Position numbers and translations under genes: made by a program
Notes under the pieces: model-generated
Database searches by the model: none
What the model was told of the DNA's origin: nothing
The model's input: only the letters and a program-made list of their open reading frames with translations
In this document: piece by piece, positions 1-64,000 of the stretch
Layout: the number at the start of each line of letters is the position of its first letter
Numbering within the stretch: position 1 is the stretch's first letter
Source of the DNA: Robiginitomaculum sp.
GTDB taxonomy: Bacteria > Pseudomonadota > Alphaproteobacteria > Caulobacterales > Maricaulaceae
Assembly: GCA_002733905.1 (NCBI GenBank)
Contig: NVXK01000001.1
Span: forward strand, 89,770-153,769
Reading direction: 5' to 3'
DNA: 64,000 nucleotides

Positions 1-929
1 CCAACAGTTGGATCTCCAAAATCATATGCCCCGCCGAAATTTGTTCCATGTACGATCCGCTTTATATCAACCATATCAACAATAGCCTTGCGTAGAGCCA
101 CTGTGTGTACATCCAAATCAAACCAGAAATTGCCCAAATATTCTTCAAGCGGTTTTTGGTTTTTGCTATCAGGGGCCATGCCTTTATTCAATGCACTAAA
201 CCGCCCGAGTTGGAAAAGTGACATGCCGCCCGCATGGGTAATATATGTCTTTAACGTCGGAAACCTATCCAATGCTCCGCCACATATTAAGTACCAAAAG
301 AACAGAGTTTCGTCGTAACAGTCACCTAGTATTGACGTTGTTTCATACTTATCAGTGTGAAAGTCCTCTCCAAGCCATACGGATTGGTTGTATCCATGCA
401 CCATGATCGGCACATCCAGCTCTACCAATTTTTCCCAAACAGGAAATAGTTCTTCGCTGTGCGCCTCTAAACCATTAAAATTCGCGCCACCGACGCACAG
501 GCCTTTCGCGCCAAGTTCGCGCACCGCTCTCTCTATTTCCACGACGGCTGTCTCGGGATCTGCGAGGTTTGCATGCGCCCAAAAAGAAAAATGTTCCGGA
601 TCTTCAGCACAATATGCAGCAAGTTCATTATTACAAATTTTTGCGTATTCAGTCCCAAAATCCTCGGCCCAATACATGAACGCATGTGACGGTGTTGACA
701 CAACAATTCTATCTACGCCGCGATCAGCCATGAGCTGTCTTCGGTTTTCATGGCTCATTTTTTTCAGTAGGTTGGCTTCAGCCTCTTCGTCCGTTCCAGT
801 CGCAACTTGCTTGGTTCCCAAGCAAAAATGTCCAACTTTAAATCCGTTCACCGTCATAAACGGCCCCCAGAACTCATGCCTGTTTAGCATTCCCGGCGTA
901 ATCATGTGCGCGTGAATATCAATTAACAT
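1..929 (-). CDS. ACMSD-like amidohydrolase (metal-dependent decarboxylase/hydrolase), 3' end cut by window
   Basis: The reading frame opens with ATG at 929 behind an AGGGGAAG ribosome site and stays open to the window edge, about 309 codons. The N-terminus carries the HxH metal motif (MLIDIHAHM, His6/His8), followed by further metal-site histidines in IMVHGYNQS and TYITHAGG. This is the layout of the amidohydrolase-2 family around 2-amino-3-carboxymuconate-6-semialdehyde decarboxylase, TIM-barrel enzymes acting on carboxylated or aromatic ring-cleavage products. The usual final GTD/GSD motif reads HGTNFG, so the canonical Asp may be replaced or shifted. The substrate cannot be assigned. The gene is separated from the propionyl-CoA operon by about 600 bp of decayed sequence. 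Confidence 0.85.
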   Translation of the reverse strand, partial: MLIDIHAHMITPGMLNRHEFWGPFMTVNGFKVGHFCLGTKQVATGTDEEAEANLLKKMSHENRRQLMADRGVDRIVVSTPSHAFMYWAEDFGTEYAKICNNELAAYCAEDPEHFSFWAHANLADPETAVVEIERAVRELGAKGLCVGGANFNGLEAHSEELFPVWEKLVELDVPIMVHGYNQSVWLGEDFHTDKYETTSILGDCYDETLFFWYLICGGALDRFPTLKTYITHAGGMSLFQLGRFSALNKGMAPDSKNQKPLEEYLGNFWFDLDVHTVALRKAIVDMVDIKRIVHGTNFGGAYDFGDPTV

Positions 930-1170
930 TATAAACTTCCCCTGATTGAAATACTTCTTGTACCTTCGGGGTTTTAATTTTGGCCACATGCTAATGTGAT
1001 TTGAACTTGAAACCCACTATAATATATTAAACATTAAACGCAATAATGTGCAAGATAATAAACTCTCTTAGTATCTCAGAGACATGACAGGTGAACCCTC
1101 GGTGGCGATATTGCACATCTGAACCTAAAGGGGTACGTTTTATAACACGGCCTGATTATAGAATATTACA

Positions 1171-1341
1171 TTATTTATTTCCTTTCAATCCTAAGGCAAC
1201 GCCGAACACTGCATTCGCTGTATCAAACATAGGAAAGCGTGCCGCTTCGCCCCACTGCCTTAGATCTCTGGCAACTGCATGGTTTGCATTCAGAATCTGT
1301 ACCCCAAACGGCGTTTGTGTTTCGTCATATTTGAACCACTA
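1171..1341 (-). pseudogene. Possible remnant of a methylmalonyl-CoA mutase-like C-terminus
   Basis: A short open stretch on the minus strand, bounded upstream by an in-frame stop and with no start, ends FDTANAVFGVALGLKGNK then TAA. The intact mutase at 3258-5393 ends [18 protein letters not shown], so 13 of 18 residues match and both stop at the same place. The sequence upstream (RDLRQWGEAARF) does not clearly match. I read it as the decayed end of a duplicated or related gene. Chance or a different protein family remains possible because the matching part is short. Confidence 0.35.
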
Positions 1342-1442
1342 CTGCTGTTTAGCTTCTTCAAAAGCAGTTTGCTAATACAAGGTGAGCTGGCATCGGTAAC
1401 CGCCTGTACATTCGTAACATGTTACGCAATATTTTGACACTA

Positions 1443-1526
1443 TCAAAACGGACAAAATTTCTCTATATCCTCCCTGGATTGCTCTCGCTTAGACGCCGTA
1501 ACGATGATTTCGTCTAAAATGTCCAT
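1443..1526 (-). pseudogene. Possible N-terminal scrap of a TonB-dependent receptor
   Basis: The minus strand encodes a 27-codon frame containing DEIIVTASKREQSREDIE before an early stop. This resembles the segment just before the plug domain of TonB-dependent receptors, usually of the form EEIVVTAxKREQxLQDVP. No receptor barrel follows. It lies immediately downstream of etfA and upstream of the mutase-like scrap, so the 1.17-1.53 kb gap looks like gene debris. The call rests on one short motif. Confidence 0.35.
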
Positions 1527-1534
1527 TTATTTAC

Positions 1535-2482
1535 TTAATAAGGTTTTGCTTGTTTAGCTAACTCCGCTTCCAGTTCAGGTACAGCGGTAAACAGATCAGC
1601 GACCCAGCCATAGTCGGCAACTTGGAAGATAGGGGCGTCTTCGTCTTTGTTGATGGCGACGATGACTTTTGAATCTTTCATGCCTGCAAGATGCTGGATA
1701 GCGCCAGAGATACCGACGGCGATATAAAGCTCTGGGGCAACCACTTTACCCGTTTGGCCAACTTGGTAATCGTTAGGCACAAATCCCGCATCAACAGCCG
1801 CGCGGGATGCACCCACAGCCGCGCCGAGTTGGTCTGCGACCTTCTCAATGATGGCGAAGTTCTCGCCACTACCCATGCCGCGTCCACCAGAGATAACAAT
1901 CTTGGCCGCTGTCAATTCAGGACGATCGGATTTGGAAAGCTCTTCGCTTACGAACTCGGATTTAAGCGTACCGCTTGGATCCGCGATCACGTCTACAGAA
2001 GCGTTTCCATCTTCTGCCGCCGCCGCAAATGCGGTCGGGCGTACAGTGATAACTTTCTTGCCGTCTGATGATTTCACAGTTGCCATTGCATTACCGGCAT
2101 AGATTGGACGCACGAATGTGTCCGCAGATTCAACACCTGTAATCGAACTGATTTGCATCACGTCCAGTTTCGCCGCAATGCGAGGCATGAAGTTTTTACC
2201 TGTTGTGGTGTCTGGTGCAAGGATGGCGTCATAACCGTCCATCAAAGGTACGATAACCTCTTGCATGGCTTCGGCGAGTTGACGCTTTAGCGACACATGG
2301 TCACACGCAATCACTTTGCGTATGCCTGTGATTTTTGCAGCTTGCGCACTGACGTCTTTAACGCCTTTACCTGCCACAAGGATGTCTACATCACCACCGA
2401 GCGCAAGAGCCGCTGTTACGGTTTTATGAGTGGAATCTTTGATATTTTCATTATCATGTTCTGCTACAACTAGAATGGCCAT
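1535..2482 (-). CDS. etfA: Electron transfer flavoprotein, alpha subunit
   Basis: This 315-aa protein has the ETF-alpha layout: an N-terminal Rossmann-like domain (residues 1 to about 190) and a C-terminal FAD-binding domain. The FAD signature is visible as [39 protein letters not shown] and [13 protein letters not shown]. Heterodimeric ETF takes electrons from acyl-CoA and related dehydrogenases and passes them to ETF-quinone oxidoreductase. The start codon overlaps the etfB stop by one base (TAATG), so translation is coupled. It is the last gene of the propionyl-CoA operon, and length and motifs are ordinary for the family. Confidence 0.97.
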
Positions 2483-3228
2483 TAAAACACTCCCTCATCT
2501 TTAAGTTTCGCAACAAGTTCTGCCGCGTCTGCAACTTTCACACCGGCCGTGCGACCCGCAGGCTCGGACACCTTGATAGTGGTGAGGCGTGGTGTGATAT
2601 CTACGCCGTAATCTTCAGGCGTTTTCGCTTCAATGGTTTTGCGCTTCGCCTTCATAATATTTGGCAGAGACGCATAACGTGGCTCGTTCAAACGCAAGTC
2701 TGTCGTCACGATTGCCGGCAAAGAAACCTTCACAGTTTGGATACCGCCATCAACTTCGCGGCCAACCGTTAGGCTGTCACCGTCTTTGACCATCGTATTA
2801 GCAAATGTGGCTTGCGGCCAATCCAGAAGCGCGCCCAACATTTGACCCGTCTGGTTACTATCATCATCAATCGCCTGCTTGCCTAAAATCACCAGATCAG
2901 GGTTTTCACCCTCGACAATGGCTTTCAGGATTTTGGCAACGGCTAGAGGCTCGACCTCTGCGTCTGTCTTCACATGGATGCCACGATCAATACCCATAGC
3001 AAGAGCCGTACGGATGGTTTCCTGTGCTTTATCAGGGCCGATAGAGACAACAATGGTTTCCGTAGCTTCACCGGATTCTTGCATACGCACAGCTTGCTCA
3101 ACCGAGATTTCATCAAACGGGTTCATGGACATTTTGACATTGGCCAGATCAACACCGGACTGGTCAGACTTGACCGGTACTTTAACATTGTAATCAAGCA
3201 CGCGCTTGACGGGAACGAGGACTTTCAT
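2482..3228 (-). CDS. etfB: Electron transfer flavoprotein, beta subunit
   Basis: This 248-aa protein has the ETF-beta signature, including [16 protein letters not shown] near the N-terminus and an AMP-site region around [14 protein letters not shown]. It forms the soluble ETF heterodimer with the product of etfA. The start at 3228 follows an AAAGGA ribosome site, 29 bp after the end of the mutase gene. Its position suggests that ETF is produced with the propionyl-CoA enzymes, probably to drain electrons from the beta-oxidation that yields propionyl-CoA. Confidence 0.97.
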
Positions 3229-3257
3229 ATTTTTTCCTTTGTATTCATATTAAAATT

Positions 3258-5393
3258 TTACCTATTTCGTTTCAAACCGAGAACGACCCCAAGGACGGCA
3301 TTGGCGGCGTCGAACAAATTCGATCCTGGAGGGAAGATTGCACTGACACCAGCCTCCCGTAGAAACTGGAAATCCTGTTCAGGAATTACGCCGCCACACA
3401 CAACTTTAATATGCTCTGCATTTCGAGCTTTCAGAGCATGGATAAGATCGGGTATGAGCGTCTTGTGACCAGCGGCCAAAGAGGAGACACCGACAACATC
3501 TACGTTTAATTTAATGGCTAAACTCGCCACTTCTTCAGGCGTCTCAAACAAATCGCTTAAATCCACATGAAACCCCATATCCGCAAATGACGTGGCAACA
3601 ACTTTCGCCCCTCTGTCATGCCCGTCTTGCCCCATTTTTGCGACAAGAATATGTGGCAAACGCTTGTGGGCGTCTTTAAACTCACCAATACGTCCCTGAA
3701 TAGCTTTATAATCCGTATCATCTTTATTGAGCTTTCCATATACGCCTGAGATCATACGGGTGACCGCTTTATGTCGTCCGAATACCACTTCCATAGCTCT
3801 TGTGATTTCACCTAACGATGCTCTCGCACGTGCAGCCTCAATAGCACTGGCCAGAAGGTTTCCTGTCTCAGATCTCGCGACTTGCTCAAGTTGCTTCAGG
3901 GCAATGGTAGTAGACATGGCCATACGGCTCGCCTTCATTTTCTTTAGCCTAGTTATCTGAGCGGCCCGTACTTTCTCATTATCAATTTCAAGAATATCAA
4001 TTGGATCTTCTTCGTCGAGTGTAAATTTATTGACCCCAACAATCACGTCTTCAACCTTATCAATACGTGCTTGCTTGATAAGGGCGGCTTCTTCGACTTT
4101 CAGCTTGGGTAGCCCCGTACTGATTGCCTTCGTCATGCCACCAAGAGCTTCCACTTCATCGATGAGATTCCAAGCTTCGTCGGCAATCTGTTTGGTTAAG
4201 GCTTCCACATAATAAGAACCGGCAAGCGGATCTACAACACGGGTAATCCCCGTTTCATGTTGCAAGATCAGTTGAGTATTACGCGCCAATCGCGCGGACG
4301 TTTCTGTCGGTAAAGCGATCGCTTCATCAAAGGCATTCGTATGCAAGGATTGCGTGCCGCCAAGGGTCGCCGCCATAGCCTCAACGGTCGTTCTCACTAC
4401 GTTGTTATAGGGATCCTGCATGGTCAAAGAGACACCCGAAGTTTGGCAATGGGTACGAAGCATCTTCGAGCGTTCCGATTTGGCACCAAAGTCCGTCATG
4501 ATTTTGGCCCACATTTGCCGCGCGGCACGTAGCTTGGCCACTTCCATAAACATGTCCATGCCAATACAGAAGAAGAAAGACAGACGCCCTGCGAACACAT
4601 CAATGTCTAAACCTTTCGCCATAGCTGCACGTACATATTCCATACCATCGGCTAGTGTATAGGCAAGCTCTTGCGACAAGGTCGAGCCCGCCTCTTGTAG
4701 ATGATAGCCAGAGATCGAAATTGAATTAAACTTTGGCATATGTTCAGATGTATATTCAATAATATCGCCGATAATACGCATGCTAGGCTCGGGTGGATAG
4801 ATATAAGTATTACGCACCATGAACTCTTTTAGAATATCGTTCTGAATAGTCCCTGCAAGTTGAGCAGGGCTCACGCCCTGCTCTTCCCCCGCAACAATGT
4901 ACATGGCCAGGATGGGAATTACCGCACCATTCATTGTCATAGAAACAGACATTTTATCTAGAGGAATACCGTCAAAGAGTATTTTCATATCTTCAACACT
5001 ATCAATCGCGACGCCGGCTTTACCGACATCTCCACTTACGCGTGGATGATCGGAATCATAACCACGGTGGGTTGCCAGATCGAAGGCGACAGAAAGCCCC
5101 TTCTGTCCCGCTGCCAAATTTTTGCGGTAAAACGCATTGCTTTCCTCCGCCGTAGAAAATCCCGCATATTGACGAATAGTCCAAGGACGCCCCGTATACA
5201 TGGTTGCGCGGACACCGCGCGTAAAAGGGGCAACGCCTGGAATTTCTTGTGCCGCGCTTTCAGGAACGTCAGCCGCAGTATAAAGCGGTTTAATGCGAAA
5301 TCCCTCTGGCGTATCCGTTTCTAGGGTTTTGGGGTCACCGCCCTTTAGGTCTTTCGTGGCGAGTGCATTCCAGTTCTGTATGTTTTTATTCAC
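3258..5393 (-). CDS. mcm: Methylmalonyl-CoA mutase, single-chain, B12-dependent
   Basis: This 711-aa protein isomerises (R)-methylmalonyl-CoA to succinyl-CoA with adenosylcobalamin. The N-terminal TIM-barrel catalytic domain contains the conserved [15 protein letters not shown] segment, and the C-terminal B12 domain has the DxHxxG motif in [11 protein letters not shown] at about residues 585-595. The length suits the homodimeric or large-subunit form. The start is GTG at 5393, overlapping the mce stop as GTGA, which indicates coupling. No cobalamin riboswitch was recognised upstream, as expected for an internal operon gene. A short C-terminal look-alike is present at 1171-1341. Confidence 0.97.
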
Positions 5394-5812
5394 TTTGGTC
5401 GCTCCATCAATTCGATGAGAGTGCCATTCATATCTTTTGGATGAAGAAAAATGATCAACGTTCCGTGAGCGCCTATTCTGGGTTGATTCAAAACACGAAT
5501 ACCTTTTGAGTAAACTTGCTCAAGTGCTTCGTAAATATTCTCAACCTCAAAACAGATATGATGCTGACCGCCCAAAGGATTTCGTTTCAAAAACCCATGA
5601 ATGGGTGAGTTCTCACCTAACGGTTCTATTAGCTCTACTTGCCCACTAGGAAGGTTGACGAACGCAACCTTGACCCCTTGGTCAGGCAAGTCTTTGATCT
5701 CAGATATATCTGTCGCATTAAATACCCTCCGGTAATGCTCTATACTGGCCTCAATATTGGGAACAGCTACGCCGACATGATTCAGATTGCCGAGCTCGAA
5801 TGATTTGGTCAT
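5390..5812 (-). CDS. mce: Methylmalonyl-CoA epimerase
   Basis: This 140-aa protein of the vicinal oxygen chelate (glyoxalase-like) fold interconverts the (S) and (R) forms of methylmalonyl-CoA, linking the carboxylase product to the mutase substrate. Expected features are [19 protein letters not shown] at the N-terminus (metal His), [13 protein letters not shown] in the second half, and a terminal segment ending LIELMERPK with the metal Glu. Both ends overlap neighbouring genes by 4 bp (ATGA with pccA, GTGA with mcm). Confidence 0.96.
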
Positions 5813-7830
5813 TTTCCAAACTCCATGATAATTTCGTCAACCGCTAGGCTATCACCAGGCACCACATTGATTTTCATGATGGTGCTTTTTTTCTCAGCGC
5901 GGAGTGTATTTTCCATTTTCATGGCTTCGACGGTAGCGAGAGCTTGACCATCCTCAACCTCATCCCCTTCTGCCACAAGAATAGCTGTGACCGTGCCAGG
6001 CATAGGACAAAGGAGGAATTGGCTAGTGTCTGGTTCAATCTTTTCAGGCATGATGGAAGCAAGGCTAGCAGTACGCGTGCTCCTAATTTTTACATTTACA
6101 TCTGCACCACGGTATTGAACGGCATACCCCTCTGCAATTGGCACGACAGTGAAATTGAGCGCGTTATTGTCTACTAAAGATCGTACCAAAGACTGGCCTG
6201 GCACCCAAGCATGAGAAATACCTAACTCAACAGCAGCTCTATCGGTTGCATCCCTACTCGTAACTATACAGCTTCCATTTGTGTCTTTAATCGAAAGACT
6301 GAAAACCGTTGTGCCAACTTCAACCGTATATTCATTGGCTATCACACGTTCATGCCCCTTTAACACACCAGAACCATTCGCATTACGGGTCTCAGATTTT
6401 TGATGCATTTGTGCACATATAGAAGCGATCTTACGAGCATTATTAGAAGTAAGTTCAGCCCCCTCAAACCCGTCAGGAAACTCATCAGCAATATACGCAG
6501 TTGTTAACGCCCCACGCTCGAACCGATCATGTTCCATCACAGTGGCAAGGAACGGAATGTTGTGCCCCACCCCTTGTATCTCGAATGTATCAAGGGCGGA
6601 ACGCATGGCCTTGATCGCTTCCATACGATCTGTACCCCATGTGCAGAGCTTGGCGATCATCGGGTCGTAATACATGCTGATCTCGCCGCCCTCATACACG
6701 CCCGTATCATTACGAACGATAGCGCCGCTGTCGGTCTGACCTTCTGCGGGCGGGCTATATTTTGAGAGACGGCCAATAGAAGGCAGGAAGTTACGATACG
6801 GGTCTTCGGCGTAGATACGGCTCTCCATGGCCCAACCATTTAGTTTCACATCCTTTTGTTGGATATTGAGCTTTTGCCCATCGGCGCTGCGGATCATCTG
6901 TTCGACCAGATCAACACCCGTAATCAGTTCCGTCACAGGGTGTTCCACCTGCAAACGGGTATTCATTTCAAGGAAGAAGAAGTTCTGATCCTTATCAACG
7001 ATAAATTCGACCGTACCCGCACTGTCATAATCAACGGCTCTCGCCAGAGCCACAGATTCTGCGCCCATGGCTTTACGGGTCTTTTCATCAAGGAAGGGAG
7101 ACGGGGCTTCCTCGATCACCTTCTGGTTACGGCGTTGAATGGAACATTCCCGCTCGCCCAGATAAATAATATTGCCGTGCTTATCGCCCAACACCTGAAT
7201 TTCAATATGGCGGGGTTCAACAATAAATTTCTCGATAAAGATACGATCATCCCCAAACGCATTGGCAGCTTCGTTCTTGGAGGACTGGAACCCTTCGCGT
7301 GCCTCCTCGTCATTCCACGCAATGCGCATGCCTTTACCGCCGCCGCCTGCACTGGCTTTAATCATTACGGGGTAGCCGACTTGGTTAGAGATCGTAACCG
7401 CCTCTTCCGCGTCCTCGATCAATCCCATATGCCCGGGAACCGTAGATACCCCTGCCTTGGCCGCCAATTCCTTAGAGGTAATCTTATCGCCCATTATTTC
7501 AATGGCGCGCACATTGGGGCCGATAAACGCAATGCCTAGGTCTTCGAGCTTATTGGCGAAGTTCTTATTTTCAGACAAAAAGCCATAGCCCGGATGTACA
7601 GCGTCCGCGCCCGTGCTTTGAATAGCGTCCAGTATCTTATCCATCACCAGATAGGATTTTGCCGCGACACTTTCGCCAATATAAACGGCCTCGTCCGCCA
7701 TTTCTACATGCAGTGCATTCTTATCTGCATCCGAATACACAGCCACAGTTTTAATGTTCATCTTGCGTGCGGTCTTGATAACACGGCATGCGATTTCACC
7801 GCGGTTGGCAATCAGTATCTTTTTAATCAT
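5809..7830 (-). CDS. pccA: Propionyl-CoA carboxylase, biotin carboxylase/biotin carrier subunit
   Basis: The start chosen is ATG at 7830 ([16 protein letters not shown]), giving 673 aa. It overlaps the pccB stop as ATGA; a longer in-frame start at 7902 would lie inside pccB. Domains in order are biotin carboxylase with ATP-grasp loop (SAGGGGKGM, about residue 162), the ERECSIQRR and [14 protein letters not shown] motifs, a linker domain, and a C-terminal biotin carrier domain with EAMKMEN at about residue 635, whose Lys would be biotinylated. With PccB it carboxylates propionyl-CoA to (S)-methylmalonyl-CoA. Confidence 0.97.
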
Positions 7831-9380
7831 AGCGGCATATTCCCGTGCTTCTTCCAAGGGTTTTGGAGGTCTTTGTCTTTCAGAAGAGCAAATGCGCGGC
7901 ACAGACGTTTGCGCGTGCCGTGCGGCATGATCACTTCATCGATATAGCCGCGCTCTGCCGCCTTAAACGGGTTAGCGAAGTTCTTTTCATACTCGGCCGT
8001 GTGTTCGGCGATTTTGTCCGCGTCGCCAAGGTCTTTGCGGTAGAGGATTTCAACCGCACCCTTTGCGCCCATCACGGCGATTTGTGCACTTGGCCATGCA
8101 TAGTTTAGATCGCCGCGTAAGTGCTTGGGCGCCATAACATCATAGGCACCACCGTAAGCTTTGCGGGTAATGACGGTGACTTTTGGCACAGTGGCTTCAC
8201 CATACGCATACAGGAGCTTCGCACCATGTTTGATAATACCACCATATTCTTGTGACGTCCCCGGCAAGAAGCCCGGTACATCCACAAGCGTGAGGATGGG
8301 AATAGAGAAAGCATCACAGAAACGCACGAAACGCCCTGCCTTACGAGAACTATCACTATCAAGGCAGCCTGCCAGCACCATGGGTTGATTGGCAACCACG
8401 CCAATCGTTTGTCCTTCGAGGCGAATAAACCCACACAAGATATTCTTCGCATAGTCTTTCTGGATTTCGTAAAAATCACCTTCGTCCGCAATCTTATGGA
8501 TAAGCTCATGCATATCATAAGGCAGGTTCGGGTTATCGGGCACCAGTGTATCCAGAGAATTATCAATACGGTCAGACGTATCAAATACTTGACGTACAGG
8601 GGCTTTCTCGCGGTTATTGAGGGGTAGAAAGTCAAACAGGCGTCTAATTTCTGCAATCGCCTCCATATCATTATCAAAGGCACCATCGGCCACAGAGGAT
8701 TTGGTCGTATGGGTCTTGGCTCCGCCTAACTCTTCTGCCGTCACGATTTCATTGGTTACAGTCTTGACCACATCTGGCCCCGTCACGAACATATAACTTG
8801 TGTCGCGCACCATAAAGATGAAGTCGGTCAGCGCAGGTGAATACACCGCACCGCCAGCGCAAGGCCCCATGATGACGCTGATTTGCGGGATGACACCAGA
8901 GGCCAGCACATTGTTCTGGAACACATCTGCATACCCACCAAGAGAAACAACCCCCTCTTGGATACGTGCACCACCGCTATCGTTGAGGCCGATCAGAGGC
9001 GCGCCATGCTTAATGGCCATTTCTTGCACCTTGCAGATTTTTTTGGCATTGGTTTCCGAAAGCGAACCACCAAATACGGTAAAGTCCTGAGCAAAAACAA
9101 ACGTCTTACGACCATTAATCGTGCCCCACCCCGTCACAACACCGTCCCCCGGAAACTGCTTCTCCTCCATACCGAAATCATTACAGCGGTGCGACACAAA
9201 CATGTCAAACTCTTCAAAGCTATCCTCGTCAAGCAACAAATCAATCCGCTCCCGCGCCGTCAGCTTCCCCTTACCATGCTGCGTATCAATCCGCCCCTGA
9301 CCACCACCAAGCCGCGCCTGCGCACGACGATCCTCTAACTCCTCAAGTATATCTTGCATGTAAATCACCTCATTGGCCAT
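7827..9380 (-). CDS. pccB: Propionyl-CoA carboxylase, carboxyltransferase subunit
   Basis: This 517-aa acyl-CoA carboxyltransferase has the N-half signature [14 protein letters not shown] and [11 protein letters not shown]-like region, [17 protein letters not shown], and the C-half [16 protein letters not shown] and [11 protein letters not shown] segments. It transfers CO2 from biotin to propionyl-CoA. It is the first gene of the operon. A second in-frame ATG seven codons downstream (MQDILEEL) is an equally plausible start. The 107-bp gap to the divergent regulator gene holds the likely shared promoter and operators. Confidence 0.97.
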
Positions 9381-9445
9381 AATTTAAGAGAATTTAATAG
9401 CTCAAGAAATCAACAGAGTCTCTATTGTATTAGTGTTCTTGTATG

Positions 9446-9485
9446 ATAGTAAACATAGAAAATAGTAAACTGTAAAATTGTAAAC
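9446..9485. promoter_or_regulatory. Phased GTAAAC boxes between pccB and the PccR-like gene
   Basis: AGTAAAC occurs at 9448-9454 and 9464-9470, and TGTAAAC at 9479-9485, spaced about 16 and 15 bp, with a partial GTAAAA copy at 9472. The last box touches the regulator's start region. Known PccR/RamB-type regulators bind TTTGCAAA-like half sites; these boxes are related in composition but not identical. Autoregulation and control of pccB are inferred. Confidence 0.5.
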
Positions 9486-9487
9486 TT

Positions 9488-10900
9488 ATGACAATCAATA
9501 AACTTTTCATCGGCCGCAAGATTAAAGACATTCGAACTGCGAATAAACTCACCCAATCTGAATTCGCACAGTCTTTAGGTATTTCGACTAGTTATCTAAA
9601 CCTCATGGAAAACAACCAGCGACACGTAACCGCACCCGTATTAATGGCACTTGCAGAAAAATACGCGATCAATATCACTAGCCTGTCAGACAATGAATCC
9701 GATAGAATCATGGCCGATCTTATTGAGGCAACCGCCGATCCTCTTTTTGATGGCCAACGACCAACTAAACAGGAGCTTAGAAATGTGGCTTTAAATACGC
9801 CTGACTTCGCCAAAGCCTTTCTGACCATTCACCAAGCGCATTTGCTCACAGGCAATCAAATTGCCGAGTTGGACCATGCCGTTTTACGAGGAAGCCCTAC
9901 CCCAACCCCCTATGAAGAAGTCCGAGACTTCTTTCACTACAAAGATAACTACATCCAAGAATTGGATAGTGCAGGTGAGGCTCTCTCTGGAATAGTAAAT
10001 ACATCAAGTGGGCAATTGTTTGACAAATTGAGGCACTACCTTCAGGAACGGCACGGCGTAAGTGTTATCATTGGCGAGTCTGCACACGATCTAAACAGAA
10101 TCAGAAGCTTCGAACCAAAGTCAAAAATTCTTACCCTTAATCCGCGTTCCGGTTCTCAAACCCAAACCTTTCACGTCGCGCACCAAATTGCATTGCTAGA
10201 ACATAATATTGTGATTCAGCGCATATCAAATGAAGCAAATTTTTTGTCTCAAGACGCTAAGAAAATATGTGCAATAAGCCTTGCTAACTATTTTGCTGGA
10301 AGTGTTATACTCCCCTATTCACAATTCTTTACGGCCGCCCAAGAAACTCGGCATGATCTGGCCTTATTACGTGACAAGTTTGGGACAAGTATCGAACAAG
10401 TTGCCCATCGGCTCAGCACATTGCAACGTCCCGGTCACAAAGGAATCCCCTTCTTTTTTGCGCGCGTAGATAAAGCAGGCAATATTACAAAGAGACACAG
10501 CGCAACAAAACTACAGTTCGCTCGCTTTGGTTCGGCCTGCCCACTCTGGAATGTACACAGCGCATTTGAGACACACGAGAAAATCATCAGGCAACTTGCA
10601 GAAACCCCAGACGGGGAAAAGTATATTTGTATTGCCACTTCCATTTCAAAACAAACAGGGGGATATAGAGACCCAGTACGTAATTATGCCTTAGCCCTCG
10701 GGTGTGAAATTTCTTATTCAAGGCAGATTGTATATTGTGACGGACTCAATATTGAAGCAAATATTGCCTATGATCAAATTGGGGTATCCTGCCGCACTTG
10801 TGAGAGAAAGAACTGCCATCAGCGCTCTCTTCCTCCTTTAAATCGCAAACTGACAATAAATAGACAGAAACGAAACATCGTACCCTTTAGTTTCGACTAA
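9488..10900 (+). CDS. pccR: Short-chain acyl-CoA-responsive transcription regulator (PccR/ScfR/RamB family)
   Basis: This 470-aa protein has an N-terminal XRE helix-turn-helix (about residues 8-65, containing LTQSEFAQSLGISTSYLNL). A central region of IrrE/DUF955-like type follows, then a C-terminal domain with a cysteine cluster, CRTCERKNCHQRS. This is the architecture of short-chain fatty acyl-CoA regulators that control propionyl-CoA or acetate assimilation genes in alphaproteobacteria and actinobacteria. It is divergent from pccB across 107 bp. It is therefore the likely sensor for propionyl-CoA or a related metabolite and controller of the operon. Confidence 0.88.
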   Translation: MTINKLFIGRKIKDIRTANKLTQSEFAQSLGISTSYLNLMENNQRHVTAPVLMALAEKYAINITSLSDNESDRIMADLIEATADPLFDGQRPTKQELRNVALNTPDFAKAFLTIHQAHLLTGNQIAELDHAVLRGSPTPTPYEEVRDFFHYKDNYIQELDSAGEALSGIVNTSSGQLFDKLRHYLQERHGVSVIIGESAHDLNRIRSFEPKSKILTLNPRSGSQTQTFHVAHQIALLEHNIVIQRISNEANFLSQDAKKICAISLANYFAGSVILPYSQFFTAAQETRHDLALLRDKFGTSIEQVAHRLSTLQRPGHKGIPFFFARVDKAGNITKRHSATKLQFARFGSACPLWNVHSAFETHEKIIRQLAETPDGEKYICIATSISKQTGGYRDPVRNYALALGCEISYSRQIVYCDGLNIEANIAYDQIGVSCRTCERKNCHQRSLPPLNRKLTINRQKRNIVPFSFD

Positions 10901-10942
10901 TCATTTCTAGTTAAATGCCTGATATTTGCGATACTTTAAATC

Positions 10943-11560
10943 TTAGTTCGTCGTGACAAATGAATGTTTGCTGGGTTTCCTCTGGAAATGGTTTTGTACC
11001 CTAGAACGCCATAACCACGGAGCGTCCCAATCCCCACTCCAAAGCCCCCTCTTACTCTTTCTTGCCAATGTTTCTGCTTCTAGGTATGTTTTCTGGTACT
11101 CTGTACCTCTCAAAAACCGGACATAAGCCCTAGCATAACCCGATTGTAAGGCAAAATGTCCATAATCCTCGAGACGGCCGAGGGAACATTGTGCCACGTA
11201 TCTTACTTTCAATTGGTAGTGGTTCTTGTCTCGTATAAAGCAATTTGCTGTTTGACCATCAAACAATTCTTTTAGTTTTTTTGTAACATCTTCTCCACAA
11301 GGATAGTTTATTCCAGAGTTTAGAGTACAAGTTTGACGCTTCTCCACGCCATCTATTCCCCAAACACGAATGTTAAAATTCTCTATGTAAAAACCATCTG
11401 CATCATAAAACTTCAAAGTTCCCGTAATCCAAGTACCAATTTCACCTGTATTAACATCTGTTTCAGTTGCGATTGAAGAAATTGGAATCAATATAGAGCT
11501 AAACATGCCAAGCACCAAAGTTCGAACATTTACCGAAAAAAATTTTCTGTATCGATTCAT
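10943..11560 (-). CDS. Secreted thermonuclease (SNase)-like protein
   Basis: The preferred start is ATG at 11560, nine bases after AAGGGG, giving 205 aa; an in-frame start 10 codons earlier is less likely. An N-terminal hydrophobic stretch (residues 10 to about 28) looks like a signal peptide. The body has the SNase-like OB-fold pattern: GTLKFYDADGF, IRVWGIDGVEKRQTC, a C-terminal YARAY, then AETLARKSKRGLW. Four cysteines suggest a periplasmic location. The catalytic Arg-Glu-Arg set is only partly recognisable, so nuclease activity is not certain. It is convergent with pccR. Confidence 0.7.
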   Translation of the reverse strand: MNRYRKFFSVNVRTLVLGMFSSILIPISSIATETDVNTGEIGTWITGTLKFYDADGFYIENFNIRVWGIDGVEKRQTCTLNSGINYPCGEDVTKKLKELFDGQTANCFIRDKNHYQLKVRYVAQCSLGRLEDYGHFALQSGYARAYVRFLRGTEYQKTYLEAETLARKSKRGLWSGDWDAPWLWRSRVQNHFQRKPSKHSFVTTN

Positions 11561-11723
11561 ATTTGAGACCCCTTGTTGTTTTGTTCTCACTCAGAAATTA
11601 AAGGTAATAGGGAATAGTATTCATAAACAGGTTGTTGTTAAATATGTATATACTATGTTATTGTAGCTATCAAGATTTATACTTAAGGATGTCAAACCTA
11701 TTTCAGATTATCAGGAATTTAAA

Positions 11724-12083
11724 ATGATCAAATTTTTTAATATTTTATCCATTTTTCTTTTGTTGTCCTGTACAGCAGAGATCCCTGATCCTAAGACAAA
11801 AGCCGCATCGCCTCCTCAAAATAATTCACCAGAGAATATTGAATCAAATGTTGATGCATGGACAACTGTTATATGCGAAGAAATAGATTCTATATCAGCC
11901 AACATAGATTTATCTGAAAGTTCAAATTCCAAGATTCTTCAATTTAAGATCCATTATGTTGACAATGACATCGGCCAACCAACAATTACAGACGAAAATA
12001 TTAATTGGGTATCCCCTACACTGGAGACAGAAACTCAAGCCATACCAGAAAATCATTTTTGTTATTTAATGACTGAATTATAG
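11724..12083 (+). CDS. Small predicted lipoprotein, function unknown
   Basis: This 119-aa protein begins with a classic lipoprotein signal (MIKFFNILSIFLLLSC) with the lipobox Cys at residue 16. The rest is acidic and polar with no recognised domain. The start follows AGGAATTTAAA. It is divergent from the SNase-like gene and convergent with the methyltransferase gene. The low complexity of the neighbourhood suggests accessory DNA. Confidence 0.65.
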   Translation: MIKFFNILSIFLLLSCTAEIPDPKTKAASPPQNNSPENIESNVDAWTTVICEEIDSISANIDLSESSNSKILQFKIHYVDNDIGQPTITDENINWVSPTLETETQAIPENHFCYLMTEL

Positions 12084-12101
12084 ATAATGAAGAAAATAAA
12101 T

Positions 12102-12135
12102 GAGCCATACAGGAACGCCAATACCCGTATGGCTC
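12102..12135 (-). terminator. Inverted repeat behind the methyltransferase gene
   Basis: GAGCCATAC (12102-12110) pairs perfectly with GTATGGCTC (12127-12135). Read on the minus strand it follows the stop of the methyltransferase gene and is trailed by ATTTATTTTC, consistent with an intrinsic terminator. It may also serve the convergent lipoprotein gene. Confidence 0.5.
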
Positions 12136-12167
12136 TGGGAGTGACGCTAAAGCGCCATTTCGAAGAG

Positions 12168-12965
12168 TTATCCAACCAGTCTTTTTTGAGGTTTAGATTG
12201 GCCAAACAACTCATAGGTCTTGCCTAAATCTCTTAGACGCCTTGTCTCGCGAAAATCACTTGTGACCAGGTGAACATCAATTTTTGTGTGTTTCCACTCC
12301 TTACAGTAATATCCAGCGTCAATTGATGTACGGCCGAGTTTTATATGTGTCTGTTCAACAAAACTTGTATAATGTCGTTGATCATAAAGTCCCACATATC
12401 CGCCTCTGAATTCATCAGAAACAAGACGGTCAGGTAAAATAAACACACCTTCATCTGCAATATCGGATAATAGGTCTATGATATGGTATGGTAATGAAGC
12501 CCCCTTATATCTTGGTGCTTTGAAGGCAGACTTATTGGAACCAAAAGGAGGATTACTTACAGCTGTGTCAAAGGTTCCAAGTGGTTCATAAATTGATGGG
12601 TTCATCATATCTCCACAAATCCAATGAGCTTCTGGGAATATTTTACGTCCAATCTCTACAAATTTTGGGTTTTGCTCAATACATACAACGTCACTTTGCT
12701 TCCCATTCATGTGCCATTCCAAACAAGATAAAACCCCAATTCCTGCGGCGACATCCAAAACTCTACGCCCACCTACAGCTATTGATATGTCTCTCGCCAG
12801 ACCTACAGGTGTAAAATAGGCATTGTCCTTTGAAATATCAGCATAGAACGCTTCATCAAATTTCTCAAAGAACTCATAAATAGCTTCAAAATCTCTTACT
12901 CGGTATTTCAAGATGCTTAAAGCTTCTTGATGGCGTGCACGTTGATTACTGGTAAATTTTGGCAT
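12168..12965 (-). CDS. SAM-dependent methyltransferase, N6-adenine-type motif
   Basis: The start chosen is ATG at 12965 behind GGGAGA, giving 265 aa. A SAM-binding motif I (VLDVAAGIGVL, residues 69-79), an acidic end of motif II (VCIEQNP) and the catalytic NPPF (residues 138-141) are visible. This combination is typical of DNA N6-adenine methyltransferases and of related RNA or protein methyltransferases carried by phages and plasmids. No partner endonuclease is adjacent, so an orphan or anti-restriction role is plausible but unproven. The long leader upstream is rich in hairpins. Confidence 0.7.
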   Translation of the reverse strand: MPKFTSNQRARHQEALSILKYRVRDFEAIYEFFEKFDEAFYADISKDNAYFTPVGLARDISIAVGGRRVLDVAAGIGVLSCLEWHMNGKQSDVVCIEQNPKFVEIGRKIFPEAHWICGDMMNPSIYEPLGTFDTAVSNPPFGSNKSAFKAPRYKGASLPYHIIDLLSDIADEGVFILPDRLVSDEFRGGYVGLYDQRHYTSFVEQTHIKLGRTSIDAGYYCKEWKHTKIDVHLVTSDFRETRRLRDLGKTYELFGQSKPQKRLVG

Positions 12966-13420
12966 TGTTTTCTCCCAATTGACTATGGGGGACGCGAGCG
13001 GGTTTCTCCTGCCGTCAATGACAAGCAAAGCGCAGTACAGAAAATACAAAGTATTTTCATCATTGACGGAAGGAAAAAGAAATTTGCTAAGGACCGTAAA
13101 TAGTCAAGAAGGGAGATTGGCAATCTCTCCAGTCTACATTGAGGGCCAACAAATTCGTTAAAGCTATGAAACTGTTAGCAAAATAACAGTTATATGTTGT
13201 TGTTCCAAAAAATTAGAGTTAAGAGCAAAGGGTACGGGAGAGCCGTACGGGGTTCGACAACTCCTAAAATTATCCCATCTGCCCGCTATGCAGGCGTCTG
13301 ATCAATGCTGTCCGTCTATATGGCCGGATGGCGTGGAAATGTCCAAGGTCTGACCCAAATACTGCGCCGGAGTCAGATGGCTCCGTTTGTCGACTCCGGC
13401 TTTAGCATTGTGAACACATT
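12966..13420. other. Hairpin-rich noncoding stretch
   Basis: This 455-bp gap holds several perfect inverted repeats: GAGATTG/CAATCTC (13113-13127), AACTGTTA/TAACAGTT (13170-13191), GTACGG/CCGTAC near 13231-13248, and GCCGGAGTC/GACTCCGGC (13366-13400, 17-nt loop). No protein frame was recognised. The last stem lies 21 bp before the small ORF at 13421. It could be regulatory RNA, operators or debris at the edge of the conjugative element. Confidence 0.5.
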
Positions 13421-13696
13421 ATGATTGATGACGACGGAAATAACATTATATCATTCCCCATCCTTAATGATGGCGATCCCTCAACTGAGGACTATTTGAA
13501 TTTGCTCCTTTTATTTGGCAGGATAAAGGGCAAAAAGAGAAGGGACTTATTACTTAAAAAGGCATTAGATTTGTGTTATTTAGATGCTAGTGATCGAGGA
13601 ATAAATGTACATGAATTATCTCAACAAGATCCAGATATATTGCAAAAATTATACCAAAGCATAAGTTCCGAGTTGAAGCCCACACTAGACAGCTAA
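13421..13696 (+). CDS. Small hypothetical protein
   Basis: This is a 91-aa acidic, leucine-rich frame (contains KGKKRRDLLLKKALDL) with no recognised domain and no strong ribosome site. It runs convergently into the end of traI seven bases later. Composition is protein-like, but the gene is unproven. Confidence 0.4.
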   Translation: MIDDDGNNIISFPILNDGDPSTEDYLNLLLLFGRIKGKKRRDLLLKKALDLCYLDASDRGINVHELSQQDPDILQKLYQSISSELKPTLDS

Positions 13697-13702
13697 ACAC
13701 AG

Positions 13703-16672
13703 TTACCTCGAAGGGGTTGAAAATTGGATTTCAGGTTTTTGCTCTATGGTTTTTTCGGGGTCCTTAACAATTTCTGCATCACTGATTTGTACCTGTTTTT
13801 CAGGTTCTTGAAGCTTGGTTCTAGCTTCTATACTTTTGGCACGTTGTTGCTTTCGCTCAGACAAAGCTAGAAAGGCTGAATCTATACTTACTGGATTAGA
13901 CCTTAGTCTGTGTTCCACTCCCTTAATTTTATCGACGGTATATTGAGTATCCAATTCTGCCCGAGATGCCATTACGTAAGACGAAATGGCATTCAGCGAT
14001 TTTGACATCACAGATGTTTGCACGATATCGGCACTGACATTATCAGCCCCTTGAGATTTGAATGCAGTCATGGCGTAACCCAATTTCAGTTGCCTAAATG
14101 CCGGTTCCGATACATGAAATACTGATGTTTGATTGTTCTGAAGCTTAACGGTCACTGTCTGGTCTCTTGTACTAATGCTAAGTACAGTTGCGCTCTGACC
14201 AACATATTGGGAACTTGATTTATTAGTTTTAGTCCACTTGATAAGCGCCCTCTCGCGCAATTTCAGTGTTTTTGTTTCGTATAAGGATAAAGAGCCCGCC
14301 TGATCTCCCTTCAATGACTTATCAAAATTCTTAAGATGGAGTGTTCTCTTCCGTCCTCGATCATCAATTAATTTCAAAGTGTTTTTGGAGGTGTCTTTGT
14401 CCAAAATACTATATACTCTGTTTACAAAGAATTTGTAATCTAGCTTGCTTGGTACGGTATTAAACCGGATTTGTTCCCCTCTCCTAAATGATGTCGCTCG
14501 CGTTGCCTTAGTGTCCGACAACTGGATGGGGGAGAGAGCCGAGACGGATATAGTTCTAGACCCAACAAAACCCTTCCTAATGGATTCATCGTATACTGCA
14601 TCATTTAACTGATCGACCATATCATTAGTGGGCGCTACTATCATATGGTTTTGACGCCCGTTGTAATTTAATTGGCCGTATTTACGGGCAATATGGTCTG
14701 GAATGTTGTCTATTTCAATTTCCGTCGTGTACTTTTCCATTGACCGAAAAGCTTTAACCGCTTGACCATTAGCTGCGAGATGAACCATTTTTAAAAGCTC
14801 TTTGTTATTACGTTGGCGTAATATTTGGCTTAGTTTAATAGTATCGAGGTCTTTAGTTTTTTGAGCAGCAGCAAACGGGGAACCAGCAGAAACAGAGTGA
14901 AACTGGCCTTTATCTCCGATGGTTCTCATATATGGGATTTTAAGTTTTTGAATGACCCTTAGGGTGGTCAACATGGTGTCATTCCCCACCTGACTAGCCT
15001 CATCAAGAACAAAGATTACTTTGGACCAATCTCGTTCTTCATAAGCCTGTCGCTTGCTCATATTGGAATATTTTTTATTAAAAAATTCGAGTGATACAGT
15101 GTGAATGCCAGATTTTTTATTAAGTTCTTCTACTGCTGTGAGTGCATGGGCGGCACCGAACATCTCTAAACCGTGAGTTTTATGGGTAGATTCAATAACA
15201 CTATTTATCCCGCCCATCATCGTACTTTTCCCTACACCTGCGAACCCTTGAATTGCTGAAATTGGAGATGTTGAAGTTAAAAACGATTGTGCCGCAATAC
15301 GCTGTCCTACCATCAATTGTGTTGTTTTAAGTAATTCTGTTGCCATTTTATCAGAGAGGATCGGCGATACCTCTCCCTTATTCGAAGATATAATTGTCAG
15401 AATTTCCTTCTCTGTCTCCAACGCATGCTTAGTGGTGATTTCACCGAGTTTGTTATCTCTTGAGGTATCAATAATCAGCCCCTTGTTTTTCAACACCTCC
15501 AAACGGGCCAATATTTGGGTTCCCGAAACACCACTTTTTGAGTTCTTAATGGTTTCATTAATGACGTCATATTCAAAAAATGTGGCTTTAGTTTCCGACA
15601 TGTCTCTCAAAGCGAATGAGACGGCATTGTTTACATATCGATCTTTGGTTCTGTCCGTGGGTAGTAAAAAAGGATCATGCTTTGCTTTAGAAAACGACAA
15701 GGAAGCCGTCCACTTTGTTAGTACCTTTGAGATTTTTCCAAGAGTTTTGCCCGGCTTTGTAGTTTCTACATAACTAGGCTCTAGGTTTGTAGGTAGTCTT
15801 ACCTTCGCTTTTCTGGCCTCTTCCCTCCAGCCAGCAGGCATAACCTTACGTTTCTCTGCGCTATGAGCTTGTTTGTTAGGTCTAACTTCAAGTGCATATT
15901 GTTGACGGGCTTGTTTAGTATTGAGCCCTGTACGGGCTACAATATTCTTAATCTTATTGCCTTGCTTTGAAAACAAATGGATTGCCTCATTGGATATATT
16001 TTTAAGCTCAAAATTACCCCATTGATTGTGTCGATCGGTAGATATGCCACGTTTGGTAATCGCCGCATGAAGTTCCGAAAGATAGAAAGCATCAGCGGCC
16101 GACTTAACTTTATAAATTGGGTCCGTATCAAGTGCCCGCCAACCGGCTATATCTTTGTCAAAAGTAGCATTGGCAATTGCAACATGTGTATGTGGTCCAG
16201 GGTCGTTTGCTCGTGTCAAACGGTGTGTCACTAAAGCATACAACATGTTGCCGGTATGCTTTGAAATAATTTTTTTGTTTTTGTAGTTCTGTTGTCGGGC
16301 AGCGTATTTTTCTTCCACATATTTCATTGTTGTTTTTACAGAAGCTATATGGTCTTCCAACATCTGTTTATCTTCCAAAACCCCAATGGCAATTTGTATC
16401 GATTTTGGTGGGGAGAACACCATGTCCAACCCATGTCGTCTTTTTATAAGTTTTCCTTGCTTATTAACACTCAGATCAACGTCCTTTGTAATTTTTCCAT
16501 TAAAAATCTCTGTAAGGCGTTCAGATGTAACCTCTCCCTTTAGATTTGCCCGTACAGCACCTTTACCGCCCCACTGAGCAGCTCCAAAGGACCCATCAGC
16601 TGTGTAGTAGTCATCGCCGGCATAATACTCTCCAGCGCTCCCTGCATTCGCCACTGATGATACAGAAATCAT
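13703..16672 (-). CDS. traI: MobF relaxase-helicase (TraI/TrwC family)
   Basis: This 989-aa protein nicks oriT, stays bound to the 5' end and unwinds the transferred strand. The N-terminus (SAGSAG-like context, GEYYAGDDYY) places tyrosine pairs at 16/17 and 22/23, almost exactly as in F TraI. The histidine metal site appears as HTHVAIANATFD preceded by THRL. The helicase half has Walker A GFAGVGKST (about residue 477), Walker B VFVLDEAS, and a late TAFKSQGAD motif. It is shorter than F TraI (1,756 aa) and nearer TrwC (966 aa). The start overlaps the traD stop by 4 bp. Confidence 0.95.
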   Translation of the reverse strand: MISVSSVANAGSAGEYYAGDDYYTADGSFGAAQWGGKGAVRANLKGEVTSERLTEIFNGKITKDVDLSVNKQGKLIKRRHGLDMVFSPPKSIQIAIGVLEDKQMLEDHIASVKTTMKYVEEKYAARQQNYKNKKIISKHTGNMLYALVTHRLTRANDPGPHTHVAIANATFDKDIAGWRALDTDPIYKVKSAADAFYLSELHAAITKRGISTDRHNQWGNFELKNISNEAIHLFSKQGNKIKNIVARTGLNTKQARQQYALEVRPNKQAHSAEKRKVMPAGWREEARKAKVRLPTNLEPSYVETTKPGKTLGKISKVLTKWTASLSFSKAKHDPFLLPTDRTKDRYVNNAVSFALRDMSETKATFFEYDVINETIKNSKSGVSGTQILARLEVLKNKGLIIDTSRDNKLGEITTKHALETEKEILTIISSNKGEVSPILSDKMATELLKTTQLMVGQRIAAQSFLTSTSPISAIQGFAGVGKSTMMGGINSVIESTHKTHGLEMFGAAHALTAVEELNKKSGIHTVSLEFFNKKYSNMSKRQAYEERDWSKVIFVLDEASQVGNDTMLTTLRVIQKLKIPYMRTIGDKGQFHSVSAGSPFAAAQKTKDLDTIKLSQILRQRNNKELLKMVHLAANGQAVKAFRSMEKYTTEIEIDNIPDHIARKYGQLNYNGRQNHMIVAPTNDMVDQLNDAVYDESIRKGFVGSRTISVSALSPIQLSDTKATRATSFRRGEQIRFNTVPSKLDYKFFVNRVYSILDKDTSKNTLKLIDDRGRKRTLHLKNFDKSLKGDQAGSLSLYETKTLKLRERALIKWTKTNKSSSQYVGQSATVLSISTRDQTVTVKLQNNQTSVFHVSEPAFRQLKLGYAMTAFKSQGADNVSADIVQTSVMSKSLNAISSYVMASRAELDTQYTVDKIKGVEHRLRSNPVSIDSAFLALSERKQQRAKSIEARTKLQEPEKQVQISDAEIVKDPEKTIEQKPEIQFSTPSR

Positions 16673-19053
16673 CTGTGGAAATCCTCAAACCCGGTGATAA
16701 TATGTTGTGCCTGTTCTATTTCCTGTGAACCCTCATTACCTTCATGGGTAACTTCATCGCTAATTCGGGCTTGTAATCGAGCTTCATCTCGTTTCTTTTT
16801 TTCTTTCTTTTTATTACGTTTCTTTTTTATGTTCTTTAGTTCTACCTTTTTAAGTTCGTCGCTAGATGGCTCCTCCATTGAGATTGAATTTGCGTTTGTC
16901 TCCTCATCTGTATCATCCTGTTCTGTCTCGCGATTTTTGAGAGAGGCTTCATCACTGCGGTCCGAAGATGTTAGTTTGGTAGGATTAGTCATCAACGGGA
17001 CATATGATTTTAGCAAATTTTCCGATTTAGCATTTTTTGTAGATCCGTTGTTTTTTGCTTGGGTCGCATACAATTTAGTAGGTTTTGGTTTTTTCTCAGC
17101 CTTTGAACTTTGATTTGTTTCTTTTTGTTTGGTTTTTTCCGGTTCTGGCTTTGTTGATTTCGTTTTACTATCCCCTCTTTTAAGATCCGTTTCCAATTGT
17201 TTCAGTGTTTTGTTGAGTTGACGGCTATATCCGACCGGGACTTTTTCAGCTTGCTCAAATCTGGCTTGAACGATAGGCCAATCGATATATTTAGTAGAGA
17301 CTCTCGCTACTGGTAATTCACCCGACAATTTCAAATATGCGTCTAAATTAGGCAAAGCCGATATTTGCTCTGGTAGGATTACATACTCTTTCTCTCTGCG
17401 GGTCATAATGTTGCGGCCGTCCCTGACAGTTTCTGCGCCATACGAAATATTCTCATCTCTCGCGGCTGTATGTGCACGCCCTATTGTTTTTGATAAATAC
17501 TCAGCTGTTTCAGGGCAGTTCACTGAAAAAATAAGCTTGGTTGCGCAATTGCCAAACAATGTGGCTGTATCATGCCGATCATATATGGCTTCTAATTGCG
17601 ATCTCTGTTGAATTCCAAGAATATATGCAGCACCAAATTGGCGTCCTTGCGTTAGACCGGTAATTAAAGACGGGAGTTTGGCGAGCGCGGGTAGCTCGTC
17701 CAACATAAAAAATACAAATCTGTTTTTGTGTCTGGGGCCTGAGACTAATGATCTAATCGCAATATCTGCCCACAGGGTTATAAGGGGCTTGAGGGCTTCA
17801 TGTTGATCAGATCTGGAGGTGATAAATAAGAACCCTTTTTGGTCTGTACACTTTATCCATTCAGAAATTGAAAACGGCTCAACGGCCTCGTGCTGGTATT
17901 CAACCATTGCATACAAAGGGGCAAGCGCAGACGTAAGAGTGGCTAGAATACTCCCCGATACACCCGAAATTAGAAACAATGCGCTAGCTTCAGTATCACC
18001 CAAATAATCAGCCAATGTGCTAGGGCGGCCTTTCATCAATAGATCGAGAAACGTCTTTAGTTTAGGTTTTGAATTTCCTTCCAAACTTTGAGAATAATAT
18101 TTATAGGCCGTAGATACAAATATTGTTCTTGCAGATTTACTCCAAAATGGATCCTTGCTCTCTGCGATAAGGGCCGCTGCTACGGTATGAAAATCCTCCT
18201 TGGAGTTTGCATCAGAGAAAAAATCCCACGCAGCACAACGAGTGTCCATAGGGTTTAATATGTAATCTGTTTGGGGATTATAATGTGTTTCGAGATAGCT
18301 ACCCATGTAATCAAAAACAACGCAGTCATGGTTATAATATCTAATTTGAGATAAGAGTTTTAGGATTTCTTGTGTTTTACCAGCCCCTGTACGACCACAA
18401 ATTAACGTGTGCTGTTTTTCAGTTCCATAGATATATGGAACACCACCAATTACATATGGCGTGTAATTATTTATCCACATTTTTTTTTCTAAGGCACGGT
18501 TTTTATCAAGAACTATATCGATAAGTTGGAGTTTTTCAACAATTCTGGCTCCTCTGAAGTGCTGCGTTTTAATGATTCGGCGCCCAACTGTTGAGAAAAA
18601 GAACATACTCAGGAGAGAAGTTATGGCAATTGTTACGGTGGTCCAGAACGACCATCTTTTAATTTTGGATACCCCTTGGGTATAATAGTGGATTATAGTT
18701 GGGTGATTTTCAAAGGAGTTCAAAGTGAGTTCAATTGTAGATCTTTCTATGTGTCCATCCACCACTCGCGTCTCTACAAAATTAGCTGGTTTATCTAGTT
18801 TGTGGGGGTAAATCATTTTGTTGAATCGTACGAGTTGCACTTGCATCATGGCTTGTTTTTCATTGGTTGGCATGACGGAAGCTTTGTAACCAACAAAAAG
18901 AAACCCGCAAATTAGATAAAACCCAACTACATATTTAACAACGTCACTCGCCATGCGAAGAGTGTGCAAAGACGTTTGCCCCCCACGCAACATCAGGGCG
19001 CCCTCCCCCCATTCTTTTACTTTCTCGTAGTCTGCTTCTGAAGTTCGTCTCAT
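16669..19053 (-). CDS. traD: Type IV coupling protein (TraD/TrwB family)
   Basis: This 794-aa ATPase delivers the relaxase-DNA complex to the secretion channel. Two N-terminal membrane segments (about residues 38-58 and 132-152) flank a periplasmic loop. The ATPase domain has Walker A CGRTGAGKT (about residue 219) and Walker B FFMLDELPA (about 446). The last roughly 180 residues are a strongly charged Lys/Glu-rich tail, as in F TraD, where the tail contacts the relaxosome. It lies between the RHH protein and traI, as trwB does in R388. Confidence 0.95.
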   Translation of the reverse strand: MRRTSEADYEKVKEWGEGALMLRGGQTSLHTLRMASDVVKYVVGFYLICGFLFVGYKASVMPTNEKQAMMQVQLVRFNKMIYPHKLDKPANFVETRVVDGHIERSTIELTLNSFENHPTIIHYYTQGVSKIKRWSFWTTVTIAITSLLSMFFFSTVGRRIIKTQHFRGARIVEKLQLIDIVLDKNRALEKKMWINNYTPYVIGGVPYIYGTEKQHTLICGRTGAGKTQEILKLLSQIRYYNHDCVVFDYMGSYLETHYNPQTDYILNPMDTRCAAWDFFSDANSKEDFHTVAAALIAESKDPFWSKSARTIFVSTAYKYYSQSLEGNSKPKLKTFLDLLMKGRPSTLADYLGDTEASALFLISGVSGSILATLTSALAPLYAMVEYQHEAVEPFSISEWIKCTDQKGFLFITSRSDQHEALKPLITLWADIAIRSLVSGPRHKNRFVFFMLDELPALAKLPSLITGLTQGRQFGAAYILGIQQRSQLEAIYDRHDTATLFGNCATKLIFSVNCPETAEYLSKTIGRAHTAARDENISYGAETVRDGRNIMTRREKEYVILPEQISALPNLDAYLKLSGELPVARVSTKYIDWPIVQARFEQAEKVPVGYSRQLNKTLKQLETDLKRGDSKTKSTKPEPEKTKQKETNQSSKAEKKPKPTKLYATQAKNNGSTKNAKSENLLKSYVPLMTNPTKLTSSDRSDEASLKNRETEQDDTDEETNANSISMEEPSSDELKKVELKNIKKKRNKKKEKKKRDEARLQARISDEVTHEGNEGSQEIEQAQHIITGFEDFHR

Positions 19054-19066
19054 AAATCCGCCTAAT

Positions 19067-19408
19067 TTATTGTTGAAATTTTGCCATTATCTCGGCAATC
19101 CTTGCATTCACTCTTTCCCCATCTTGGGAAAAATCACCGGTATTAATTTTCATCCAAAGCACACTGGAAATGGCCCCCTCGATCAGAAGGTTGATAAAAT
19201 CCTGATCTCCAAACAATTCCTCAAGCGTCAAATTTGTGCCTGAACTTGGTAATTTCGGTTGAGATAAATACGGCGTATTTAAGGTTGCCAGCAGCCTTTC
19301 TCGTACAATATCGGCTATTTTTACTTCGTTCGTTTTGGCATCTTTGCGCAAAGCTTCGTATAGATAGTCATCTATTCTGAAGGATCTAACTGTTGAGGGC
19401 TGTTTCAT
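19067..19408 (-). CDS. Ribbon-helix-helix relaxosome accessory protein (TrwA/TraM-position)
   Basis: The start chosen is ATG at 19408, giving 113 aa; the longer frame adds an unlikely aromatic leader. Residues 5-40 (VRSFRIDDYLYEALRKDAK) fit a ribbon-helix-helix DNA-binding fold, and the rest is helical. It stands 14 bp before traD, so the order RHH-coupling protein-relaxase copies trwA-trwB-trwC. TrwA binds oriT, stimulates nicking and represses its own operon; the same is inferred here. Four GTAATAC words directly upstream are candidate binding sites. Confidence 0.7.
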   Translation of the reverse strand: MKQPSTVRSFRIDDYLYEALRKDAKTNEVKIADIVRERLLATLNTPYLSQPKLPSSGTNLTLEELFGDQDFINLLIEGAISSVLWMKINTGDFSQDGERVNARIAEIMAKFQQ

Positions 19409-19430
19409 ATTTTTACTATTTTCCAAATTC

Positions 19431-19515
19431 GTGTAATACAGCGTAATACAAAAAAAAGGTAATAGTTCCAAAGGCTTAAAAAGGCCGAAAACAGGCGTAA
19501 TACAAAACGTAATAC
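19431..19515. promoter_or_regulatory. Four GTAATAC repeats upstream of the RHH gene
   Basis: GTAATAC occurs at 19433-19439, 19443-19449, 19497-19503 and 19509-19515, mostly preceded by GC or AC, in two pairs spaced 10 and 12 bp (about one helical turn). Such phased direct repeats are what an RHH autorepressor/oriT-binding protein would use. The leftmost pair lies 25-40 bp upstream of the RHH start. Confidence 0.5.
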
Positions 19516-19640
19516 GTTCCCTGCGCGTAACCTCTTGAAAACACTCGATAAATCGAGTTTTCGTATCCTACGACCTGTGTACTAAAAAAAGAAAGCGATT
19601 TTTCGAGGGTTATTTGAGCTTTGCGAAAATGACAATCGGA
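19516..19640 (+). other. Candidate oriT core
   Basis: ACTCGAT (19543-19549) and ATCGAGT (19552-19558) form a 7-bp hairpin, followed on the + strand within four bases by GTATCCTACG (19563-19572). In R388 the nic site likewise follows a small hairpin and starts GTATTGTCT before the cut. The location next to the RHH-traD-traI block also matches. The predicted nick would be on the + strand around 19568-19572, sending the rightward DNA first and the traI side last. Placement of the nick is inference. Confidence 0.45.
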
Positions 19641-19836
19641 AAATTTCCATCGTTTACAGCGTAGCGGTTTTCAGGGAAAACCAAGACTATGCTGTAAACC
19701 AGGCTTTGATACTGGTAAGAAAAAATTCTTCTATAAATATGAGCAGAGCGAATTTTGAAAAAGTAATTTTTTCCGTCTCAAAATTTACACACAACATTAT
19801 CACACAATTAAATTTGAACTTTGGTTCTATCCCATT

Positions 19837-19864
19837 AAAAAAAAACCCGCCTGTGAAGCGGGTT
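19837..19864 (-). terminator. Intrinsic terminator after the 19875-21022 operon
   Basis: AACCCGC (19844-19850) and GCGGGTT (19858-19864) form a 7-bp stem with a 7-nt loop. On the minus strand the stem is followed by at least eight T residues, just after the stop of the 19875 gene. Confidence 0.85.
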
Positions 19865-19874
19865 TCTATTTTGA

Positions 19875-20369
19875 CTATTTAGTCATGCTCCAAGTTGTAT
19901 TTAAGGGGAGCAATAACTTTCTGTTTCTTACAAAGTAATCCCAATATTCTCGTTCTGGAAGGTTTCGAATTTCATCTTTGTAATATTCCGAATTGCTCCA
20001 AATACTTAATTTTAGTTTGCATCCGGGAATTGGATTATACAAATCATCACTAACTCTTTCGTCGTGTTCATCATGGTATCCATACCACCAGTGAAGAACA
20101 TCGTCTTTATACTTCATCCAAGTTTTGAGTCTTTTAAATTTTGGTTTTGTGTTTTTATCAAAATACATTCTTAGAACTCCACAAGTGACTATGTTCAATG
20201 CTCCATATTTCTCGAATTGTTCATCTGTCATAGGCATGAGTAAGTTTCTTTTGGAAACAAAAGGCGCAAAATACTCTCCAATGTCTTCCTTTTCCGCACT
20301 GGTTAAAATTCGGTTTAGCGTATCGCAAAACCGAACTTCATCTATTATTGCCATGTCCTCACGTTTCAT
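19875..20369 (-). CDS. Hypothetical protein, paralogue of its upstream neighbour
   Basis: The start is ATG at 20369, one base after the stop of the preceding gene (TAA-A-ATG), giving 164 aa. A shared outline with the 20371 gene is visible: an EVRF/EIRF segment, an L-x-R-x-L helix, a PMTDEQ/PLTEED segment and a following VTCGVL/MQCGTM. The two look like diverged tandem copies. No known domain was recognised. It is the last gene of a three-gene operon in the predicted leading region, ended by a strong terminator. Confidence 0.6.
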   Translation of the reverse strand: MKREDMAIIDEVRFCDTLNRILTSAEKEDIGEYFAPFVSKRNLLMPMTDEQFEKYGALNIVTCGVLRMYFDKNTKPKFKRLKTWMKYKDDVLHWWYGYHDEHDERVSDDLYNPIPGCKLKLSIWSNSEYYKDEIRNLPEREYWDYFVRNRKLLLPLNTTWSMTK

Positions 20370-20370
20370 T

Positions 20371-20799
20371 TTAAAATCCCCATTGTGCAGTATCAAAATA
20401 GAGTCTTGAATTAGCACCAGTCGCTCTGCAATTTCTCGGAGTCCACCGAATAAAAAAACATTTATCATTGTCATTTTGTTTAGTTATTGAAACGGGTTTA
20501 TGTAAACAGGCATATCCCCAGTGGATTGTCTCACTACATATTTCTGTGTATTCCCTAATTCCGTCATCAGTTAGCCCGCTGGAATTTACAAAATCAATAT
20601 CCATAGTTCCGCATTGCATTGGAAACAATAAGGGTAGTTGTTTTACGTCTTCCTCGGTAAGCGGTTTTAGAAAATTATTGTTAATGGCAAATGTTGAAAG
20701 TGTCTTTCTGACATTTGCTTTTGCATCAACATTCAGAACACGCTCTAGGAATGGCCCAAAACGTATTTCCCCTACTTTTATAATGTTTTCGCTCAACAT
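20371..20799 (-). CDS. Hypothetical protein, paralogue of its downstream neighbour
   Basis: The start is ATG at 20799, one base after the preceding stop, giving 142 aa (MLSENIIKVGEIRFG). The body contains TLSTFAINNNFLKPLTEEDV and later IHWGYACLHKP. It resembles the next gene in segment order, suggesting local duplication. Function is unknown. Tight TAA-N-ATG junctions on both sides show it is translated with its neighbours. Confidence 0.6.
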   Translation of the reverse strand: MLSENIIKVGEIRFGPFLERVLNVDAKANVRKTLSTFAINNNFLKPLTEEDVKQLPLLFPMQCGTMDIDFVNSSGLTDDGIREYTEICSETIHWGYACLHKPVSITKQNDNDKCFFIRWTPRNCRATGANSRLYFDTAQWGF

Positions 20800-20800
20800 G

Positions 20801-21022
20801 TTAAAACGGACAATCTTGCATGTTAAAAATTTCTGGAAACTCGTCTTCGAGGGCTTCCAGTAGTTTTGAGTTTTCTTCGCCTGCCTCGTATGCTTCTGCA
20901 AACTCTTCTTGTTTAATAATGTTTGCCCATTCTGACGCAGACCATTCTGCACGCTCTGACGGATAGAAATTATAATTCGGACGCAAGTCCATGTTATTTA
21001 GGTTTGTTACATTTATAGCCAT
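20801..21022 (-). CDS. Small acidic hypothetical protein
   Basis: The start is ATG at 21022 behind AGAGGAAATCAAA, giving 73 aa; the longer upstream frame runs through a structured noncoding leader. The sequence is rich in Asn, Glu and aromatic residues (YPSERAEWSASEWANI) and ends EIFNMQDCPF. No domain was recognised. It heads the 21022-19875 operon and would be among the first genes to enter a recipient if the oriT call is right. Confidence 0.55.
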   Translation of the reverse strand: MAINVTNLNNMDLRPNYNFYPSERAEWSASEWANIIKQEEFAEAYEAGEENSKLLEALEDEFPEIFNMQDCPF

Positions 21023-21044
21023 TTTGATTTCCTCTTTTATTAAA

Positions 21045-21275
21045 AATGGGTTTTGCTCTTCAGCAATAACCCTTGCCTTTCGAAGTGAATGTGTGTGAGA
21101 GGAGGCAATGGCATTTCGAATAACAAATTGGGGGTGCAACCCCTCAGAAAAATGTCGTGGGCTTGCCCACGCCCCGGCCGGGAACCAATTTGATACTCTA
21201 AATGTTCTTGTCAGGAGAGAGGTCACAAGACCGTCTTTCCTTGAAACAAACATGTTGGCTCTTTAGAGCCATCCT
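21045..21275. other. Cruciform-rich intergenic element upstream of the 21022 operon
   Basis: Perfect stems crowd this gap: CAAATTGG/CCAATTTG (21124-21131 with 21185-21192) encloses GGG/CCC around 21132 and CGTGGGC-tt-GCCCACG (21156-21171). GGCTCT-tt-AGAGCC (21257-21270) and a GGGTT/AACCC hairpin (about 21048-21072) flank it. It lacks the conserved words of elements E1-E6 but has a similar nested layout and position. Confidence 0.5.
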
Positions 21276-21329
21276 ACTTTCTTAATAGGGGAACAACAAC
21301 AAATCAGATAGTGAAGGGATCAGCTATGC

Positions 21330-22022
21330 TTACGACATGCACCATTGGCACGAACATTTATGAACACCTGTTTTTATCTCATCGGAGGCTTCCCGAACCG
21401 TATCAAAGCCCATAACATGCAAGGCCGCTAATTCGCACTCTGATGGCTGAAAGGCATACCCCTTGTTAAGGGATATAATAATCCCATTTCCAAGCCTGCG
21501 TTCATCAGACCAGTCTAAAACAAAGGTACGCATGTATTTATAAGGTGGGGGCGTGTTGATTGAGCTATCTTGACGTCGTTTACTTTCTGTCCGTAATTTC
21601 TCTACCAACTTCATATCAGGGTGACGCTGAATTAAACCATCGAGAACGTCATCCGGAATAGAGGGCATATGAAACCGGGGGTTCTTAATTTTATAACCAA
21701 GCCGCGGCAATTGAAGAACGGTAATCCGACTTCTAGTTTCTACGAGCATTTTAACTATATACTGCTTCTTAAGATGTCGTTCTATACCGTTGCCGCCCTC
21801 ACTTTTAAAACGGCTCGCCTTCTTAAGGATGGGGTCTATACGCCTCAGCCCTTTAATATCATATGAGGTATGAATTTCTTCAAATCGGAGTGACCCGGCC
21901 AGCGCAAGCATTCGGGATTTTGAGTGTTTTGAAAAGTTGTAATGAACCATATAATGCTCAATTAACACTGCCCACTCAGATAGCGTATGCCATTCGAGAT
22001 GTGTTCCTTTTACTTTTGGCAT
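21330..22022 (-). CDS. Hypothetical protein with C-terminal cysteine cluster
   Basis: This is a 230-aa basic protein. The C-terminus reads HKCSCQWCMS, a cluster that could bind metal. The central part is rich in Arg/Lys and Pro. No known family was recognised. It stands alone, with a structured leader (22069-22179) immediately upstream and another element downstream. Confidence 0.55.
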   Translation of the reverse strand: MPKVKGTHLEWHTLSEWAVLIEHYMVHYNFSKHSKSRMLALAGSLRFEEIHTSYDIKGLRRIDPILKKASRFKSEGGNGIERHLKKQYIVKMLVETRSRITVLQLPRLGYKIKNPRFHMPSIPDDVLDGLIQRHPDMKLVEKLRTESKRRQDSSINTPPPYKYMRTFVLDWSDERRLGNGIIISLNKGYAFQPSECELAALHVMGFDTVREASDEIKTGVHKCSCQWCMS

Positions 22023-22068
22023 ATTATTGTTCCTTCATTTGTTGATGTAGTCATAAATATCTCCTTCA

Positions 22069-22179
22069 ATAATGACGCATTCGAGACCTAAAACAGCCGA
22101 GCGATTGGCCAAGGCCGCGTTTACGCGTGTATTTAGTTTGGGGAATCGAGAAGGCTGTTTTACGAATTCCAGTCATTAT
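22069..22179. other. Cruciform-rich element upstream of the 22022 gene
   Basis: Nested perfect stems: ATAATGAC/GTCATTAT (22069-22076 with 22172-22179), ATTCG/CGAAT just inside, then AAAACAGCC/GGCTGTTTT (22090-22098 with 22153-22161), with small GGCC-aa-GGCC-type and CGCG-ttta-CGCG hairpins within. It lies about 45 bp before the gene start. Confidence 0.55.
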
Positions 22180-22503
22180 TCGGAGATGATTGACGAGAAT
22201 AGAGACAACAAAACGTAATATAACTACAAATTGGCTTTAAAGTTTATTGGGGCAACGAAGAGAAGGTTACGGCTAAAATTTCCTGTATATCTTTATAAAC
22301 TACGTTTTATGCGTAATAAAGCATCACTCAGCTTGAGCTTAGGCCAATTGCAAAGGGCTAACTAGGCTAGGCTTAACCTGAACGCACTTCAAAACTCTAC
22401 AAATGGCTATATTACAGTAAAATATATAGGCTGTTCTGAAACCAAAAATAATGGAAATTACCAGTGAGCAATCTCCATTATTTCATATTGTCATCGATTT
22501 ATA
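22180..22503. other. Gap with no recognised feature
   Basis: About 320 AT-rich bases between the structured leader and the end of the 22504 gene. I see no protein frame, strong terminator or repeat in it. Confidence 0.5.
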
Positions 22504-22722
22504 CTAATTAGGATAACAGATTCGACCCTCTATAGACTGGGGTAAACACCGCTCAATATCTGTTATGACCAGAGATGGGTTGACGGTTTTAAATGTAATC
22601 ATAGATTTATGAGGGTTGAATTGATATTCATGTATAAATTTCCCGAGTGATCTGGCTTGAGAAATTAATGCCATTTCAGGTGATGATATTTGTATTTTGA
22701 TAGTTGTGAATGACATATCCAT
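22504..22722 (-). CDS. Small hypothetical protein
   Basis: The start is ATG at 22722, one base after the stop of the upstream gene, with GAGGGG as ribosome site inside that gene's end, giving 72 aa (MDMSFTTIKIQI). No domain was recognised. It forms a pair with the 22724 gene. Confidence 0.55.
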   Translation of the reverse strand: MDMSFTTIKIQISSPEMALISQARSLGKFIHEYQFNPHKSMITFKTVNPSLVITDIERCLPQSIEGRICYPN

Positions 22723-22723
22723 T

Positions 22724-23008
22724 TTACGTCCCCTCGCGGAGACCAATGCCGTAACGCTCTCTGTCTAATGGTGAGAATGGACGAACGCCATTTTGTGGTC
22801 TGGAATTTACTTTATGGTCACGGTAGATATAATTTTCATCGGCAACGCCTGCATCAACCATAGCGTCCAACAAATTATGCTTAAATACAGGGTGTGCTCT
22901 TAGAGTGTTTTGTTGTTCATCAAAGTTATTGGTTATAAACTTTTTACGCAAAAACGGTTTCAGTTTGGCGTAGTCAGTGGCGCTCATTTTTAGTTTCATA
23001 TATGGCAT
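22724..23008 (-). CDS. Small hypothetical protein downstream of element E1
   Basis: This 94-aa basic protein (MPYMKLKMSATDYAKLKPFL) has no recognised domain. Its start lies about 25 bp from element E1. It heads a two-gene operon with the 22504 gene. Confidence 0.55.
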   Translation of the reverse strand: MPYMKLKMSATDYAKLKPFLRKKFITNNFDEQQNTLRAHPVFKHNLLDAMVDAGVADENYIYRDHKVNSRPQNGVRPFSPLDRERYGIGLREGT

Positions 23009-23031
23009 ATTTTGCTCCCAAATTTAATTAC

Positions 23032-23205
23032 CGATAAGCCGGCATGCACGAAGCGTTCAGTTTGAAAGGAGCTGTCCAAACCAAGCGAGCTTGCTCGCGC
23101 AGCCCAAGTTTGGGCGTGTCTATTTTTGAGCAAAGCGTAAAAAATCGACGCGGACAGACCGTTTTGAAAGCGAACGGCTCAAACTGGTAAGCAAGTTGCC
23201 CGGCT
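23032..23205 (+). repeat. Structured dispersed element E1
   Basis: This is one of six related elements. The outer stem P1 is AGCCGG/CCGGCT (23037-23042 with 23200-23205) and P2 is CAGTTTGA/TCAAACTG (23058-23065 with 23179-23186). An inner stem CTGTCC/GGACAG (23072-23077 with 23152-23157) encloses three hairpins: GCGAGC-tt-GCTCGC, GCCCAA-gt-TTGGGC, and the conserved core TGTC-TATTTTT...AAAAAATC-GACG around GAGCAAAGCG. Together they make a multi-branched fold. It sits directly upstream of the 22724 operon. Confidence 0.7.
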
Positions 23206-23309
23206 GAAGGTGAATAATGGGGGGCCGTAAATTCCTAGAAAGTAAATGCCGCCAATGCTCGCAGATACTTAAATATCGGAAAAGGCAACAAGGATATAAT
23301 CGATATAGA

Positions 23310-23546
23310 TTAAGGCACGATCGGTGTCAGGGCTGTGGTGATAGACAAACCGTAGTAAACACGCTCATGCAGTTTATCATACGCATCAGGCCAATTGGTT
23401 GGGATCGTACCTAATGAGGTATTCCAGTGCTCTTTAATCTTGTTCATAATAAAAGCATCCATTTTTCCGCTTATTTTAAAGGCATGTAGATGGGTGCCAT
23501 CATCATCCTCGATACAACATATGTGAATTTCAGAGGTTTTAGTCAT
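23310..23546 (-). CDS. Small hypothetical protein
   Basis: The likely start is ATG at 23546 (MTKTSEIHICC, 78 aa), with GGAAAG upstream; a start five codons earlier is possible. The protein contains an acidic DDDGTHLHAFKISGKM segment. No domain was recognised. Its stop lies about 105 bp from E1. Confidence 0.5.
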   Translation of the reverse strand: MTKTSEIHICCIEDDDGTHLHAFKISGKMDAFIMNKIKEHWNTSLGTIPTNWPDAYDKLHERVYYGLSITTALTPIVP

Positions 23547-23634
23547 GGTATTTCTTTCCATAAAAGTGAGAATTTATAAACTGTGGTTGCTAATGAGTGC
23601 TATCCCTTCCTTTGGCGACATATCACCCAGGCAC

Positions 23635-24495
23635 TTAAAAATAATCAGAACGGTACGGGATTTGATTCAGTATTGTGGGTCTTTGTAAAATTGAAACTTT
23701 ATTGGCAATTAACTGTTTAAGGCGGTTTGTTTTCTTCTGCCTGAAGTCTTCAATTATGAAATCAACAGTCATTCTAGCGGTTTCATCAAGATAACTCTTC
23801 ACGTGATCAGTGCCGTAGTATTCCCCGCCCGAATGCATTATCGCACCATCTTTAATAACATCAAAGTAGTACACATCGCCAAACGCCCAGGCAGCCCATA
23901 GGTTTTCATCCGTCTCAAACCATTCTTTAAAGAGTTTGTCTTCAGATGCTTTAGAAAAGCCACACCGCTTTCTGTGTTCGGGTGTTAGAACGAATAACAA
24001 ATATGCATAATCACCTTGAGAATACCCAGAGGCAGAGGTTGAAACTGCATGAATGCCTATCAAATTGAACATGTCTGCAATAGCATCGATGTAATCTGAA
24101 GCATTTTGGTAATATGAGGGTTTTAGAGAATAAAGTGTATCATCAAAAATACGCCGCCGTTCTTCATTAAAATGTTCAGCGTTTTGACATTCTACATTTT
24201 CACGAACTTCCAGCTCAATTTCTTTAACTTTAAGATCTAAAATCTTACATAAAGCTTTCCAATGCCTTGAGAGTTGGCCCTCAGTATAATATTCGAGCGG
24301 GTCTTGGATATTATCCCCTTCAGCGTGTTCGGTAATATTTCTGTGTCTGCCTGAGATACTTAGCATGGGTGTATTGCAATCCCACATTACCCAAGGGTTT
24401 TCAGGTTGATCGCAGTGCTTTGCTTCAATATTAAAGCCTCTATATTCCCCTTCATAACAATCTGTTGAGTAATGAAAATCAATATGTGCGGTCAT
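23635..24495 (-). CDS. Hypothetical plasmid-type protein
   Basis: This 286-aa acidic protein is rich in aromatic residues. A central SASGYSQGDYAYLL segment resembles a phrase seen in uncharacterised proteins of conjugative plasmids and phages, but I cannot name the family with confidence. No catalytic motif was recognised. It is the last gene of a possible operon with the two small ORFs at 24509 and 24672. Confidence 0.6.
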   Translation of the reverse strand: MTAHIDFHYSTDCYEGEYRGFNIEAKHCDQPENPWVMWDCNTPMLSISGRHRNITEHAEGDNIQDPLEYYTEGQLSRHWKALCKILDLKVKEIELEVRENVECQNAEHFNEERRRIFDDTLYSLKPSYYQNASDYIDAIADMFNLIGIHAVSTSASGYSQGDYAYLLFVLTPEHRKRCGFSKASEDKLFKEWFETDENLWAAWAFGDVYYFDVIKDGAIMHSGGEYYGTDHVKSYLDETARMTVDFIIEDFRQKKTNRLKQLIANKVSILQRPTILNQIPYRSDYF

Positions 24496-24508
24496 TTTGT
24501 CACTCCCT

Positions 24509-24679
24509 CTAATTGTTTTCTGTTAACTGAAACGCAAATGAGCTCCCGTCATTACTGTTTGTTCCGGATGTGAAATCGTTGGCGATTAGCCTGGTAACTT
24601 CCCTTAGACCCGCTTCGATCGCTGCAAGTGTTGAACCCTTAAGAGTTATTGTTGCGCTATATGTGTGTTCTTCAGTCAT
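24509..24679 (-). CDS. Small hypothetical protein, 56 aa
   Basis: A frame of 56 codons plus stop (MTEEHTYSATITLKGSTLAA) starts inside the end of the preceding small gene (8-bp overlap). Composition is protein-like, with an alternating beta-type N-half. It is shorter than usual gene-calling cutoffs. Function is unknown. Confidence 0.5.
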   Translation of the reverse strand: MTEEHTYSATITLKGSTLAAIEAGLREVTRLIANDFTSGTNSNDGSSFAFQLTENN

Positions 24680-24803
24680 GTTTTTTCAATCCTTTGATCA
24701 TGTCTCCTAGACAGGAGTAGTGTGTGATGTGATATTCTTGACGGCCAAAACGAAACTTCGCTTCCTTCTTATAACCGCGCCATAATTTGAAAATTCTCTT
24801 CAT
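24672..24803 (-). CDS. Small basic hypothetical protein, 43 aa
   Basis: The frame MKRIFKLWRGYKKEAKFRFG follows GAAGGG at a suitable distance and ends overlapping the 24509 gene. It is strongly basic. The tight overlap favours a real gene, but the call rests only on context. Confidence 0.45.
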   Translation of the reverse strand: MKRIFKLWRGYKKEAKFRFGRQEYHITHYSCLGDMIKGLKKHD

Positions 24804-24832
24804 CGTAAAACCCTTCAGGTGCTAAAATGACA

Positions 24833-24858
24833 AACGCCCCCCTGTTAAGGAGGGCGTT
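24833..24858 (-). terminator. Intrinsic terminator after ssb
   Basis: AACGCC/GGCGTT with a GC-rich extension forms a strong hairpin just beyond the ssb stop. The T-run on the minus strand is short and interrupted, so termination may be partial. Confidence 0.6.
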
Positions 24859-24866
24859 CTTTAGAA

Positions 24867-25226
24867 TTAAGCCGCTTTCTTTGCGGTATGTTTCTTATTG
24901 CGACGAATTTGCAACATGGATGGGTCCTGTAGCTGAAGTTCCATTGTGCGAACATCAACGCCATCTTTGTTTGTATATTGATCCGACTGCATTTTGCCGG
25001 TAAGTGTCCACTCATCACCTTTTACAATGGCCTTTGCGCGCTTTGCGGCGGGGCCAAAGAATGTAACGGGGATGGCTGATGTTTTTTCTATCCACTGACC
25101 AGATTGATCATAATAACCATCTTGTGTAATGATTAAGGTCGATACAACGGGCTTTTCGTCACTGCCACGAACTGTGATGTCAGTTGCGATCCGGCCTGTT
25201 ATAATTGCGATGTTATTGGCGTTCAT
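24867..25226 (-). CDS. ssb: Single-stranded DNA-binding protein
   Basis: This 119-aa OB-fold protein has the SSB outline: NIAIITGRIATDITVRG at the N-terminus, a TLIITQDG strand, then WIEKTSAIPVTFFGPAAKRA and WTLTGKMQSDQY. It is shorter than chromosomal SSB and lacks the acidic DDDIPF-type tail, ending instead in basic KKHTAKKAA. Plasmid SSBs of leading regions protect the incoming strand and damp SOS induction. It follows element E2 directly. Confidence 0.85.
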   Translation of the reverse strand: MNANNIAIITGRIATDITVRGSDEKPVVSTLIITQDGYYDQSGQWIEKTSAIPVTFFGPAAKRAKAIVKGDEWTLTGKMQSDQYTNKDGVDVRTMELQLQDPSMLQIRRNKKHTAKKAA

Positions 25227-25247
25227 AGTCTTCTCCTGTTTTTAAAA

Positions 25248-25397
25248 TACGGCCCAATGCCGTAGAAAACCGGGAATGATTTGAAGGGGCTGCGATCAAG
25301 GGTGATTTTGTCTATTTTTTTTTAATCGGTAGAGTAAAAAATCGACACAATCCCTCGAAGAGGCCGCGCTTGAACGCACTAAGCCCCACTAAATCAT
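25248..25397 (+). repeat. Structured dispersed element E2
   Basis: This is the shorter relative of E1. The 5' hairpin is TACGGC-ccaat-GCCGTA (25248-25264). P2 is ATGATTT/AAATCAT (25276-25282 with 25391-25397), stacked on GGGGCT/AGCCCC. The core has TTTTGTC-TATTTTTTTT...AAAAAATC-GACACAA. It lies immediately upstream of ssb. It lacks the GGAGCGAAGCGAG arm found in E4 and E6. Confidence 0.6.
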
Positions 25398-25413
25398 AGG
25401 TTTTTACGAAGGC

Positions 25414-25548
25414 ATGGGTTCATCTGTTTTTAGAAATTGGAGATCAAAAGACGAAGAAACGCCAATGTTTATTGATATATATGACTGCCTGACCGAAACG
25501 ACATACGTGCATAGAATTGCTAAGTTGGAGGGTCGCAGAATACCATAG
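25414..25548 (+). CDS. Possible small ORF, 44 aa
   Basis: MGSSVFRNWRSKDEETPMFI continues with a protein-like composition to a stop at 25548. The ribosome site (GAAGG) is too close to the ATG. It is one of the few + strand frames in this block and could be a remnant of a decayed gene that continues to about 25770. Confidence 0.25.
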   Translation: MGSSVFRNWRSKDEETPMFIDIYDCLTETTYVHRIAKLEGRRIP

Positions 25549-25955
25549 GGTTTTGATTTAACGGTAGTGGCCTGCTTCATTCCCGAAAGTTTGCGGCCAT
25601 AAAGCTCCTAAAGGATGTGTAAGGGTCTGAGTGGATTGCCCAACATGCTCGTAAATTCAAACGGGTGACGATTGAACAGCTTCAGCCGGGTTCATCTGCG
25701 AATATGCGTAAAATAAGATCAGATCATTGCTTAATAAAGGAACTCGTCCTTCGGGGGGCGTTATAATTTAGCTATAACCAATGTTCCGCTTTTCCTAGTA
25801 TCCCACAATATTGAAGCCCTCGTGAGCAGTCACGGGGCTTTATTCTATTCGACTTTCGTATAGGGCATTTATGCAAGATTTTGGTAAGCCTGATCTACGG
25901 CGATAACCGAACTTCACGATCTTCTGGTTAAAAGCGGTATTTCAAGTAGGTGTTA
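25549..25955. other. Gap with decayed coding-like sequence and a small-RNA-like unit
   Basis: On the + strand, interrupted frames give readable peptide (EWIAQHARKFKRVTIEQL and IRSDHCLIKELVLRG) separated by stops, suggesting an old gene. A TATAAT box and an orphan + strand terminator follow and are listed separately. The family of the decayed gene is not recognised. Confidence 0.35.
25762..25845 (+). ncRNA. Candidate small RNA with orphan terminator
   Basis: A TATAAT box (25762-25767) is followed about 45 bp later by AAGCCCTCGTGA-gcag-TCACGGGGCTT (25814-25840), a 12-bp stem with one G-U pair, then TTTATTCTATT. No gene on the + strand explains the terminator. The -35 region is poor. An RNA of about 70 nt is inferred. 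Confidence 0.4.
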
Positions 25956-26777
25956 TTAGGAAATTACTTCGTCGGCAAACACTTCACAGGTTTCACCACA
26001 CCCTGATCCAAACATATCATCATTATTAAAATGACCAGATAATATGTCTCTTGTCGATAAGTTTCCTCTAAAAAAGACACGTTTGTATCCTTTAGAATAG
26101 CCGTACTTATCTTCCATCCGCCTAGGGAATTGATATATATCTGGTTTTTCACTGACTAAACGGAAGTGTTTTTTATATGATTTCTTCCAGCACCATGAAC
26201 AATTGCCCTCGTAATTTGCCAAATTTAACGCAAAACTTTGCTTTGCCCACCAATTTTGAACATCCGTTTTGGTAATATTCATCGCAATCAACGGATAAAC
26301 AATATTTTTGTCTTTGTAATTTACGGCGACTCTGTCCATCTCGTCTGCGCGAATACCTATAGCAATATCATAGCTTCCCCTTTCCCATCCGATGGTTTTT
26401 ATGTAATCATACATTGGATTGATTTTCAGCTCACGAGTACAATGGGGATATTTTATATTGGGAATCCCATATTTTTTTATCATTTCCTCAAACACAAACC
26501 CTACCCTGTCTGCTGTCTCGAAATTGACAATTTTATGGGTATTTCCTTTTCTCAAATTCTGGTGTGTTACAGATTCAAGCCAAACCGTTTTAAAATCCAA
26601 CTCATTATCGCAGGCGTTCACAAAATCGAGCGTCTCAGCACGTTCTTGCCCAGTATTGGCAAATAATACTATAATCTCTTTATATGTATGGCCGCATTGA
26701 TTTAAAATCAGCCATGTCATGTATGCGGATGTTAGGCCTCCGCTAAAGCTGATAAACAATCTTTCTTTTTGTAACAT
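25956..26777 (-). CDS. PP-loop / PAPS-reductase-family protein
   Basis: This 273-aa protein has the PP-loop SGGLTS at residues 12-17 and a body like phage and plasmid PAPS-reductase-fold proteins (FANTGQERAETLDFV, later GIRADEMDRV). Cysteines in NCSWCWKK and GSGCGETCEV could bind a metal or cluster. The canonical SGGKDS Lys-Asp is replaced by LT, so chemistry is uncertain. Relatives act in sulfur transfer, nucleic-acid modification or unknown plasmid functions. The start overlaps the stop of the 26777 gene as TGATG. Confidence 0.7.
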   Translation of the reverse strand: MLQKERLFISFSGGLTSAYMTWLILNQCGHTYKEIIVLFANTGQERAETLDFVNACDNELDFKTVWLESVTHQNLRKGNTHKIVNFETADRVGFVFEEMIKKYGIPNIKYPHCTRELKINPMYDYIKTIGWERGSYDIAIGIRADEMDRVAVNYKDKNIVYPLIAMNITKTDVQNWWAKQSFALNLANYEGNCSWCWKKSYKKHFRLVSEKPDIYQFPRRMEDKYGYSKGYKRVFFRGNLSTRDILSGHFNNDDMFGSGCGETCEVFADEVIS

Positions 26778-27229
26778 CAGACAATTTCGTGCGAATCAAA
26801 CGGGCCATCCACGGCGTCCATAAATAGATCTTCGTCTATTAAGTCCACAATGCGTTTTTGTAATGCCTTCAAAACCAAGCTGGTATTTACGTCCTCGGCC
26901 GTACTTGATGAAGAATTTATCGAAAATGCCAAGTCATATACATGATTATATTGAGGTTTTTTATGACTTGTAACATTAATGATGTTTTCTAAAATCTTTA
27001 GGTTTTCGGAGGTTTCTACCAAACCAAATTTATTTCCCTTTAGATACAAAGCGCATTGGCATCCTTTGCTCACCACTTTATTTTTATCATTGCTGGCCAT
27101 TTTGTAGTTTTTGCCAAACAATTTTTCAAAAATTTTCTTGGTATCGGGCAAATCGCAATTTGTATCGACAACGCAATACATTTGGCTGAAAGGATGGCAG
27201 TCTTTAAATGTGAAATATACTTTAGCCAT
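26777..27229 (-). CDS. Hypothetical protein coupled to the PP-loop gene
   Basis: This is a 150-aa Lys/Asn-rich protein without a recognised domain (MAKVYFTFKDCHPF). It overlaps the PP-loop gene by one base and lies one base after the 27231 gene, so the three form an operon. A role connected to the PP-loop protein is suggested by context only. Confidence 0.55.
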   Translation of the reverse strand: MAKVYFTFKDCHPFSQMYCVVDTNCDLPDTKKIFEKLFGKNYKMASNDKNKVVSKGCQCALYLKGNKFGLVETSENLKILENIINVTSHKKPQYNHVYDLAFSINSSSSTAEDVNTSLVLKALQKRIVDLIDEDLFMDAVDGPFDSHEIV

Positions 27230-27230
27230 C

Positions 27231-27800
27231 TTACCCTCCTCTGTTTGAGATGATAAAGAGAGTTTTTAGCCTGGCTTCAAAAGGATCATATCCACCTTGA
27301 ATACTGTACATTGTCGCTGTTCTTATGGCTTGTTGTTCCGTTTTACACTCATGAAGGTCTATGCACCCACCGTCTATCCTATGCCCATAAATAGTCCAGA
27401 AATCTTCTTCTCCTGGTTCACACTGATCAATATAACTATCTTGCAGGATACAAGGAGCAATCTCGATACCATCATAGAGTGACCAATCAGGCTCTTTACC
27501 ATCCACACAACAATTGTAATCCTCCAAAGTTGCTAGACGATTTTCCAGTGCCATTTGTTGATCGTAATTTACAAGCTCGCTGACCCTAAATAGTCTCCAT
27601 TTACACGCTTCCAGTTCTTGCGAAAAATAAGCAACAGCTCCCCCTTTATGTCCTTCAGTAACAGCAAACCAGTTATTTGGATGCGGTTGGTTTCCAAATG
27701 CGCTCTGACAACTTTCATTGAGATCATTGCAATCTTCAACAAGTAATTCTTCAAGAGCCTGGTCCAATGTGTAAGCTTTGTGATGTATATCGATGTTCAT
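27231..27800 (-). CDS. Hypothetical protein, first gene of the PP-loop operon
   Basis: This 189-aa acidic protein (pI low by eye) has cysteines in YNCCVDGKEPDW and GGCIDLHECK. No domain was recognised. The start at 27800 follows a CAGGAGAG ribosome site and a short structured leader (27828-27904). Confidence 0.55.
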   Translation of the reverse strand: MNIDIHHKAYTLDQALEELLVEDCNDLNESCQSAFGNQPHPNNWFAVTEGHKGGAVAYFSQELEACKWRLFRVSELVNYDQQMALENRLATLEDYNCCVDGKEPDWSLYDGIEIAPCILQDSYIDQCEPGEEDFWTIYGHRIDGGCIDLHECKTEQQAIRTATMYSIQGGYDPFEARLKTLFIISNRGG

Positions 27801-27827
27801 AATTCTCTCCTGTGAAAATCATCCGAG

Positions 27828-27904
27828 AAAATACGGAGAGAACCGACCAAGGCCTGAGCTTGCTCAGTGCATTAAGCCTTGGGAAGGTTTCTAGATCGTA
27901 TTTT
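27828..27904. other. Cruciform-rich leader upstream of the 27800 gene
   Basis: AAAATACG/CGTATTTT (27828-27835 with 27897-27904) encloses CCAAGGC/GCCTTGG (27847-27853 with 27876-27882), which encloses CTGAGC-tt-GCTCAG (27854-27867). All stems are perfect and nested in under 80 bp. Confidence 0.55.
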
Positions 27905-27931
27905 AGGATCGATTTCATCAGGTGAACACTT

Positions 27932-29101
27932 CTACGCAAATGAATATTTGTTGTTCGTCTTTGCTTTGAACTTCAGATATTTTCTGACGTCGCGCAGCAG
28001 CATTGAAGGCATTTCGTAGATTTGTTTTGATTCCATAATCGCGCCGATGGTTATTTCCGGGCGGCAATCTTCTCTTTCCCGTTTCAAAATCGCGGAAAGA
28101 TAACGATTTGGGCACCGGATAACCTCTCTTTCGTTCCAAGAACGGTTGTCAGGAATTGGGGCTAAGCGCATTTCACGTACGATTTGGGTATCTAAAACTG
28201 CGAGCAAGGCTTTTCTACGGCCGTGTTTAGCGACGCCCTTCTGCCAAAAGAAGTTTTTATATGCAGGCTGACGGGTTTCCTTGAGTTTTATGATCTCTTC
28301 AACGAGGTAGGCCTCATTTATCTCATCGGGGACGTCCTCCCCTAAAATACTAAGTCCTGCTGACGCCACAGCCTCAAATGTTTCGTAATCAAGCTCAGGA
28401 CCCGCCTCAACCTCTTCATGTCGCAAGGCCTTTTTCCTACAGATTACTGCCCCCTTTGTTTTGGGTTCTGTAGTTTCAGTTTTGACCTCTGTAGTTACAA
28501 GTAAATCCCCTCGTAGAGGGTGTAGCTGGCTTACTGACCCCCTAAAGGTAAATAAAGAGCGAAACCAAGAGAGAAATATCTCAGATGTGAAAGTATATAA
28601 ATTCTTGCGGTTCATTGCCTTTCCCCTGATCGGCCGTTCCTGGATAGAGAGGATCCCTGCCCTCTCCATAGCGCGTAAGGCTGTCTTGACCGTGCCCCGG
28701 CTTACACCCGCACTTTTGACAAACCAGTCATGAGCAACTTCAAACACCTCGTCACCATCCGTAAAGCGAACCATAGAAGCAATTATGGCTCGTTGAGCCT
28801 TTGTCGGATTAAAACCCTTAATGTAGGGGAAATTTCTCATGGTTTTGTGTGAAGCCGCGTGCCACCGTTCTTCCATCTTCTGTTTTTTGGCTGAAGATTT
28901 GTCACGAGCGATCGCTTTAACCATTTTATCACCATCTTTTTCATACATGGCGATGATAGATTCTCGTTTTACGAGCCGCGATTGCATTAGTTCTTCTGAC
29001 ATTAAGCCGGCACACATATCCTGAAAGTCTTGTGAACGAAGGGCAAGGTTTTCATCAATAAGAACCTGTTTTCGTGCTAGTAATTTTGACAAAGCTGTCA
29101 T
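27932..29101 (-). CDS. Rep-like replication initiator with winged-helix domain
   Basis: The start chosen is ATG at 29101 behind GGGAGTGACC, giving 389 aa. Residues about 95-165 form a winged-helix pattern (VAHDWFVKSAGVSRGTVKTALRAMERAGIL is the recognition region). The C-terminus has CPNRYLSAILKRER, reminiscent of C-terminal segments of alphaproteobacterial initiators. The order parA, small partition proteins, RNA-bearing gap, rep mirrors repABC. The identity as initiator is inferred from context; a transcription regulator is the alternative. Confidence 0.5.
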   Translation of the reverse strand: MTALSKLLARKQVLIDENLALRSQDFQDMCAGLMSEELMQSRLVKRESIIAMYEKDGDKMVKAIARDKSSAKKQKMEERWHAASHKTMRNFPYIKGFNPTKAQRAIIASMVRFTDGDEVFEVAHDWFVKSAGVSRGTVKTALRAMERAGILSIQERPIRGKAMNRKNLYTFTSEIFLSWFRSLFTFRGSVSQLHPLRGDLLVTTEVKTETTEPKTKGAVICRKKALRHEEVEAGPELDYETFEAVASAGLSILGEDVPDEINEAYLVEEIIKLKETRQPAYKNFFWQKGVAKHGRRKALLAVLDTQIVREMRLAPIPDNRSWNEREVIRCPNRYLSAILKREREDCRPEITIGAIMESKQIYEMPSMLLRDVRKYLKFKAKTNNKYSFA

Positions 29102-29183
29102 GGTCACTCCCGATATACATCGGAGATCCATCAAATTTTAGGCAAAGCAATATTGTTACGTAAAAACGCATAAATTACTTGAA

Positions 29184-29280
29184 ATGTCGGGATGCATTTG
29201 CTAGATAATATCTTGAAAACGATTTATCGATGCTCAGCATCTAGAAAGCCTCACACGCCAATGTGGGGTTTTCTGCTTTT
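29184..29280 (+). ncRNA. Candidate antisense RNA in the rep leader
   Basis: TTGAAA (about 29180-29185) is followed by 17 bp and TAGATAAT, a usable promoter. A GATGCT-c-AGCATC hairpin (29229-29241) is followed by a 13-bp stem with two G-U pairs (29243-29274, loop CGCCAA) and GCTTTTT. The wobbles pair only in the + strand RNA, so termination is in the + direction. The RNA, about 70 nt, would be antisense to the 5' leader of the minus-strand rep-like gene. Confidence 0.5.
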
Positions 29281-29488
29281 TGGGACTCCTAAATCAGATT
29301 GATCTCCTTCTTTTAAGTTTAAATACCGGCAAGCAGCCAGTGGTGCGTTCCAGGGCAAGGGTATGTCCCCCTACTGGAATAATTTGCTGTGCCACGATTC
29401 GGGTGATCGGCACTAGCTTATGTTTATGTGAAAATAAAATAGCCATTGTGTTTAGGCAAAAAGATTACGCTCGCTGAAACGATAGTAC

Positions 29489-29613
29489 TTGACAACAATG
29501 TCGGGTGTACATTAGACAGTTCGGTAGTTACTGAAAAAACCGGACGTTCGGGACGCCAATCCCTAGTCAAAAATGAAAACCCTCGTAGTTAGTTCTGCGG
29601 GGTTTCTTTTTAT
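29489..29613 (+). ncRNA. Second candidate small RNA in the rep leader
   Basis: A TTGACA box (29489-29494) precedes the terminator AAAACCCTCG...TGCGGGGTTT (29576-29605) with a CTTTTTAT tail. The -10 element is not clear at standard spacing. The terminator is convincing and in the + direction, again antisense to the rep leader. Confidence 0.4.
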
Positions 29614-29838
29614 CGATGCTGCTCCTTTTTATTAGATTTGATTCTGACTCTAGCCAAATTGGTTAACAAGCCGTTAACAAACGGGCTGACCATGACTCGC
29701 AATATGTCTCTAGGAAATGTTGCTGGTACAAAAATAACTATCCCCTTTTAAGACCAAGCAAAGCCTAGCCTGTATTCAATCGAATGCAGGATAATTATAT
29801 GTTTTAGCTACTTTTTACAAGTAATAAAGCACTTTAGA

Positions 29839-30279
29839 TTATTTCATATTTAGAAAATTCAAGCTCAAAGGCACTTCTAAATCAGAAAAATCCGTTTTTT
29901 TTGTAAGTACATCGCGCGTTCCGAGATGTACCAAAGTATTAATTATCTGCCTCATCCCTCTACCTGATTCGCGTTGTGCTGTATATAGAGCTTGAACGAC
30001 TTCGGGTTTGGTTATGGAGATAAATGTATTGGGTCCTTCATTGGCAGGAACAAAGACTGTTGGCCAAGAACGCCCCTGAAATATGTGGTCCGTAAAAGGG
30101 GCTTCCAATAACATACGATCAAGTAGCGTGTATATATATGTAGACAGCTTGCCTACCCCCCTTCCCTCATTTGGATCCTGCGCCAATGAATGCAAATGAT
30201 TTCGGAAAGATTGGTCGAAAGCCAAATGAACTTGAATGCGAGATTTATTTGCAGAGTTTGGTTTTTCTTTTTTCGTCAT
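29839..30279 (-). CDS. Hypothetical protein in the par-rep block
   Basis: The start chosen is ATG at 30279 (MTKKEKPNSANKSRIQVHLA), giving 146 aa; an upstream TTG would add 8 residues. Residues 15-60 (LAFDQSFRNHLHSLAQ) fit a ribbon-helix-helix-like or plasmid copy-control pattern, but the match is weak. It lies between a small ParA partner and the rep-like gene. A DNA-binding or regulatory role is plausible. Confidence 0.5.
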   Translation of the reverse strand: MTKKEKPNSANKSRIQVHLAFDQSFRNHLHSLAQDPNEGRGVGKLSTYIYTLLDRMLLEAPFTDHIFQGRSWPTVFVPANEGPNTFISITKPEVVQALYTAQRESGRGMRQIINTLVHLGTRDVLTKKTDFSDLEVPLSLNFLNMK

Positions 30280-30320
30280 ACCATATCCGTTATATTGAAC
30301 CAATTTTGTCTAGGCCCGGG

Positions 30321-30698
30321 CTAGCCGGAACCTTTAATGAATTTATTTTCAATCAATAGTTTTTCGATAAGATCTTGTATGGTCGTACGTTCTTCTACCG
30401 CTTTGGCTTTTAATCTATATTGATCATCAACGGTTACACGAAAGACCATGCGTACTTTTTCAACGGGATCAGAGTTTTCCTTTGGCTTGGCTTTTGTCTT
30501 TTTGGGCTTTGCTTCAGTTTGCTTTGCTTTTGTCGCAGTTTTGTTTGTTTGGGTCTCGGGTTTTGGTGATTGAGCGTCAGTTTCCGTAGAAAGCGGAATT
30601 GGGGTTTTGCTTCCTGGAGCCGGGCGCAGTGTAACTGGGACGTCTAAATTTGTAGCAAGGCCCAGACCGCCGAATTTATTTTTTGATACCGGTTTCAT
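30321..30698 (-). CDS. Small partition-partner protein (ParG/ParR-like position)
   Basis: This 125-aa protein has a low-complexity Lys/Pro/Thr-rich N-half and a C-terminal segment (VRMVFRVTVDDQYRLKAKAV) compatible with a ribbon-helix-helix DNA-binding fold. It starts one base after the parA stop. Small RHH centromere-binding proteins of this form pair with ParA ATPases on plasmids; the N-terminal tail usually touches ParA. Assigned by fold and position. Confidence 0.55.
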   Translation of the reverse strand: MKPVSKNKFGGLGLATNLDVPVTLRPAPGSKTPIPLSTETDAQSPKPETQTNKTATKAKQTEAKPKKTKAKPKENSDPVEKVRMVFRVTVDDQYRLKAKAVEERTTIQDLIEKLLIENKFIKGSG

Positions 30699-30699
30699 T

Positions 30700-31374
30700 T
30701 TATTTCTCCTCGTAATGGGATTTTATAGCCGCAAAAACTTCTTCGACTAATCTAGTGATTTCACTATGGGCCTTTACCCGTTTGGGAGACAACTCAAGTA
30801 AACTCACACCAAGGTCGGTCGTTTCCTTATAAGCAACCCGTGTATAAATGATTGTTTGGAATGTTTTGAAATTTGATTTTCTTAACACTTCCAGCCAATG
30901 AGCATCCAACCCGGATCGGGTCGTCGATACATCATTTAATACAAAGTAGAGATTTATGTCCCTACCCGTGTCTTTGGCAACTTGGTTAATGACTGCCGCA
31001 GTCTTAGTGCTTTCCTCAATATCACCCTGCCCCAATTTCATAGGAGAGATTACAATATGTGCAATTTTTGCGATCTGCACAATTAAATCACTGAGAACGC
31101 CTTCCGGATCAATGAGAATAAAATCAAAGTCGTTATTTATGATTTGGACTTGTTGCACCAAGTTCTCGGCCGTAACATTTGGAAAGACCGTAAAATACTT
31201 ACCAAGCCCGTTGTCTGCATTCTGTGAGATTCTAGTCATGCGCCCAGAAGGATCTGCGTCCATGACGGCGACCTTAGCGCCGCCCTCAGCCAAAATGATG
31301 GCTGTATGGGTTGTGAGTGTACTTTTACCGGGTCCACCCTTCGAAGATACAAACGAAATAATTGTTGCCGACAT
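30700..31374 (-). CDS. parA: ParA-family partition ATPase
   Basis: The start chosen is ATG at 31374 behind AAGGA, giving 224 aa; the long upstream frame runs through repeat DNA. The deviant Walker A SSKGGPGKSTL is at residues 10-20, with VMDADPSGRM and FILIDPEGVLSDL as the further ATPase motifs. ParA drives plasmid segregation with a centromere-binding partner. The short N-terminus indicates a type Ib ParA. It is preceded by four TGTCCACTT repeats, likely the centromere or operator. Confidence 0.88.
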   Translation of the reverse strand: MSATIISFVSSKGGPGKSTLTTHTAIILAEGGAKVAVMDADPSGRMTRISQNADNGLGKYFTVFPNVTAENLVQQVQIINNDFDFILIDPEGVLSDLIVQIAKIAHIVISPMKLGQGDIEESTKTAAVINQVAKDTGRDINLYFVLNDVSTTRSGLDAHWLEVLRKSNFKTFQTIIYTRVAYKETTDLGVSLLELSPKRVKAHSEITRLVEEVFAAIKSHYEEK

Positions 31375-31419
31375 TGTTTTCATCCTTTTTGTTGCACATT
31401 TGACAAAATGCATAAAGTC

Positions 31420-31770
31420 GCATTGTCGTATTGTCCACTTGTGGACTAAGCGTATTAACATATTGTCTACTGTACACATTGTCCACTTCGCATATAGGTG
31501 ACAAAACATATTTTCACAACGATTTTCTTCCAAAAACTTAGTTTTTAACCAAAATTTCAAGATCGAGCCTTGCGACACTACAAAATTAGACACAATTGCA
31601 TAATGGCATACTGTCCACTTGTCACCTACGCATGTAAACATATTGACATTTTTTCATATTGTCATATTTACGTTGTTATGCATTTATGCCTATATGTTCT
31701 TATGCTTTTACGCTTACACATATAGTCATATTGTCCACTTATCATATTAACATATTTACGCATTGGCGTC
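31420..31770 (+). repeat. Repeat cluster upstream of parA, candidate centromere/iterons
   Basis: TGTCCACTT occurs in the same orientation at 31432-31440, 31480-31488, 31612-31620 and 31732-31740, most preceded by CATAT/CGTAT-like sequence. Between them are AACATATTGAC, AACATATTGTC and AACATATTTAC, and a run of TTATGC/TTACGC words about one helical turn apart (31665-31725). Such arrays upstream of parA serve as parS/parC sites; an iteron origin is the alternative. Confidence 0.6.
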
Positions 31771-31938
31771 ACATAGGACAGCCATAGCGCGAAGACAAAA
31801 AATGAAAATTCAAAGAATCAATGTCCCAAACTATAGAATAACTTGTAGCACCGGCAAGTCAAACGCTCCATATAAGCGATTAAAGGGGGGCAGGAGCCAG
31901 ATTTAAGAAATAGTCGCGTCCAAGGTAGGGTAGGGCGA

Positions 31939-32163
31939 CTAAAGGCCAACAGGCTTTATTGAATTTCCCTGAAAAATGAAATAACCGACCTTACTGCCAG
32001 GGGTCTTCCAAACAAAGTCAAATTCAAGTCCAAAGATAGGCAAACCATTTAATAAGAGATATTCCTCGATCAATTTTCTTTGATCGGAAGTGGACAACAC
32101 AAAGCCTCCTCGTTTAAAAGGATCAAGGTCTTGCTCAATATCTATCGTAATTGGTGTGGACAC
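31939..32163 (-). CDS. Small hypothetical protein
   Basis: A 74-aa acidic protein (MSTPITIDIEQDLDPFKRGG) with no recognised domain. It follows the 32196 gene after 32 bp and may be cotranscribed with it. Confidence 0.5.
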   Translation of the reverse strand: MSTPITIDIEQDLDPFKRGGFVLSTSDQRKLIEEYLLLNGLPIFGLEFDFVWKTPGSKVGYFIFQGNSIKPVGL

Positions 32164-32195
32164 AATTACTCCTTCGATTAAATGCTGGTATAAAT

Positions 32196-33233
32196 TTATG
32201 ACATACTAACGCCAGAGCCTTCATCCAGAGGTTCAAGCTCTCTATTCACAAATAACCCGATATTGAGGTCCAATTGTTCACTTACGCCGCAAAGAGGGGC
32301 AGAAAGCCTCTCTTTCATCAAATCCCGATGCTCATTGGATACAATGGCGAGACCTGGTCTAGCAGAATAATATTCGAAACTAACAAAACATCTCCCCGCA
32401 ATAAAATTGATAAAAGCATTTTCAATATTTGCATTTTTCATCTGAGTGAGGATTTTAAAGGCGGACTTTGGGTATTTAAATTTTTTAGACCTCCAAGTCT
32501 TCAAGACAATCGGAACATCAAGGCTATCATGCGCATCCTTTTCAGATCTAACACTCTCAACAACGATCGGAGAGTTTGATTTTACAAACCCTTGGCAAAT
32601 AATTGGGATGTTTTGATCATATTTCCAATACGCGATAATAATTTTCCAACATTTGGAAATTTTAACAGCTTGAACACAATGAGTTTGGGCTGACTCCATT
32701 TTGCTAATAGCTATAAGAGCTAGCTTTTGACTCTTATAATCGGTCGTCAAATATTCAATGGTCTTTTTGACCTTATAATTGGCAAGTCGCCCCGCGAGCG
32801 TTGCGGAGGCTGCCTTCGGTGTGCGGCAATTTACAGCAATATATGAATTTGGCGCAATAGGATATTGAAGGGCTGGTCCGTAGTATGAAAACGTATAGTG
32901 TAATCCATCAAGCCGAGCACAATGGGACAAACAGGCAAGCATATAAAAGTCACCAGCTTGATGCAGCCAAGAGTTTGAAGCAATGCCATCTGTTTTAAAC
33001 GAAGTGAGGGCATCATCGAGGGTATCAAACGCAGTAATTGATTCAACTGTTAGAATTTCCGCTTCACATCCAAGAATTTCACTTGCCCCAAGACCTGTCT
33101 GGGCAAACCGTCTCCCTAATAATGCATCATTCTTGTTATGCGCAACTGGTAACCGCCTGTACAGGGCTGCTCGTAAATCATCCTGTCCAAGATTAATGTT
33201 CGAAGATGTTTCAGTCGGGGGCATATGCGGCAT
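32196..33233 (-). CDS. Hypothetical protein
   Basis: A 345-aa protein with no recognised family. The middle has several short hydrophobic beta-type segments (YYGPALQYPIAP, SYIAVNC) and the C-half is Lys-rich. The start is MPHMPPTETSS at 33233. Base composition is like the rest of the block. Confidence 0.5.
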   Translation of the reverse strand: MPHMPPTETSSNINLGQDDLRAALYRRLPVAHNKNDALLGRRFAQTGLGASEILGCEAEILTVESITAFDTLDDALTSFKTDGIASNSWLHQAGDFYMLACLSHCARLDGLHYTFSYYGPALQYPIAPNSYIAVNCRTPKAASATLAGRLANYKVKKTIEYLTTDYKSQKLALIAISKMESAQTHCVQAVKISKCWKIIIAYWKYDQNIPIICQGFVKSNSPIVVESVRSEKDAHDSLDVPIVLKTWRSKKFKYPKSAFKILTQMKNANIENAFINFIAGRCFVSFEYYSARPGLAIVSNEHRDLMKERLSAPLCGVSEQLDLNIGLFVNRELEPLDEGSGVSMS

Positions 33234-33353
33234 TCCATCCTATACACATGTATAAACTACTTTTTACCCGTAATCAAGCATAAGCAATATATGTTTTCAA
33301 CCCCAAAGAGTATATTCAATTATATTCGATAATTACAACCAATAAATTTGGGC

Positions 33354-33659
33354 CTAGTTAAGCCGCCAGGGTACAGTCTTTTGAAACTGCGTTTCTGCTT
33401 CAATTAAGTCGAATATCCTTTTCGCAAATTGGCGCTTCTCTATACCCCGACGGTTGGCTTGCATTTGCAGTAGGGCGGGGTGGGTCAAAAATGTCCTGAC
33501 GAAATCCTTGTTTACGACACGTCTGCCCTTAGCGGCAAGAAATACGTACTCCTGAGTGACTTGCCCTAACAGGTACAGATCAACGGCTTGGTTTATACGA
33601 ATTTTTTCGTCGGTGCGTAGCTTTTGAAAATAATTATCTACCACAGAATAGGCTTTCAT
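33354..33659 (-). CDS. Small hypothetical protein
   Basis: A 101-aa, Arg/Gln-rich helical protein (NYFQKLRTDEKIRINQAVDL) without a recognised domain. Its start overlaps the end of the 33634 gene by 26 bp, so the two are translated together. Confidence 0.5.
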   Translation of the reverse strand: MKAYSVVDNYFQKLRTDEKIRINQAVDLYLLGQVTQEYVFLAAKGRRVVNKDFVRTFLTHPALLQMQANRRGIEKRQFAKRIFDLIEAETQFQKTVPWRLN

Positions 33660-33816
33660 ATAGATCGTTTAGTCTATCTAGGGCTTTATAGAGTTCAGCG
33701 TCTTTGGATTTACGAATAGCGTCTTCACGAGAGCATTCTATAACGTCGCCGATAATTTCGTTGGCTTCCATTATTAAGTTTTTTTGATGAGTGGTTTTTT
33801 GTGTTGGTGCGGGCAT
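33634..33816 (-). CDS. Small hypothetical protein, 60 aa
   Basis: The frame MPAPTQKTTHQKNLIMEANE to LYESLFCGR is acidic and helical. It overlaps the next gene by 26 bp. A downstream start (MEANEIIGDVIE) is also possible. It lies just past the terminator of the ParB-domain gene. Confidence 0.45.
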   Translation of the reverse strand: MPAPTQKTTHQKNLIMEANEIIGDVIECSREDAIRKSKDAELYKALDRLNDLYESLFCGR

Positions 33817-33857
33817 GAGTTTTCCAAATTATTATAAGAAATATTGATTGAAATAGA

Positions 33858-33887
33858 AAACCCGCCCTTCGTTGCCAAAGGACGGGT
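33858..33887 (-). terminator. Intrinsic terminator after the ParB-domain gene
   Basis: On the minus strand CCCGTCCTT pairs with AAGGGCGGG (one mismatch) and is followed by TTTTCTATTT, about 15 bp beyond the stop at 33903. Confidence 0.75.
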
Positions 33888-33902
33888 AAAAAGCGAATCG
33901 GT

Positions 33903-35756
33903 TTAGGACGCTTTTGCTTGAGGGGAGGGGAGTGTTTCCTCCTTCTTCGTCGCAACAGCTTGTGTTTTCGCATTATAGGCTTTTGTCTTACGGACGGACG
34001 GTTTCTTTAATGTCCGTTTTTTCACAATATTGGTGCGAATATCCATAGGAACCCACTTTTTCTTCACCGATTGTCTAAATGCTGCACCAGCCAAGTCTTT
34101 CTTCTTTGCCTTCTCATAAGGTGTAATATCCATACCCATTTCAGACATGGCATGACGAAGCTGTTTACCGTTCATACGGTTGAAGAACTCCTCGTCAGGT
34201 GTCCAACGATCGGTAATGTCCAAACCAATGGTTTTCGCGACAGTTTTAAACAAAACCGAGTTAGTTTCATTGATCATGTTGAAGTTAACACCCTGTGCCA
34301 AAATATCAGCACATAGCATTGCCCTTTGATCATCCGTCATCTTATAAATGGTTTTAAAAGCTTCAGCCCCGTTAGATTGTTCCGCTTTATTAGGTCTTTT
34401 ATACTTAGGAGTTGTAATCCCCTCATAGTTTGCGTTCCTTGAATATCCAACTTTTACATCAATGCAGTAGATACCACTAATCATAGACGCCAACATCAAT
34501 GACAAAGCTGCTTTGGAGGGATTTTCAACCATATGGGCGGTTAATGCGCTGCCTGCCAGCGTGCCCATGCTACTTTTGAGTGTTTTTGACAGGTTGGCAG
34601 GATCATCGGCCTTTTTAAGAGCAGCCGTTTTTTCCTTTTTGGTATTTAAGATATAGGTTTTGAAACTGCCATACGCCCAACATGTAATTACAATCGCGTT
34701 TTGTTTTTGGGCTTCGGTGAAGTCATGTGTCTTGGCATAGAGGGCGTTATATTTGGTATCAGCCTTCTTAATGGCTTTTTTCTGGGCCGCAGTTGCCTCC
34801 CAATTGAACTCACGCGCCTTATCCAATTTTTTCAAACTGGCTTTCTGGGCTTTAGTACCGATAAAAGCCTTAAATAGTTTTGGACCATATTTTTTCTTAA
34901 GCCTTTCACTTAAATTATAGTCATATTCGACCAATTCGGTATTTGCCCAACCATCTGCCTTAAATTTTTCAGTTTTTGCCGTAAGTTTGGCATTAAAGAG
35001 TTCTGCTACAATATCGCCGTTCAAAAGACGTGTTGTTTCTTCAAACAGATCATCTTCTGTCTTACCTCCAGCATCTTGATAGGCTTTCATGCCGATAAAC
35101 TTAACCACATCATCTGTCAGATAATAGGTATCTTCGTTCAAAGCAGTCTTTACATCACTGGCATATATATTGGATAAATTCGACTTGATGTCCTTAAATA
35201 TGCGCAATTGCCGTTTCGTATCATTGGTAGACGCGAAAGCTCTTGCCACATCTACAGTCATTTTACCGTCTTCGAGAGCCTTAAAGATCGCTTTCGGCAA
35301 ACTCATTAAGGCCAGAATACGTTTAACATCATTGGCTTCAATATAATATAGTCGGGCTATATCGGCTTCACTTGTACCCGTATCATATAATTTCTTATAG
35401 GCTTTATACTTATCGACGGCTGACATATCCGTGCGAAAAGAATTTTCATTCAAAGATGCCGTTAGGGCTTCACTTTGCGAAAGGATATGTACTGGAATTC
35501 TTGTCATATCGATTGAATCTGGTAATTTTAATGACGCCACTAACATTTTAATGGCTTCAAGGCGTGTACCACCCGCACAAATTTTGACATTTGAGTCCGT
35601 ATCGACATAACCAATCAAGTTCTGCAACAATCCAATTTCAACAATAGACGCCACCATTTCGTCCAGGCTTGCCTTGTAAGATTTTGATTTTCGGTCGGTA
35701 CGCACATTTTCAGGTGCAATACGAAGTAAGTTTAGATCATAGTGTTTGATAGACAT
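33903..35756 (-). CDS. ParB-domain (ParB/RepB/Spo0J N-terminal) protein, plasmid type
   Basis: This 617-aa protein has an N-terminal ParB/Srx-like domain (residues 1 to about 110: IAPENVRT, then CAGGTRLEAIKML with the GGTR loop at 62-65) and a helix-turn-helix region near residues 120-155. A long Lys-rich C-terminal half has no recognised fold. It is longer than segregation ParB proteins (about 300 aa) and is far from parA, so it is probably not the ParA partner. Large ParB-domain proteins like this are common on conjugative plasmids. It follows E3 and, further upstream, a PAPS-reductase-like gene. Confidence 0.75.
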   Translation of the reverse strand: MSIKHYDLNLLRIAPENVRTDRKSKSYKASLDEMVASIVEIGLLQNLIGYVDTDSNVKICAGGTRLEAIKMLVASLKLPDSIDMTRIPVHILSQSEALTASLNENSFRTDMSAVDKYKAYKKLYDTGTSEADIARLYYIEANDVKRILALMSLPKAIFKALEDGKMTVDVARAFASTNDTKRQLRIFKDIKSNLSNIYASDVKTALNEDTYYLTDDVVKFIGMKAYQDAGGKTEDDLFEETTRLLNGDIVAELFNAKLTAKTEKFKADGWANTELVEYDYNLSERLKKKYGPKLFKAFIGTKAQKASLKKLDKAREFNWEATAAQKKAIKKADTKYNALYAKTHDFTEAQKQNAIVITCWAYGSFKTYILNTKKEKTAALKKADDPANLSKTLKSSMGTLAGSALTAHMVENPSKAALSLMLASMISGIYCIDVKVGYSRNANYEGITTPKYKRPNKAEQSNGAEAFKTIYKMTDDQRAMLCADILAQGVNFNMINETNSVLFKTVAKTIGLDITDRWTPDEEFFNRMNGKQLRHAMSEMGMDITPYEKAKKKDLAGAAFRQSVKKKWVPMDIRTNIVKKRTLKKPSVRKTKAYNAKTQAVATKKEETLPSPQAKAS

Positions 35757-35825
35757 ATTTGTCTCCCATTTTCAGTTTTAGCTTGTACGATCCCAACCCA
35801 GACAGGGAAGGGACAAGCTATATGG

Positions 35826-36008
35826 CCGGACAATTCCGGTAGGGAGGACGCTGCATTTTAGACGCAAAGCTCAAAACCAAGCGAGCTTAAGCGAGTGCAG
35901 TCCAAGCCTGAGCCTGTCTATTTTTCAAGCAAAGCGTATAAAAATCGATGGGGTCTGGCCGTTTTGACCGCAGCGACGCCAAAATGCTAGGCGTACGGAA
36001 CGGAGTTG
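35826..36008 (+). repeat. Structured dispersed element E3
   Basis: The 5' hairpin is CCGGA-caat-TCCGG (35826-35839). P1 is CAATTCCG/CGGAGTTG (35831-35838 with 36001-36008), containing a G-T/U wobble that pairs only on the + strand. P2 is GCATTTT/AAAATGC (35853-35859 with 35981-35987). Conserved words CAAAACCAAG, TGTCTATTTTT, AGCAAAGCG and AAAAATCGATG are present. It lies about 70 bp upstream of the ParB-domain gene. Confidence 0.7.
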
Positions 36009-36208
36009 GCCGAATGGATTTGTATCCTGGAGTGTTGAAAACACTAAAATTTAAAGGGACATATTTGACACTATAAATGTGGAAACGCCTAAGCACTCAG
36101 GCACATATTCACACCGTCCCACCACAAAAACCCCCGTAACAGTGTAAATTTGGCATATCAAACACCCCACATAGAATAATTCACTTTGGAATATTCCCCA
36201 GTAAAACT

Positions 36209-37060
36209 TTACTGATTAATCTTTATACCCGTTATCTCCTCCAGTCCTTTTCGGGACATCGAGAGTGTGTGATTGATCTTTTTTTCCAGTTTTACATATA
36301 TTGCATAGAGTTTCGGGTTCTCTCTCGCTGAGATTGTGAGATCACTAACACTGGCCATAATGCAAAAACAACAACTAAGCCTGGACATACCTTTTGCGTA
36401 GGCCCAATGCGGTTTTTGCCCCATTTGCGCTATATAACCAAAGACTTCCTGTTCTGACCACGCATGAATTGGTAGCCAATCAAACCATTCTCTGCCGGCT
36501 TTCGAGTTTTTCTGATTGAAAGTAAACGGGTTACGTTTGGCTCTAGCAGAGCTTTCTTGGGCTCTAAATCCCATGCAATTGACTAATAATTTGTTGTACT
36601 GCGGATTTCGTTTTAAGAACCGTCTCAATTCGCGCTCAATAGGCCCACGTTTAAGATCACTTGTGCATTGGCGAATACTAGGGCTGGGAAACATACCTCG
36701 CTCCTCGATCATTTGTAGCAGGCCTCGACGCGCTTTTGCAATTATGAGGGGATATCCAAATCCGTAATTTTGAATGTGGTCAATATTACCCTCCCATTCG
36801 ACCTCACCAAGATCCGCATGAATAAGAATGATTTGTGCGTCGGGTATTTTATAGGCTCGCAGGGCGAGCAACATGGCTTGGCTGTCTTTTCCGGCCGAAT
36901 GACTGACAGCAAAGAGCGCGCCGCGCTGTACCAGTTCCTCAATATGAGGAGGAATGACAAGTTTGCGTAATTTTGGAGCAAACATCTCAAATTGGGCGCG
37001 GGCTTTATGAGGGACATCGATTGGATGGACAATTGTAGGGTCTTTGATTTGTGTAGACAT
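36209..37060 (-). CDS. PAPS-reductase-like PP-loop protein
   Basis: The start chosen is ATG at 37060 behind GGAGA, giving 283 aa. The PP-loop SHSAGKDSQAM (SAGKDS at residues 55-60) is intact. A later MGFRAQESSARAKRNPF and the cluster LSCCFCIMAS resemble the plasmid/phage PAPS-reductase family, in which the cysteines are conserved. The next gene downstream is the ParB-domain protein, and PAPS-reductase plus ParB-domain neighbours recur on mobile elements (IbrA/IbrB is one described pair). Sulfate reduction is unlikely; a regulatory or nucleic-acid-modifying role is inferred. Confidence 0.75.
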   Translation of the reverse strand: MSTQIKDPTIVHPIDVPHKARAQFEMFAPKLRKLVIPPHIEELVQRGALFAVSHSAGKDSQAMLLALRAYKIPDAQIILIHADLGEVEWEGNIDHIQNYGFGYPLIIAKARRGLLQMIEERGMFPSPSIRQCTSDLKRGPIERELRRFLKRNPQYNKLLVNCMGFRAQESSARAKRNPFTFNQKNSKAGREWFDWLPIHAWSEQEVFGYIAQMGQKPHWAYAKGMSRLSCCFCIMASVSDLTISARENPKLYAIYVKLEKKINHTLSMSRKGLEEITGIKINQ

Positions 37061-37110
37061 ATAAATCTCCGTAATTAGGAGCATGGTCTGCAATCCATGC
37101 TCCTAATGTG

Positions 37111-37722
37111 TTAGTCAGTGTAAATTCGGATGATTTTGGTGTTCACCTTGCACGTCGAGAACGTCGTATTAGGAAGTTCCTCCATAGTTTCGGCGTCTGG
37201 GTGATGATATGTGATTGGCACCAACGCCACTAAACAAGGCCGCTCTTGATGTCCGTTGCGCCCCATGAGAGACATTGCCGCCTCAATATGTGCTTTCACA
37301 CGGTCAAAAGGTGGGTTCATAATCACCCGGGGTATTTCGATTTGATTTTGGGCTTGTTGTGCATATTCCAAAAAACACATTTGCCATGTATTGCAATACA
37401 GAGGCTCGGAATCGAGTTTACGTGCGAGTTGAATATTTCGTTCAACCACGACCATTTCAAATTGTGAATGCCCTGCTCGGTAGAGCGCACGAATGAGGGC
37501 GCCCGTGCCACCACTTGGCTCTAAGGTTCTCACATCCCCTTGTGGTCCAAGATATTCAACCATTCTATCGGCCACTTCATCGGGGGTTACATGGCATTGC
37601 GTGGCTTTATCTACATAGATGGGCTCTACAATTTCAACCTTTTCAGGTTTGATGTATTCTGGTTTTTCCACATAAGAAATCCGCAGAGGTTTTTGTGGCC
37701 GTGTGTATAAATCTATATTCAT
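37111..37722 (-). CDS. Adenine-type methyltransferase-like protein
   Basis: The start preferred is ATG at 37722 (MNIDLYTRPQK), giving 203 aa. SAM motif LEPSGGTG at residues 67-74, an acidic VVVERN, and NPPF at 136-139 are visible, preceded by the CHVTPDEVADRMVEYL helix typical of plasmid methyltransferase-like proteins. There is no separate target recognition domain. It sits 50 bp upstream of the PAPS-reductase-like gene. On leading regions such orphan methyltransferases can protect incoming DNA; that is inference. Confidence 0.7.
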   Translation of the reverse strand: MNIDLYTRPQKPLRISYVEKPEYIKPEKVEIVEPIYVDKATQCHVTPDEVADRMVEYLGPQGDVRTLEPSGGTGALIRALYRAGHSQFEMVVVERNIQLARKLDSEPLYCNTWQMCFLEYAQQAQNQIEIPRVIMNPPFDRVKAHIEAAMSLMGRNGHQERPCLVALVPITYHHPDAETMEELPNTTFSTCKVNTKIIRIYTD

Positions 37723-37794
37723 TATCTTTTCGCTTTCCATTGATTTGCGCGTGCCAGGCTTCTCTTTTCAGAAACGCAGACACCGTTTTTGTAT

Positions 37795-37875
37795 AATTTG
37801 TGAATTTTTCGAGTATGGGATGTGATGAAATCCCTCCGCTCGAAAGCAGGGGATTCCATCTGGTATGCATTTAAA
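37795..37875 (-). promoter_or_regulatory. Hairpin leader of the methyltransferase-like gene
   Basis: On the minus strand GATGGAATCCCCT pairs with AGGGATTTCATC (about 37820-37858), with G-U pairs, around a CTTTCGAG-containing loop. No U-run follows, so an attenuator or end-protecting hairpin is more likely than a terminator. Confidence 0.4.
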
Positions 37876-37885
37876 GGGGGCTGCA

Positions 37886-39352
37886 TTAGCTCAGTTCTTC
37901 AACTTTTTCGCGAATAGCCAATTTTTCCCAGTCCAAAGGCAGAGATTTTTTGGGCTTGTCGATAATTTGAATAGCCGAATATGCCTGGTAGAGATCGTAA
38001 CTACGCGTTGAGACCCGAAGTCTGAAGACTGGCACACCAATCAACTGATAGACGCCATCTTTCCAACCGGATTGCACGCGCACGCCATCGCTGGTAATTC
38101 CTACGGTTTTGAAATGCGCGTAAGACCCCTTTGAATGCGCCGAATACAAACTTTGCGGCACGAGTGTAACATTGGCTATTTTTGGATCCCCATATGATTT
38201 TGCGCGTTTGTGAGATTCAGCGATTTGTATATTCCAAAGGGCTTGCAAACGAATAAGGTCCTCATCGGTCGGGTTGATGATTGGCGATTTTGTCTTGGTA
38301 GATGTTGATTGACGTCGTTCTACAGGTGTTGGAACCTCATAACCTGACGCCTGCATAAGCTCACGCCACTCGGTATTTGTAAGTTCTACAGAGCGCGTGG
38401 GGGCAATATGTAAGGGCAGGGTAACGGGAGATTCCAATATATAACCATAATCGCTTAGGGTTGCTTTGGGTTTTTCAGCGCCCATTTTGCGAGCAAAAGT
38501 TTGTAAAATAACCGGCGTAAGGTCTTTGGTGTAAACCTCCACAGGGCCAAGCATTTGGCGTTCATAGGACAATCTATTGAGATAATGGGTAAGCCAGCGT
38601 TGACGGAAGGTGCTCGAAATTGTGTTTTCCAGTCGTTCAATATTTTTAGCTTTGCACTCAGCATGAGTAATATCGCCCTTTTTGAGCTGATGGTACAAAT
38701 GTGTTGATGCACCGCTATAACTGCCTGATAAGGTTTCAATCTGATCATCGGACAAATCTCTAATCCAAATACCAAGGTAATTTTCCGCATCATTTTTCAC
38801 TCGCTGATGATCTCTGAGTGATTTCAGTAGGGTTTCAATACGTCGCGTCCGCACTCTGGGATCGTTTTTGTGGTTTGCGTGCGCTTGAACACCGATGATT
38901 TTCCAGTTCCAGTATTTTACGGCTTCAGAGGCTTTGACAGATTTTTCAATATTGCTTGAAATTCGTTCCTGGTCTTTACGGGCGCGTTTTTCGGAATGAT
39001 GACCGATCAGTATCGGTTGACCAAAGGGGATGTTACTTGAAATATCGCGCGCAGCATTGGCAAATGCATCTGCTTGCGTGGCTCTATTTTCAGCAATGCC
39101 TTCTAATCTGTCCATTTTGGCTTCAGCGCGTTCAACCATTGTTGTTTGTTCAGCCGTAATTTCTCCGGCAAGCTCAATACAAAAATCTTCACGAGCAGGG
39201 GTCCACATTGGGGCAACAAACAATTCTTGTTTTGGTGCCCACTTAAAACCTGCATCTTTGACGCGTAAATATAGCTCTTTATCGAGCCTACTGGACGCGT
39301 AGAGCCTAAGCTTGTTATCTTCTACACTATAGGTTGCTTCTAAATCTGACAT
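37886..39352 (-). CDS. DUF3560 plasmid protein
   Basis: The start is ATG at 39352 behind AGGAGATAAC, giving 488 aa; the longer frame would read through element E4. The N-terminus (ATYSVEDNKLRLYASSRLD, then AGFKWAPKQELFVAPMWTP) is the DUF3560 signature, widespread on conjugative plasmids of Alpha- and Gammaproteobacteria. A coiled, charged middle and a C-terminal region of unknown fold follow. Function of the family is not established. Confidence 0.85.
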   Translation of the reverse strand: MSDLEATYSVEDNKLRLYASSRLDKELYLRVKDAGFKWAPKQELFVAPMWTPAREDFCIELAGEITAEQTTMVERAEAKMDRLEGIAENRATQADAFANAARDISSNIPFGQPILIGHHSEKRARKDQERISSNIEKSVKASEAVKYWNWKIIGVQAHANHKNDPRVRTRRIETLLKSLRDHQRVKNDAENYLGIWIRDLSDDQIETLSGSYSGASTHLYHQLKKGDITHAECKAKNIERLENTISSTFRQRWLTHYLNRLSYERQMLGPVEVYTKDLTPVILQTFARKMGAEKPKATLSDYGYILESPVTLPLHIAPTRSVELTNTEWRELMQASGYEVPTPVERRQSTSTKTKSPIINPTDEDLIRLQALWNIQIAESHKRAKSYGDPKIANVTLVPQSLYSAHSKGSYAHFKTVGITSDGVRVQSGWKDGVYQLIGVPVFRLRVSTRSYDLYQAYSAIQIIDKPKKSLPLDWEKLAIREKVEELS

Positions 39353-39410
39353 GTTATCTCCTAAAAATACCGTGCATTCCCAAGCTTTTGAGATCGGGTA
39401 CGGTTTCTGG

Positions 39411-39587
39411 CCGGACAATTCCGGTAAGGAGGCCGCGTCATTTGAAGGGCGAAGGTCAAAACCAAGGGAGCGTAGCGAGTGCAGAACAAGCGTTTTCGTG
39501 TCTATTTTGAGCAAAGCGAAAAAATCGATGCGAAAGGGCAGTTTTGAACGCAAGCCCGTACAAATGGTAAGCAACGGAACGGAATTG
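39411..39587 (+). repeat. Structured dispersed element E4
   Basis: The 5' hairpin is CCGGA-caat-TCCGG (39411-39424). P1 is CAATTCCG/CGGAATTG (39416-39423 with 39580-39587) and P2 CATTTG/CAAATG (39439-39444 with 39561-39566). TCAAAAC pairs with GTTTTGA inside. The core is TGTCTATTTTGAGCAAAGCG then AAAAAATCGATG, whose TGTC/GATG ends pair through wobbles only on the + strand. It lies about 60 bp upstream of the DUF3560 gene. Confidence 0.75.
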
Positions 39588-39680
39588 TCTAAGAAAATGG
39601 CCTGATGGCTTTAAAGAGTTATTTTTGAGGGAGAATAATTCATCTCAACCTCATTCCCATATTATATATGTGTAGATAGG

Positions 39681-39701
39681 AAAACGCCCCCGAAGGGGGC
39701 G
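39681..39701 (-). terminator. Intrinsic terminator after dnaN
   Basis: CGCCCCC-gaa-GGGGGCG forms a strong hairpin 15 bp beyond the dnaN stop, followed on the minus strand by TTTTCC. Confidence 0.8.
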
Positions 39702-39716
39702 CAACCAATTTACACA

Positions 39717-40859
39717 CTAACCGTTGTACGTCATCAAAACTTGAGTGAGTTGTGGAAGTTCGGTATTATGAAGTGTGATTGGACTTCTATGGTCTACAAT
39801 CGCCATTCTAATTGTTGGGTTTTCAGTTTTAGAGTATCCGGCCGCTACAATAGCTTGCGAGAACAAGTCAATTCTAAGGCTAAGCGTTGTATCTTCGCCA
39901 GTATGGCGAATAATTTCAGTTTCTGTTGTGAGGAGTGGCTCAAACCTTTCATCATCACAAAGGCTCGTCATTTCAATACTGCCATTTACGTTTAGTTTCA
40001 CTGGATGTTTTTCATATGGTCCAAATATTGTTTTAAAACGTGTCTTATGCGGTGCGATAGCACGTACAAGATTTTGAGCTTTAATTTCGACGAATTCAGT
40101 GTTTTTAGGGATGACCCGATGATAATCGGGAAATGTACCGTCAATAGCTTTAGTCGTGAGCGCAAAGTCTCCTACCGTGAACCTGATACGCAATTCATCT
40201 GTACTTAAACAGGCCGTTTCACCTTTTTTGGCATTGGTTAAGGCCTTTAAGATCAATTTAATTGACTGGTATTGGATGATTACGCCTTCAAAATTTTCGG
40301 TATGCTTGCCTGTTTCGTACTTCGCAAGCCTATGGCCATCAGTGGCGACAAAGGATAGATTTTGATGGATGGAATGCATAAAAATACCATTGAGGTAATA
40401 TCGGGCTTCTTCCTGAGACATGCATGGCGCTACACTTTTGAGAATCTTCAGAAGCACCTCGGCTTCAAACTCGAATTGCAGTGTCTTGGTGATTTCCGGC
40501 CCCCGCATGTATGGAAACCCGTCTTCAAAGTCCAAGCATTTGATATTTTGCAGTATTTCGTCTTGTTCAAAACTGACAAGATCGGGTGTGACGTCCACGC
40601 TTACCGGGTCTTTCGCATTGAAAGATTTAGTGATTAATTTGAGGGTGCTCAGATCAATAAAAATTTCAGCATTTGTTGGTTCGGTGCAGCCTGTAGCAAC
40701 AATCGTCTCAACTTCATTGTCGAGATCAGTATTTGCAAAAATCACATTGCCATCATGGACTTTTATAAGCACCGACATAAGAACAGGCAGTTTTGAGCGT
40801 GAATACGCATTGTTTTGAATAAATACATTGAGCATTTTTTTGGATGTCGTGAATTTCAT
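39717..40859 (-). CDS. dnaN: DNA polymerase III beta sliding clamp, element-borne copy
   Basis: The start is ATG at 40859 behind GGGAGAAAACC, giving 380 aa, close to the usual 366-375. The clamp outline is visible: an N-terminal MKFTTSKKMLNVFIQNN, a second-domain YYLNGIFMHSIHQNLSFVATDGHRLAKYE, and a C-terminal hydrophobic end. ATDGHRLA is the most diagnostic motif. A clamp gene here is unusual; it could recruit host polymerase for complementary-strand synthesis after transfer. It follows element E5. Confidence 0.9.
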   Translation of the reverse strand: MKFTTSKKMLNVFIQNNAYSRSKLPVLMSVLIKVHDGNVIFANTDLDNEVETIVATGCTEPTNAEIFIDLSTLKLITKSFNAKDPVSVDVTPDLVSFEQDEILQNIKCLDFEDGFPYMRGPEITKTLQFEFEAEVLLKILKSVAPCMSQEEARYYLNGIFMHSIHQNLSFVATDGHRLAKYETGKHTENFEGVIIQYQSIKLILKALTNAKKGETACLSTDELRIRFTVGDFALTTKAIDGTFPDYHRVIPKNTEFVEIKAQNLVRAIAPHKTRFKTIFGPYEKHPVKLNVNGSIEMTSLCDDERFEPLLTTETEIIRHTGEDTTLSLRIDLFSQAIVAAGYSKTENPTIRMAIVDHRSPITLHNTELPQLTQVLMTYNG

Positions 40860-40919
40860 GGTTTTCTCCCATAGAGTATGAAGCCAAAACCCGCACAACA
40901 CGGCGGGCATGACGTAAGG

Positions 40920-41120
40920 CCGGACAATTCCGGTAGGGAGGTCGAAGTGTTTTTAGACCGAAGATCAAAACCAAACGAGCCGAGCGAGAGCCGTGAAGCG
41001 TTTGCATGTCTATTTTTAAGCAAAGCGCAAAAATCGATGGGCGATAAGCAGTTTTGAACGCAGAGAGAAAAATGATATGAGAACGGAACGGAATTGGCCA
41101 ACACCGTGAATGTTGGCCAA
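40920..41120 (+). repeat. Structured dispersed element E5
   Basis: The 5' hairpin is CCGGA-caat-TCCGG (40920-40933). P1 is CAATTCCG/CGGAATTG (40925-40932 with 41089-41096), and P2 is a T5/A5 stem extended by G-T wobbles on the + strand. CAAAAC/GTTTTG and the core TGTCTATTTTTAAGCAAAGCG...AAAAATCGATG are present. A local hairpin TTGGCCAACA/TGTTGGCCAA (41094-41120) overlaps the end of P1, so the two are alternatives. It is upstream of dnaN. Confidence 0.7.
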
Positions 41121-41164
41121 ATAGGGTTCAAATTCATAAAATATCCAGCAATCAATATACCTGA

Positions 41165-41653
41165 TTACCACCAATCAATATCATACCCTTTTTCTTTACA
41201 AGCTTGCCCCACTTTGATTTCCAGGCTTCGATTATTGATGTCGTACAAATCCCGCAACATCAATTTTACCTCTTCAGATGTGATCTTGAACGGCAAATCT
41301 GTGACATATTTTGAATTATTCCACATACGGGATATATCTTCTTGGGCGTCACTTAGGGACATTTCATGATACTCCCCATAATATTCGGCGTAGTTAATCC
41401 CAATAACTTCACAAATATAATGCGCCACGATGTGAATGTTGGAATCCGTAGTGCCGTCACAACCATATCCCGGTATATATGGCCTGAGCGTAAATTGTTC
41501 GGTTCCGTAGCCAGCATCGTTGGGAGAAAACCCGTTATGTTCGTTCCAGATAATATGAAACGGCTTTAAAACTGGGTTTTGTTTGATTTTATGTGAAAAG
41601 TTGTTGCGGGTTTTTCGATCCAGTTCATCGAGGTCTATAAATGCGCCCATCAT
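41165..41653 (-). CDS. Hypothetical protein
   Basis: A 162-aa protein with no recognised domain (MMGAFIDLDELDRKTRNNFS); the C-terminus ends YDIDWW. The start overlaps the stop of the 41650 gene by 4 bp. It is the last gene of a four-gene operon headed by the 42577 start. Confidence 0.55.
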   Translation of the reverse strand: MMGAFIDLDELDRKTRNNFSHKIKQNPVLKPFHIIWNEHNGFSPNDAGYGTEQFTLRPYIPGYGCDGTTDSNIHIVAHYICEVIGINYAEYYGEYHEMSLSDAQEDISRMWNNSKYVTDLPFKITSEEVKLMLRDLYDINNRSLEIKVGQACKEKGYDIDWW

Positions 41654-41928
41654 AACATGGCTCCATCATCCAGTTCCCACGCCGTAAGAATATGCAATGC
41701 CTGAGCATAATTTGTCGCCTCAACAGGGGTTGAGAAAGTAATATCGATGTCTATATGACCATCAGGTATTTCACGGGTATCACAAAGGTATCCATTCTCG
41801 TCTAAAATGACTGTGTAAACATCATAAGAGTCCGCTTGCGCGATATCGCATCCTTCATATCCTAAAGGTTCGGTAGTTTCCGGGATGCACTTCATCGGTG
41901 TTATGCGAATTTCTGTTGTAACACTCAT
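41650..41928 (-). CDS. Small hypothetical protein
   Basis: A 92-aa acidic protein (MSVTTEIRITPMKCIPETTE) without a recognised domain. It overlaps both neighbours (by 1 and 4 bp), which supports its reality. Confidence 0.55.
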   Translation of the reverse strand: MSVTTEIRITPMKCIPETTEPLGYEGCDIAQADSYDVYTVILDENGYLCDTREIPDGHIDIDITFSTPVEATNYAQALHILTAWELDDGAML

Positions 41929-42323
41929 TACTCCGCCCCCAAGTTTTTAGGAACGTTGAGGTAATGGATGTGTAAATCGTGATCATTTTCCTTCAAGACT
42001 GCGTAAGCTTGTTCATTGTCATCAGCTATGGGTCCGTATGCACCTGCATCCCATTCATCTTCTATGAGACCTCGTAAATAGGCTTCACGTGCAGCAACGG
42101 TGCGATGTAGTTTCACCTCTAAGCCGTTTTTGTGTTCAACAACCGTGACATAGGCGAACATTTCATCGGGTATCTCTTCCAAAATAGTGCGGTCTTCACA
42201 CGCGTTACAGGAACCTTGTTCAAACATTTCAGCTAACACCCATTGTTGGGTATCCTTATCAAAAGCTACGAATGCGTCTCGACGCACATCTTCGCTCTTA
42301 CAGGTTTTACAACGAATTCTCAT
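41928..42323 (-). CDS. Hypothetical protein with zinc-ribbon-like cysteines
   Basis: A 131-aa acidic protein whose first 45 residues have two CxxC pairs (RCKTCKSED and SCNACEDR), fitting a small zinc ribbon. The rest has no recognised fold. It overlaps the upstream gene by 4 bp. Confidence 0.6.
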   Translation of the reverse strand: MRIRCKTCKSEDVRRDAFVAFDKDTQQWVLAEMFEQGSCNACEDRTILEEIPDEMFAYVTVVEHKNGLEVKLHRTVAAREAYLRGLIEDEWDAGAYGPIADDNEQAYAVLKENDHDLHIHYLNVPKNLGAE

Positions 42324-42577
42324 TGGACCACTCCATTACCACGATTGGAGTCCGCACGTTTCGCATCGGCCATAGCCTGCAAAGCTTCTTGAGTGACTTC
42401 GATTACATAATCACGACCATTATCTTGAGCGATGAATGTGTAGGCTCCTGAATTGGAATTATAGACAGGCACCCGTATTTTCGCAGTTTTTGACACAATG
42501 GTATGTGAGTTCTCCGTAGTATTTTGATTAAAAGACCAAATCTGGAGAGCGTTTGGCTTTAGATATTGTTCTGACAT
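42320..42577 (-). CDS. Small hypothetical protein downstream of element E6
   Basis: The start is ATG at 42577 behind GAGGAAAATCATT, giving 85 aa (MSEQYLKPNALQIWSFNQNT). The longer frame would run through E6. The protein is beta-rich by eye, with no recognised domain. It is the first gene of the four-gene operon. Confidence 0.55.
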   Translation of the reverse strand: MSEQYLKPNALQIWSFNQNTTENSHTIVSKTAKIRVPVYNSNSGAYTFIAQDNGRDYVIEVTQEALQAMADAKRADSNRGNGVVQ

Positions 42578-42642
42578 AATGATTTTCCTCATGTTCAAAC
42601 ATCTGATTTCCTCCAAGCTTGATGGCTTTGAGCAAATGTAAG

Positions 42643-42818
42643 ATCGGATAATTCCGATAGGGAGGGCGCGCATTATTGGTGTGAAGTGCAAAACCAAGGG
42701 AGCGAAGCGAGCGCAGAACAAGCGTTCTTCTGTCTATTTTTGAGGCACGAAAAAATCGATGGAGGAATGCAGTTTTGAAGTTTGCAAAGCAATAATGGTA
42801 AGCGGACGGACTGGAATT
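42643..42818 (+). repeat. Structured dispersed element E6
   Basis: The 5' hairpin ATCGGA-taat-TCCGAT (42643-42658) differs in sequence from CCGGA/TCCGG of E3-E5 but keeps pairing. P1 is AATTCC/GGAATT (42650-42655 with 42813-42818). P2 is CATTATTG/CAATAATG (42671-42678 with 42790-42797). CAAAACCAAG, GGAGCGAAGCGAG, TGTCTATTTTTGAG, AAAAAATCGATG and GCAGTTTTGAA are conserved. It lies about 65 bp upstream of the 42577 operon. Confidence 0.75.
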
Positions 42819-42916
42819 TCCGCATTTGTTAGTCACGATAAGGATTTGAAGACTTCATAGGTCAATGAAACCAAATTGAATCGTATCGGGTATAATCGGG
42901 TATTTATACGATACAT

Positions 42917-43213
42917 CTATCCGGTTTTTGTACGGCGCTTCTTATACAAAGTGCCAAAAAAGACGAATGTCCAGTAAGGAAGGTATAGATAGGATGTGTA
43001 TCTCCCCCAATATTGGGTAATGCCATAATGGATAATCTGATCTGTATTGATTGGTACTTTACCAGTGCCATCAATTTCAGCCTTAAAGATAACTATGATC
43101 AGAGCGGCCGTAATCAACCCCCCAATCAAATAGCATAGCAGAAGGGGGGCGACATATTTTCCCCAAACGGGGTGATGAAGAAAGGCTCTAAGACTTTTTG
43201 GTAGGGAAGGCAT
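42917..43213 (-). CDS. Small membrane protein
   Basis: A 98-aa protein with two predicted membrane segments (about residues 20-43 and 70-88) separated by a polar loop, and a basic C-terminus (YKKRRTKTG). It overlaps the end of the 43188 gene by 26 bp. Function is unknown; entry exclusion or immunity would fit its size but there is no direct evidence. Confidence 0.55.
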   Translation of the reverse strand: MPSLPKSLRAFLHHPVWGKYVAPLLLCYLIGGLITAALIIVIFKAEIDGTGKVPINTDQIIHYGITQYWGRYTSYLYLPYWTFVFFGTLYKKRRTKTG

Positions 43214-43592
43214 AAATAATGGCCGTAGGGCGGGTCGTCATAGCTTGTGAGCCGTCCAGACCGTCCTGTATGGATTGTGCCAATATAATATTATCCAGTC
43301 TATCCCGTTTTATCAGTGCATGTTGAAGCAGTTTTTCAGCAAACTGCAAGGTGACCAATTTCGTATTGATGGTATGGGCAGAGTTTATCTCTTCCATAGG
43401 ATTACCAACAGGGATCCAACTTCCGTCTTCTGCTTTGACTTTCAAAATGAAAGGAATGTGAAATACCTGTGTGGCGATTTGCGATCTGAGTTTTTTAGCG
43501 GTGCCTGCGTTAAAACATACGAAAGCGGTATCGACATGTGGGCAGCAAATAGCAAAATCAGCAACGTTATCATAATTTCTTACAGCACTCAT
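43188..43592 (-). CDS. Hypothetical protein
   Basis: The start is ATG at 43592 behind AAGGAGACCTCG, giving 134 aa (MSAVRNYDNVADFAICCPH). No domain was recognised. It is translated ahead of, and overlaps, the small membrane protein gene. Confidence 0.55.
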   Translation of the reverse strand: MSAVRNYDNVADFAICCPHVDTAFVCFNAGTAKKLRSQIATQVFHIPFILKVKAEDGSWIPVGNPMEEINSAHTINTKLVTLQFAEKLLQHALIKRDRLDNIILAQSIQDGLDGSQAMTTRPTAIIYAFPTKKS

Positions 43593-43746
43593 CGAGGTCT
43601 CCTTCACACAAATATGACTAACGCGCAAAAGATAGCAGAACAAGGAGTTATTTGTTGTCTGCTCAAAGCGAAGCGTCTCAACCGAAGGTGTTTGTAAAAC
43701 ACCGAATTCACCCCAAAATCATACCAACCCTAAATTACGATAACCC

Positions 43747-43776
43747 AAAAAAAATGCACCAATCTTTCGATGGTGC
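43747..43776 (-). terminator. Intrinsic terminator after the 43811 gene
   Basis: GCACCATCG-aaa-GATTGGTGC on the minus strand, followed by an uninterrupted T8 run, 35 bp beyond the stop of the 43811 gene. Confidence 0.85.
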
Positions 43777-43810
43777 GAGTTTGGGAACCTAATGATACCT
43801 AGAACTATAG

Positions 43811-44125
43811 TTATTGGAATAGGGAAGTTTCATTTTTACGTAAAATTGGCGTAATTGCCGAGCTTTTTACGAGAGCTTTTCTCATTTCAAGGTCATATCC
43901 ATCATCATTGGCCGCATTTATGATAGCCCCACTATCCATGCCTAATAGGTTGGCCACTAAGAGAACGCTGTTTAACTTCCAGGGTCTTGTGCCTTTCAAT
44001 AGTCTTAGATAGTGAGCATGGGTAATACAGAGTTTGCGTTCAATTAGACTTTCGTCATCACAATTTACAGCAATGGCTACACGCATGATATCTGCTAGGT
44101 TTGTGTTAAATGTATCCGTACTCAT
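43811..44125 (-). CDS. Small putative HTH regulator
   Basis: A 104-aa protein whose middle (CITHAHYLRLLKGTRPWKLN, followed by SVLLVANLLGMDSGAII) resembles the helix arrangement of lambda-repressor-like HTH domains, though the match is loose. It is monocistronic, with a palindrome (GATTAG-tag-CTAATC) 40 bp upstream and a strong terminator behind. It could regulate the divergent conjugation operon. Confidence 0.45.
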   Translation of the reverse strand: MSTDTFNTNLADIMRVAIAVNCDDESLIERKLCITHAHYLRLLKGTRPWKLNSVLLVANLLGMDSGAIINAANDDGYDLEMRKALVKSSAITPILRKNETSLFQ

Positions 44126-44165
44126 AAAATAATCCCATCAACGAGGATTTATCTTTATAACTAAC

Positions 44166-44180
44166 GATTAGTAGCTAATC
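44166..44180. promoter_or_regulatory. Palindromic operator candidate
   Basis: GATTAG (44166-44171) and CTAATC (44175-44180) form a perfect 6+3+6 palindrome 40 bp upstream of the small HTH-like gene, a common place for an autorepressor site. Confidence 0.4.
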
Positions 44181-44217
44181 AATAATTAATTACAAAACAA
44201 GAAAGTTAGGAACTCCC

Positions 44218-44255
44218 AGCGTCAGTCTCGCAGTGCAAGCGAAGAGACTGACGCT
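44218..44255. other. Perfect 12-bp inverted repeat
   Basis: AGCGTCAGTCTC (44218-44229) and GAGACTGACGCT (44244-44255) pair perfectly around a 14-nt loop that contains GCAAGCG, itself complementary to the CGCTTGC at 44252-44258. There is no T-run, so it is not an ordinary terminator. It lies where minus-strand genes give way to the + strand secretion operon. Confidence 0.5.
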
Positions 44256-44292
44256 TGCTACAGCGAGGATGTGACTACAATTGAAAACGCGG

Positions 44293-44727
44293 TTAATTCA
44301 CCGGGGTTGCAGAGTAAGCTTCCAAGATGAGTTTTATATTTTTCTTCTTCAAATCAAAAGCCATAATAATAGCTGCAATAAATAAATCACGAATATGGTA
44401 AGAGACCATGAACTCCGCTGCCATCCTGTCTTGTATGTGTCTGGCAAGCTCCGTGGGGCCGGAACGCAAATTGACAGTCATTACACCTCCATTTGCTGTT
44501 ATACGATCATGATCTTCATCATAGGCTCGCGTAATATCATATTTTGCGAGGGCAGCATTGATTTGTTCGGGTTCCATGTTCCTGAAAGCTTCCAAACACA
44601 AATACGCGACTTTAGAAGAGGAAACATATTTTCCGGCACTTGCTTTAACAAATGTTTCGCGCAGTTTTATAAATTCGGCCTGAAATTTGTTTTGAGCGGG
44701 TAAATATGCTTGATATATTTTACTCAC
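44293..44727 (-). CDS. Hypothetical protein
   Basis: A 144-aa protein with several amphipathic helices (KFQAEFIKLRETFVKASAGK) and no recognised domain. It is divergent from the tra operon across about 390 bp, a position often held by a regulator, but no DNA-binding motif was recognised. Confidence 0.5.
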   Translation of the reverse strand: MSKIYQAYLPAQNKFQAEFIKLRETFVKASAGKYVSSSKVAYLCLEAFRNMEPEQINAALAKYDITRAYDEDHDRITANGGVMTVNLRSGPTELARHIQDRMAAEFMVSYHIRDLFIAAIIMAFDLKKKNIKLILEAYSATPVN

Positions 44728-45117
44728 AAATTACCCAATCCAACTTGTGGCCAAACAAAAAAGTTCTTTTGATCTGCCATATTGCGGTCCCCGTTATAAT
44801 TGCTTAAATGCGGGAATTTCTATTATTTATATGCAATTAAGCTCATATTTGGCAAAAATGCAAGTCTACCAAGCATATCTTCTATGGCTCGAATATGTTC
44901 AGAGCAAGAAGTATTATTGTACATGATTAACGCAATTATCGCATTATTCGCCATCTCGCGCTTGGACAATAGGCACTATAAAAGTCCTAAACAGGGCGCG
45001 AAAAGTAGGCTTCGGGGCAAAGCAACCGAGAAACCGCCTAACACATTGACCAAACACACAATTTCACTCTTAAATTTAACGAACAGCAAGAAAGCTGAAA
45101 AATTAATAGGTGAAATT
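44728..45117 (+). promoter_or_regulatory. Leader and promoter region of the tra operon
   Basis: A TATAAT box at 44795-44800 lies about 320 bp before traA; the -35 is weak. The in-frame extension of traA upstream of 45118 has an unlikely composition and no ribosome site, so it is treated as untranslated leader. Confidence 0.4.
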
Positions 45118-45513
45118 ATGATAGACTATCTTTGGAACATTCTTCGAAACATTGCGCTCAAACTGATCCGACTGTTATCATTCCATGGTCTCAAAAACAT
45201 ATTTTTGTTTATTGGTGGCTTATTGGGCGCGGCTCTTATCTTATCTGAACCCGCATTCGCGTCTGCTGCGGATAATACCGGTACGGACGCCGCCGCATTT
45301 CAGGGCGCTATAGATACAATCCTGCTTTTATTAAACGGATCCCTTGGTTTAGTGGCCTCACTTTTAGCGTTTGTTTACGGGTTTTTCCGGATGGTGACAA
45401 ATTTCTCTGCCGCGCCTGTCCTGGGTTCATTTGGCATCGCATTTGCGATCCAGATCATTCCTGACATGCTCGCAAGTATGTTTACGAGTATTATCCTCTA
45501 CCTACCCATGTAG
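45118..45513 (+). CDS. traA: F-type pilin (TraA-like)
   Basis: The start chosen is ATG at 45118, giving 131 aa. A long leader with a hydrophobic core (FLFIGGLLGAALILSEPAFASA) precedes a mature part of about 80 aa with two hydrophobic helices (AIDTILLLLNGSLGLVASLLA and FGIAFAIQIIPDM), the usual pilin shape. It is the first gene of the secretion operon. Sequence conservation of pilins is low, so the call rests on topology, size and position before traL. Confidence 0.8.
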   Translation: MIDYLWNILRNIALKLIRLLSFHGLKNIFLFIGGLLGAALILSEPAFASAADNTGTDAAAFQGAIDTILLLLNGSLGLVASLLAFVYGFFRMVTNFSAAPVLGSFGIAFAIQIIPDMLASMFTSIILYLPM

Positions 45514-45526
45514 CTCCCCCCAAGTT

Positions 45527-45640
45527 TGACCCATTGCTTTCCATCTGATGGGTCAGAAAATCTGCAATTATGGTTCTATGCGGGACGTAGGTTGTAGATA
45601 AACCCTCCTTCGGTGTTTTGCAAAAAATGCCGAAGGTCAT
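45527..45640 (+). other. Two hairpins between traA and traL
   Basis: TGACCCAT/ATGGGTCA (45527-45534 with 45548-45555) and CCTTCGG/CCGAAGG (45607-45613 with 45630-45636, extended by TTTT/AAAA) occupy the 149-bp gap. They could stabilise the pilin message or cause partial termination, making pilin more abundant than the channel proteins. Confidence 0.5.
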
Positions 45641-45665
45641 TCAATCAGCAAAATAGAGAGTAGTG

Positions 45666-45956
45666 ATGGCTCGACTATATTCAAATCTCGATAACATGAT
45701 GCGTATTGTATATTTTACGCTCGATGAAGTCATGGCATTCGCAACCCCCTTAGTTTTGACCTCATTCATAGGGGGAGCAAAGGAGGTGCTCATGTTTGGC
45801 ATTCCGTCTTCAATTATATGCTTCTACATCCTCATCAAGTTAAAAAAAGACGGCGGGTTATTCAACCTTCAGAGATTTTTATTGTGGCATATCACTGGCG
45901 GTGTCCAGGGTATCAAGCACTCACCTCTGTCTAGCGTAAGAGTTATGACGGGGTAA
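45666..45956 (+). CDS. traL: Conjugal transfer protein TraL
   Basis: A 96-aa small inner-membrane protein with hydrophobic segments near residues 18-50 and a basic loop, as in TraL of F-type systems, which helps build the pilus base. The start is ATG at 45666; an upstream GTG is adjacent. It sits between the pilin and traE as in F. Confidence 0.85.
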   Translation: MARLYSNLDNMMRIVYFTLDEVMAFATPLVLTSFIGGAKEVLMFGIPSSIICFYILIKLKKDGGLFNLQRFLLWHITGGVQGIKHSPLSSVRVMTG

Positions 45957-45958
45957 TT

Positions 45959-46669
45959 ATGTCAAGTGAAGGTAAAAGCCTCTGGGCCATTCTTAAGGAC
46001 TTCCAAAGCCGTAAAAAACCAACCAAGCGAGTTGAGAGTACGGAACCGCCATCTGTGAGTGCTAAGCCTTTAACGTGGCAACTCAAAGAAATCCGGTCCT
46101 TACAAAGACAACGCTCCGTATTGATTGCGGGAACCGTTATGTTGGTCACAACCGTGTTTTGCATGTCCACGCTTATGGCCAACCGACAAGAAAAAGTCAT
46201 TCTCGTGCCCGGTATCATTTCCCAATACGAGTTGGGGGGCAGGGACGTTCCGGTCAAATACCTTGAGGATATGGCTCTTCAAGTCGCAGGCATATTTTTT
46301 AACCGACACCCTGACGACACGGATTATTATGAACAGAATGCACTGCGGTTGTCAGATGTGTCGTTCCACGATGATTTAAAAACCCTTCTTGCAAACGAAC
46401 GACGCAACCGTTTTAGCACGCAAGCTTCGCAAATATTCAGGGTCCACCGGATGAATACAATTCCTGACGATTTGACAGTGGAGTTGCACGGCATTCGCGA
46501 AACCATCATCGGCGATAGCGTCACCAAGCGCGAAGGCAAAATTTATAAGATCGTATTTATCAGGCATGGGTGGGAATTGAAGCTGAAAGACGTGTTTGAG
46601 CTGAATGAAAAACAATCTGTAGATCGCAACAGTAACAGGAATCAAATTCTTCAGGAGAATGAGCAGTGA
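45959..46669 (+). CDS. traE: Conjugal transfer protein TraE (VirB5/VirB8-type)
   Basis: A 236-aa protein with a cytoplasmic N-terminus, one membrane segment (about residues 56-73) and a periplasmic domain containing YLEDMALQVAGIFFNRHP, typical of F-type TraE, a VirB8-like scaffold component. It starts two bases after the traL stop and overlaps traK by 4 bp. The N-terminus is longer than that of F TraE (188 aa). Confidence 0.9.
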   Translation: MSSEGKSLWAILKDFQSRKKPTKRVESTEPPSVSAKPLTWQLKEIRSLQRQRSVLIAGTVMLVTTVFCMSTLMANRQEKVILVPGIISQYELGGRDVPVKYLEDMALQVAGIFFNRHPDDTDYYEQNALRLSDVSFHDDLKTLLANERRNRFSTQASQIFRVHRMNTIPDDLTVELHGIRETIIGDSVTKREGKIYKIVFIRHGWELKLKDVFELNEKQSVDRNSNRNQILQENEQ

Positions 46670-47478
46670 AACTACGTCCGTCCCAAATTATGATTGGTTT
46701 TGCACTGACTTTAGCTGCAACAAGCCAAGCCCAAACACCTGTAGGCTCTCAGATTGTCAATGTGACGGGTGCTGACCGTATTAAAGCAACAGCCTCTCTT
46801 ACAGAAGTCACCAGAATTTCTAGTGAAGGGGAGCCATTTTTATCGGTCGTAGACGCCGTATCCAACAAAAATGTAAGCGTTGATTACCAAATATTGGGAG
46901 ACACTGGAGACATCTATGTGACAGTCGATGGAGCCAAGTCTGGAACCACTATTTCAGCCTTCGGAATTACGGCCACCAACACCTATAATTTCAACCTCAA
47001 ACTCCTTGATGTGCCTGCCCAACAAATTTTGATTAGAAACACCAATTATTTGGCCGAGCAAGCGACGCAACAAGCGATTGCACTTGATAAAAAAACAAAA
47101 AAAGAGACGGCTGCAAGTGCGACCCTTTCCTCCAAAACATTTGTCAAACTCAACAGGTCTTCTTCTTATAAAGTAGAACTTATAGGAATAATGCGGGGCC
47201 TTTATATGGAGAGCGGCATTCCAGGGTTTAAACGCACCAAAGATAGAACTTCGTACGGGCTACGGGACAATGTGGTCATCAAGGGACACCTTAAATATGT
47301 ATCGAATAGATTTGAGGCTTATGTACTGAACGTACGCACAACCTCACGCCTGATAGCTACAGCAGATGAAAGTATAATCGCAGATTTCAACCCAATTGCG
47401 TGGACCATTACAGATGATTTGATTGAGAGTACCAAGGACACTCGGATCCTCCTGATTAAGGAGCGTGATAGTGAGTGA
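46666..47478 (+). CDS. traK: Conjugal transfer protein TraK (VirB9-like)
   Basis: A 270-aa periplasmic/outer-membrane ring protein. The GTG start overlaps the traE stop (GTGA). A signal peptide (IGFALTLAATSQAQ) is followed by an AMIN/secretin-like N domain and a C-terminal domain rich in beta strands, as in F TraK, which partners TraB and TraV in the core complex. Confidence 0.88.
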   Translation: MKLRPSQIMIGFALTLAATSQAQTPVGSQIVNVTGADRIKATASLTEVTRISSEGEPFLSVVDAVSNKNVSVDYQILGDTGDIYVTVDGAKSGTTISAFGITATNTYNFNLKLLDVPAQQILIRNTNYLAEQATQQAIALDKKTKKETAASATLSSKTFVKLNRSSSYKVELIGIMRGLYMESGIPGFKRTKDRTSYGLRDNVVIKGHLKYVSNRFEAYVLNVRTTSRLIATADESIIADFNPIAWTITDDLIESTKDTRILLIKERDSE

Positions 47479-48856
47479 ATTAAACAAAAGCTCCAAGACA
47501 CGCCAACGGTTAATGATTTTGCTATTGCTGGGAAGTCTTCTGACAATAACAGGACTTTTTGTGTTCAAGCCGTTTGAGGGAGACAAAAAAAACTCCAACA
47601 GCAAGAGATCGCAAAAATATGCGCCCCGCGCAATCGTAGACGCAGGCACTCAGGCTTTATCTGACGAGGATTTTATGGCTGATGTACAGTCTCGCCTTAC
47701 AGAAAAAGACCGTATCGATGTCAAAACAAGCGCAGATATCAAGAGGCTTCTTGAAATTGCCGAGGATAATAAACGAGAGATTATCGCAACCTCAAATCTG
47801 GTGACAGAGTTTGATGATCTGCGTCTCACAATTGAAGACATGAAAAAGGTGCTTGATTCAAAACTACCCAGTAATGGCGTTTCCGTGAATCGAGGTGCAA
47901 CAGGTTTTAATGGCTCCGGTTTTAATCCATCACAAACCGGAGACGATCCTTTTGCAAGGCGGGTAGGGGGCCAAGCTGATAGGAACTCTGCCTTACGCCC
48001 ACCTACGGACAAAACCCGTAAAATCAGAATTACGGGGCAAAATAGTGTTCAGCCTGATAAAATACTTAGGATTACGAAACTTGGGGACGTGCATCTTGAG
48101 CGCTTGCGAGAAAAAAAGGATGATGGGGACGGGTTAGCAAACCCGGAAACGGGGCCAAAGCTCTCCCAGACCAAAGCCCCACAGATATATAATACCAAAC
48201 ATTATGTTCCAGCCAACGCCTATGCCAATGCTACCGTTATAATGGGTGCAGATGCTTCTACTGGCGTGACCAGTGCTTCAGACCCGCTTCCGGTTCTCTT
48301 GCGGATTACATCTCCTGCTTACCATGTCTTTCAAGATGGTGAGATTAAAGAAACAAACCTGAGCGGGTGCTTGGTCAACGGTTCAGCACGTGGGGATTTA
48401 TCATCTGAGAAGGTTTTGATCAATCTTCATGTAATTACCTGCCCAAATGGAGACGGGACGGTATCCGAGAACAAAGTGAGCGGTTTTGTTGCCCATTTGG
48501 GTAAGGGCGGTGTCCGGGGCACTGTGGTCAATAGATCAGGCGAATTGCTCAAGCTTGCAGCGTTATCAGGTTTCATTGGCGGTATTGCGCAGGTGGCCGA
48601 AAGAAACGCGACCCAAGGCTTAACCGGTTTGGGAGGTCTTGGCGGCGGCGGAATTATTGCCCAACAGAAATTAAGCGCAGGCGAACTTGCACAAGCCGGG
48701 GGTCTTGGTGGGCTTTCAGGGGCGGCTAACCAGCTCACAGAATATGCCGTTGACCGCATGGAACAACTGCAACCCATCATCGAAATGCCGACAGGGGCCG
48801 AGGTTGATATTTTCTTCCTTGAGGGCGTCCAAGTGCGCGCTGAAGACAAACAATAG
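47471..48856 (+). CDS. traB: Conjugal transfer protein TraB (VirB10-like)
   Basis: The GTG at 47471 is preferred because AAGGAG lies 8 bases before it; another GTG six bases earlier is possible. This gives 461 aa. An inner-membrane anchor (residues 17-36) is followed by a coiled linker and a beta-barrel C-half with LSGCLVNGSARGDLSSEKV, VGGFVAHLG-like and GLGGLGGGG segments, characteristic of TraB/VirB10. It spans both membranes as the core of the channel. Confidence 0.93.
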   Translation: MSELNKSSKTRQRLMILLLLGSLLTITGLFVFKPFEGDKKNSNSKRSQKYAPRAIVDAGTQALSDEDFMADVQSRLTEKDRIDVKTSADIKRLLEIAEDNKREIIATSNLVTEFDDLRLTIEDMKKVLDSKLPSNGVSVNRGATGFNGSGFNPSQTGDDPFARRVGGQADRNSALRPPTDKTRKIRITGQNSVQPDKILRITKLGDVHLERLREKKDDGDGLANPETGPKLSQTKAPQIYNTKHYVPANAYANATVIMGADASTGVTSASDPLPVLLRITSPAYHVFQDGEIKETNLSGCLVNGSARGDLSSEKVLINLHVITCPNGDGTVSENKVSGFVAHLGKGGVRGTVVNRSGELLKLAALSGFIGGIAQVAERNATQGLTGLGGLGGGGIIAQQKLSAGELAQAGGLGGLSGAANQLTEYAVDRMEQLQPIIEMPTGAEVDIFFLEGVQVRAEDKQ

Positions 48857-48865
48857 GAGATCATT

Positions 48866-49735
48866 ATGTCAGAAACAAATCCAAAACCAAATATACAAAG
48901 TATCCAGAAAAACAATTTCTTTAAATACGGCGGCGCATTAGCTGTAGTGGGTATTGTTGGCGTATTTGCTTTTGCAGACATGGAAGCGAGTGCCCCGCCC
49001 AGCACTCAATTGGTGCAAGACAGTGTTCCAGGCACGACTTTCACATCGATTAATTGCAACATTCCTGTAAAGGGCATGTGCGAGGCTGTAGCAGGGCAAA
49101 CCGTTGTCTATATTACGCAAGACGGCACCCATGCCTTTGTTGGCCACATGCTTGATCTGAAAAACAACCGTGATTTGACGGAAGACCGAATGAGTTCTCT
49201 TTCGAGCTTCTCAAAGGCCTTGTCAGGCATATCTGGAACACAGCCCGCATCAAATCCTGAACTGGGAGCGGCAACAGCTCCAAGACAACAACCCTCGCAA
49301 CCGGCAAACAACATTGATGTCACCCAATTATCCGAGGCCAATGCAGTCGTACATAATCCAGAAGCCAAAGGCGGGACAGTTATTGTATTTTCTGATCCCA
49401 ATTGCGGCGCGTGTACAAACTTCTATCAAAGCATGGCAAGCGTGAAGGACGTCAAATTTGTAGAGTATTTAATGCCGTTCTTGAATGGCTCCGTTGATAA
49501 GGCAAAGCAGATATTGTGTTCTGAAAACCCTGCGGATGCCCTTCACAAAGGCTTCACCAACCAACTTACCCCTACTCCGGCAAGCTGTGGGCATGCAGAT
49601 ACAATTATCAGCACCAATTTAGCTTTCGCAGAGGCCAATGGCATTACGTCAACGCCAACCATTTTTAGCGCGAGCGGAAAACGGCTGGTAGGGGCGCGCT
49701 CTGTGGCCGTAATCAGAGAGTTGGGGAAATCATGA
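48866..49735 (+). CDS. DsbC-like thiol-disulfide protein of the transfer operon
   Basis: A 289-aa protein with an N-terminal membrane anchor (residues 20-37), a Pro/Gln-rich linker and a C-terminal thioredoxin fold whose active site is CGAC at 180-183, followed by a cis-Pro in STPTIF. DsbC-type isomerases accompany SXT/R27-like transfer operons. Here the giant cysteine-rich TraN and TraU are obvious clients. The N-terminal DsbC dimerisation domain is partly kept (SINCNIPVKGMCE). Confidence 0.85.
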   Translation: MSETNPKPNIQSIQKNNFFKYGGALAVVGIVGVFAFADMEASAPPSTQLVQDSVPGTTFTSINCNIPVKGMCEAVAGQTVVYITQDGTHAFVGHMLDLKNNRDLTEDRMSSLSSFSKALSGISGTQPASNPELGAATAPRQQPSQPANNIDVTQLSEANAVVHNPEAKGGTVIVFSDPNCGACTNFYQSMASVKDVKFVEYLMPFLNGSVDKAKQILCSENPADALHKGFTNQLTPTPASCGHADTIISTNLAFAEANGITSTPTIFSASGKRLVGARSVAVIRELGKS

Positions 49736-50100
49736 TCCGGCTATTTTCAATCGGTATGTTCGCAGCACTCTTATCAGGATGTGCTACCCTTGATTTTACG
49801 CCTGGGGCTGAAGATGATTTTGTGTGCAAGGCCGTTGATGGTGTTGGATGTATTAGCACCGAAGAAATCGACAGGGGCGTGGTTCAAGGTAAGACATTCA
49901 AACGATCCAGCCCTTCCCCAACCGAGCGTTTTCCGCAAAGATCTTTGATAGGGGACGCCGTATATCGGCCAAACGGCGCAGCGCAATGGAAGGATAGCGA
50001 AATTCTCGTCATTCGGTTTGCGGCGTTTGTAGACAATAATTCGTTTTACCATGACCCTTCTATTGTACGGGCTGTGATGAATACTGGTGGCTGGAAGTAA
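49732..50100 (+). CDS. traV: Conjugal transfer lipoprotein TraV
   Basis: A 122-aa lipoprotein: signal and lipobox (AALLSGC, Cys17), then two short Cys-containing segments (FVCKAVDGVGC) as in TraV, the VirB7-like outer-membrane anchor of the core. It overlaps the dsbC-like gene by 4 bp and the traC start by one base. Confidence 0.88.
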   Translation: MIRLFSIGMFAALLSGCATLDFTPGAEDDFVCKAVDGVGCISTEEIDRGVVQGKTFKRSSPSPTERFPQRSLIGDAVYRPNGAAQWKDSEILVIRFAAFVDNNSFYHDPSIVRAVMNTGGWK

Positions 50101-52751
50101 TGGTTTTCGCCCGTAACGATAATAGTAAATCTCACCACAAGCGCATTAAGAGGAAAAATGTCGTGGAAAAAGCTGTGGATTCCATTGGTCGGTATTTGTT
50201 TTCCGAGCCATTGGATATAACTCAGCTTCAAAAAATGTTAAGTTGCGAACGCCTTACCGATTATTTGCCTTACCGTACGGCCGAAGAAATTGAGCCGGGG
50301 TTTTGGATATACCACAATGAAGGCAGCGTGGGCTTCTGTTTTGAGCATACGCCCTTACTCGGCGCGTCTGAAGTGGAAGCAAATACACTGGCCAGTGCGA
50401 TTTCTGCGTCCATACCCAAAGGGGCATTCGTCCAAATGATAGGCTATGGGTCTCCGCGTATAGGCGGGGTGCTTCAAAATTACATTCAATCGCGAAACCA
50501 TCCAATTTTGCGCGAAATGGCGGTATATAGAGCCCGTAAATTTGTCCAAGGGGCATGGGATGGACTTGCGCGCAATGAACGAGGTGATGAGCCTATTGCG
50601 TACTATCCGCGCTATCTAAGGCATTTTATGGCCGTAAGCATGCCAGACGAAGAAGGTCTGGACGTTATAAAAACGTTATTACCGGCGATGAAGCGTATCA
50701 AGTCAGCCTATGAAAGCTTGAATTGCGGTATTGTCTCCTTGCCTCCCAAGGGTCTTGTGCGTTTCATTCGAGAAATTCTGATACCCAAAACAGATAGTTA
50801 TCACGATTGCATGGAGCTTGAAGAGGGTAAGGACTTACATTTGCATATGTCAGATGCCGATAGCCTTATTCAATCTAACATGCATGAGGTCAATTTTACG
50901 ACATTTTCAACGGGTGATTTCCTTTCTAACGAAGACGGGCAGACAAAACGGGAAGAATTCACATATCGGGCCTACGAGCTTGAGCGGCTTCCCACAGAAT
51001 TCAGCCTTGGTCTGACGGCCTATTTAATAGGTGACCCTCTCGACAATGATAAAAGGCTCCAGGGACCATATTTGAAAGTGCTGTGGGGGAAATATTTGGG
51101 GACGGGCGAGTCTAAATCCAAGACAGCCATGAGCCTTCAACAATCGCAAAATGCACTTAAACTGCCTGGCTCCGGCAATCTGAAATCCGTTCGAGAAAAA
51201 CATGTCGAGTGGTCGCAAGTGATGGACGAAGTTGATATGGGCGGCCGCCTAGTCAAATACGGCTATTTTGTAATTACCATGGGCAAGAAAGGCATGGAGG
51301 ACACTCAAGAAGAGGCGCTGATGCGGGTTTACCGCTCAAGCGGGTTCGAGTTAAGGCGGGCCACGGCTTTGCACCTGACGACGATCTTATCTTCTCTGCC
51401 CATGAGTCTTGGCTCCGGCCTTTTTGAGGATTTGGAACGCACGAAAAGAACGCGCTCTGGCACCAGTAAGTCGTTTATCAATATTGCCCCAATTCAGGGA
51501 GAGTATACGGGCCAGCTCTCACCCATCATGCTCCTAACTGGCCGTAATGGGCAGTTGATGTATTTTGATCCATGGGGCACAGGTTCAGAATCCCAAGGCA
51601 ATTACAATGTTTGCATTTTTGGCAAATCCGGCGCGGGTAAGTCCGTATTCATGGTTTTATTATCCCTCGGTATATTTGCAAATGACGGGGATGTTGTTGT
51701 TCTTGATGATGGTCGGTCCTTTGAGAATGTTTGCAAATTACTCGACGGGAATTTTGTAGACTTCAATGCAGGGGAGCATATCAATTTCTCGCCTTTTGCA
51801 ATGCTTAAAGGGGCAAAGACAGAAGACAGCCAAGTTCACGGCGTCACACAAATATCATTGATCTTGCGTGAAATGGCCTTTGGGGAAGACGTGGTTCGCC
51901 ATGAAGCCAAACAAGTGCTTATCACTTTGGTCCAGGGGGTATGGAATAAAGCAAAGCACAAAGGCACCATTACAGATGTGTGGAAAATGGCGAAAGCCCT
52001 CAAAACGGATTTGGGAAATGAGATTGCCCAAGGTTTAAAGCCGTTCACAGAGGGGCAAACATATGGGAGCTATTTTCACGGGGATAATTATTTGGATGTA
52101 TCCAATCCTTATACTGTCTTTGAAATGTCTGGTATTGAAAACCACGGTGGTCTGAGAACGGTGCTTTTGCTTTCGATCCTCAATTTGATTGACGGTAAAT
52201 TCAACAAATCAAAACGGAGCAAAAAGAAAGCCCTGATCATTGACGAGGCCTGGAAAATGCTTGGCTCTGAGAACACGGCTGAATTTATGTCCGGCATTGC
52301 AAGGCGCGCCCGTAAATACAACGGCTCTTTGATAAATGGCTCACAACAATTAGATGATTTTATCAACAATCCGGGGGCAAGAGCCGCCTATGATAATTCG
52401 GATTGGATTATTCAACTTGCTCTTCAGGACAACTCTATTGATTTGTTGGTTAAAAGCGGAAAGTTGACGGCTGACGCGGCGCGTATACGGTTGATGAAAT
52501 CAGTACATATGCATTCGGGTGTATATTCGGAATCGATGATAAACGGTCCTGACGGCTCGTATATAGGACGTCTAGCGCTTGACCCGTTTTCCCTTGCCGT
52601 TGTGACAACGACAGGTACGGATGTGGCGGCGCAACATGAGCTACAAGACGCCGGCTATACACTGATTGAGGCCATTAAAATTCGGGCAGGCATTATGGAC
52701 CCAGACCCGCAACTGTTGGCAAACCGTCAAATGGCGGAGGCGGCCGAATGA
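50100..52751 (+). CDS. traC: TraC assembly ATPase (VirB4 family)
   Basis: This 883-aa ATPase powers pilus assembly. Walker A FGKSGAGKS is at about residues 507-515, Walker B KALIIDEAWKML at about 710, and a further GSQQLDDF motif follows. The N-terminal VirB4 domain starts near YLPYRTAEEIEPGFW. Length matches F TraC (875 aa). It overlaps both neighbours by a few bases. Confidence 0.95.
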   Translation: MVFARNDNSKSHHKRIKRKNVVEKAVDSIGRYLFSEPLDITQLQKMLSCERLTDYLPYRTAEEIEPGFWIYHNEGSVGFCFEHTPLLGASEVEANTLASAISASIPKGAFVQMIGYGSPRIGGVLQNYIQSRNHPILREMAVYRARKFVQGAWDGLARNERGDEPIAYYPRYLRHFMAVSMPDEEGLDVIKTLLPAMKRIKSAYESLNCGIVSLPPKGLVRFIREILIPKTDSYHDCMELEEGKDLHLHMSDADSLIQSNMHEVNFTTFSTGDFLSNEDGQTKREEFTYRAYELERLPTEFSLGLTAYLIGDPLDNDKRLQGPYLKVLWGKYLGTGESKSKTAMSLQQSQNALKLPGSGNLKSVREKHVEWSQVMDEVDMGGRLVKYGYFVITMGKKGMEDTQEEALMRVYRSSGFELRRATALHLTTILSSLPMSLGSGLFEDLERTKRTRSGTSKSFINIAPIQGEYTGQLSPIMLLTGRNGQLMYFDPWGTGSESQGNYNVCIFGKSGAGKSVFMVLLSLGIFANDGDVVVLDDGRSFENVCKLLDGNFVDFNAGEHINFSPFAMLKGAKTEDSQVHGVTQISLILREMAFGEDVVRHEAKQVLITLVQGVWNKAKHKGTITDVWKMAKALKTDLGNEIAQGLKPFTEGQTYGSYFHGDNYLDVSNPYTVFEMSGIENHGGLRTVLLLSILNLIDGKFNKSKRSKKKALIIDEAWKMLGSENTAEFMSGIARRARKYNGSLINGSQQLDDFINNPGARAAYDNSDWIIQLALQDNSIDLLVKSGKLTADAARIRLMKSVHMHSGVYSESMINGPDGSYIGRLALDPFSLAVVTTTGTDVAAQHELQDAGYTLIEAIKIRAGIMDPDPQLLANRQMAEAAE

Positions 52752-53050
52752 TGCTTATGCGCAAACTCTTTAAAGGCAGTTTACAGGCTGCGGGATACCT
52801 GAGTGAAATAATCGGGTATTGGGTGCTGGCTCTCTATGTATTGAGCGGGTTTAGCCTTGGCAGGGCTTTGACGCTTTTATACGGCATTTCCGAGCGATAT
52901 TTGGTCATGGGCGCAACGGCCCAGAGATCAATTTGGATATTCTTGTTGGTGACAGCCACCCCATTTATCTGTTTGGTTTTCTATCTTCACCATCGGCGTA
53001 ACTCTGCGACACATCTCAAAGTAACCGAGGAGAATAAAGCATGGATTTAA
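52748..53050 (+). CDS. Small two-helix membrane protein of the tra operon
   Basis: A 100-aa protein with two hydrophobic segments (about residues 20-40 and 58-78) and a basic tail. It overlaps the traC end by 4 bp and the next gene by 10 bp. I do not recognise the family; the position between traC and trbI corresponds to small lineage-specific genes in F-like operons. Confidence 0.6.
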   Translation: MMLMRKLFKGSLQAAGYLSEIIGYWVLALYVLSGFSLGRALTLLYGISERYLVMGATAQRSIWIFLLVTATPFICLVFYLHHRRNSATHLKVTEENKAWI

Positions 53051-53490
53051 GCTTGGTCTTCTCCTTAGTATTTATAGCTATTGGCGGGCTTTTGATGGCG
53101 TGGCCCCCTTTGGTCTTGAACAAAGAGAAAGGCTATATCCAACTTGTTACCGTCACTATTATTCTCGGGGTCGGGTTTATGATCATGGGGATATTTGCAA
53201 GGTTTCATCAGGAGGATCGTCAAGTTTTAGTGGTGTCTTTCCAAACCATCTACAAACAATCAATGATCTATGACATTGAAAATAGCGCCCCTGATAAAAC
53301 AATCGCTCCCGATGTTCTCAATGCAGCTGAAGCTATTGTGCGCGATATGGCCAAACACAAAGACAGGCCCCTCATACTCCTTAAGGAAAACGTTGTGGCA
53401 GGTTATTACGCTGATGTAACAGACCTTGTTTATGAATTAGCTCTGGAACGTGTGCAGTCCGGCAAGGGGGCAGACGATGGCCAAAAATAG
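53041..53490 (+). CDS. trbI: TrbI-like F-type transfer protein
   Basis: A 149-aa protein with two N-terminal membrane segments (residues 5-25 and 35-55) and a periplasmic domain. The pattern VVSFQTIYKQSM, then a helix with VRDMAKHKDRPLILLKENVV, resembles the conserved second half of F TrbI, which affects pilus length. F TrbI has one membrane segment, so the N-terminus differs. Position before the peptidase and traW supports the call. Confidence 0.5.
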   Translation: MDLSLVFSLVFIAIGGLLMAWPPLVLNKEKGYIQLVTVTIILGVGFMIMGIFARFHQEDRQVLVVSFQTIYKQSMIYDIENSAPDKTIAPDVLNAAEAIVRDMAKHKDRPLILLKENVVAGYYADVTDLVYELALERVQSGKGADDGQK

Positions 53491-53989
53491 AGGGTTATTT
53501 GCAGCCGTGTCTAGCTTTTGGCGTATCCCAATACTGGCTGCAATGGTTTTGGCGACAGGCGCCTTTGGGTATTATTTTTACGCCTTTGCACCGACAAAGC
53601 TAATCGCCGTAAACTACTCACCATCACTAGCATATTCCGTCTATCTCGTGGATAAAATGGATACGGATATTACGTATGGGGATCTGATTGCCTTCAAGCC
53701 GCCCTTGGAAGCTGCGGGCGGCCGTAACTTCATTAAAAGAGTAAAGGGACTTCCCGGCGATCTCATTCGAAGGGAAGGGGACATATATTATATTGGCGAC
53801 GCCGAGGTTGGGTATATTCAGGCCTACACTCGAATTGGGCAACCTTTAGAAGGCATAAAGACCGGCATTATCCCGAAAGGCAAAATATTCGTCGTCGGGG
53901 ACCATTTCGGGAGCTTTGACAGTCGTTACAAAATCATTGGCCTCATAGATATGGAGGCTGTCAGTGGCACTGCAAAACCTTTGTTCTAA
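53477..53989 (+). CDS. Conjugative signal peptidase (TraF/TrhF, S26 family)
   Basis: The start is ATG at 53477 behind AAGGGGG, giving 170 aa. A membrane anchor (residues 17-34) precedes the catalytic Ser region (NYSPSLAYSVYLV, probable Ser50) and the Lys region (FIKRVKGLPGD, probable Lys87), with a closing GDHFGSFDSRY box. The usual SxPxG around the Ser is altered to SLAYS. RP4 TraF and R27 TrhF process and cyclise pilin, and a similar role is inferred. Confidence 0.85.
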   Translation: MAKNRGLFAAVSSFWRIPILAAMVLATGAFGYYFYAFAPTKLIAVNYSPSLAYSVYLVDKMDTDITYGDLIAFKPPLEAAGGRNFIKRVKGLPGDLIRREGDIYYIGDAEVGYIQAYTRIGQPLEGIKTGIIPKGKIFVVGDHFGSFDSRYKIIGLIDMEAVSGTAKPLF

Positions 53990-54617
53990 AATCCTTATAA
54001 GTATTGTTGGCGTCGGCGTTCTCGCCACATCTGCCCATGCTGAGAACCTTGGCACATATGGCAATACATACCCGATAAAGGAAAAGAACTTTCTGGATGC
54101 CATCAAGGATATGATTACGGGTTTGGAAGACAGTGGCGAGCTGGACAAAATGAATACGGCGTTCAAAGAACGCGCTACCAAATCCATAATGAGACCGCCC
54201 GGGCTTGGGTTGCCCCGTGCAATGCAAAACCGTTCTTTTATCTATGATCCTGCGGTTATTGTACAGGAGGATATTACGGATCTACGTGGAAATATTATTG
54301 CAACAAAGGGAACCGTCGTAAATCCGCTAGAGCACATGCAATTTTCAGGCAAGCTTCTATTTTTCAATGGCGACGATAAAGCACAGGTAAAATGGGTCTT
54401 AGAAGAGAGTGCAAATTGGGAGGGAGATATTTTTCTCATTCTCACGGATGGTTCGCCTATCGAGCTTATGCGCGAAACCAAGCAAAGAATGTATTTCGAT
54501 CAACGGGGCTATCTCACATCCACCTTTGGCGTGAGGGCGGTTCCGGCCGTACTTTACGCTGACCAGAACTTGATGCAAGGCCAGGAAATATTTCTGGGGG
54601 TGAGTGTCGATGATTAA
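53964..54617 (+). CDS. traW: Conjugal transfer protein TraW
   Basis: A 217-aa secreted protein with a GTG start overlapping the peptidase gene by 26 bp. A signal peptide ends in SAHA. The body has GTYGNTYPIKEKNFLDAI and the C-terminal FDQRGYLTSTFGVRAVPAVL, the hallmark of TraW, which acts with TrbC and TraU in pilus assembly. Confidence 0.93.
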   Translation: MALQNLCSKILISIVGVGVLATSAHAENLGTYGNTYPIKEKNFLDAIKDMITGLEDSGELDKMNTAFKERATKSIMRPPGLGLPRAMQNRSFIYDPAVIVQEDITDLRGNIIATKGTVVNPLEHMQFSGKLLFFNGDDKAQVKWVLEESANWEGDIFLILTDGSPIELMRETKQRMYFDQRGYLTSTFGVRAVPAVLYADQNLMQGQEIFLGVSVDD

Positions 54618-55656
54618 AAATTACAAACTCACGGCTTATTCATTCCTCATAACTGTCATGTGCGGGTTTATGTTACAATATGTTGCAAGGGCTCAAACCC
54701 CGAGCCTGCCTGATATTACCCAAAAAGTAGATGGATGTCGTGGCAAGTTCCTCCACCCTTGGAATGATGTATGCTGGGATTGTTTTTTACCGCTGACAGT
54801 TGCGGGTGTGAAAGTTTTCAAATCGAGCCTTCCTGATACCAAGAACTATTCATTGCCAGCATGTGCGTGTACCAATCCATTCCCCCGTATTGGCATACCA
54901 GTTTCGTATTGGAATCCAACGCGCCTAGCAGACGTGACAAGAGATGAATATTGCTTTGTTGGGCTAGGGGGATTGAAAATTGATCCCGGTATTGGGTTTG
55001 ACGGGAAAGCCAAGCGCAATATCAATCAAAAAGTCGGGCATCATCATGTGCATTGGTATATATACCCATTGCTGTATTGGATGGATTTTCTGACAGATGT
55101 CTTGTGTCTGGAGCAAGTCGATTTCGATATTGGGTATATTACGGAACTAGACCCTTTGTGGAACAACGATATGCTCTCGGTATTGATCAATCCCGAAGCC
55201 ATACTGTTCGGCAATCCAATTGCACAGGCGGCCTGTTCCGTCGATTGCGGGATTGCATCTGCTAACAAACTTCCATCTGACAAACTGTTCTGGTGTGCGG
55301 GATGTCAGGGTTCATTGTATCCGTTTACTGGCAATGTCGGGGCGGAGAACACCGAAATGCAGGCCTCCACTCTTGTCGTAGCGCGCATGGCGGCAAAACT
55401 ACATCGCCAACTTATTCTTTGGGATACTTCGGGGAGCAAGGCGAGTGATCTTTGTTATAAAAAACCCGCACCCATCATCAAGAAATCTCAATACCGCATT
55501 CAAATGGGGTATCCGGCTCGGCATACGAGCGGGCCATTCGTCTGCCCTCGCATTGGTACGATGACCATACCTTATGAAAGCGGCCGAACGCCGGCAATCG
55601 TTGGCGAGAATAAGGCCTTTATTATCTGGAGGAAGAGAAATTGTTGCGTATTTTAA
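54610..55656 (+). CDS. traU: Conjugal transfer protein TraU
   Basis: The ATG at 54610 is preferred (nine bases after a GGGGG ribosome site); a GTG two codons earlier is in frame. About 348 aa with a signal peptide, then the TraU pattern of many cysteines: FLHPWNDVCWDCFLPLTVAG, ACACTNPFPRIGIPVSYWNP, VHWYIYPLLYWMDF and CAGCQGSLYPF. It is a periplasmic protein needed for DNA transfer, probably a substrate of the DsbC-like protein. Confidence 0.95.
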   Translation: MIKNYKLTAYSFLITVMCGFMLQYVARAQTPSLPDITQKVDGCRGKFLHPWNDVCWDCFLPLTVAGVKVFKSSLPDTKNYSLPACACTNPFPRIGIPVSYWNPTRLADVTRDEYCFVGLGGLKIDPGIGFDGKAKRNINQKVGHHHVHWYIYPLLYWMDFLTDVLCLEQVDFDIGYITELDPLWNNDMLSVLINPEAILFGNPIAQAACSVDCGIASANKLPSDKLFWCAGCQGSLYPFTGNVGAENTEMQASTLVVARMAAKLHRQLILWDTSGSKASDLCYKKPAPIIKKSQYRIQMGYPARHTSGPFVCPRIGTMTIPYESGRTPAIVGENKAFIIWRKRNCCVF

Positions 55657-56399
55657 TACTCATATGTTTTGGCTTTAGCGCGGTTTTGACTTTCAACGCC
55701 ACAGCCCAGACCATGCCAATAGAAGGCGCCATCCAAAAAGATGATGGTACAATAAGTGTACTAAAAGAGTTGATTAAAGAACTGGAAAATGAAGCCGCTT
55801 CTAAACGTGGGCAAATTGGTGAACTAGAAACGAGCGCGCCTACAATGAATGATACCGGCTCTTTTGATATTGGAGGGGTCTGGAGTTCAATTGACGAGGG
55901 CCGACTGATCCTTCTCAACAAAGACCGTCTGAAGGAAGGCGAACAAGCGGGCATTGTATATGTGTTCATATCGTTCTCCATGCCGGATCAAATGATCATT
56001 GATTATATGGCCGAAGCTGACAAAGCCGGCGCCGTTGTTGTTATTCGCGGGCTGATTGAAGATCCTGAGAAGCCAGGAAAAGTAACCTTGAAGAAGACAT
56101 CCGAGTATTTACAGAATTTACTCAAAGATGGAAATATGGGCGGCGTGTCGTTGGATCCAAATGCGTTTACAGCTTTTAGGATAGAAGTTGTACCAACATT
56201 TGTTTCAGCATTGGAAGTCGCCCCGCCTGGCCTTGAGAGAGGTCAAAACGTAAACGTCCCGCATGACAAATTAAGCGGCGCTGTGTCTTTGAAGTTCGCT
56301 TTGAAGACTTTGGCCGAGAAAGGGACGGTCGCGCCATTCATAGCACAATCCCGTCTAAAGCAATTAATGCGGAAAGATACGGGTGAGCGTACTCCTTAA
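55641..56399 (+). CDS. trbC: Conjugal transfer protein TrbC (F-type)
   Basis: The start is TTG at 55641, eight bases after GGAGG and inside the end of traU. This gives 252 aa with a signal peptide. The C-half is thioredoxin-like, with YVFISFSMPDQMI and IEVVPTFV, typical of F-type TrbC, which forms a pair with TraW. The catalytic cysteines of thioredoxins are absent, as usual for TrbC. Confidence 0.9.
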   Translation: MLRILILICFGFSAVLTFNATAQTMPIEGAIQKDDGTISVLKELIKELENEAASKRGQIGELETSAPTMNDTGSFDIGGVWSSIDEGRLILLNKDRLKEGEQAGIVYVFISFSMPDQMIIDYMAEADKAGAVVVIRGLIEDPEKPGKVTLKKTSEYLQNLLKDGNMGGVSLDPNAFTAFRIEVVPTFVSALEVAPPGLERGQNVNVPHDKLSGAVSLKFALKTLAEKGTVAPFIAQSRLKQLMRKDTGERTP

Positions 56400-59300
56400 A
56401 TATGTTGGGTCATTCCTAGTAACAAGTTTCGTGCTTCTGAGTACGCAGCTTGCCTATGGCCAAACGAACCATACTCGGGCTGGGGACCGAGAAGATCAAA
56501 CCTATGCAGAGGAAATCAATCAATCGACTATAGATGTGATGGCCGTCCCCAACCCAACAGGAATACCGTCTACAATCACCGATGCTGTGACACCGCAAGA
56601 TACGAGTGATTTGGAAACTATCTATGACACCGGTAATCTGCCTACAGAATGCGTGGGGGAATTCTGCGACACTTATAATGATAGCCTAACTCAATACGGT
56701 GATTTACAGCCGGACAATGATATGATGGCGGTTGTTTCAGGCCAAGGCTCGGTCACCAATGGTATTGGCGGTCAATACGCAGATTGCGAGCCGGGGGATA
56801 CCCCTGTTGATCCCGTTTTGCGAGGTCCGGGGTCAACATATACATGCGACTCTGGCAGTAGCCCCGAATTGGAGACGCTCTCATGTGAAGTTATTCTCCA
56901 ACCGACTATCGACATTGATTATGTTTATGATTGCATTATCGAAAACAGCGGCATTGGATCACTTCCCAACGGTCTAAGCGGATATTTGTATGAAGACCCG
57001 TATGATTTAAGTTGGCATGGCTCCCCGCCTTCAGACTGCATATTTTACAACAGCATTGAAGACTTTGAACTTAGAAACGGACGAAATGGGAATATATTCT
57101 TCAACGGGGGAGAAGATAGGTTTAGGGGAAGCTTTTACCTTGCTACTCAATACATCTGCTCCGGTTTTCATGGTAATCCAGTCGGGGGCGTTACTGGTTT
57201 AAACAGGGCTGCATTTGTAGTGGCATCTTCCAACTCGGCCAACGGCATTTTAAACGGCGCGGGTGTGTGTCAAACTCTTGAGGATACCTGTGAGAGATTG
57301 ACGTCTACGTGTGTTGTGGAATCGACAAGCGGAACCGTCATCGAGCAATGCTTTATCGGAGAGCATGGGCGCACCGTACAATCTGCCTGTTCCCAAATCG
57401 CCTTATATGAAGGTGATCCTTCTATTGTCTATGATTGTCTGACATCTAAAACATACCGGGGGGCAGGCAAGGGGTTTAGCGAAGACCTTAGTAATTGTAT
57501 TTCCTACATCAACAATGAAACGACGTATCGCTGTTCTATTGACCTCACTGGGGGCGAGGTCGAGCCGCTTTCATGCACCCAAACACTCGAATATACGTTT
57601 GAGGATCAATATAGTTATAAATGCAAGCACTATGGGCCTGGCCAACAAGTTTCGTGTTTCTTATCAGATATTCCGGGCGAAGAGGATTGTTCCCATTATA
57701 TCGATCAGGGTTTATCACTCATAAGTACGGCTTGTAATAAGCGTAATGTGGCACGGGCATGTATTCGTACGCTTCAAGTTTATGGGGGTAATGAGACAGA
57801 ATGGATCTCCGATAAAAGCTGTACTTTATTAGCGAATGAAGCGTCGTGTGCTTACCAAAATGAAACCTGCATTGCTAATTCTATTGGGAATGACGGGTAT
57901 GTCTGTGAAGTTGGCCATAAAATCGTGGACGTGCCGGAAGAGAAAACCTGCGCGGTAACGTCTACCACACAGACGAGCACTCGCTATATTTACTCAGCCC
58001 AATCCTCAATCAACCCTGAAGCTTTTGACTGTGTTGATCAGGGATATATATATATCTGCCTTACTCAACACCCCTCAATCACGCCCTTGGCTGTCATTGA
58101 AGAAGTGCAAAACATCCAAACAAACGAAAGTGCCTGCGCGACCTTACAAGCAGATAATGATTGCGAGTTAAAATCAACAGTTTGTGCAGTGCCGCTCATT
58201 GAAGTGGTGATGTCTGACGGGACCCAAGAAGAATATTGCCCTCAAAGCCAACGCACATTTGAGTGTAGTGCATCTGTGGCGGTCGATAGTTGCGATATTC
58301 CTACCGGATGCAGTTTTGTAAATGATGTATGTTTGATTACGAATGAGGACGGCTCATGTAAATTGACGCAAAAAAGATATTCATGCGCGTATGAGGGTGA
58401 GTGTATTCGTAGAGAGGCCAGCTATGAGTGCACAACGGAAATAGCCAGTTTAACGCCGAGCCAGACGGTCCATACGTTTGTGAGCAAGGAATGGGTTGGG
58501 AATTGTCCTAACCTTTCACAATGCAGTGTCGAAACGACTTGTGATACTGAAAATGAAACACGTACGTTGGATGGTCAGAACTTCACAGAGAATTGTTGGT
58601 CCAGAACGCTAACAGGAAGCTGTACGGTCGGCGCCGATCCGCTCGGATGTAATCCGCCCCCAGGGTGTCAGTTGGACCGCGAGTTTTGTGCGCAAGGCGC
58701 GCTTGGCAATAATTGCCGCAAATTGGAGAGAACATATAAGTGTGAAAACACGAGCGGTACACCTGCTTACGGGGATTGTGTGGCAGGGGATACGGAGTGT
58801 CTCAAGAGCGCGTATGTTTGTGATACGGGCCTTATCAGAACCCCTGAAATCAATAATTGCTACCTGAATTTGGTCCACACTATTGATAAGGACTATGAGT
58901 ATCTCACAACATCTGAATTTGATTGGCAACAAGAGGTGTTTGTACCTTCACCAGCACTTACGCTCATTCAATCTGATAACCAGTGTAACCAAACGGGAAA
59001 AGAATGTATCAAAGCCTCCATTCCGCCGACTTTGCTTTTTCAGTGTGAGATAGGATACCGTGAAAGTATTGAGCAAAAGGTCTGTACTCGCGAACGACAA
59101 ATCGTAACTGATTTGGACTATATTTATAAAGCGGCTCAAATTTGGGACGGTTCTCGATTTGTAGGGCAGGGCGGCTATGACCAAATCATAAGTAGTTTCA
59201 CGAGTTCCGATTGTAAGCAAACCTCAAAAACCTGCACAACGACAAGCCCGGGCGTATTTACAGACTACTCTTGTGAGGTCGGAACGGATTTTAATGTCAC

Positions 59301-62300
59301 CGAGAAAACATGTAATATCGTGGCCGATGTGGAGGTCAGCGTATATCCCCATTATTATGCGGATACGAATTGGAATGGCAGCTCACACGTAAATTCTTCA
59401 CAGCGCAACGCTCTGCGGTCTGCTGGTGTCTGTACGGAGCGAGGGTCCACATGTCTTACACCTTCTCCAGGTGTGTTTACAACTTACTCATGCCAAGTCG
59501 GGGAGCGAAACACCACAACGCGTGTTGATGACGTTTGCACATATAAAAAGAAAATTATTGTCGATACCGATTATTATTATAAAGCTATTTCGGCGTGGAA
59601 TGGTTCGTCCATTGTACGTAGCACCGCTCTGAACAAACTCCTAACGACGCCTTCATGCGATCAAAAATCCAAAACATGTATTACGCCAAGCCCAGGCGTC
59701 TTCACCAATTATACGTGTGACATTGGATATAAGATTGATACGACCAAAGGCAATTGTACCCGAACGCGCAAAGTGACGGTAGATGCAGATTATCGGTATG
59801 TGGGATATGAGAACTGGAACGGTTCAAGTTTTGTGCGCGATTCCAGTCTTACTAATCTTTACGCCCAACGATGGACAAAGGGCTGTGTGCGTGAAAGCCG
59901 AGTGGCCACAAAAACCTCGACAAATATGAAAAGTTTCTATGAGTGTGAAAGTGGTACGCTTACCTATAGCTCTGAGCAAACGTGTAACGTGCCGTTGAAT
60001 GTCAGCATTGTTACTACCAATCGTTATAATTACCGTGTTCAAGAGATGCGTGATGGCGGCCAATTTTCAATGGCTGGATGTGGGTTCTCAGGCTATGAAT
60101 ACATCCAAACCTGTCCACGGTGGAAAAGCTTCTGTCGGGACTATATTTTTGACGAATCCAGTTTTTGGATAAAATACAATTGCCCTGTGCCTATGTCCGT
60201 TTCAGGTGCGGTTTATCTAGGTAGCTCGGTTAGTTACAGGGAAGTCGATAGTCTCGACGAAAGTGCATGTAGCGCACCTATTGGTGCTTCAAAACCACTA
60301 AAATCCGAAACTTGTATTGAGGGGCCAAGCACCAAGACCATCAGCGGAAAACAGGTGACGAGGTCGTGTTGGAAGTGGAAGCGAACTTATGGCTCTACGA
60401 ACAATGAAACGATCAGTACATGTAGCGTTCCTAGTGGATTTAAGCTTGTATCAAGCACGGGTATCAACTTAGGCGTCGGCACGTCCAGTTGGGTAGATCA
60501 TAAGGTTTACACAAAAACCGAAACCAACCCTGCCAACCCTTTCAACACATATATGTGTACGACTGGATATTATTTTAATGGGGCAGGGAGCAAAATCAGT
60601 AAATCATGTTCTCAGCCTTCTGGATCAACTTTGATGAACAATACCTGTATTTATCATGACGGCAATGGGACGTGTCGTATGTGGCGCCGTAGCTATAAAG
60701 TTCCAGACCCGGATCCTTCAGGTGGTAAAACTCAATATAAGGAAATATGGAAGTGTGAGAACACTGTTTCGGGCGCAACCTTGATTGAAACGGTTCGCGA
60801 GATTGAAACCAATACCATTAACAATGCCAATTGCCCGTATGTGAAAGACAATGACTGTAGTGTTTCAAGTGGATGGACATGTATAGAACCTGGCGAGGCG
60901 CGTACTATTAACGGCCTAAGCGTTTACCAATCTTGTTGGAAGTGGACACAGCAATATACATGCAATCGCCGCACAGATACCAATACCTGTAATGTACCTG
61001 CCAATTCGACTTTAACCAATACCCAGTGTTTATGGTCCGACAGCGCGTGTCGCCTAGAACGTAGAACCTATAAAGTGACTTTGAATGATCCGAGCGGGGG
61101 CTGTCATAAGTGGGAATATAAATTCTTATGCGAGCATCAAACCGCAGGGGCAGGGACGCCTTATGATACAGACAAACGTCTTGAAAGCGAGAGCTGGGAT
61201 TGGGGTAACTGCGCGGTTAAAGATAATAGTGATTATACTTATACGGGCACGCAATGGTGTATCGAGGGTCCTGCGACCCGCATTATAGACGGTTTATCCG
61301 TAACGCGTAATTGCTGGAAATATGGCCGCTCATATGATTATTTGCATACGGTGCGAACGGATACCTGCCAGGTCTTACAGGCTAGTTTAAGTCGAGGTGA
61401 GAAACCCATTCAGCACGCAGGGCTTGATATAATCAGTACGGATTTACAAGACCTCATTCCGGACTTTACATTACCTAACCTCATCAACCAAACACACACA
61501 CTGCACACAGCGGCCGCCCCAGGTGATGATTTTGTAATTCTCGCCCAAACTACTGAAGACGATGTCCGTACAGGAGAGCTTATCGAAGAAACATGCTTAG
61601 AGTACACATCGTCTGGACAGTGCCAACTTTGGCAACGCCGCTACCGCGTCGAAGAAGTTGACCCGAGCGGGGGATGTCATAAGCGCCGATTTGAATATCA
61701 TTGTACCCGTGATGTATCAGGAGCGGGGACACCATTTGAGTATGACCGCAAACTGACAACGAATGATTGGGACACTTCGGCCTGTGACGTGCATGAAGCA
61801 AACTCTATATGTGAGAAAATAGAATCCGTTTGTACAGAAACCGCTTCCATTCGCACAATAAACGGGCTTAAAGTAAATCGCTCATGTTGGAAGATCAGAC
61901 GCAAATATAGATGTTCTGCGCCGTTTAGTGTGGATACCTGTAATGTACCTGCCGCCGCAGTCTTACCCCCTCAAGAAACCTGCCTAGAAAGAGATCAATA
62001 TAATAACTGCATCCGTACGCGCTATGATTATCAAATCACTGGCGAGGATCCGAGCGGGGGCTGTCATCGTTGGGATTATGCATATTTCTGTGAGAAACCT
62101 GTAAGTGGAGTGACGCCTTTTAGAATTGACGAGCACATTCAAAGCGAAAAAATCGTATTAACTGGGTGTTCGGGCGGCGAGAGTTCGGTGCGGTGCGACA
62201 ATTCTGCTTATGTGTGTTCACAGGGGCGCGAGACCCGTCAAGTCGGAGGTCTTTCTCTCAACCGCGCTTGTTGGGGATGGGAGCGCATTCAGGATTGTTA

Positions 62301-64000
62301 TATTCGCGAACCGATTGATACATGTGACATACCCGCCAATGCAGAGCTGAACGAACCGACTGGGGGCCGTTGTATTTGGGTGGACGTCTTTGGCGAATGT
62401 AAATTACGTCAATTTGACTATACGGTATATTTACCTGACCCTTCGGGTGGTTGCCAAACATATCAATATGAGCATCGGTGTGAAAACAAGAAGGGCAATC
62501 TCCCGATCAATGAGATATTCTACGAAGTTACAAATAGAGAATGGGTATCTGAGGGCGATTGCAGAACGGATTGCGAGTTTAAACAAGAAAGCTGCGTAGA
62601 CCTTGTATCTCCGGCCACATTCAATAGTGGGGGAGATGATTACAGCTATAGTGTGAGCGGGAGTGAAAATAGAGCTTCGGTAACGTCTGCCTCTGACGTG
62701 AGTAGCGTCGCCGACAATACGGGATACGGAATAATCATAGATGGACGTGCAAGATTTGTGGTGACCAAATCGGCGCTTCCCCTCAAACCTGGGCATACCT
62801 ACAAAATATCCGTTGATATACTCGAAGATAAGCCCTCAAACAAAGCAGGGGACAATCCCGTATTGCTTCAGTTCCGTGGACTGAATGCCAGTTATCAATC
62901 AACCTTTGCAAAATCATATTCTCAATCTGCCACAAATACGCTCTCACATTTTGTGGTGACATGGACCGCGTCTTCCAACCCGAATGGTCAATATTTACGC
63001 GCCGCCATTTTGTTTAATAATCTAGGCGGTCCAGGGGATCACAATGCCCGTTACAAAGTCTATAATTTCCGGTTCGAGAAATTGCTTCACCCTTCAGATA
63101 CCACCCGTACCGTTGACGGCATGGAAATCAGCGAAACATGTTGGCGCAGAGAGCGGGCTTATGAATGCACCATTGTCACGCCTTATGACGATTGTTCAGT
63201 GCCGCCGACATGTGTTGAGCAAAGTGATATCTGTGAAGACGCTTTTGAGGACGGCGTTTGTGCGCGCTTGGAACACTATTATGAATGTGACAAGGACAAT
63301 GGGCCCGTCTGCATTAAAACTGCGCGAAATTTCGAATGCATTCGCCCTGAAGGGCATGCAGATCCAACCCGTGTAACCTATCCTGCCATTGATAGTTATA
63401 GCGGTTCGTGTAGCACACTGGATGGCAATCCGGAATGTGAGTATATATCTGAAGAGTGCAGATCACCGTTAGAATATGTATCGCACGGGTTTTGGTCTCT
63501 GGGTCTGTGGAAGGATATTTTTGCAGACATCCCGCCGCCTTGTTATGAGAAGGTGAAAACATATGCGTGTAAAGTTTATGAACCGGCAAATGATTGCAAT
63601 GTGAATGGCCAATGTGTTCTCGCTTCGCAAACTTGTATTGAAACGGATGCTAACGGTGAATGTCGCCGTTATTCAAGAAACTATGCCTGCCCAAATCCTG
63701 ATGGGCCCTCTGAATGCTCTCAAGAACTGGTAACGTATCAATGTGACAATACCCAAACGGGAAGTGTTGGTAATCCGGTAACGGGAGGTACGGGCGGTGT
63801 TTGGGAATCAAGCTGTGAAAACAATGAAACATCGAGCTGCGAACAATCTGCTCAAGTTTGTATGGAGCCGAGCGAAACCAGATTGATTGATGGTGTACCC
63901 GTCTTTGCAGAATGTTGGCGCTATGAACGTACCTATATATGCGAAGCGGGACGAGTGAGTTATGATGATTGTTCTGTACCGTTAGGCTGTACGTTAAAAG
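56383..64000 (+). CDS. traN: Giant TraN-like mating-pair stabilisation protein, 3' end cut by window
   Basis: A GTG start at 56383 (GGAAAG six bases upstream) opens a frame with no stop to the window edge, about 2,539 codons. The signal peptide ends LAYGQ. The body is extremely cysteine-rich, with many CWxxxRxYxC motifs (CWKWKRTY, CWRRERAYEC, CWRYERTYIC), the signature of TraN outer-membrane adhesins. Known TraN proteins have about 600-1,100 residues, so this one is at least twice as long. Two families of internal repeats and a possible carbohydrate-binding-like domain account for the extra length. It overlaps trbC by 17 bp. Confidence 0.88.
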   Translation, partial: MSVLLKYVGSFLVTSFVLLSTQLAYGQTNHTRAGDREDQTYAEEINQSTIDVMAVPNPTGIPSTITDAVTPQDTSDLETIYDTGNLPTECVGEFCDTYNDSLTQYGDLQPDNDMMAVVSGQGSVTNGIGGQYADCEPGDTPVDPVLRGPGSTYTCDSGSSPELETLSCEVILQPTIDIDYVYDCIIENSGIGSLPNGLSGYLYEDPYDLSWHGSPPSDCIFYNSIEDFELRNGRNGNIFFNGGEDRFRGSFYLATQYICSGFHGNPVGGVTGLNRAAFVVASSNSANGILNGAGVCQTLEDTCERLTSTCVVESTSGTVIEQCFIGEHGRTVQSACSQIALYEGDPSIVYDCLTSKTYRGAGKGFSEDLSNCISYINNETTYRCSIDLTGGEVEPLSCTQTLEYTFEDQYSYKCKHYGPGQQVSCFLSDIPGEEDCSHYIDQGLSLISTACNKRNVARACIRTLQVYGGNETEWISDKSCTLLANEASCAYQNETCIANSIGNDGYVCEVGHKIVDVPEEKTCAVTSTTQTSTRYIYSAQSSINPEAFDCVDQGYIYICLTQHPSITPLAVIEEVQNIQTNESACATLQADNDCELKSTVCAVPLIEVVMSDGTQEEYCPQSQRTFECSASVAVDSCDIPTGCSFVNDVCLITNEDGSCKLTQKRYSCAYEGECIRREASYECTTEIASLTPSQTVHTFVSKEWVGNCPNLSQCSVETTCDTENETRTLDGQNFTENCWSRTLTGSCTVGADPLGCNPPPGCQLDREFCAQGALGNNCRKLERTYKCENTSGTPAYGDCVAGDTECLKSAYVCDTGLIRTPEINNCYLNLVHTIDKDYEYLTTSEFDWQQEVFVPSPALTLIQSDNQCNQTGKECIKASIPPTLLFQCEIGYRESIEQKVCTRERQIVTDLDYIYKAAQIWDGSRFVGQGGYDQIISSFTSSDCKQTSKTCTTTSPGVFTDYSCEVGTDFNVTEKTCNIVADVEVSVYPHYYADTNWNGSSHVNSSQRNALRSAGVCTERGSTCLTPSPGVFTTYSCQVGERNTTTRVDDVCTYKKKIIVDTDYYYKAISAWNGSSIVRSTALNKLLTTPSCDQKSKTCITPSPGVFTNYTCDIGYKIDTTKGNCTRTRKVTVDADYRYVGYENWNGSSFVRDSSLTNLYAQRWTKGCVRESRVATKTSTNMKSFYECESGTLTYSSEQTCNVPLNVSIVTTNRYNYRVQEMRDGGQFSMAGCGFSGYEYIQTCPRWKSFCRDYIFDESSFWIKYNCPVPMSVSGAVYLGSSVSYREVDSLDESACSAPIGASKPLKSETCIEGPSTKTISGKQVTRSCWKWKRTYGSTNNETISTCSVPSGFKLVSSTGINLGVGTSSWVDHKVYTKTETNPANPFNTYMCTTGYYFNGAGSKISKSCSQPSGSTLMNNTCIYHDGNGTCRMWRRSYKVPDPDPSGGKTQYKEIWKCENTVSGATLIETVREIETNTINNANCPYVKDNDCSVSSGWTCIEPGEARTINGLSVYQSCWKWTQQYTCNRRTDTNTCNVPANSTLTNTQCLWSDSACRLERRTYKVTLNDPSGGCHKWEYKFLCEHQTAGAGTPYDTDKRLESESWDWGNCAVKDNSDYTYTGTQWCIEGPATRIIDGLSVTRNCWKYGRSYDYLHTVRTDTCQVLQASLSRGEKPIQHAGLDIISTDLQDLIPDFTLPNLINQTHTLHTAAAPGDDFVILAQTTEDDVRTGELIEETCLEYTSSGQCQLWQRRYRVEEVDPSGGCHKRRFEYHCTRDVSGAGTPFEYDRKLTTNDWDTSACDVHEANSICEKIESVCTETASIRTINGLKVNRSCWKIRRKYRCSAPFSVDTCNVPAAAVLPPQETCLERDQYNNCIRTRYDYQITGEDPSGGCHRWDYAYFCEKPVSGVTPFRIDEHIQSEKIVLTGCSGGESSVRCDNSAYVCSQGRETRQVGGLSLNRACWGWERIQDCYIREPIDTCDIPANAELNEPTGGRCIWVDVFGECKLRQFDYTVYLPDPSGGCQTYQYEHRCENKKGNLPINEIFYEVTNREWVSEGDCRTDCEFKQESCVDLVSPATFNSGGDDYSYSVSGSENRASVTSASDVSSVADNTGYGIIIDGRARFVVTKSALPLKPGHTYKISVDILEDKPSNKAGDNPVLLQFRGLNASYQSTFAKSYSQSATNTLSHFVVTWTASSNPNGQYLRAAILFNNLGGPGDHNARYKVYNFRFEKLLHPSDTTRTVDGMEISETCWRRERAYECTIVTPYDDCSVPPTCVEQSDICEDAFEDGVCARLEHYYECDKDNGPVCIKTARNFECIRPEGHADPTRVTYPAIDSYSGSCSTLDGNPECEYISEECRSPLEYVSHGFWSLGLWKDIFADIPPPCYEKVKTYACKVYEPANDCNVNGQCVLASQTCIETDANGECRRYSRNYACPNPDGPSECSQELVTYQCDNTQTGSVGNPVTGGTGGVWESSCENNETSSCEQSAQVCMEPSETRLIDGVPVFAECWRYERTYICEAGRVSYDDCSVPLGCTLK
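59104..60000 (+). repeat. Four tandem ~75-residue repeats inside traN
   Basis: Units start at 59104, 59329, 59554 and 59773 (75, 75, 73 and about 76 codons). Each has a DYxY strand, a WNGSS (or WDGSR) turn, a cysteine pair around xSKTC, and TPSPGVFTxYxC (degenerate in the fourth). DNA copies have diverged, so duplication is old. Confidence 0.75.
60313..63960 (+). repeat. CWKW-type modules repeated along traN
   Basis: Modules beginning C-x2-GPxTRxIxGL and continuing to CWKWxRxY, then DTCNVPAN and, in several, DPSGGCHxWxY, begin near 60313, 60880, 61258, 61831, 62215, 63115 and 63859. Spacing alternates between about 380 and 570 bp because some copies include an extra Cys-rich segment. This is the core TraN module multiplied. 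Confidence 0.75.
62609..63100 (+). other. Jelly-roll-like insert in traN
   Basis: About residues 2076-2239 have almost no cysteine, unlike the rest. The segment reads like a carbohydrate-binding or galactose-binding beta-sandwich: ARFVVTKSALPLKPGHTYKI, SVDILEDKPS, then FVVTWTASSNPNGQYLRAAI and a closing YKVYNFRFEKL. It interrupts a C-rich module. The domain call is by pattern only. Confidence 0.5.

Follow-up and report, generated by a model that had tools for sequence, protein, structure and literature searches.

A repeated structured element in a conjugative leading region

The question raised by this locus is what six related structured elements, here called E1–E6, are doing in front of six different operons. 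In the window (the whole stretch of 64,000 nt of Robiginitomaculum sp. DNA analysed here), genes for SSB, a ParB-HTH protein, a DUF3560 protein and DnaN sit between a MOBF relaxase with its coupling protein TraD and an F-type type IV secretion system (T4SS). The ORFs taken as genes in this interval are on the minus strand, pointing toward the relaxase/TraD end. The landmarks are as follows.

13703–16672, minus strand: MOBF relaxase, TrwC domain plus helicase (PF08751, 8.8e-54)
16669–19053, minus strand: coupling protein TraD/TrwB (PF10412, 4.9e-111)
19067–19471, minus strand: small gene before traD in the trwA position, no family match
19472–19874, no strand: probable oriT region, intergenic, upstream of the trwA-position, traD and relaxase genes
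24867–25226, minus strand: ssb (PF00436, 1.3e-12)
33903–35756, minus strand: ParB-HTH protein (PF17762, 1.4e-8)
37886–39352, minus strand: DUF3560 protein (PF12083, 2.5e-31 in the longer ORF 37886–39574)
39717–40859, minus strand: dnaN, DNA polymerase III beta clamp (TIGR00663, 1.3e-37, just under the cut-off)
44800–56399, plus strand: F-type T4SS genes (TraE, K, B, C, W, U, TrbC and others)

This gene content identifies an F-type/MOBF conjugative element, of which the region forms the leading part, with a gene plan also seen in F, likewise in the relatives discussed below, and described in PMC11541004. The probable oriT region holds inverted repeats at 19540–19561 and 19652–19699. At about 19540–19575 a hairpin precedes a nic-like stretch, which may be a MOBF nic site; a search for oriT words in common with two relatives gave only one 9-mer for each. 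There is precedent for placing oriT beside such genes (PMC4853378). On synteny, the plus strand would be the transferred strand (T-strand) and the template of the leading-region operons.

Each element precedes a different minus-strand operon, as the first-pass annotation had claimed, and lies 20–70 nt from its start codon. Reading the sequence confirmed both the six related copies where that annotation had placed them and the P2 arms that it had quoted. Its 5' hairpins are as written in E2–E6, but E1 lacks a clean one; of its five shared words, no copy has all in exact form (each of E3–E6 has four, E1 two, and E2 just TGTCTATTTTT). The elements and their promoter-like boxes, the latter all on the plus strand, are listed here.

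23032–23205, plus-strand fold: E1, before the minus operon starting at 23008; −35-like TTGAAA 23164–23169, extended −10-like TGGTAAGCA 23185–23193
25248–25408, plus-strand fold: E2, the most diverged copy, before ssb (start 25226); −35-like TTGAAC 25370–25375, extended −10-like TCATAGGTT 25394–25402
35826–36008, plus-strand fold: E3, before the ParB-HTH gene (start 35756); −35-like TTGACC 35964–35969, extended −10-like TGCTAGGCG 35985–35993
39411–39587, plus-strand fold: E4, before the DUF3560 gene (likely start 39352); −35-like TTGAAC 39544–39549, extended −10-like TGGTAAGCA 39565–39573
40920–41097, plus-strand fold: E5, before the element-borne dnaN (likely start 40859); −35-like TTGAAC 41054–41059, extended −10-like TGATATGAG 41073–41081
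42643–42818, plus-strand fold: E6, before four small genes (likely first start 42577); −35-like TTGAAG 42775–42780, extended −10-like TGGTAAGCG 42796–42804

The core pattern TGTCTATTTTTN{2,26}AAAAATCGAY has five matches in the window, E4 being one T short, whereas 100 shuffles gave 0.00 on average. A shorter pattern, GTCTATTTTN{3,30}AAAATCGA, matched the whole 3.48-Mb genome six times in the forward orientation, exactly at E1–E6, and never in reverse, and its reversed control gave no match in the same genome; structure and box patterns were picked after the sequences had been viewed. A fold of the E type was absent from six other gaps before minus genes (starting at 20475, 24496, 29135, 31642, 33234 and 37741), where z on the plus strand ranged from −1.84 to +0.55. 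The element therefore does not stand before every operon of the block.

Two further hairpins lie nearer oriT.

22068–22180, plus strand: diverged hairpin (E0), before the gene at 21330–22022
21112–21204, plus strand: weaker candidate hairpin, before the gene at 20801–21034, 20-nt arms 85% complementary

The diverged hairpin, left out of the earlier list, has two nested arm pairs, both perfect (AATAATGAC/GTCATTATT and TAAAACAGCC/GGCTGTTTTA), and its z against shuffles is −4.6 on the plus strand and −3.8 on the complement; over the gap with the weaker candidate, the complement is slightly more stable. The family in the window is best read as six clear copies plus one or two diverged copies nearer oriT.

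Covariation and the folding strand

The compensatory changes reported for the stems in the first-pass annotation are borne out for P2 and the outer P4, but not for P3, which is nearly invariant and gives none. With arms cut by landmarks, independently of pairing, the duplex energy of an element's own arms was the best of all 720 arm assignments both for P2 (−45.7 vs a mean of −30.2) and for the outer P4 (−42.3 vs −28.4). In the window alignment (A4; plain MAFFT of five of the six copies, excluding E2, which MAFFT misplaced), 92.2% of the cells in 34 pairs are paired vs 83.4 after shuffling, and 11 of the 34 pairs change on both sides vs 4.9, values that none of 500 shuffles reached; the covariation is that among paralogues of one element. 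A model built without E2 recovered it at 19.8 bits (E 0.022). Stability on the plus strand is moderate when set against shuffles (z of −2.3, −6.1, −2.4, −2.0, −1.8 and −2.4 for E1–E6), and for E2 and E5 the complement is as extreme.

Which strand folds is indicated by the A/T-tract tip stem P4, which carries conserved wobble pairs and a T.C mismatch on the plus strand. Because the pairs conserved on this strand are G.T (15 cells vs 1 A.C in five window copies; 48 vs 2 in the 15-row alignment of the plasmid family introduced below), our alignments show that the plus strand, opposite to the operons, is the predicted folding strand. The minimum free energy is lower on the T-strand than on its complement in 12 of 12 copies and in all 21 anchored copies, and the Frpo hairpin of F itself gives −46.7 vs −41.2; against the window background, however, this asymmetry is unusual only for E3, E4 and E6, with E1, E2 and E5 at the 37th, 22nd and 21st percentiles. 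A T-strand bias over the whole leading region is absent (mean +0.32; T4SS region −1.21; leading region of F +1.24). As a scanner the energy asymmetry was dropped, being too noisy, with element-free regions showing as much.

A promoter-like layout

In the nested hairpin, the 3' arm of P3 bears the TTGA box and P2 runs into a −10-like TGNTA word. The TTGA −35-like box in the 3' arm lies 19–20 nt beyond the A-tract stem in five of the six window copies, and across both families all 20 aligned copies have TTGA[A/C] 18–20 nt beyond the A-tract, with E2 at 28, a count that depends in part on the TTGAC-like word used to anchor the plasmid copies. Poor −10 boxes (TAAGCA, TAGGCG, TATGAG) follow after spacers of 16–18 nt, or 21 in E2. 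An A-tract resembling an UP element, a TTGA −35-like box and a weaker −10-like box beyond it would together correspond, by analogy, to the layout of Frpo of F.

A standard sigma-70 scan flagged none of the six T-strand box pairs. On the minus strand it found 9-of-12 sites, one at the far end of E4 (39591–39564) and one at that of E5 (41101–41072); overall, sigma-70 sites are not enriched (54 vs 44.4 +/- 7.4 in shuffles). Among 40 gaps in the leading regions of five plasmids, 11 had TTGAC on the T-strand and 8 had it on the other strand, with no clear bias.

Relatives on other elements

Copies of the same architecture, in the same place and orientation, were found in 24 plasmid records of Sphingomonadales MOBF plasmids, and a genome from the taxonomic family to which the window belongs has two more. 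An annotated minus gene adjoins 14 of the 16 copies fetched from these records; the other two have none annotated. Of 22 candidates, all but one (L124) had an anchor pair, and 15 of these 21 copies remain in the plasmid alignment (A5) after removal of near-duplicates and one short copy. All 15 distinct places that its model found at E below 1e-7 are in T-strand orientation, four of them being model members. The model matched ten genomes, of which one (G143) was examined in detail and four are weak matches (3e-5 to 4.9e-4) that may be false. Only 4 of the 25 consensus pairs in the plasmid family change on both sides.

In a covariance-model search of the kind proposed in the first-pass annotation, none of 397 other genomes of the order yielded a copy to the window model. 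The plasmid-family model does not find E1–E6, and plain blastn of E3 against plasmids found nothing. The window word TGTCTATTTTT...AAAAATCGATG recurs in copies from Croceibacterium, Erythrobacter and Croceicoccus, which score 42–68 bits with the plasmid-family model and 16–22 bits with the window model; by their sequence, these copies would link the two families. A pattern scan of genome contigs gave 54 loci, seven of them flagged for a TTGA word within 30 nt (L050, L055, L059, L060, L061, L067 and L074). L050 (two copies) and L074, with matching arms in their flanks and TTGAC 14 nt on, were kept; the other 52 were set aside by eye, unfolded, among them the one viral contig (L079), in which the TTGA flag was absent.

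Known systems and alternative explanations

The elements had been thought to belong to no described family. This stands in so far as Rfam 15 gave no match in the window at the gathering score, but their functional kind is probably a known one, that of the Frpo/ssi single-stranded DNA (ssDNA) promoters. Like Frpo1 and Frpo2 of F and ssi of ColIb-P9, as described in PMC9849209 and PMC11541004, they lie in a leading region before ssb and early genes oriented toward oriT and are predicted to form a T-strand stem-loop with an A-tract stem at its tip (the F hairpin was folded here). They differ in having relatives among Alphaproteobacteria, at least six copies whose arms covary, and conserved wobble pairs plus a T.C mismatch in the tip stem. 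Frpo of F has no detectable sequence similarity to E1–E6: its Frpo2 region, the only one used, gave a best match of 13 nt (E 0.76) against the window and five plasmid or genome loci, and its arm, in our own reading of the sequence, has TGGACA in place of TTGA[A/C]. The Frpo' and Frpo* candidates of PMC11541004, predicted in other elements by structure and −35, −10 and UP words before leading-region ORFs, share with E1–E6 this combination of structure and promoter words; that paper obtained them either through BLAST with five known sequences as queries or, in four islands, by searching for words and structure, and its main text reports no covariation analysis and contains neither the word covariance nor Alphaproteobacteria.

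Could the elements serve something other than gene expression? Hairpins near oriT and ssi/primase initiation sites are single-strand folds of transferred DNA, and Frpo was reportedly first described also as a primer-RNA site, to go by a title of Masai and Arai from 1997. The same T-strand folds would serve priming, by recruiting a primase or primosome or by giving a primer RNA, but priming alone needs neither one copy before each of six operons, 20–70 nt from the start, nor a −35-like spacing, and this spacing is kept in two families; that E1–E6 are ssi sites only is accordingly unlikely in our judgement. Their place before six start codons and their covariation would also suit minus-strand RNA leaders co-transcribed with the operons (autogenous control, riboswitch or antitermination), as would a terminator-like stem between E5 and dnaN and the minus-strand promoter-like sites at the far ends of E4 and E5. 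Yet the folding strand is the template of the operons, the G.T and T.G pairs of the plus strand would become A.C mismatches in a minus-strand RNA (15 vs 1), and with RNA parameters the minus strand folds less stably in six of six cases. A terminator scan found only weak stems (at most four G-C pairs) at or inside E1 and E6, and no Rfam family matched at the gathering threshold. On the wobble-pair strand test and the lower minus-strand stability, RNA leaders were rejected, and we hold them to be very improbable.

Small RNAs made from the plus strand, antisense or divergent to the operons, would be consistent with the folding strand, but all six loci lie just before start codons of opposite genes, and the TTGA and TGNTA words stand at the 3' end of the fold, where they would be useless to a small RNA; we give this reading hardly any credence. 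Still less credible are dispersed mobile repeats (MITE- or REP-like) inserted between operons, as multiple related copies with short inverted ends (AATTCCG/CGGAATT) might suggest: all six copies share one orientation, the genome has no other copy of the core pattern, the differences between arms are compensatory, and in other plasmids the relatives stand in the same position with respect to genes.

A model for early gene expression during conjugation

By analogy with Frpo of F, E1–E6 are probably ssDNA promoters of an F-type/MOBF leading region that would work in the same way, a reading to which we assign a probability of roughly 80%. They are best read as a new alphaproteobacterial family of such promoters, for which transcription from ssDNA is what we infer. 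Most likely, they fold on the incoming strand, so that early genes are switched on before the second strand exists. In this model the relaxase would nick at 19.5–19.9 kb and the plus strand would enter the recipient first; each element on this strand, as predicted in silico, would fold into a nested hairpin, whose paired arms RNA polymerase would read as duplex promoter DNA. The polymerase would then run off the hairpin base along the single strand 5' of the hairpin, which would be the template of the minus-strand operon (ssb, the ParB-like gene, the DUF3560 gene, dnaN and others). Once the complementary strand is made, the hairpin would be lost and the promoter words would point away from the operon; expression would therefore be early and self-limiting. 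RNA from the hairpin may also prime complementary-strand synthesis.

A broader proposal, for and against which we see equal chances, is that alphaproteobacterial MOBF elements have an ssDNA-promoter superfamily of their own, which shares no sequence ancestry with Frpo and has members in front of many leading operons. Compensatory change would shape its arms, while its tip stem would be kept with conserved wobble pairs (with the T.C mismatch in the window and its nearest relatives); the tip would serve as an UP element under strain in advance, or else would bind a dedicated factor able to distinguish the folded T-strand from duplex.

The surveys of ssDNA promoters considered here, PMC11541004 among them, took as their starting point a small number of sequences from enterobacterial plasmids, together with what BLAST relates to these. 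If our reading is true, a family that lacks this similarity but has comparative evidence both for its fold and for the strand that folds would suggest that conjugation makes general use of zygotic expression from the incoming strand, or has evolved it repeatedly. The covariance model would offer a way to find leading regions and their early genes (anti-defence, SSB, replication clamp), and the wobble pairs, the T.C mismatch and the spacing from A-tract to −35 box would be a testable clue to how polymerase tells a folded strand from duplex DNA.

Place and copy number of the elements

By direct reading of the sequence, the six repeated hairpin elements E1-E6 occupy gaps between genes, and each ends 20-70 nt from the start codon of the operon that follows it (for the DUF3560, dnaN and E6 operons we took an internal start that has a ribosome-binding site). 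These operons are:

Behind E1, minus strand: small genes
Behind E2, minus strand: ssb
Behind E3, minus strand: ParB-HTH
Behind E4, minus strand: DUF3560
Behind E5, minus strand: dnaN
Behind E6, minus strand: four small genes

Across the whole 3.48-Mb genome, the core word-pair pattern matches E1-E6 alone, always on the + strand, and its reversed control has no matches; a longer core pattern has an expectation of zero in the shuffled window. The first-pass annotation had described six related elements, each before a different minus-strand operon, and both the direct reading and this genome-wide search bear it out. The word CCGGACAATTCCGG stands at the operon-side end of E3-E5 (35826-35839, 39411-39424 and 40920-40933); in the mRNA, its complement would fold into a hairpin close to the 5' end, and CCGGACAATTCCGG itself may pair with words resembling CGGAATT at the opposite end of the element. 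Between E5 and dnaN lies a minus-strand terminator-like stem (40889-40908), at which read-through into dnaN would be cut.

Two further hairpins, both lacking the core words, occur in the same block of genes:

22068-22180: diverged hairpin whose arms form two perfect pairs, one nested in the other, of 9 and 10 nt (z -4.6), before gene 21330-22022
21112-21204: weaker hairpin, before gene 20801-21034

They are candidate additional copies nearer to the putative oriT; folding of six other gaps of the block gave no such fold. At the edge of the block, a fold stable on both strands (44126-44292; z -3.3 and -4.3) precedes an HTH (BetR-like) gene (43811-44125).

Fold and covariation

The fold of E1-E6 is under selection. 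When the arms of stem P2 and the outer arms of the tip stem P4 were cut out by landmarks and all 720 assignments of 5' to 3' arms were compared by total energy, pairing of each arm with its own partner was the best assignment for both stems. Covariation was assessed in a MAFFT alignment of five window copies built without any structure (E2 was badly placed by MAFFT and therefore excluded), with a 34-pair structure written down from the folds. In this structure 92.2% of 167 cells are paired, versus 83.4% in shuffles, 11 pairs have changed on both sides (versus 4.9) and the covariation score is 0.285 (versus 0.131), each value being reached in 0 of 500 shuffles; as these copies are paralogues of one element, the numbers do not constitute a formal R-scape result. 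Sliding the structure lowers the paired cells to 36-48%. The compensatory arm changes claimed from the sequence alone hold up in the arm assignments as well as in the pairs with changes in both arms. E2 is recovered, at 19.8 bits (E 0.022 in 374 kb), by a covariance model built on the five aligned copies. Compared with shuffles the elements are moderately stable (z -1.8 to -2.4), apart from E2 at z -6.1.

The folding strand

Among + strand pairs of five window copies, 15 G.T cells stand against one A.C cell (binomial p 0.0005, the cells not being independent), and since those 15 cells would be mismatches on the opposite strand, the folding strand is +. The tip stem keeps tandem wobble pairs, TGTC/GATG (U.G in five of five copies, G.U in four and G-C in the fifth), adjoined by a T.C mismatch. 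Free energy is lower on + in all six window elements with RNA parameters and, with DNA parameters, in 12/12 copies from the window and its relatives. The difference stands out for just E3, E4 and E6 (background percentiles 3.1, 0.8 and 2.4, versus 37, 22 and 21 for E1, E2 and E5), and the leading region as a whole has no strand bias of folding.

Promoter-like words

Along the 3' arm in the 5' to 3' direction, TTGA[A/C] lies 19, 19, 19, 20 and 19 nt past the A-tract stem in E1, E3, E4, E5 and E6, with E2 an outlier at 28 nt; T[GC]NTANG comes next, its TA 16-18 nt past the hexamer (E2: 21). Both words occur together in 6/6 copies, and 0.1-0.3% of the dinucleotide shuffles made from each flank contain them, a descriptive comparison with a pattern drawn from the same copies. 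The -35 hexamers are good and the -10 hexamers poor; none of the six T-strand box pairs was flagged by a standard consensus promoter scan. The words point away from the operon when the DNA is double-stranded; they point toward it solely in the folded single strand.

Relatives in Sphingomonadales plasmids

Copies with the core word pair were identified in Croceibacterium mercuriale (two) and an uncultured Erythrobacter; from these, blastn reached a Croceicoccus marinus plasmid (85% across the full query length) and 51 nt of Sphingopyxis terrae pStJH. The gene order in these relatives is relaxase, TraD, gap and leading genes (DUF2493, SSB and others) in a single direction. The Sphingopyxis copy matches 24 plasmid records including its own, all Sphingomonadales. 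An annotated minus-strand gene lies directly on the operon side in 14 of 16 copies fetched (11 DUF2493, three hypothetical), and none is annotated there in the other two.

Extraction by two anchors, one including TTGAC, yielded cores from 21/22 candidate copies; in all 21 the T-strand is more stable, with folds of -38 to -67 kcal/mol. In the 15 of these that were aligned, P3 is GTCAGGGA/TCCTTGAC (a G.T pair in 14/15) and the tip stem CCGATTTT/AAAATTGG (G.T in 12/15, G-C in 3/15), G.T cells number 48 versus two A.C, and changes on both sides are few (4/25 pairs). The distance from A-tract to TTGAC, itself part of an anchor, is 18-20 nt in 15/15, and this -35-like spacing is common to both families by computation. 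Three sphingomonad plasmid loci carry very long T-strand foldbacks before ssb (L095 15098-15337, L100 20088-20327, L102 15600-15839; -73 to -88 kcal/mol in 240 nt); their sequence type differs and lacks TTGAC.

A covariance model of the plasmid family gave strong matches at 15 distinct places (16 rows, E < 1e-7) in 11 loci, four being model members; all 15 are in T-strand orientation, and they include the Croceibacterium, Erythrobacter and Croceicoccus copies sharing the window's core word. It matches 10/299 genomes of the window's order, six at E 1.9e-8 or better and four more weakly; one of the six, from the window's family (G143), has two copies 1 kb apart with an SSB gene nearby (T-strand -51.1 and -41.4 versus -33.0 and -29.4). 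This model does not find E1-E6, and the window model matched no other genome among 398 in the order; the window set is therefore tied to the plasmid family by core word and architecture rather than by a direct model match.

Conjugative element and putative T-strand

The window is arranged as follows:

Up to ~11 kb: chromosomal metabolic genes
After these, minus strand: MOBF relaxase and TraD
20-44.7 kb, minus strand: gene block
After the block, plus strand: F-type T4SS

The element borders on chromosomal genes for propionyl-CoA carboxylase/methylmalonyl-CoA mutase (1500-13000), and a search of the window found no tRNA gene, so the element is an integrated one with no tRNA site evident in this stretch. 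In a Burkholderia plasmid with an F-like T4SS and R388-like trwABC genes, a cloned region contains a functional oriT, the likely site being the intergenic stretch upstream of the trwA-like gene (PMC4853378). The matching place here, 19472-19874, has several inverted repeats. By this analogy oriT would lie at 19472-19874, so that the strand entering first, the T-strand, would be +, the template of the block's operons. The leading genes of F likewise point toward oriT.

The leading region also encodes an extra DNA polymerase III sliding clamp (39717-40859) behind its own element, E5, and two PAPS-reductase-family proteins with weak DndC similarity (25956-26777 and 36209-37093); the Croceicoccus leading region has a PAPS-reductase gene as well.

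Comparison with Frpo

The known kind to compare is Frpo, the single-stranded DNA promoter of plasmid F. Folded in the same way, its hairpin is biased to the T-strand (-46.7 versus -41.2), with an A/T stem at the tip and a position ~180 nt before ssb; BLAST of it against the window yields at best a 13-nt match, which lies outside the elements. Samuel et al. (PMC11541004) describe the leading region and its genes, together with Frpo promoters whose stems contain -10, -35 and UP elements. Couturier et al. (PMC9849209) report that deletion of Frpo1 or Frpo2 was not accompanied by a significant rise of reporter proteins. A 2026 survey (PMC12826799) still relies on BLAST, with 18 known or putative Frpo sequences as queries. 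A full-text literature search, judged by titles and abstract starts and with most subscription papers and all preprints outside its scope, found no paper on such promoters in Alphaproteobacteria.

Computation establishes the elements, their covariation, folding strand, genomic place and orientation. On present evidence the elements are of the Frpo-like kind, and we do not assign them to the Frpo sequence family. They most likely work as Frpo does: RNA polymerase would recognize the folded + strand, the operons behind E1-E6 would be expressed early and be shut off on strand conversion, and the elements may have a priming role.
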